From Cylindrobasidium torrendii FP15055 ss-10 (Eukaryota > Basidiomycota > Agaricomycetes > Agaricales > Physalacriaceae): a stretch of 22,036 bases of DNA. The position numbers and the translations under genes were made by a program. Below are positions 1 through 22,036 of this stretch, one piece after another; positions within the stretch are counted from its first letter, which is position 1, and each line of letters begins with the position of its first letter. Below the pieces are notes generated by a model, which saw only the letters and a program-made list of their open reading frames with translations, was not told where the DNA came from and ran no database searches. The DNA lies in the NCBI GenBank assembly GCA_000934385.1, contig KN880772.1:1-22036 (forward strand), given 5' to 3'.

Positions 1-471
1 GTATGTTTCGAGAAATCCAGACGATGAGAGTAAGAGAGCAACGTGACCATTTGATCCGCTAGGCGATCGCTTTCCTTACATGACGGCTTCACCGTTCCCC
101 GTCAACTACAACGTTCACCAAGTTCTCCGTAACCCAGGACAAAGGCGCGCCGAGTACTGTAAAGGGGAGGAAAGCTACGCGTCTGGGGTCGTGCAATGTC
201 TGTCGCCAGCGGAACAGTGCGTTGAATGGTCTAAGCTAGCTACTAGAGGCTGAGAATGAACGGCATTCGTAGTCAAATGTGCGTACAGCTCGCGTTGGTT
301 TGAACTCCGCGTATGAACCACCCATGCTCATGGCGATGCCGACCAGCGGGCTGGAGAGATTTGCTCGAACTACAGGCAACGTCGCGGCTCGCCTGTGTGA
401 TTACCGATGAAACCACCAAGGTGCGTTCACCGTTTGAACTTCCAGGACACGGCTGACTCAGTGTTAAGGTT
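1..471 (+). repeat. Left terminal inverted repeat (471 bp)
   Basis: This block is the exact reverse complement of 21566-22036. I compared all eight 60-base blocks by eye and found no mismatch; identity ends at base 472 (G here, A in the inverted right copy). The tip reads GTATGTTTCGAGAAATCC. It contains the 8-bp palindromes GCGATCGC (63-70) and GGCGCGCC (144-151). The ORFs that run through it differ in the two copies only because the inner flanks differ, and they look non-coding. Long TIRs mark the ends of a DNA transposon and should carry the transposase binding sites. Confidence 0.97.
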
Positions 472-901
472 GTTGAGCCTGTAGCTTGACGCATAGTGAA
501 TGTTACCCTGCTTGCTTGTCCTTTGTCCATGCCGCCATCACTCCAGCCTGTCGAACCCTTGATAACCCAGCAATCCTCGCCTGAACGATTCGTGGGAATC
601 CTGCTACCCATTCATCACCTTCCACAAGCAGCAACAATGACACGTTGAAGGTGGATATTCTGCTGCATTGCACGAGTCCCAGGTGCAGATAAACGCCTAC
701 CTGAGGACAAATCGAGCTCCAGGAGAAGTCGGCCGACCCAGCGCCATCCAAAGCACATTCAATTAAGCCAGATGCCTATAAGCTGTACTCGGCTGGTCCC
801 TCCTCCGCGGTCTCCCGTTCTCAATCCAGGACCTCGATGGCACTGTAAACTCGCCAACCGGCCAACCAGTCGCGCAGATATTCATTTAATGGTGCGCGTC
901 C
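472..901. other. Region inside left TIR, no clear gene
   Basis: No convincing gene was found. On the minus strand, reading onward from the hypothetical fragment at 902-1135, a stretch at about 790-890 encodes NEYLRDWLAGWRVYSAIEVL before a stop. It could be a further exon or relic of that fragment. The rest, next to the TIR, gave nothing recognisable. Confidence 0.4.
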
Positions 902-1135
902 TTACCTCTGTCTCCGCCGAAATTTAACGTCTAGCTTGCAGGTAGTTGGATGTATGCACTTCGCTGGGTGCGTGCTTTCGTCATGATAGCGACGCCAAAG
1001 GGTGCTGACAAGGACCAGCGTTTTCTCCATCATATCGAACTCGCGGATGATATATGCCTTCACCCGCAATGGCGGTATCCCCGGATCGCCTTGTTTGACC
1101 CACGTTAACCAGAAGTGGAAGTCACCCATACGCAC
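902..1135 (-). pseudogene. Unidentified protein fragment
   Basis: A 77-codon open frame includes PGIPPLRVKAYIIREFDMM and EKTLVLVSTLWRRYHDES, which look like real protein (mixed hydrophobic and charged, no low complexity). It ends at a TAA inside AGAGGTAAGG, a plausible splice donor, and the same frame resumes with NEYLRDWLAGWRVY at about 860. I do not recognise the family. It lies head to head with the permease relic and about 430 bp inside the left TIR. It may be a fragment of a host gene or part of a larger broken gene; the start is not established. Confidence 0.35.
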
Positions 1136-1189
1136 TGGTTAGTTTCTCATTTTTTGGGCCCGCAGAACATGTCTGACATGCCTCAAAGT

Positions 1190-1676
1190 ATGGCGCGCGC
1201 GTACACCAGCTTCATCCTCGGGCAGCCTAGTCTCGGGAGCACGGTCGCCTTCTCTGCTGCGACATCGATTGCGCCCATCGGACTGTATATCTCATATGGT
1301 ATGCTTTATGTTTTCACTGCTTCTTCGACAAGGTCTGACAGCGTATAGGCATTCCCGTGGCATCGAGAATATACAACCGTAGCAACTTCGTGCGGGGACC
1401 GTTCTATCTTGGGAGTTCTCGTATGTTATTGGCATACTCACAGTGCTTTAGATCATCTTCATGTCCATTGCCTTCATTCTCCCACAAGTAACGGTACACA
1501 TTTCTCCAGTCGTGACCGCCAGACTGAGAGCTGACTCTTCTATCACCAGCCCGTCGACTCCCAGACGCTTAACTACTTCATTGTAGCCTATTGTGCTCAT
1601 GTACTGCTTCGGCTTCTAGTACCTCAGTGCGCGTAAGTGGTTCACGGGACCTGCGAGGCTGAGAGCAAAGATGTGA
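1190..1676 (+). pseudogene. Amino acid permease relic (C-terminal part only)
   Basis: The plus strand encodes pieces that match the C-terminal end of fungal APC-type (GABA/choline) amino acid permeases: PSLGSTVAFSAATSIAPIGL then YISYG; after an intron (1299-1348), GIPVASRIYNRSNFVRGPF; then FMSIAFILPQV; after an intron (1494-1549), PVDSQTLNYFIVA; then YLSARKWFTGPAR. Only about the last 130 residues of a protein usually near 500 residues are present. A frameshift lies near 1587-1595, and TAG at 1617-1619 stands where the family has Trp (FGF-W-YLS). Sequence between about 1420 and 1450 also appears deleted. The protein would have been a multi-spanning plasma-membrane transporter; this copy cannot work. 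Confidence 0.8.
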
Positions 1677-2030
1677 ACGCGATGGAGGGCGAGACATGGG
1701 GCAGTCCGATAGCATGGAGCGCCTTGTTTGAACTAACGTATGATTTCTGTACACCACATAACATTAGATGCCGCATATATTGTCAGCTCCTATGGGAATA
1801 ATTGCGGATCCCGACCTACAGCCTGCAGCCTGGTGCACCTTGCACAGGTGGGTGCAAAAATTTGCCGCCCAAGATGACTATGAAGTAGCGGCTGTCTTTG
1901 TTCTGCTTTAAATGCCTGACGTGCACATGTACAATACAACAGATGAGTATATAAATACACCTTTTCTTTCCTATACTACCAGCTATCTCGCCCGGACCTT
2001 TGAATCCGGCCGCAGAGATACAATTCAAAG
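1677..2030. other. Intergenic region between two relics
   Basis: It lies between the end of the permease relic (plus) and the end of the regulator relic (minus), so both neighbours converge on it. It includes a TATATAAAT string (1948-1956) with no gene placed to use it, and a short imperfect inverted stretch near 1833-1855. I see no gene. Confidence 0.5.
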
Positions 2031-4231
2031 TCACCATGCCGCGGGCGCCATCGAAAAGTCCGCCGTCCACCCATCCGCGCCATGCAGCTCAATGAGAATG
2101 CCATCCAACCCATTCGTCGGTAGCCCAAGATTCATCATGTTTTGGTGCTGCAGCCACTCTGGCACCGACGCCAGCGGAATCACATCGTGCTTCTCGCGCT
2201 CATCTTCGAAGGCATAGCCCAGCTCTTTCATCGTGTACGCGCCATATTCCGCACCCATGGGATCCACCGTGATACGCTCGATGGACGTCGGACGCGCCGT
2301 GGGCGCAGGTACCCGAATCTCCTTGTGCAACGCAGGTGTCCGCCGTAGGTATGCCGAGAAAATGCGAAATGGAAGGGCATACCGCTCAGCAATATAGCTA
2401 AGCAAGTCCGCACGCCCCGTAACTTTGTCTGTCAGTCCACCTCCGGGAAGAGGTTGACCATCTTGAGAAGATGCACACCAGCAAAGGCAGTGATCATTAG
2501 GGTGTTGTGCACGGCGTAGCGCAATGCAGAGCGACAGTCACCGTTGAAGAAAACCTCAATGTATTCCAGATCGGCGTCCTTGGCTTGGAAGGCCACTTCA
2601 CGTTGTTGAAAGGACATGGTACTACAGTCAACGCCGCTGAGAGCGACGCAGACCAACCTAAGCTTGGTGAAGTGGAGCTCTCCGGCGAGAGAGTTTCGGA
2701 AAAGTGAATGTTGGTCGCGGATGAGATGATCGAATGCATCGAAGTCTTGGAACCGCTCGTCTAGTCCAGGCCTTCTGTCGCCTCTCGAATAAACGCTAGC
2801 GTGCTGTCGTTGATTCGACCTCTCAGTGGCTTGAGTGTCTCGTAGATATCAGCTGTGAAATGTTAAACCTGATGCCCATTTCCTACCAGAGAGCTTACCT
2901 TTCTGCGATATCAACTCGACCTAGGCGACGAGCCGCAAGTCGGTCGGGAATACCATCGAGTGGATGAGTAGAATCTGGGCATGTTGGACCAGGCTCTCGT
3001 CTCGCAGCACCGCCGGTCTCCACGAGCGCAGATTTATCAGATAGCTGAACCAATATACGCAGAGCCATATGCGCGCGGACGCGACAAGATCCCGCTCCTC
3101 CCCCTTTGACCGGGCCACCGTATTCTTTGCTAGTTTGTCGAGAGCATGGTGTAGTCCGAGGTCCAGTGCCATGTGAGCAGCGCGACCGCTTGGTAGCCAA
3201 GCCTGCGTGCTCTAGGCAGCGAAGAGAAGCATACCTGCTGATGGTGAGCCTAGATATTGTAATGGAGAAGGATGGGGTACCTTGAACGGCCTCCTTCCGG
3301 ACGATAGGGCCGAACAAGGACAAGCGAGCAATGCCTTAAGCCCCCGTTAGGCAAGTGTAGAATGTCTCCGTCGTCGGCCCACTCCCACTACGAATCTTGC
3401 TTGCAATAGCACGAATGGTATCGAACGTCCAGGGTGAGCGTTTGGACAGGCTTTCGTAGGTGTCGTAGGCATCAAACATGGGAATAAACAAGTGGCATCC
3501 GGCAAAAAACCTGGCGCGTATCAGAATGGAACCAATGCCTCCGAGTGTACGCACAAGTTGAAGAGCTCCCTGGCCTCGGATTCGGAAACGAGGTCCTCTT
3601 CGACAACGTGGGGGAAGGCGGGTTCAGGCAGAGGCTCTCTCGTGATTGGAGGCGGGCTAAGAGTCGAGATGGTATTGAGTCACAAATGTAGGGCACCTGC
3701 CAGATTCCTCTGCTCGCGAGACGGCGTTGGCAAGATCTCGGCCGCGACAGGCGCGTTCAGCGAGAAACTGGGTAGCGGGATGGTGGAGCCGTCTTGCGAT
3801 GTGATCTCATTTGGTATAAGGCCGTAGTGGCCGTATTTGCCGGGCTACAGGTTTGCTGGATTGAGCATGGAATGGGTACGATGGAGTGGGAACGCACTGG
3901 AGGCGCAAAGTCTGGTAGCGAAGAGAAGGTAGTGCTTTGGGAGCTTGAACTTGACCGTTGGCTGGTAGTGGCAGAAGTAGGTCTTGGCGGTGTCGCACGT
4001 CTCTGGAGGATGGCTAAGCTTCGATACAAGGAGGTGACCATCGACGACATGCTGCTTTGCATGGCCTGGAGACAGCTCGTCGCAGATGGAAGGATTTCGG
4101 GGACCATCACATACGACATATTGCTCTTCAAAGCGCGATATACGGCCAGGCCAAGCTGTACTTTCAGCTGAAAAACAGTTGTTGCTCCCTCTGGGTTCTT
4201 TCCCAGACTGGGTTGTTGTTTCAAGTGCCAA
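2031..4231 (-). pseudogene. Decayed Zn(II)2Cys6 regulator, PriB/Leu3-like
   Basis: Read on the minus strand, pieces follow the fungal-specific transcription factor domain in order: EEDLVSESEARELFNLCVHS (about 3620-3560), RSPWTFDTIRAIASKI, SLFGPIVRKEAVQ, intron 3280-3235, GMLLFAA, MALDLGLHHALDKL, ARIWLCVYWF, VLRDES, TDLRLV, intron 2898-2853, IYETLKPLRGRINDSTL, REVAFQAKDAD, LRYAVHNTL and a closing MAPAAW before TGA at 2031. Breaks: TAG at 3212-3214 where Trp is expected, TAG at 2921-2923, and 1-nt frameshifts near 2760 and 2434. TAA at 3336-3338 is either another stop or part of a 57-nt intron. The Zn cluster should lie at about 4000-4231 but only a doubtful CDGPRNPSIC trace remains, so the 5' limit is approximate. 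Family role: nuclear regulator of metabolic genes; this copy is dead. Confidence 0.82.
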
Positions 4232-5051
4232 ACTGGAAAGTTTTCTGGAATCCCAAAGTCAGGGGCGTTTCCGGCTGGCCCTGCTGCTTTTTGGGCTTTC
4301 CAGCCGGTGCTTAGTCACTCCGGACGTCCTTTGTTTTTTTTACGGGTCCCTAATCGAGCAGATTGCATTAAAATACATATTAATATCCCATGTGGCGCAT
4401 TTTCCTCATTCCTGGCGCGTTCGGGATGCGCGCGCGCCCATTGCGCTAGATATCGTTAAATGAACAATGAGGAAGATATTCGCAACACGAACGCACCTCA
4501 AATCCTGAATTTCTGGATGCATTTCCGCCACCCTCCCGCTCCCTCCCAGCTGGTTTCTCCTCCCCAGCATTTAAAACACCAAAGTGATAGGATAAAACTC
4601 ACGTATTCGAAAGCGAAAGGCGTCCGTAAATCCCGCCCTTCCCGCTCCTACCGCGCCTCCCGCGCCTCCCGCCCGAGCGCTCTGCAGTGTACACCTCCCA
4701 CCACGAAAGTGTGTCTGCGATATCCTTCTCGTTTGTTTGCGGGACCAACACAAGAAACGAAGCCAAAATACATTTTTCCCTATTTTACTGGCCCACACGC
4801 GACACACTTTGTCTTGTTCGTTAGCGCGCCGCCGTTACCGCCATTTCCGAGTAACGTCGTTCGACTCCGGGCGCCAAAATGCCGCCACGCTGCACGAAAC
4901 GACCGTCGCTCGGTACTTCTCAATTTCTCGATCCCCCAACAGACAAATACGGTCGGTAAATGAGTCGTAATCATTTTTGTGGGTGCAAGATGTATGTACA
5001 AGTCAAGTCGTGCTAGCGACGCTACAAGAAAAAACTACAGATATTGAGCTA
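4232..5051. other. Gene-free spacer between left relics and core
   Basis: I see no convincing gene. The 5' half is mixed; about 4526-4680 is a strand-biased C/T-rich tract (CCCTCCCGCTCCCTCC, CGCGCCTCCCGCGCCTCCCG), a pattern common in fungal promoters. The 167-codon open frame 4460-4963 is low complexity and does not look like protein. An ATG at 4879 in good context (CAAAATGCC) opens 26 codons before a GTAAATGAG donor-like site; with no matching downstream exon it is unsupported. This spacer separates the decayed left zone from the intact core. Confidence 0.45.
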
Positions 5052-6141
5052 CTAGGCACCAAACATGTCGCAGTCGTTGTAAGGGAAATCTTCGTCATCC
5101 ATATCCCAGCGAGGCAGCAGCGTACGTATCCCGCGGCGAATAGGGCTGACCTGCGCGTCGCGCAGAGGCACATCCTGAGTGTTGGTATCGACACTAAACA
5201 GCCGGCGGAAAGGTTTGCCGTTGCAAGGACGAGTGGGGGTATCGGGGATGTCCGAAAGCTCGGCGGGCGATGCTGGAATTGGCGACTTGGGGAGAAGCGG
5301 TCCTGGAGTGACCGACTCCTTCTTGATGCTTCGGGGCGCACGCGTCTTGTTGCGGGGATAGGGCGTAGCTCTGCTGCCGCGACGACCAGGAGGGACGACG
5401 AGCAAGACGGGGGAGCGTGGCTCGAGCTTGATGGGAGAGCACGACTCCTGCTTGATGGGAGTGCGCGGCTCGAGCTTTATGGGAGAGCACGACTCCTTCT
5501 TGATGGGAGTGCGCGACTCCTGCCTGCTAGGAGAACGCGATTCTTGCTTGATGGGGGGCGGCGCGGCGCCTGGGATGGCGACGACGATACGGTGTTGGGG
5601 ATTCACAATAGGGACAGGTCTGGGGCGGTCACGTCCGGCGGCGGCGGCGGCGGCGGCATTCCAGTGGCGGAACGCATCGACCTTGGACCTTGGGACGTAG
5701 AAACCACGGTCATCCCTCAGATGAAGGAGTCGCTTCATTCCCCACGTAATGAAGGGCCAGACATCTTTCTGTATCGACGTTAGATAGACGAAAAACAGAA
5801 GAAACGCATAGAAACGCACCTTGAACCGCTTTTTGGACAACGCGCGGCGCTCCTCGACTGACGACGCCTCCTCGACAGGGCACCTGATGTCCCAAGCTTC
5901 CCGACAATCTTGTTTGGCACGCTTGTATGCCTTTTTGTTGGCGTGCCCCTCCAACGCAAGGAAAACCTTCGCCCAGTGAAGGGAATACTCGACGATGGCA
6001 TTTCCGGTGGCATGCTGGCATGTACTTGTTAATGCAATGAGCAACGAAGATTCGGAAACTCACCACCATCGGCTTCTTCGGCGGCGCAAGCAGCATCTGC
6101 TTCGACGGGGTCTTGTCACGAGCTATCTTGAGCCTGACCAT
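5052..6141 (-). CDS. Unknown protein with tandem SUMO/phospho-type motifs
   Basis: Three exons, 6141-6064, 6014-5820 and 5768-5052, join in frame over introns of 49 and 51 nt into 329 aa. The first ~120 residues look globular and basic (HWAKVFLALEGHANKKAYKR; KDVWPFITWGMKRLLHL), and a GFYVPRSKVDAFRHW segment follows. Then come seven alanines and six tandem 8-residue units (5552-5409), five of the form I-K-x-E-x-x-S/T-P, with a further copy IKKESVTP at 5327-5304. The C-terminus is acidic and ends DMFGA. The I-K-x-E-x-x-S/T-P pattern is the consensus for phosphorylation-dependent sumoylation, which would suit a nuclear chromatin or transcription factor; no family is recognised. The start is uncertain: a likely upstream exon lies at about 6360-6281. 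It is divergent from the 6744 gene. Confidence 0.78.
5409..5552 (-). repeat. Six tandem 24-bp coding repeats
   Basis: Units are 5409-5432, 5433-5456, 5457-5480, 5481-5504, 5505-5528 and 5529-5552, with an isolated seventh copy at 5304-5327. On the minus strand they encode, in protein order, IKQESRSP, SRQESRTP, IKKESCSP, IKLEPRTP, IKQESCSP and IKLEPRSP. The units differ at the DNA level but keep Lys, Glu and Ser/Thr-Pro, which points to selection on the motif rather than a very recent duplication. The second unit has lost the Lys (SRQE). Confidence 0.93.
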
Positions 6142-6280
6142 ATCGTAGGGGAATTTTGGCGTGATGGGAAAACGAAAAAGAGGGCTGGTGTCCCCCAGGC
6201 AAGCGCTTGGACGTTCGTACTTACCAATCCTTAGGTGCGGTTCGAACGGGACGGAATATAAATGGAAGCACTCACGCTAC

Positions 6281-6360
6281 CATACTCGGTACACGTTCGG
6301 CATTTGAATGGCCCAAAAGTCGTAGCGGATGCCGTGCCTTTGCACGTATTCCTTCGACTC
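6281..6360 (-). other. Possible upstream exon of the 5052-6141 gene
   Basis: The minus strand reads EYVQRHGIRY then DFWAIQMPNVYRVW, which looks like conserved protein, and stops at GTATGGTAGCGTGAGTG, which holds two donor-like sites (GTAGCG, GTGAGT). Splicing from TATG to the G at 6135 would keep the frame into RVWLKIARDK and would replace the assumed ATG at 6141, but that intron would be about 150 nt, longer than the others here. A micro-exon is also possible. The join is unresolved. Confidence 0.35.
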
Positions 6361-6743
6361 AGAACACAGATGAGTATTTCATTCTCATTCCTAGCGTTGA
6401 AGCCATTTCCATGTGAAGGACGGCGCGCGTTGAATTCAGTACAAAGATGTTGTTGAGCACGACGCTCGGCGCAGCGAAAGGTTTCCGTCCGCCCTAAAGC
6501 CACAAGCACGTACCATCCGCGAGTTTGTGAGCAGCGTAGAATACAAAATGGCCGGCGCATCGTCTGCAAGTCGTGCAGACCGAATTCACCAATAGTTGGC
6601 TTGATCCAGCGTCGCGCAGTGTGCAATGTTTGTGCAAAAGAACAAGTCACTTGCAGCATGGCTGCCGGATTTGATTGCCGGATGATCACGCTCTTATAAC
6701 GCGTGCACTTGATCTCGACGTTTGACTTCCTCCCATCACCACC
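6361..6743. other. Divergent promoter interval
   Basis: It lies between the divergent genes at 5052-6141 (minus) and 6744-8126 (plus), so it should hold both promoters and perhaps more 5' exons of the minus-strand gene. Short minus-strand stretches (for example around 6600-6530) could be coding, but no consistent splice model was found. CTCTTATAACG at about 6690-6700 is a weak TATA-like string upstream of 6744. No other element is seen. Confidence 0.4.
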
Positions 6744-8126
6744 ATGGTCTTGCAACCGCCTCTCGCCGGTTTCGCCGCCTATCTTGGCACGACCACGGCA
6801 ACAACGTCTGTCGTTCAAAGCAACGGCATGGCAGGGGACAAGGCCTTGTTAGTCTACAGAAGTCCGCGCCTAGCCATACTAACCCCGCTCAGTTCCCCCC
6901 TTATTACGACCAGCCGCCTCCGACAGGCATTTCCTGTCGCACTGTACTTCAAGACGTTCGCCGAGGCCAGCACAATTTGCGGTGTCTGGGTCGATTTCTT
7001 GGAAGAAGCCCAGCCATTCCCGCAGCTGACGGTCCATGGAGCCACGACTGTCGTTGAGATCGCTGGGTCGCCGCAGAAATCGCCACTCCTCGTCAAGCTT
7101 GAGGAGTTGGGGTACGACCGCAAGTTTGATCAAGTCCTACAGAACTGCAAACCCATCTTCGCCCTACCTTACTCTCAATATCCCGGCCTCTATATTGACG
7201 AGTACGTTACACTCTCGTAGGCGTTACTGATACTCACAAGTGTTTACAGAGACGCTGCCCGACTCTCTGTCCAGGGCTGTGCCGCACGATTTCGCCGGTA
7301 CAACATCGTCACAAACTCGTTCGCCACTGCGTTCGAAGCGATTCTCCGCAACTCGTATGACGCCCACCGCACAAGGGACTGGCATCAGCAGATCGTCCAC
7401 TACAATTTCTGCTTGCCGGATGACGTCCTCGGAGGCAAACTCATCCCACTTCCTCCCACCCAGGCCCCCCTACCCCTACCAGGCCCGCTTGTGGACATAT
7501 CGCATGGCTGGGAAGAGCCGTACATTTCTTCCTCGCCCTTTGTCACCCCCGTTGCCACTCCCTCCCGCAGGACGGCGCACGAAATTGTCTCACCGCGTAC
7601 CCCAGGTCGTACGCCCGCGGTATCATCGCAAGGGCTGGCGTCTCGTCTGTTCGATGCCTCTAATCCCGCTCAGACAGCGCACCGCGTATCCCCTCAACCT
7701 TCCGATTCTCGCAGTACCTCGTCGACGCCCACGCGGACCACAAGCACATTCGTAGGCGCCGCCCACCGCCCCAGCACGCCGCTTGCTCGTGTCTCCCAGG
7801 CCCAGACACCATCTTCGTCGCCTTCCCGATCTCATGTCACGCAGCATCCCAAGCTCACTTCACTCCCCGAGCCTCTACGCCGTCTAATCGTCGCCTTCTT
7901 CCCAGACGACATACGCAATGCGACCCTCATTTTTGCGGAGGCACAGAGCTACGAGAACGCCAATTCCGCCTGCAGCCACGTTCTCACCGAACTTCCCGCC
8001 TGGATGTCAGTCAAGCAGTTCATGTTTGGCCTGTCGTACATTTTCGACAGTGGCAATCCCATCGACGAAGCTCAGGTCCATACGGCCGGCAACCGCAGTA
8101 GCCAGGATGAGTCGAGGGATGAGTAG
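6744..8126 (+). CDS. Unknown Ser/Thr/Pro-rich protein
   Basis: ATG 6744 is in strong context (CATCACCACCATGG). Exon 1 (6744-7201) and exon 2 (7250-8126) join in frame over a 48-nt GT-AG intron (7202-7249) into 444 aa. The N-terminal ~230 residues look folded (VALYFKTFAEASTICGVWVD; FCLPDDVLGGKLIPLP). Residues about 230-350 are Ser/Thr/Pro-rich with many S/T-P pairs and probably disordered. The last ~90 residues look folded again (LRRLIVAFFPDDIRNATLIF; SVKQFMFGLSYIFDSG). There is no signal peptide or membrane segment. I do not recognise the family. It converges on the AT-hook gene at 8535-9198. A second small intron around 6845-6890 cannot be excluded. It sits in the intact core and shows no breaks, so a role in the element is possible but unproved. 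Confidence 0.75.
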
Positions 8127-8534
8127 AGTGGACTGTGGACAGTATACTGTGTCTGAACGTCTTCGTTATCTTGAGCCGCTATAGTATTGTTTTGTTGTAT
8201 CTACATCGACGCTACTGTACGTGTTATCTGTGTACGTATATCCGTCAATATATCTTGTTCGCCCCGTCAACCACCCAAAAAGTTGCAGCACCTCTGTGCC
8301 GTGTACTCTACTTTTCGATCCCCAGACGTCTTTTCGGCCTTAATAACATGAAGTGCAACCGAGATCCATCTCAGATTCATATGACGCGTGTTCCGTACGT
8401 TTGGGTCCAGGCCAGATCCTCTTCGATCTGAGAAAGTCCTAAGGGGACCCCCTTTACACTGAAGCTAGAAATCTTGGAAAGTACGAAAATTCATGACGAC
8501 AAGAGTTTATGGGTATTACAGACCTACGAAAGTA
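8127..8534. other. Convergent 3' intergenic region
   Basis: It lies between the stops of the plus gene ending at 8126 and the minus gene ending at 8535, so it holds both 3' ends. It is T-rich in its first part. No gene, hairpin terminator or repeat was recognised. Confidence 0.5.
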
Positions 8535-9198
8535 CTACACTGTCGTTACTAACGGTAGAATCTCCTTCAGGGTGCCGGCGTCCCAGGCATCCAGGATGGT
8601 ATGTAAGTTATCAGCCCAGGCATGTACGCGCTCTGCCATCTGTGCCGCCTCTCGTACCCAGACGTCCTCCTTTGAGAAAAATATTCCAAATGTATCGTGG
8701 GTGATGTCCATAGCATGGAAGTATGGCTGGAGGCAGCGCAGCACACTCTGCAGAAATGATATGTGATCTTGAAGAACGGTGCCGCGACTACGAAGTAGAA
8801 CATCCGCTGTGTCTGCAAACCATCGAGACGGTGCGTCGTCGAATGCGTGATCAATGTGCAAGTACAGGTTTTTGAGTTGGCGGAAGAGTGTCCCTAGACG
8901 TGTGTCCGTAGGTAATGGGTAGTCAAAGCAAGTATCCTCGAACATCTTGTTGACCGTGCAGTCCACTCCCGACCACGATAGTGTGCGTGTCAACCTTCAA
9001 AGCCAATGTAAGTATATGGAAACATGCGTATACATTCACGCACCAATGAGCGTTCTCCGTAGAGCGCGCTCTCCTTCTCTCAGATCGCGCTGCCATATGT
9101 TCTGCTTCCCATGCTGCCTTTCGGAGGCGCGTAACCTCTCTGCCTTCCTTGACCGTAACATGTTTCCTTGGCCTCCCGACCTTCCGCGTGAATACCAT
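8535..9198 (-). CDS. Small AT-hook protein, family unknown
   Basis: Exon 1 (9198-9044) and exon 2 (8994-8535) join in frame over a 49-nt GT-AG intron into 204 aa. The N-terminus, MVFTRKVGRPRKHVTVKEG, carries the GRP core flanked by basic residues that defines an AT-hook, a minor-groove DNA-binding motif. A basic helical stretch follows (RLRKAAWEAEHMAARSERRR). From about residue 55 on the protein looks all-helical (LGTLFRQLKNLYLHIDHAF; ISFLQSVLRCLQPYFHAMDI; MAERVHAWADNLHTILDAWD) and would suit a dimerisation or partner-binding domain. No enzyme motif is seen. It is divergent from the HMG-box-like gene and convergent with the 6744 gene. It may help the transposase or pack the element's DNA; this is inference. 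The start is supported by a G at -3 and by the motif beginning straight after it. Confidence 0.72.
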
Positions 9199-9905
9199 CG
9201 ACGCCAGATGTTTGTGAAGTTCTTGGTGTATGGTGATGAGCGCTTAAGGGAGAGCCAGGGACCACAGATCGGTGGTCTTGATCGCATGCTAGGACCTTGA
9301 CGAGGCTACCCAGAACGGCGTAGAGCGATGTGGAAGCTCAGAACACCACCCAACGAGTCGCGAGGATGTCCTCTTTTAGATTCCACATAGTTTTGGTGCT
9401 GACATAAATGACAAGCTTTCGCAGCATATCCAGACCAAGCGCCCCATGTAATGGGTCAGTCCATGTCCGACGAAAAGTTGCACATATGAGAATCCGATTC
9501 ATCTATACGGTAAGTGTATGTAAAGTAGCGCTAGATATATAGGAAGCCTTGTATGTGCTCAAATAGCGAATCCAGGCAATGGCACAAGCTGTAGAATATT
9601 GCCAACATTTTTGGGCAATTATTCTTAATTAGCACCTGCTTGCCGGCCGGTAGGCAGCCGATTGATCCAGACGCGTTGGCTGAGCCTCCCTCTTTTGTTC
9701 ACCCACGCCCACTAGTTCTGCGGACGTCTGAACCATCTAACAGTAATACCTATGTCAGCAGCGTGAGTTCGCGCGGAATCAATTCTACTGTGCGGATGTT
9801 CACCTATCATTTCAGGGAAATCGTAAATCCGTCTATCGGGCCGCCAGAGTCTAGGCGCGTCCTTTTCATCTCCTTCCCTTACCCACTCATATCTCTTGCT
9901 TAGTG
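9199..9905. other. Divergent interval; possible first exons of the 9906 gene
   Basis: It separates the AT-hook gene (minus) from the HMG-box-like gene (plus) and should hold both promoters. Nothing recognisable was found in 9300-9630. From about 9640 the plus strand is open (PDALAEPPSFVHPRPLVL) up to a strong donor, GTGAGTTCG at about 9766, with acceptors at about 9816 (TTTCAG) and 9903 (GCTTAG). These may be 5' exons of the next gene, but no combination gave a clean frame into 9906. Confidence 0.4.
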
Positions 9906-12616
9906 ATGCGGGACTCATCGACTTCGCATCATCTTCGAGGTGCCTTCCAATCTACTCTCCCAGAGACACGCACTAAATTTTCACAACAGAGGTTCTCCCG
10001 TCCCGTAAGGCCCTCCCTTAGACACTACAACCCGCACTCATTGTTCCAAAGTCCAACAGAGGACTACACGTCACCTTCGCGGCTATCCACCAGTCCATCG
10101 CGGGCAAGCTCTGTGTCGTGCGTTTTTTTTTTTGACTCAACGTTAGGTCATCCCTAATCAACAAAGCAGCCCTGACAACGTGGTCTTGGCACCCTACAAC
10201 CTCAAACCATTCCGCAAAGGCTGGGCGAAAGGCGCGCGCGCGGATTTTCTAGACGAGGCCTACCACGGATTCCAGGCGGCGCGTACTCGTGGCTCACACG
10301 CCGTTTCGGACTACATAATTAGCACCGTCAACGCGTACTGTGAACGCTTTACTTGGTGGTTAGATGGCCCAAAAATGCCCACAGACGACGATCTGGCCAA
10401 AGACGACGACTCCCTTCCCCCGGCCCTGCTTGCTCAGAAGGCCGCGCGCCTAAAGCGCCTGACAATCGTAAGTGCACACTTCGTTCTCGTACGATATCCT
10501 TAATTGCGTGCAGGGCATTAAAAACTACCTCGACCGGTTGGCACAGCGCGCCGCGCCTATCACCCTGATGACCCCGAAACAAATCGAGAAGGACCCCATT
10601 GCTTCCCTTATTGCAACAATCGGCGGCGCAAAGATTGGACAACGTCGAGCACGAACAGGATATCAGCTGTGGTCCATGAACCACTTCAAGACCTCTGTCA
10701 AGGATGTGGTCGACAACACTGTCTCGCGCACAGGCATTGATCGTCAAAAGGACCGTATTGGTGTCGTTCAATCCCAGACGGTGGCGGCGTATGAAGCTCT
10801 GCCCGCGCAAGAACGTATGAAGTGGGAAGACGAGTCCCGGCGCGAGCAGGAAGAGCTCAAGCAACGCAAGAAGGACAGCAAGTGGATGCCGCAGCAACTG
10901 TCGGCAGAGGAAGCTCAGATGTGCGTCTGCTCTTTCAAACGTCATTCTTCAAACTCACGACCTTCGTAGAGCCCTTGACAAACTACCTCACAGTCTCATC
11001 GCTCTCTTTGACGGCCTACGCGCTCTGTTTGGATGGAATTTTGACGTCTTTTATTCTGGCCCCGATCCGCGCGCAAACGGTCAAATAACGACATTATCGT
11101 GAGTCAGGATGCATATCATAACTACTCTCCGACTAAACTGTGTTTAGTGTCCACTCAGGTGTCGACCGTTCGCCTATACCTCGCGACTTTCCCACCGCTG
11201 GTGGAGCAGAAGGTCTTGCTCGTCGCCGACTCGTTGAGGCCGCAATCGGGGACTTTGCTTTGCGGTGTTTTAGTACGCCCATTCGCCATTTCTCTGACGC
11301 ACACACATTGACACTATGGCATAGGTACCGCAGACCGTCAAGCTGCCTGCCTCCCAAATCAGACTCTCAACCAGGCCGCGCCAGCCTTCATGGCGTGGCG
11401 GCCATCATCATGGGAAGGAGCGATGCAAGTCATGTTGGCGTCGCTCGAAACCCAACCCAACAAACGGAAGCCAGTGGTAGACTCGCAGTCAGGCTCTCGT
11501 AAGAAGGCATCCGCGCCCACCACTGCAGGGAACAACGACAACACACAGCCGTCCCAGACTAAGAAAGCCAGACGCCAACGGACGCGATCTAGTCGCCAGA
11601 CTAGTGGCAAGTCTAGCAAGAGCGACAACGAACAAAACAGCGATTGCGACTCCGACAACGACGCTCAGGTGCTAGACTTGGGGGACGATGACGAGTTTGT
11701 TTCGAAGGAGGCAGCTCATCCTACAACAGGACCAGCCGACGCGCCGTCAGGGCCATCACAGGCAACTATGCCCTTACCCTCCCCAGCAGAGCTGGTTCTC
11801 CCACCTTTCCCTGGCAGTGCCGACATCGAAATGGCCGACCTACTATCTGTCGCAGACACGGACACACCGATTGACCCGGTCTTGCTGGCGCCGACTCGTG
11901 CTCTGTCTCCACTGGAGGACACTGTAGCCCCAATTCGACGGTCCACTCGCAAGGCTGCAGACAAGTCTACTGTCCCGTCTGCTCCTACGGCCGTCGAAGA
12001 GGTCACTGTCAAGACACGCGCGAGCAGGCAGAAGTTACCACCGGCTGCCAAAGCCATTAACTTCGGCAAAGGCCCCGTCGGCGTCCCGGACTATATTTCC
12101 AACGCTCAAAAGTTATTTGCGGAGCTCACCGACGAGCAGGAGTGGGAGGACTGCGTCGAGATATACATGGCGTATGAACGTACTCGCGGGTATGCGCGTG
12201 CAATGCTGGCTGCTGGGAGACGTCCGCAAAGTTTGGTACGGTACGTCAAGGCTGCTCGTACCATTCCTCAAGATAGAATACTACCTCTCCTTTGGCCCGA
12301 GACAGCCAAGGAGACCCAGGAGGTATTTTGGGGCTGGTGGCGCTGGCTTCAGCCAGAGTGGCGCGACATCGATGTTGACGACGAGAAGGGCAACGCTATC
12401 TGCCGCGCTGTAGCCCCATCGACGCGTTCTCCCGCTCCATGTGATGCGGACTGGTCTGGTCTGGACGCGTCAGGTGTCAACGGGCTCCTCAATGTAATGA
12501 CCTACATGTATTTCTGGGGTCGACAGATCCAGGGTGACCAGAAGGGACGCGGTCAGTGGGTGGAGGCACTGGAGGACGTTCGCTGGGTCCTAGAGACTCT
12601 TCGTGGTGAGATCTAG
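9906..12616 (+). CDS. HMG-box-like DNA-binding protein next to the KDZ transposase
   Basis: Exons 10147-10467, 10514-10920, 10970-11098, 11148-11272 and 11325-12616 join in frame (758 codons with stop) over GT-AG introns of 46-52 nt. A 5' exon, 9906-10112, fits if a 34-nt intron with an 11-T run is real; the true start may lie further up. In order: a Ser/Pro-rich N-terminus; a folded segment (NLKPFRKGWAKGARADFLDE); an HMG-box-like helical stretch at about 10655-10875 (GYQLWSMNHFKTSV, YEALPAQERMKWEDE); a segment FDVFYSGPDPRANGQITTLS; a long disordered region with a basic KKARRQRTRS patch and acidic runs; and a Trp-rich C-terminal domain from 12088 (VFWGWWRWLQPEWRD, SGVNGLLNVMTYMYFWGRQI, DVRWVLETL). 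I recall proteins with this C-terminal pattern as common agaricomycete hypotheticals. It is inferred to be a nuclear partner or accessory of the transposase. Confidence 0.78.
10655..10875 (+). other. HMG-box-like segment
   Basis: The encoded stretch (YQLWSMNHFKTSVKDVV ... YEALPAQERMKWEDES ... EELKQRK) has the HMG-box pattern: an aromatic-rich first helix, an 'aW..Lp..er..wed.a' second helix, then a charged third helix. An HMG box would bend DNA in the minor groove. The assignment is by eye only and the first helix is longer than usual. Confidence 0.5.
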
Positions 12617-12891
12617 TGTGTTTATGTATATGTACTATTCCTTCGTCGGACAATGGTTTGCTTTCTTGAGGTTGCGTATTACTTGTTTTGTTGCACAGTC
12701 CGTTCTGTAGTGTTGTTTTTCTTGTAGTGCATAGTAGCAATGATATTGTTGTGACCATCGCATATAGTGCGCCATCCCATTGACTCGATGTAATGTACCT
12801 TGTTATCGTACTGAATAAGGGACGTGCACAGGATCCTCAAAACCTTGAAGGTGTTTGTGCGGTAGATTATTCTTTCCTTTCCCCCATCACG
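12617..12891. promoter_or_regulatory. Intergenic region, promoter of the 12892 gene
   Basis: This 275-bp T/G-rich gap follows the stop of the HMG-box-like gene and precedes ATG 12892 on the same strand. It must hold the 3' end of the first gene and the promoter of the second. A pyrimidine run (TTCTTTCCTTTCCCCC, 12870-12885) just upstream of the ATG is typical of fungal transcript starts. Confidence 0.4.
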
Positions 12892-13563
12892 ATGTCAGTC
12901 GAAATTTCGTCGCTGCGTTCATCCTCTCATGTCTATCTACACCCTGTCGACGGTCTGTTCACAATGCCAGCGAGTTTTTCGGACGACAATCAACGGTATG
13001 TCCTTTGCTGATATTGTGGTGGATAACTGACAGATCCATAGTAGCAACAACAGCAACCTCGCGCGCGCCTCCGAGGACACTATAGTGGCGGAGTGTGTGG
13101 ACTCGCAGGCCCCAGAGGATAAAGGCGCTGCGTCACCTACGACCCCTCCATTGCCGACGAAGACAAACGTCCTATACGAGTCGGCCCCAGCGCTACCAGT
13201 TCCTTGTCAGGCTCTATCACCCAGTGTCGACGCCTTGAGAGCATGGCAAGAAACCAACAGACGTCTTCAACGGCAAGCGGACGCCTTCCAGCAAAAGGAG
13301 CGACGCCGCTATGGTACGTCGCCGTGCACCTGACCGTTGACTCCCACGGCTGACGTCTCCCTATAGGGTTGGACTTAGATAAACATGAATATTCGCGCTG
13401 GTCGCCAGACACCATCACCGACAATGATGTGTATGTGCCTATATTCTTCCTGAATCCCTTCCTGCCTGTCTGACGCGCCTACAGACCTTTTTGCTTGGCA
13501 GGTGTAATTCGTGTATTCACCTTGGGATTTCATCGCATACGTGACGCGCTGGCTTCGCGTTAG
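12892..13563 (+). CDS. Small orphan protein, coiled-coil segment
   Basis: Four exons, 12892-12995, 13042-13313, 13367-13430 and 13485-13563, join in frame over GT-AG introns of 46, 53 and 54 nt into 172 aa with a TAG at 13561-13563. The start has a pyrimidine tract and ACGATG. The middle is Pro/Thr/Ser/Ala-rich (SPTTPPLPTK). A charged helical stretch, LRAWQETNRRLQRQADAFQQ, followed by KERRR, is a likely short coiled coil and basic patch. The last exon is hydrophobic and basic (FCLAGVIRVFTLGFHRIRDA). No family is recognised. It lies between the HMG-box-like gene and the transposase on the same strand, which suggests a shared role, but the open four-exon structure is the only evidence that it is real. 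Confidence 0.62.
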
Positions 13564-13826
13564 TTTCTATCATATGTAGAGTACACTTGTATTGTCTTTG
13601 TATTATCTTGCAGCGTCGGCCGTGCCGCATATCTTTGATATCTTGAAATGTATTGTCTGCCCGCTTCATCACATAATGTGCTCGTACCTTCACTGGGAGC
13701 TTACAGTCGACAACGTCCTTCTCCGCAATTTCTCTGCAGACTTATGAAGACTACTGGTGTCCATGTGTGTGATCGGAATTGTAGGCCGGAGTCACATGGC
13801 TCCTTTTTCTCGTTGACACACTCATT
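13564..13826. promoter_or_regulatory. Transposase promoter region
   Basis: This 263-bp gap lies upstream of the transposase ATG. No clear TATA box is seen. A pyrimidine-rich run (TCCTTTTTCTCG, about 13801-13812) sits just upstream of the start. The 3' end of the 12892 gene also falls here. Confidence 0.4.
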
Positions 13827-16800
13827 ATGTCTGCCGCTCGCCGTCCTCTTCTTCCTGGCAAGCGGGCCGTCGCTTTACGCGTCTCACGTACCAATGACCA
13901 TATCACCGACGAGACCCAGCTTCATGCGCGCTCATTTACACTGTCCAGCGACCGCAAACGCTTAAAAATCAGCACGAGTGGATCGTGCGCGCTCGCAGGA
14001 AACAGGCGGAACACAGATTGGCAAAGTACATTCGATGAGGACATTGCAGAGGCTTATGTTGAGCCGGCATCACGCCGACGATATGTGAATTCGGTGCGTG
14101 ATTGTAGTCTCATGCTTTATCAGGGCATTTACATCTGGACAGGACAACAACAATCGTACTTGGGTAGAAGACGGTCGCCCGCAGGAATACCTGTACGAGT
14201 TTATGCGCCTGAAGGGCAGGCGGGGTCTTCCAGAAACCTGTCGTTTCTGTTCTTCTGGGGACGACGCAGGGTATAGATGTATGGACTGTTTCCACGCTGG
14301 ACTAAAATGCCGTTCGTGCTTCCTTCACACACACGAAAGACTCCCCTTTCATCGCTTTGAGGTGGGTGGCTTGCACCCCGTCTTGTCTCTTGCAACTGAC
14401 GGCTTTGTAGATATGGAATGGCGACTGCTTTGAGCGGGGGCACGGCCCCACAATTGGCTTGAGTGTGGCTGTTGGCCACGACGACGGTTCACGCTGTTCC
14501 ATTGGGAAGGTAGCCAGGAAGTTCACCATCCTTGACACTGGCGGAATTTTTATGTACGACATCATCTTCTGCAACTGCGAGAAGGGCGCGCCGAAGAGAC
14601 TGCAGCTCCTACGAGCCGGGCTTTTCCCGGCAACTGCGCGCAATCCACGAACCGCGGCGACTTTCCGCCTCATCGATGAGCACGAGCACCTAGCGGCCCA
14701 TGGCAAAATCTCCCCGTACGAGCACTACAGCGCACTAGAACGTATGTGCGACGCTTGGCGCGTATCAATTCCAAAGGTTCGCATCTATTGCTTCCTCTAT
14801 TCCTCCAACTGACGGTTAACTAGTCGCGACTGAAGTCGTGGACGCGTATCATCCGGCAAAGTGGATTTGTCACTATGTTGAGTAGAGGTGGGCGTGGGTG
14901 CTTTCAAGACGGTGTTGCGACCACAAAGGGTGGACAGTTGGCCATTGCGTGCCCGGCTTGTCCGCGGGAGGGAGTCAACATACCAGACAGTTGGCAGACT
15001 CTCCCGCCCGAAAAACGGTATGTCCTCACGGCCACGATGTTTGCTTATGCTAATGGACTACAGCTGGCGCTACAGATTAATGCTAATGCTTGACGCCAAC
15101 TTCCGCCTGAGCAATTTGCGGCGGAATTCGACAGAGGACAAGGGTCTGCATACTGGCCTAGCATACTTTGTAGAAGACGGCCCATATTTGAATCACATTG
15201 CAAAATACCCAAAGCAAGAAGATGTACGTCTGCGACTTCAGATAGAATCGAACACTGACTGATTTTCCCATAGCTTAGCAGCTGTAGTGGGTTCAAAGCC
15301 ATGTCCACGGCTGAGACGAAGGACGCGACTGGGTTACGGGCCACCGGGGTGGCGATGTGTGCATGCATTCAGCATGAAATGATACGGCCGAGAGGGGTCG
15401 TTGATTTGCAGCGCGGGGAAAGGTACGTTAGATGGGTGTCTGTGTAGCGCATCTCATCGTCAAAACAGACAATGCAATATGGACTATGCGGCACTATCAG
15501 CAGCGCAAGACAGCAAACTGGATCGCCTGTACAGCTACGATATCGCTTGTCAATGGTTCCTCAACCTCTACAAGCGTATCGTCGAGATGCCCGAGCACCT
15601 TCGCCCGGGAGCAGGGTGTAATCTAGCATACGCCGTACCGAAATGCCACTGCAAAGGACATAAGATCGACTGTCAATGCTTTCATTCACTGCTCGTGCAA
15701 CTTGGCGTCGGTACTGAGGACGCCGAGGGTATCGAACGTATCTGGTCGCTGATCAATCACTCGGCTGGAGCGACGCGCGAACAACTGTATGGCCATCGCC
15801 ACGACACGCTGGACCGTCGTATGGCAACCCATAACTGGGAGAAGACGACCGGACTAGGTGAGCATACCAATGTATGCGGTCGCGATTTACTCATTTCTCG
15901 TCAAGGTAAATACTTGCATGGCCGCCTCGAAACTGAGGAGGAGAAGCTGGTGCAGCTTGAGGCTGTACATAGTGAATTTACCGCCCTCCTCGAACCGTCG
16001 AACAAGATACCAACATGGGAGGCGGAGGTTAAGGCGTGGGAACTCGAAAAGCTCTTGAATGGTGGACGTCTGAAAGACGGGAGCCAGAGGAGCCCGTACT
16101 GGCGGGAGCGTCGGTGTGAGTATATTTCGGCAATAACGTCCATCTTTAACTAAATACATTGTAGATCTCAAGCACAGCGAACTGATGCTCAAACTGGCCG
16201 AGCAGGAACGGACGTCAGGAGCTCCTCCGATACACGATACAAGCGCAACCGCATGTGTGGACATGGGAATAAGAATTGAGCAGAAACAGTACGTCCGGTG
16301 TTTGTAAGTATTAACCAATTAACTGATTCATGTACAGACGCGATATTGTCCAACTGCTGACATCAACCAACAAGGATGCCCCACACATCATCAAGGACAT
16401 ACAGGCCAAGCGGATGACCCTTCAACGGGACCTACTTCAGTTTCGAGAAGTCCAACGAGTGTACATGCCATGTATCGCGGCTGTGCTGTCTGTCAGTGCC
16501 GGCGAGCGCGCGGGTGACATTGAGACCGAAACCGTCTACTTACCTTCGTCTCTGTCGTCGTCAAAGCGAGCCAACGGGTGTGCAGACGGACTGGTAGAGA
16601 AGGAGGATGCCATGCGCGAAGCGCAGTGCTTTGCGGCGTTGGAAGAGATCCGGTCAATCCAGCGTGGGGCGCGACAGCTGGCGACGTTCAGAAAGGCAAA
16701 CATTCGTGGGACATTAGCGTCCGGCCGGTCATTCGATGCTCAAAAACGGATGGCCGCATTGACGAAGAAGGCGGTAGAAACGTATCGTGCAGGACGACAG

Positions 16801-17511
16801 GCCCTGCTGCGCATCCGAGGTCATGGCTCGTGGGAGACAGTACTGCAAGTTCTGGACGAAAAGCGGGACGTCAAGTCCATTGCCAGCGACATCTTCGCCA
16901 CGGACTTGTCTGCAGATCTCGTTTCTAACACAGACGAGCTTGCGACGTCTGCGCATACCGATATGAAGCGCAAACGCGGGAAACACGGGCTCAAGACGGC
17001 GGACACCGTTTTCTCGACATCTGACTTCTTCATGTCGTGGATTTGGAGGGTTTCTGGCGCGTTCAATGAGACAGACGACGACGAGATGGACGGGGTGCTG
17101 CGCATCGAGTGGCTGAAGAGTCGCGCACGGCTGGAGCGATCAAGGGAGCAGGTGCAGCTGTTGAAAGACAGCAGAGAGCGCACACTACTTTCGCTCGAAT
17201 ACGAGGCCAACGAGTGGCTGGGACGTGCGTCAGGTTGGGCCAGCGCCTCCCCGGATCTTGCAGAAGGGATTTCAGCGTATTGTCACGCCCAAGCTCTCGG
17301 TAGACGTCGACTGGCCGCAACGTTCACCGCCCTGTGGGCAACGAAGGCATTCCATGGTCATCCACGTGTTGCTGACCGAATTGACCTCGAGGAGGACATG
17401 GTATCGGATTCCGAAGATGAGGACGATTACGGTTTGGAAGACACTGTACGTACTTTGGCTGATTTGCCACCACCCAGACCGGGTATGCGAGACCAACCGC
17501 CGACAATGTAG
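13827..17511 (+). CDS. KDZ transposase with CxC2 cysteine cluster
   Basis: Ten exons join in frame into 1083 aa: 13827-14093, 14143-14361, 14411-14776, 14824-15017, 15064-15223, 15274-15422, 15469-15857, 15906-16115, 16165-16288, 16338-17511; introns are 46-50 nt, all GT-AG. Domains: a basic N-terminus; a CxC2 cluster with four CxxC pairs at residues 122/125, 135/138, 145/148 and His 151-159 (CRFC, CMDC, CRSCFLHTH) followed by the family's FE-IWNG; the KDZ core with LMLDANFRL (Asp359), YSYDIACQW (Asp476) and GIERIWSLIN (Glu541), the likely catalytic Asp-Asp-Glu; and a helical C-terminal third with the usual EWLKSRARLERSREQVQLL segment and an acidic tail. It should cut and join DNA at the TIRs in the nucleus. 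No stop or frameshift was found, so the element may be autonomous. The catalytic triad is my inference from family motifs. Confidence 0.93.
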
Positions 17512-18098
17512 ATTACTCTGTAGCATATTCTTACTGTATCCTAACTTTTTGCCGTTGTCTTCGCCACCGCCACGTACATAAAACCGAATACGGTAAGGTG
17601 ATCGGGATTTTACGCTGCCGAGCGCAAATTTTTCGGCATCATGTGGATTGGCGTCGCGCCGGGCCATATTTGATTCTGGCCTGAATATTAATCAGCAATG
17701 ATGATGTAGGTCCCGAATTTGGTTGCCTTGCCCGGGCCATGTGCTCTGGATTGAGGCCAGCTGGTACAAATAAGGCAGGTGTGCTGCTGCTGCACTAACA
17801 ACAGAATCCTGGTATTTTGGACTTGCTGTAATAACGATATCAGGTAAATTGACCTCTTGTGACAACAACACAATTTGGGAATGGCCTGCAGCCAGGGTTG
17901 ATACGGCTGCAGTATCAGTTAGCGTAAAGTGGCAGATATAGCCGGTCGCGTACTCCAGGCTGATTAGTGCAGCAGCAAGATTCCCGCTCCCTATCTTCGT
18001 GAATACATATTTGATGTTGTTGCAGTCGCAGTGTCTACATTTCTGGTGGTTGTTGATTAGAAGCCAGTCCAGAGGTAGCCGCGAGAATTCCCAGTCAC
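17512..18098. other. Region after transposase; unexplained minus-strand ORF
   Basis: The first ~180 bp hold the transposase 3' end and nothing else recognisable. A 160-codon minus-strand open frame (18174-17692) covers the rest; parts read like protein (YATGYICHFTLTDTAAVSTL, LPDIVITASPKYQDSVVS). It overlaps the Zn-cluster relic in another frame, so it may be the frameshifted continuation of that relic. I do not recognise it and its start is doubtful. Confidence 0.3.
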
Positions 18099-18223
18099 CT
18101 CGCCATTGCACTTGTTCTTGCTTCGCTTGCAAGGCGTACAGGCGGCGTTGATGGGGGCGGCATTTCCGCATCACTTCCTCGTCGGCGCTTCCGGGATCCA
18201 GAATTCTTGGGTGCGGGTAACAT
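18099..18223 (-). pseudogene. Zn(II)2Cys6 cluster relic
   Basis: On the minus strand from ATG 18223, MLPAPKNSGSRKRRRGSDAE looks like the basic N-terminus of a Zn(II)2Cys6 regulator. About 80 bases on, in another frame, lies ACTPCKRSKNKCNGE (18143-18099), which has the C-x2-C-x6-C half of a Zn(II)2Cys6 cluster. The expected second half (C-x2-C-x6-C) is not seen, and joining the two parts needs a frameshift of one base or a missed intron. It is probably the head of a broken regulator, and is not in a position to be the missing head of either of the other two relics. Confidence 0.5.
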
Positions 18224-18910
18224 GGGGTAAGAAGACAAGCCTGTAAGCGTCACAATACAGTAACGCCGATAAAAGTGCGGGGTCATCGCTGCATGACCCC
18301 GGATGCTATAGACTTTACTGATTTTAACTTTCATTGTCCTACAAGATATGCGGCGCGCAAACTTACGGCAGCCAAAGTCACTGGGTCGTGAATTTATGCA
18401 TGAAGTGCCCTGGTAATTGCTGGTCGTCGTCCATATCGACAGGGAGTCTAAAGAGAACAGACGCATCGATAGCGACAAGCCGCGCGAGGAACCTGGGAAA
18501 ATCAGCGCAGAGAACGACGCACTACGCAAGAAATCAGCAACGTATTTGGCTTTGGTGGCTATGGTGGCTAGAGGTGCGATTGATTTTGTATCCCTGTGTT
18601 TTCAGTGCTGATAAACACGGAAGGTATGCGCGCATATCTCGCGAGAATATCATATGCTGACCTGGAAGTCACAGCGGCGAGATATACTTCAACACCCACT
18701 ACTGTCGAAGGCGAAGCGAATGATGCCCCGCTTGCTCATCCTTCGCCAATGCCGGTCCATGCCTAGCTTCAATAGCCCAGCAATCCGCGGAACCCTCTTC
18801 TGCCCATTTTCCACCCTATAAAAACAGCTCAAACAACGCGATGAATAAGTTAGCGCTTGTTCATCGCTTGTTCGACTGCATTGAACGAGTTCCCAGGTGC
18901 AGTTATACAC
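18224..18910. other. Gene-free region with promoter of the 18911 gene
   Basis: No gene was recognised in 18224-18800; a 64-codon plus-strand frame (18417-18611) is probably chance. The distal part holds the TATA box at 18817 and the leader of the 18911 gene. Confidence 0.45.
18817..18824 (+). promoter_or_regulatory. TATA box
   Basis: TATAAAAA lies 87 nt upstream of ATG 18911, a usual spacing for a fungal core promoter. It is the best TATA match that precedes a start codon in the window. Confidence 0.5.
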
Positions 18911-20520
18911 ATGCCTGAAGCCACAACCACGGAGAGGCCGACTGACCCAGTGCCGAAGGAGGAGATAAAGCAAGAGATAAAGCAAGAGGGTCAGATGTCT
19001 GCATTTGGGGCTCTTGCAACGCCAAAAGAGGAAGATGCAGTTACCCCGAAGCATGAAGACGGCGTACTGGGAACAGGTACATTAAATCTTCTTGCCAAAA
19101 CGAACTCGACTAACCTATACTATCTTTCTTGGTTAGCTCTTCATTCCGCGCCATCTATCTCTCCCTGAAGCTCTGCCTCTTCATCTTTCGTACTACAGAT
19201 AAAGACGCAGGAGGCCATTCCCTTCAAACCCATGTCTCCCGACTCGTCTCCCGGGACGGCAAGTCCTCAGCTCATGCTGCCGGCGCCAGAGAAGTTTGAC
19301 ATGACAAACACGCTGGACCAAATACGAAGAGGATTCCCCGCGAGTCAGTATGATGGAGGGAGAAGGCAAAAAAACTGGACGAAGCGCCGGTAGTTTCGAC
19401 CTCGTCTCCTGTCGCAGACATGGTCAATCAGGTACTAGGTGTGTTCGCTGGGAGCGTTGTATGGGGCGCAATTGCTCATGTTCGCTCATAGGACTAGGTA
19501 TGGAACGTCGACCACGCGCAATTGGTACGGCATCCATTCTGGTCGCTGCGTCTGTGCATGTATCCCCTACACCGCGTTTTGGGTCCCAGGAAGCATACTG
19601 TATTTTTGGACGCGTTGGATGGGCAAGACCAAAACGAGCGGCATACATGTTGCCTCATCTTCCGCCCGTTCATATTCCCAGCCCTTATGGAAATGGCCCG
19701 CTCCTCGGATTGGCGACTCGAATCAACACTACATTGAAACCTTCCTCGAGTTGCTAGGCTGGGTTGAGCAGCAAGAGAACTGTGGAAGAGCCGGTGAGCT
19801 GTTCACCTGAACCACTGCCCCGTTCTGTAGCATCTGGCAGCGGTGCGACGTCGCGTCGTCCGAATAGAAAACCATCTGCGCAACCAAAGGCGAAGAAATT
19901 TAAACCGACACCCAAGGGACCGCCTTGGAAGAAGACGCAGTGGAAGAAAGCAAGGACCAAGCGAAAGGCAAAGTCATCGAACGCCAACAAAGCCCCGATA
20001 CAAGAATGTACATTGACAAGTGTCTTTTGCCTGTGCGCACGTTTTAACGTTTTCTTTCTCTTTCTGGGTCCTGACGCCCCAGTTGACAGTGATGCCCATG
20101 AATTACAGTGCTCGCTCTTTATGCCTTCTGTGTGTTCCTCTGGACCGACCACACCCCCCAAAAGGGCAGATGCACCAAAATCTTCCCCGTTCAGATCACC
20201 GAACACGTCGTCGAACGTCTGGGCGTCGATATCGACGCCATACACAGTGGACTGGAGTGATGCTTCTTAGAGGGTCTCAATACTGGCTTGCAAGAGGGCA
20301 AGAAGACATAGTAGCCGTCTTTTCTGCCTCTGGATACGAAAGGAGAACGCTGCAGCGGTGATGAACTGGATGAGGGAGGGCCCAGGTTCCGTCTTGCGTT
20401 CAGACTCTTACTCACGATTATGCACCCCGACTACCTAGCGCGTATGTTACAGCACCAGTACTTTCACGATCGCATTGACATAAACCCTCGCCACGCGAAT
20501 ATAGGCTTACACTTAGGTCG
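18911..20520 (+). pseudogene. Unknown nuclear-type protein, disrupted
   Basis: From ATG 18911 the plus strand encodes an acidic/basic N-terminus with two IKQE motifs in a row (EEIKQEIKQEGQ), then TPKEED and TPKHED. A coding-like stretch follows at 19200 (MSPDSSPGTASPQLMLPAPE, FDMTNTLDQIRRGF), a 1-nt break in a 7-A run near 19369, SSPVADMVNQ, a 66-nt intron (19432-19497), then a conserved-looking block (WNVDHAQLVRHPFWSLRLC, RPFIFPALMEMARSSDWRLE) that ends in a stop at 19732. A basic segment (KKFKPTPKGPPWKKTQWKK) lies in a third frame at 19890-19960. At 20310-20315 TAG-TAG interrupts a frame leading to FRLAFRLLLTIMHPDYLARM and a TAG at 20520. No family is recognised. Probably a dead gene; complex splicing could rescue parts of it. 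Confidence 0.5.
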
Positions 20521-21545
20521 TTAGGTCTCTAGAAGCTCTGCTTGTACAATGACCCTGCGTTGGATTTGGTTCAAACACCTGTGTGGCCGAAGAAAGATAC
20601 ATTGGCCTCTTGCTCTACTCTTAACCATTCGCTGTGCTGCGTCAGGGTGAAGGTGCAACATACCGTCGACACAGCGCCATGGAACGAGCTTTCCTTTCCC
20701 TACATTCTGTATCTCTCGATTAGCTCTTCTCTTTGTTCCCTCTGTAAGTTCCTTGTCAGTCACCGAATTGCGTAACTATTAGCGTAGTACGAACTCACCA
20801 CCGCACTGATGCTGAAGGATGTGGAACGTGGTTTCCCATCCAGACGGCTTAAGTTCTCTAGTAGTACACGGGGGTCGTCTGAGTGGTGAAGCGATTGCGC
20901 AAACCAAGAGAACCACAGATGCGAACCCGCGGCCATGAAGCGGAGGCCTTGAGCAACCGAGCTCTTGAAGGACGGTGGGTGCAAGAGGGGGATGGAGAGG
21001 TTCTGACAGACGAAGTAGAGGTTGACGAGCGATGTCAGGAGTTCAGGCTTGGGGAATTGATAACGACATGCAACCGTTTCCTGAGGCTGAGCCTCCCATT
21101 ACATTCCATTAGCATTAGGCGCGCCATGAACAAGGTCTGATAGCACTCACCGGCGGCATAGTCCAAATCACTTTCCTCTCTTCTCTCTCGTTGCGACAAT
21201 TTGGCTCCGAGAGCTGGTTTACTGGGATCTCCCTGTCCTCGATAAGACGAGCTCGTATGGCGTGCGCTTGGCGTATGAAGGACGGGCTTCGCGTCGTCTG
21301 CAATTCCGCGGGTGCTGGAAAATCTGTTGGCGGGCAGAGTGACATTTCTGCGTATATTCCATGCTGAGGGTTGACGAGTGTTGTATTCGGACTCGATGAA
21401 GTATCTATCTGCGAGATATTTGTCTGCGGCTGGAAATCTTCTGAAGAGGGACAGCCAATCTGCAGTTGCACAAGGGTCTCCATTGCAGCCAAGCCCTACT
21501 CCAAAGACTCGACATAGCCCGGTGAGACTTGTGTTGGATAGTATA
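20521..21545 (-). pseudogene. Truncated Zn(II)2Cys6 regulator ending at the TIR
   Basis: On the minus strand the relic begins with GYVESLE (about 21522), then TAG at 21496-21498, then GLAAMETLVQ: this is the 'GYVESLENRLEKME' linker/coiled coil that follows the Zn cluster in many fungal regulators. Next come EREERKVIWTMPP, an intron-like gap (from about 21153), FPKPELLTSLVNLYF, NLSIPLLHPPSFKSSVAQGL, a segment where two shifts move between VLLVCAIAS and the original frame, and HSDDPRVLLENLS, all matching the start of the fungal-specific transcription factor domain. Downstream of about 20800 the match fades and no C-terminal half was found. The Zn-cluster exon, which should lie upstream, is replaced by TIR sequence from 21566. 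Dead copy. Confidence 0.75.
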
Positions 21546-21565
21546 AGCGCAGCTTGTGGCTCGGT

Positions 21566-22036
21566 AACCTTAACACTGAGTCAGCCGTGTCCTGGAAGTT
21601 CAAACGGTGAACGCACCTTGGTGGTTTCATCGGTAATCACACAGGCGAGCCGCGACGTTGCCTGTAGTTCGAGCAAATCTCTCCAGCCCGCTGGTCGGCA
21701 TCGCCATGAGCATGGGTGGTTCATACGCGGAGTTCAAACCAACGCGAGCTGTACGCACATTTGACTACGAATGCCGTTCATTCTCAGCCTCTAGTAGCTA
21801 GCTTAGACCATTCAACGCACTGTTCCGCTGGCGACAGACATTGCACGACCCCAGACGCGTAGCTTTCCTCCCCTTTACAGTACTCGGCGCGCCTTTGTCC
21901 TGGGTTACGGAGAACTTGGTGAACGTTGTAGTTGACGGGGAACGGTGAAGCCGTCATGTAAGGAAAGCGATCGCCTAGCGGATCAAATGGTCACGTTGCT
22001 CTCTTACTCTCATCGTCTGGATTTCTCGAAACATAC
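21566..22036 (-). repeat. Right terminal inverted repeat (471 bp)
   Basis: This is the inverted copy of bases 1-471, with no mismatch seen. The window ends exactly at its outer tip (...ACATAC), so the window is the element and nothing else, and any target-site duplication lies outside it. Complete identity over 471 bp means either that the element moved recently or that the two ends are kept alike by gene conversion. A relic Zn(II)2Cys6 regulator lies directly inside its inner edge. Confidence 0.97.

Follow-up and report, generated by a model that had tools for sequence, protein, structure and literature searches.

In Agaricomycetes, the DNA transposons named Kyakuja (Kojima 2025, PMC12730594) encode a KDZ transposase, generate 7-bp target duplications and have 5'-CA..TG-3' termini without terminal inverted repeats (TIRs). 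Zisupton, as described in the same source, also belongs to the KDZ superfamily, but carries TIRs and produces 8-bp target duplications. The KDZ1-KDZ3 elements of Cryptococcus (~9-11 kb; PMC12810828) have TIRs of 139-241 bp, a CxC1 domain and target duplications of 8 bp (KDZ1) or 4-8 bp (KDZ2 and KDZ3). A TIR motif has also been characterised for KDZ and Plavaka elements in PMC8290104, where the passage concerned leaves the group unstated; we counted this against a Kyakuja-type reading of the locus described below.

The window analysed here (22,036 bp) is a full contig, C342, of a 29.3-Mb assembly of 494 contigs. We regard it as nearly certain that it holds a complete transposon of the Kyakuja lineage (KDZ superfamily) at positions 4147-17900 (plus strand; 13,754 bp; 5'-CAGGCC...GGTTG-3'), flanked by a 7-bp target duplication and lying in one of the copies of a duplicated host region, and that the 471-bp inverted ends of the contig are a contig-breaking repeat. 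The boundaries of the element emerge from comparison with contig C188. Positions 782-4146 are collinear with C188:17371-20865, and positions 17901-20848 are collinear, in pieces, with C188:20859-25401. C188 lacks the block 4147-17900, and its two flanks overlap there by exactly 7 bp, at a single ATACGGC (C188:20859-20865), which identifies C188 as an empty site. In the window this heptamer is present twice, as perfect copies at 4140-4146 and 17901-17907. We infer the empty site from a duplicated region, C188 being an 82% paralog rather than an allele or the locus of a related strain.

No exact inverted match of at least 9 bp was found between 4101-4400 and 17701-17980, i.e. the element has no TIRs; its ends share only loose similarity and TTGTTG repeats. 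The transposase would recognise the divergent CA..TG ends together with the subterminal repeats, and would excise and reinsert the element by a cut-and-paste mechanism with a 7-bp stagger. RIP-like depletion was not seen, the observed/expected CpG ratio being 1.08 in the element and 0.99 in its flanks.

The original prediction had treated the entire window as a complete 22-kb transposon bounded by perfect 471-bp TIRs. The exactness of the inverted ends was confirmed by computed alignment: positions 1-471 agree at every base with the reverse complement of 21566-22036, far beyond chance. Past base 471 the similarity of the arms trails for 15 bp more (9/15 matching) and then stops; among the 24 other inverted pairs listed (of 34 found), the next-longest is at most 30 bp, at 70-86% identity. 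However, contig C342 itself begins at position 1 and stops at 22036, and is therefore silent on the sequence outside both. Another contig, C415, begins with the same 471 bases (repeat R) and then runs on outward. Besides the window, R matches only C415 (exactly), C422 (80%) and C188 (75%), at one place each. Positions 20836-22036, followed by C415 up to base 510-512, are collinear with C422 and C188, so that the homology of both contigs crosses base 22036 into C415:472-512; the left copy of R matches C422 as far as base 485. Given the start shared with C415 and the homology running through base 22036 in two paralogous loci, the two arms (1-471, plus strand; 21566-22036, minus strand) are, judging from the contig sequences, contig ends lying in a repeat and not transposon termini. 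They lie ~3.7 kb outside the 4147-17900 element on each side and coincide with the contig ends. The proposed 22-kb unit is thus contradicted, and the deduction of recent movement from perfect TIR identity was likewise wrong.

It might still be argued that all 22 kb form a transposon with 471-bp TIRs, within which the Kyakuja-type element is nested. The exact inverted ends would agree with this, as would the TIRs of 139-241 bp in some KDZ elements (PMC12810828), but we consider it extremely improbable in view of the few places outside the window that R matches, the passage of homology to C422 and C188 beyond base 22036, the identity of both inverted ends with contig ends, and the finding of no near-identical second copy of C415 beyond R. 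Moreover, a search of the assembly for other copies and for an empty site, as had been suggested, detected no second 22-kb unit, but did yield the C188 empty site and five further elements of 13.5-14.4 kb. A different possibility, compatible with the 13,754-bp element, is a genuine inverted duplication of R (maybe with C415 present twice, as long arms on either side of a 21-kb spacer) or a region flipped by recombination between the arms, to which we assign slightly less than an even chance. It would account for the occurrence of R at both window ends and in C415 with a branch exactly at base 471, and for the trailing 15-bp similarity and the extended match of the left copy to C422, both to be expected of a genuine copy that had been homogenised in part; on the other hand, the contig sequences do not decide between one and two genomic copies of R, and the assembly searched probably lacks short contigs (the last-numbered, C494, has 10,154 bp).

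Returning to the contig-breaking repeat, the assembler would have interrupted C342 at R, and the 471-bp inverted ends would be unrelated to transposition. Two of eight other contig ends examined overlap the end of a further contig exactly without having been merged with it (307 bp for C192/C420 and 350 bp for C494/C14), and one shows a 97% overlap (C400/C427); the remaining five, which count against this account, have no counterpart at the end of any other contig. Three consecutive TTAGGG units were absent from the 56 loci examined, which leaves a telomeric explanation unsupported, though not excluded. The mistaking of exact inverted contig ends for TIRs is a boundary error that is likely to recur.

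The expectation of a KDZ transposase between the inverted ends was borne out: PF18758 was matched with E=1.7e-30 on one open reading frame and with E=3.4e-57 on the spliced model, over profile positions 1-217 of 217. The predicted gene (13827-17511, plus strand; a spliced model of ~1000 aa, with uncertain exons at 14057-14411) encodes a CxC2 domain (~14411-14788, plus strand; profile match E=2e-28 on the spliced model) and the KDZ catalytic domain (~15065-15835, plus strand). A protein search with the C-terminal part of the transposase gave nine relatives, the best named one being from Cylindrobasidium torrendii (78%). Like Cryptococcus KDZ1-KDZ3 (PMC12810828), this is a KDZ element whose transposase has a CxC domain; unlike those elements, with their TIRs and CxC1, its transposase is better matched by CxC2. 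In its 7-bp duplication, CA..TG ends, absence of TIRs and KDZ transposase it resembles Kyakuja (PMC12730594). The Kyakuja families published there were chosen for a TET/JBP dioxygenase, whereas none was detected in the C342 element, although the PF12851 search, which gave no matches in the whole genome, gave none in 14 control genomes either. The element belongs to a known superfamily, of which it is an ordinary representative, filed under Kyakuja by its ends, target duplication and domain rather than by a tree with named references.

Six Kyakuja-type elements, including that of C342, were found in the assembly; they measure 13.5-14.4 kb and all (6/6) have a 7-bp target duplication of their own. 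The segments C400:1841-15780 and C435:355-13903 match the 4147-17900 block and are flanked by two copies of TATGCAG and GAGCTGG, respectively. For the elements of C193, C62 and C433, the search itself required a matched 7-mer as well as CA and TG, and the support for these three therefore comes from their end-match scores (45, 42 and 45 of 80, versus maxima of 36, 36 and 30 in 200 shuffles of the right-hand piece); their duplications GTGTTTG, CCACGCC and CTTCAAG are the best of three, four and two candidates, respectively. The termini are CAGGCC..GGTTG in C342, C400 and C435, and CAGGCC..TTG in the other three. In the transposase core the six loci form one group at 63-100% identity, and ten others match at 26-37%. 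A single genome thus offers six complete, target-duplicated elements of this type together with an empty-site paralog.

Upstream of the transposase, the element carries four predicted accessory genes. Gene A (5052-6069, minus strand) encodes six PsiKxExx[ST]P motifs and contains a 24-bp repeat at 5399-5566. Gene B (6744-8126, plus strand) has three exons and a 429-aa model. Gene C (8535-9198, minus strand) has two exons and a 204-aa model with a sub-threshold AT-hook match (GRPRK) at the N-terminus, and the multi-exon gene D/E (10147-12616, plus strand) has an uncertain model at 11098-11325. The D exon at 10514-10920 gave a sub-threshold HMG-box match (E ~0.07), lost on the spliced model, and an HMG-box in D may be taken only as a lead. 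A search with gene E, whole and C-terminal region, returned no relatives at E<=0.001, and a PDB search with B, C and the first 300 residues of D/E returned nothing below E 0.16 and no dioxygenase match. Structure models of gene C (all helical, mean pLDDT 59.5) and of the D exon (52.3) were not good enough to justify searching by fold. We came across no description of this gene set, and the words "HMG", "accessory" and "CxC2" do not occur in the main text of PMC12730594.

The view of the locus as a large cargo-carrying element holds in so far as a KDZ transposon of large size is present and has several genes besides the transposase. That these were picked up from the host, like the cargo of giant transposons, might be suggested by the fact that neither A, B, C nor D/E shows a Pfam domain above the cut-off, but is quite improbable. 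Genome-wide, gene C and one D exon each occur at exactly six places, the same six Kyakuja-like loci, where C is invariably followed by D and then KDZ and lies opposite in strand to these two; the low dN/dS between C342 and C400 likewise speaks against host cargo. Gene A is linked by sequence in 5/6 loci. At its position, phmmer linked C62 to C435 (E=3.1e-11, the repeats perhaps helping) and C433 to C62 (E=5e-20), linked the C193 frame to none, and linked C342 or C400 directly to none of C193, C62 and C433. The genome-wide search shows C and D/E, the two genes examined in this way, as fixed parts of the element lineage.

The accessory proteins would help in moving the element, in binding DNA or in evading silencing. 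The PsiKxExx[ST]P arrays of protein A are present in four elements and absent from a fifth; we take PsiKxExxSP motifs to be phosphorylation-dependent SUMO sites. A bolder and rather unlikely proposal is that five genes make up the transposition system of this Kyakuja lineage, the transposase working together with fixed accessory proteins, and that protein A serves as a flexible platform for docking; its array would connect the element with the SUMO and proline-directed kinase signalling of the host, e.g. by timing transposition or countering silencing, in place of a TET dioxygenase. The incomplete phmmer linkage at the gene A position makes this proposal slightly less probable. Through the array, a fungal DNA transposon would be tied to SUMO control in its host in a concrete way that experiments can address.

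Comparison of C342 with C400 shows purifying selection on the transposase and the other genes, with dN/dS of 0.04-0.08 in three transposase exons and 0.09-0.27 in pieces of the non-transposase genes, some segments being delimited by similarity and not by exon borders. Segment 13791-14273 has a dN/dS of 0.34 and three stops in C400, where one stop each was also found in the KDZ core, D 10821-11099 and A 5769-6023 segments. Between C342 and C435, pN/pS was 0.14-0.71 over nine segments and is near saturation; a tenth (E-Cterm, 1.56) was out of frame and excluded from the count.

In the left flank, host gene pieces at 2034-3844 (minus strand) are conserved with C188 at 71-97% amino acid identity. 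Their pN/pS against C188 is 0.11-0.71 over four pieces, a spread which indicates that coding is not equally clear across them. They gave no Pfam match, and presumably resemble a fungal zinc-cluster regulator. The right flank contains, at 20853-21517 (minus strand), a truncated gene related to the Fungal_trans gene of C422.

The locus on contig C188, paralogous to the window, is collinear with window positions 782-4146 and then with position 17901 onward, and searches with both halves of the interior revealed nothing between these parts. The overlap between the two C188 alignments is the heptamer ATACGGC (7 bp), which also flanks 4147-17900 on both sides. The original prediction, in which the whole 22-kb window was a complete transposon with 471-bp TIRs, holds in that a large KDZ transposon with several further genes is present, but not in its ends, size and TIRs: the target duplication and the empty site define an element at 4147-17900 (13,754 bp) and not at 1-22036. 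Kyakuja transposons are described in PMC12730594 as having 7-bp duplications and CA..TG termini and as being devoid of TIRs, and all three features are shared by the window element. In contrast, the TIRs of Cryptococcus KDZ1-3 (139-241 bp, with 4-8-bp duplications, according to PMC12810828) do not fit it.

The predicted exact inverted ends (1-471 and 21566-22036; 471 identical bases) were confirmed, as was the presence of a KDZ transposase between them (domain matches). Nevertheless, bases 1 and 22036 are contig ends and not transposon ends. The window constitutes the entire contig C342 (KN880772.1) of an assembly that comprises 494 contigs and totals 29,298,553 bases. Another contig, C415, opens with the identical 471 bases, in reverse orientation to window 1-471, and extends outward beyond this repeat. 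The alignments of window 20836-22036 to C188 and C422 are directly continued by C415:5-510 (versus C188:27741-27230) and C415:3-512 (versus C422:12942-13448), respectively, so that paralogous sequence crosses base 22036. Beyond the repeat, C415 had no other near-identical copy (remaining matches 66-81%). Past base 471 the similarity of the inverted ends trails (9 of 15 bases match) and the left repeat copy matches C422 as far as base 485, which suggests that a real second genomic copy of the repeat may exist. Exact shared contig ends recur in the assembly, though not at most of the eight other ends compared (seven in one joined query plus the far end of C415): exact overlaps join the starts of C192 and C420 (307 bp) and the C14 end with the C494 start (350 bp), the C400 end and C427 start overlap over about 186 bp (97%), and five of the eight have no end in common with another contig. 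The C192/C420 shared end itself sits in an inverted repeat: exact 253-bp copies (C192:1-253 and 8433-8685) enclose a diverged KDZ transposase (1451-2264), and C192:1-8685 may represent a KDZ element with TIRs that is truncated at the contig start.

Related elements were identified elsewhere in the genome. C400:1841-15780 matches the window element end to end, in pieces, at 68-77% nucleotide identity, and is flanked twice by TATGCAG; here the eighth base matches too, whereas in the window it does not. The third element, C435:355-13903, is flanked by GAGCTGG and lies within what we take to be a gag-like retroelement frame. Pieces of C193, C62 and C433 were searched for matched 7-mers adjoining CA..TG, which gave three, four and two candidates, respectively. 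The best were C193:28378-42791 (GTGTTTG; end similarity 45/80, shuffle maximum 36), C62:40102-54386 (CCACGCC; 42/80, maximum 36) and C433:13941-280 (CTTCAAG; 45/80, maximum 30), the maxima coming from 200 shuffles of the right-hand piece. Judged from sequence, there are six elements, 13.5-14.4 kb long and every one with a different 7-bp duplication, the matched 7-mer being a condition of the search in C193, C62 and C433. A 28-base left-end pattern (up to 3 mismatches) matched the window and C400 only, and an 18-base right-end pattern (up to 2 mismatches) matched the window, C400, C435 and three other places.

A KDZ family search of the genome gave 36 matches on 21 contigs; those on C425 and C439 yielded no locus and were left out of the classing. 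Sixteen of the 20 loci match the window KDZ core at E<=1e-5 (six at 63-100% identity, ten at 26-37%), and four have no match at this threshold. Genome-wide searches with the main exon of accessory gene C and with one exon of gene D each found six places, on C342, C400, C435, C193, C433 and C62, which are exactly the six Kyakuja-like loci (63-100%). The accessory genes, as represented by these two exons, thus appear to belong to the element.

Gene order is the same in the window, C400 and C435: A(-), B(+), C(-), D/E(+), transposase(+). Full-length KDZ and CxC2 domains are present in the transposase model of about 1000 aa; its small exons between 14057 and 14411, where it omitted a conserved stretch, are doubtful, as is the D/E model between 11098 and 11325. 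The closest named protein, found with the C-terminal part of the transposase, comes from Cylindrobasidium torrendii (78%), and the host is probably an agaric. A TET/JBP profile gave zero matches in this genome and likewise zero in 14 control genomes. Between the window and C400, dN/dS was 0.075, 0.038 and 0.053 for three transposase exons, and 0.17-0.21 (A), 0.10-0.22 (B), 0.17 (C), 0.09-0.27 (D) and 0.15 (E) for accessory pieces. The value was 0.34 for a fourth transposase segment (13791-14273), in which C400 has three stops, and three further segments contain one C400 stop each; we interpret these stops as belonging to introns included in segments that had been delimited by similarity. Against C435, pN/pS was 0.14-0.71 in nine segments, a tenth, cut out of frame (1.56), being excluded. 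Positions 12844-13560, common to C400 and unaligned in C435, gave weak coding signals (pN/pS 0.25-0.77 in five cuts, one on the opposite strand). Since synonymous change between the window and C400 is near saturation, these elements are old relatives and not products of a recent burst. Their identity does not exceed 77% over long stretches, C435 is more distant, and all three keep long open frames. How such old, low-copy, selected elements persist is the question which they raise.

Protein A carries motifs of the form PsiKxExx[ST]P, presumably the phosphorylation-dependent SUMO motif: six in the window, four in the C62 frame and three each in C400 and C435, where residue shuffling predicts 0.000-0.004. 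The six in the window are not independent, because the array lies largely inside a 24-bp repeat; the C62 units (VKNEPVSP) are unlike them. Neither the 242-aa frame in C433, which is linked to that of C62 (E=5e-20), nor a 309-aa frame in C193 at the position of gene A contains the motif, and the C193 frame showed no sequence link to A. The array is therefore present in four of five linked copies, or at four of six loci. Scanning all six frames of the window located the motif in gene A only, and it was absent from five other scanned stretches, which came from C415, C422 and a portion of C188. A literature search of open-access main texts listed no paper that brings SUMO together with KDZ or Kyakuja transposases, and no description of the accessory gene set was found there.

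The right flank of the element contains a truncated relative of the C422 Fungal_trans gene. Positions 20853-22036 are inverted relative to their neighbours in C188, with a rearrangement breakpoint at 20836-20859 (versus C188:25401 and 28578), where both C188 alignments overlap over about 24 bp. Some 860 bp of C188 (21452-22312) are missing from the window, the flanking alignments overlapping by 5 bp; this is perhaps a small insertion. Window 495-772 is 62-69% similar to window 18715-18954 and C188:22565-22861, which suggests a small dispersed repeat. On the minus strand of C415, a 507-aa ORF (8070-9593) presumably resembles another DNA-transposon transposase, and this neighbouring contig may be transposon-rich too.
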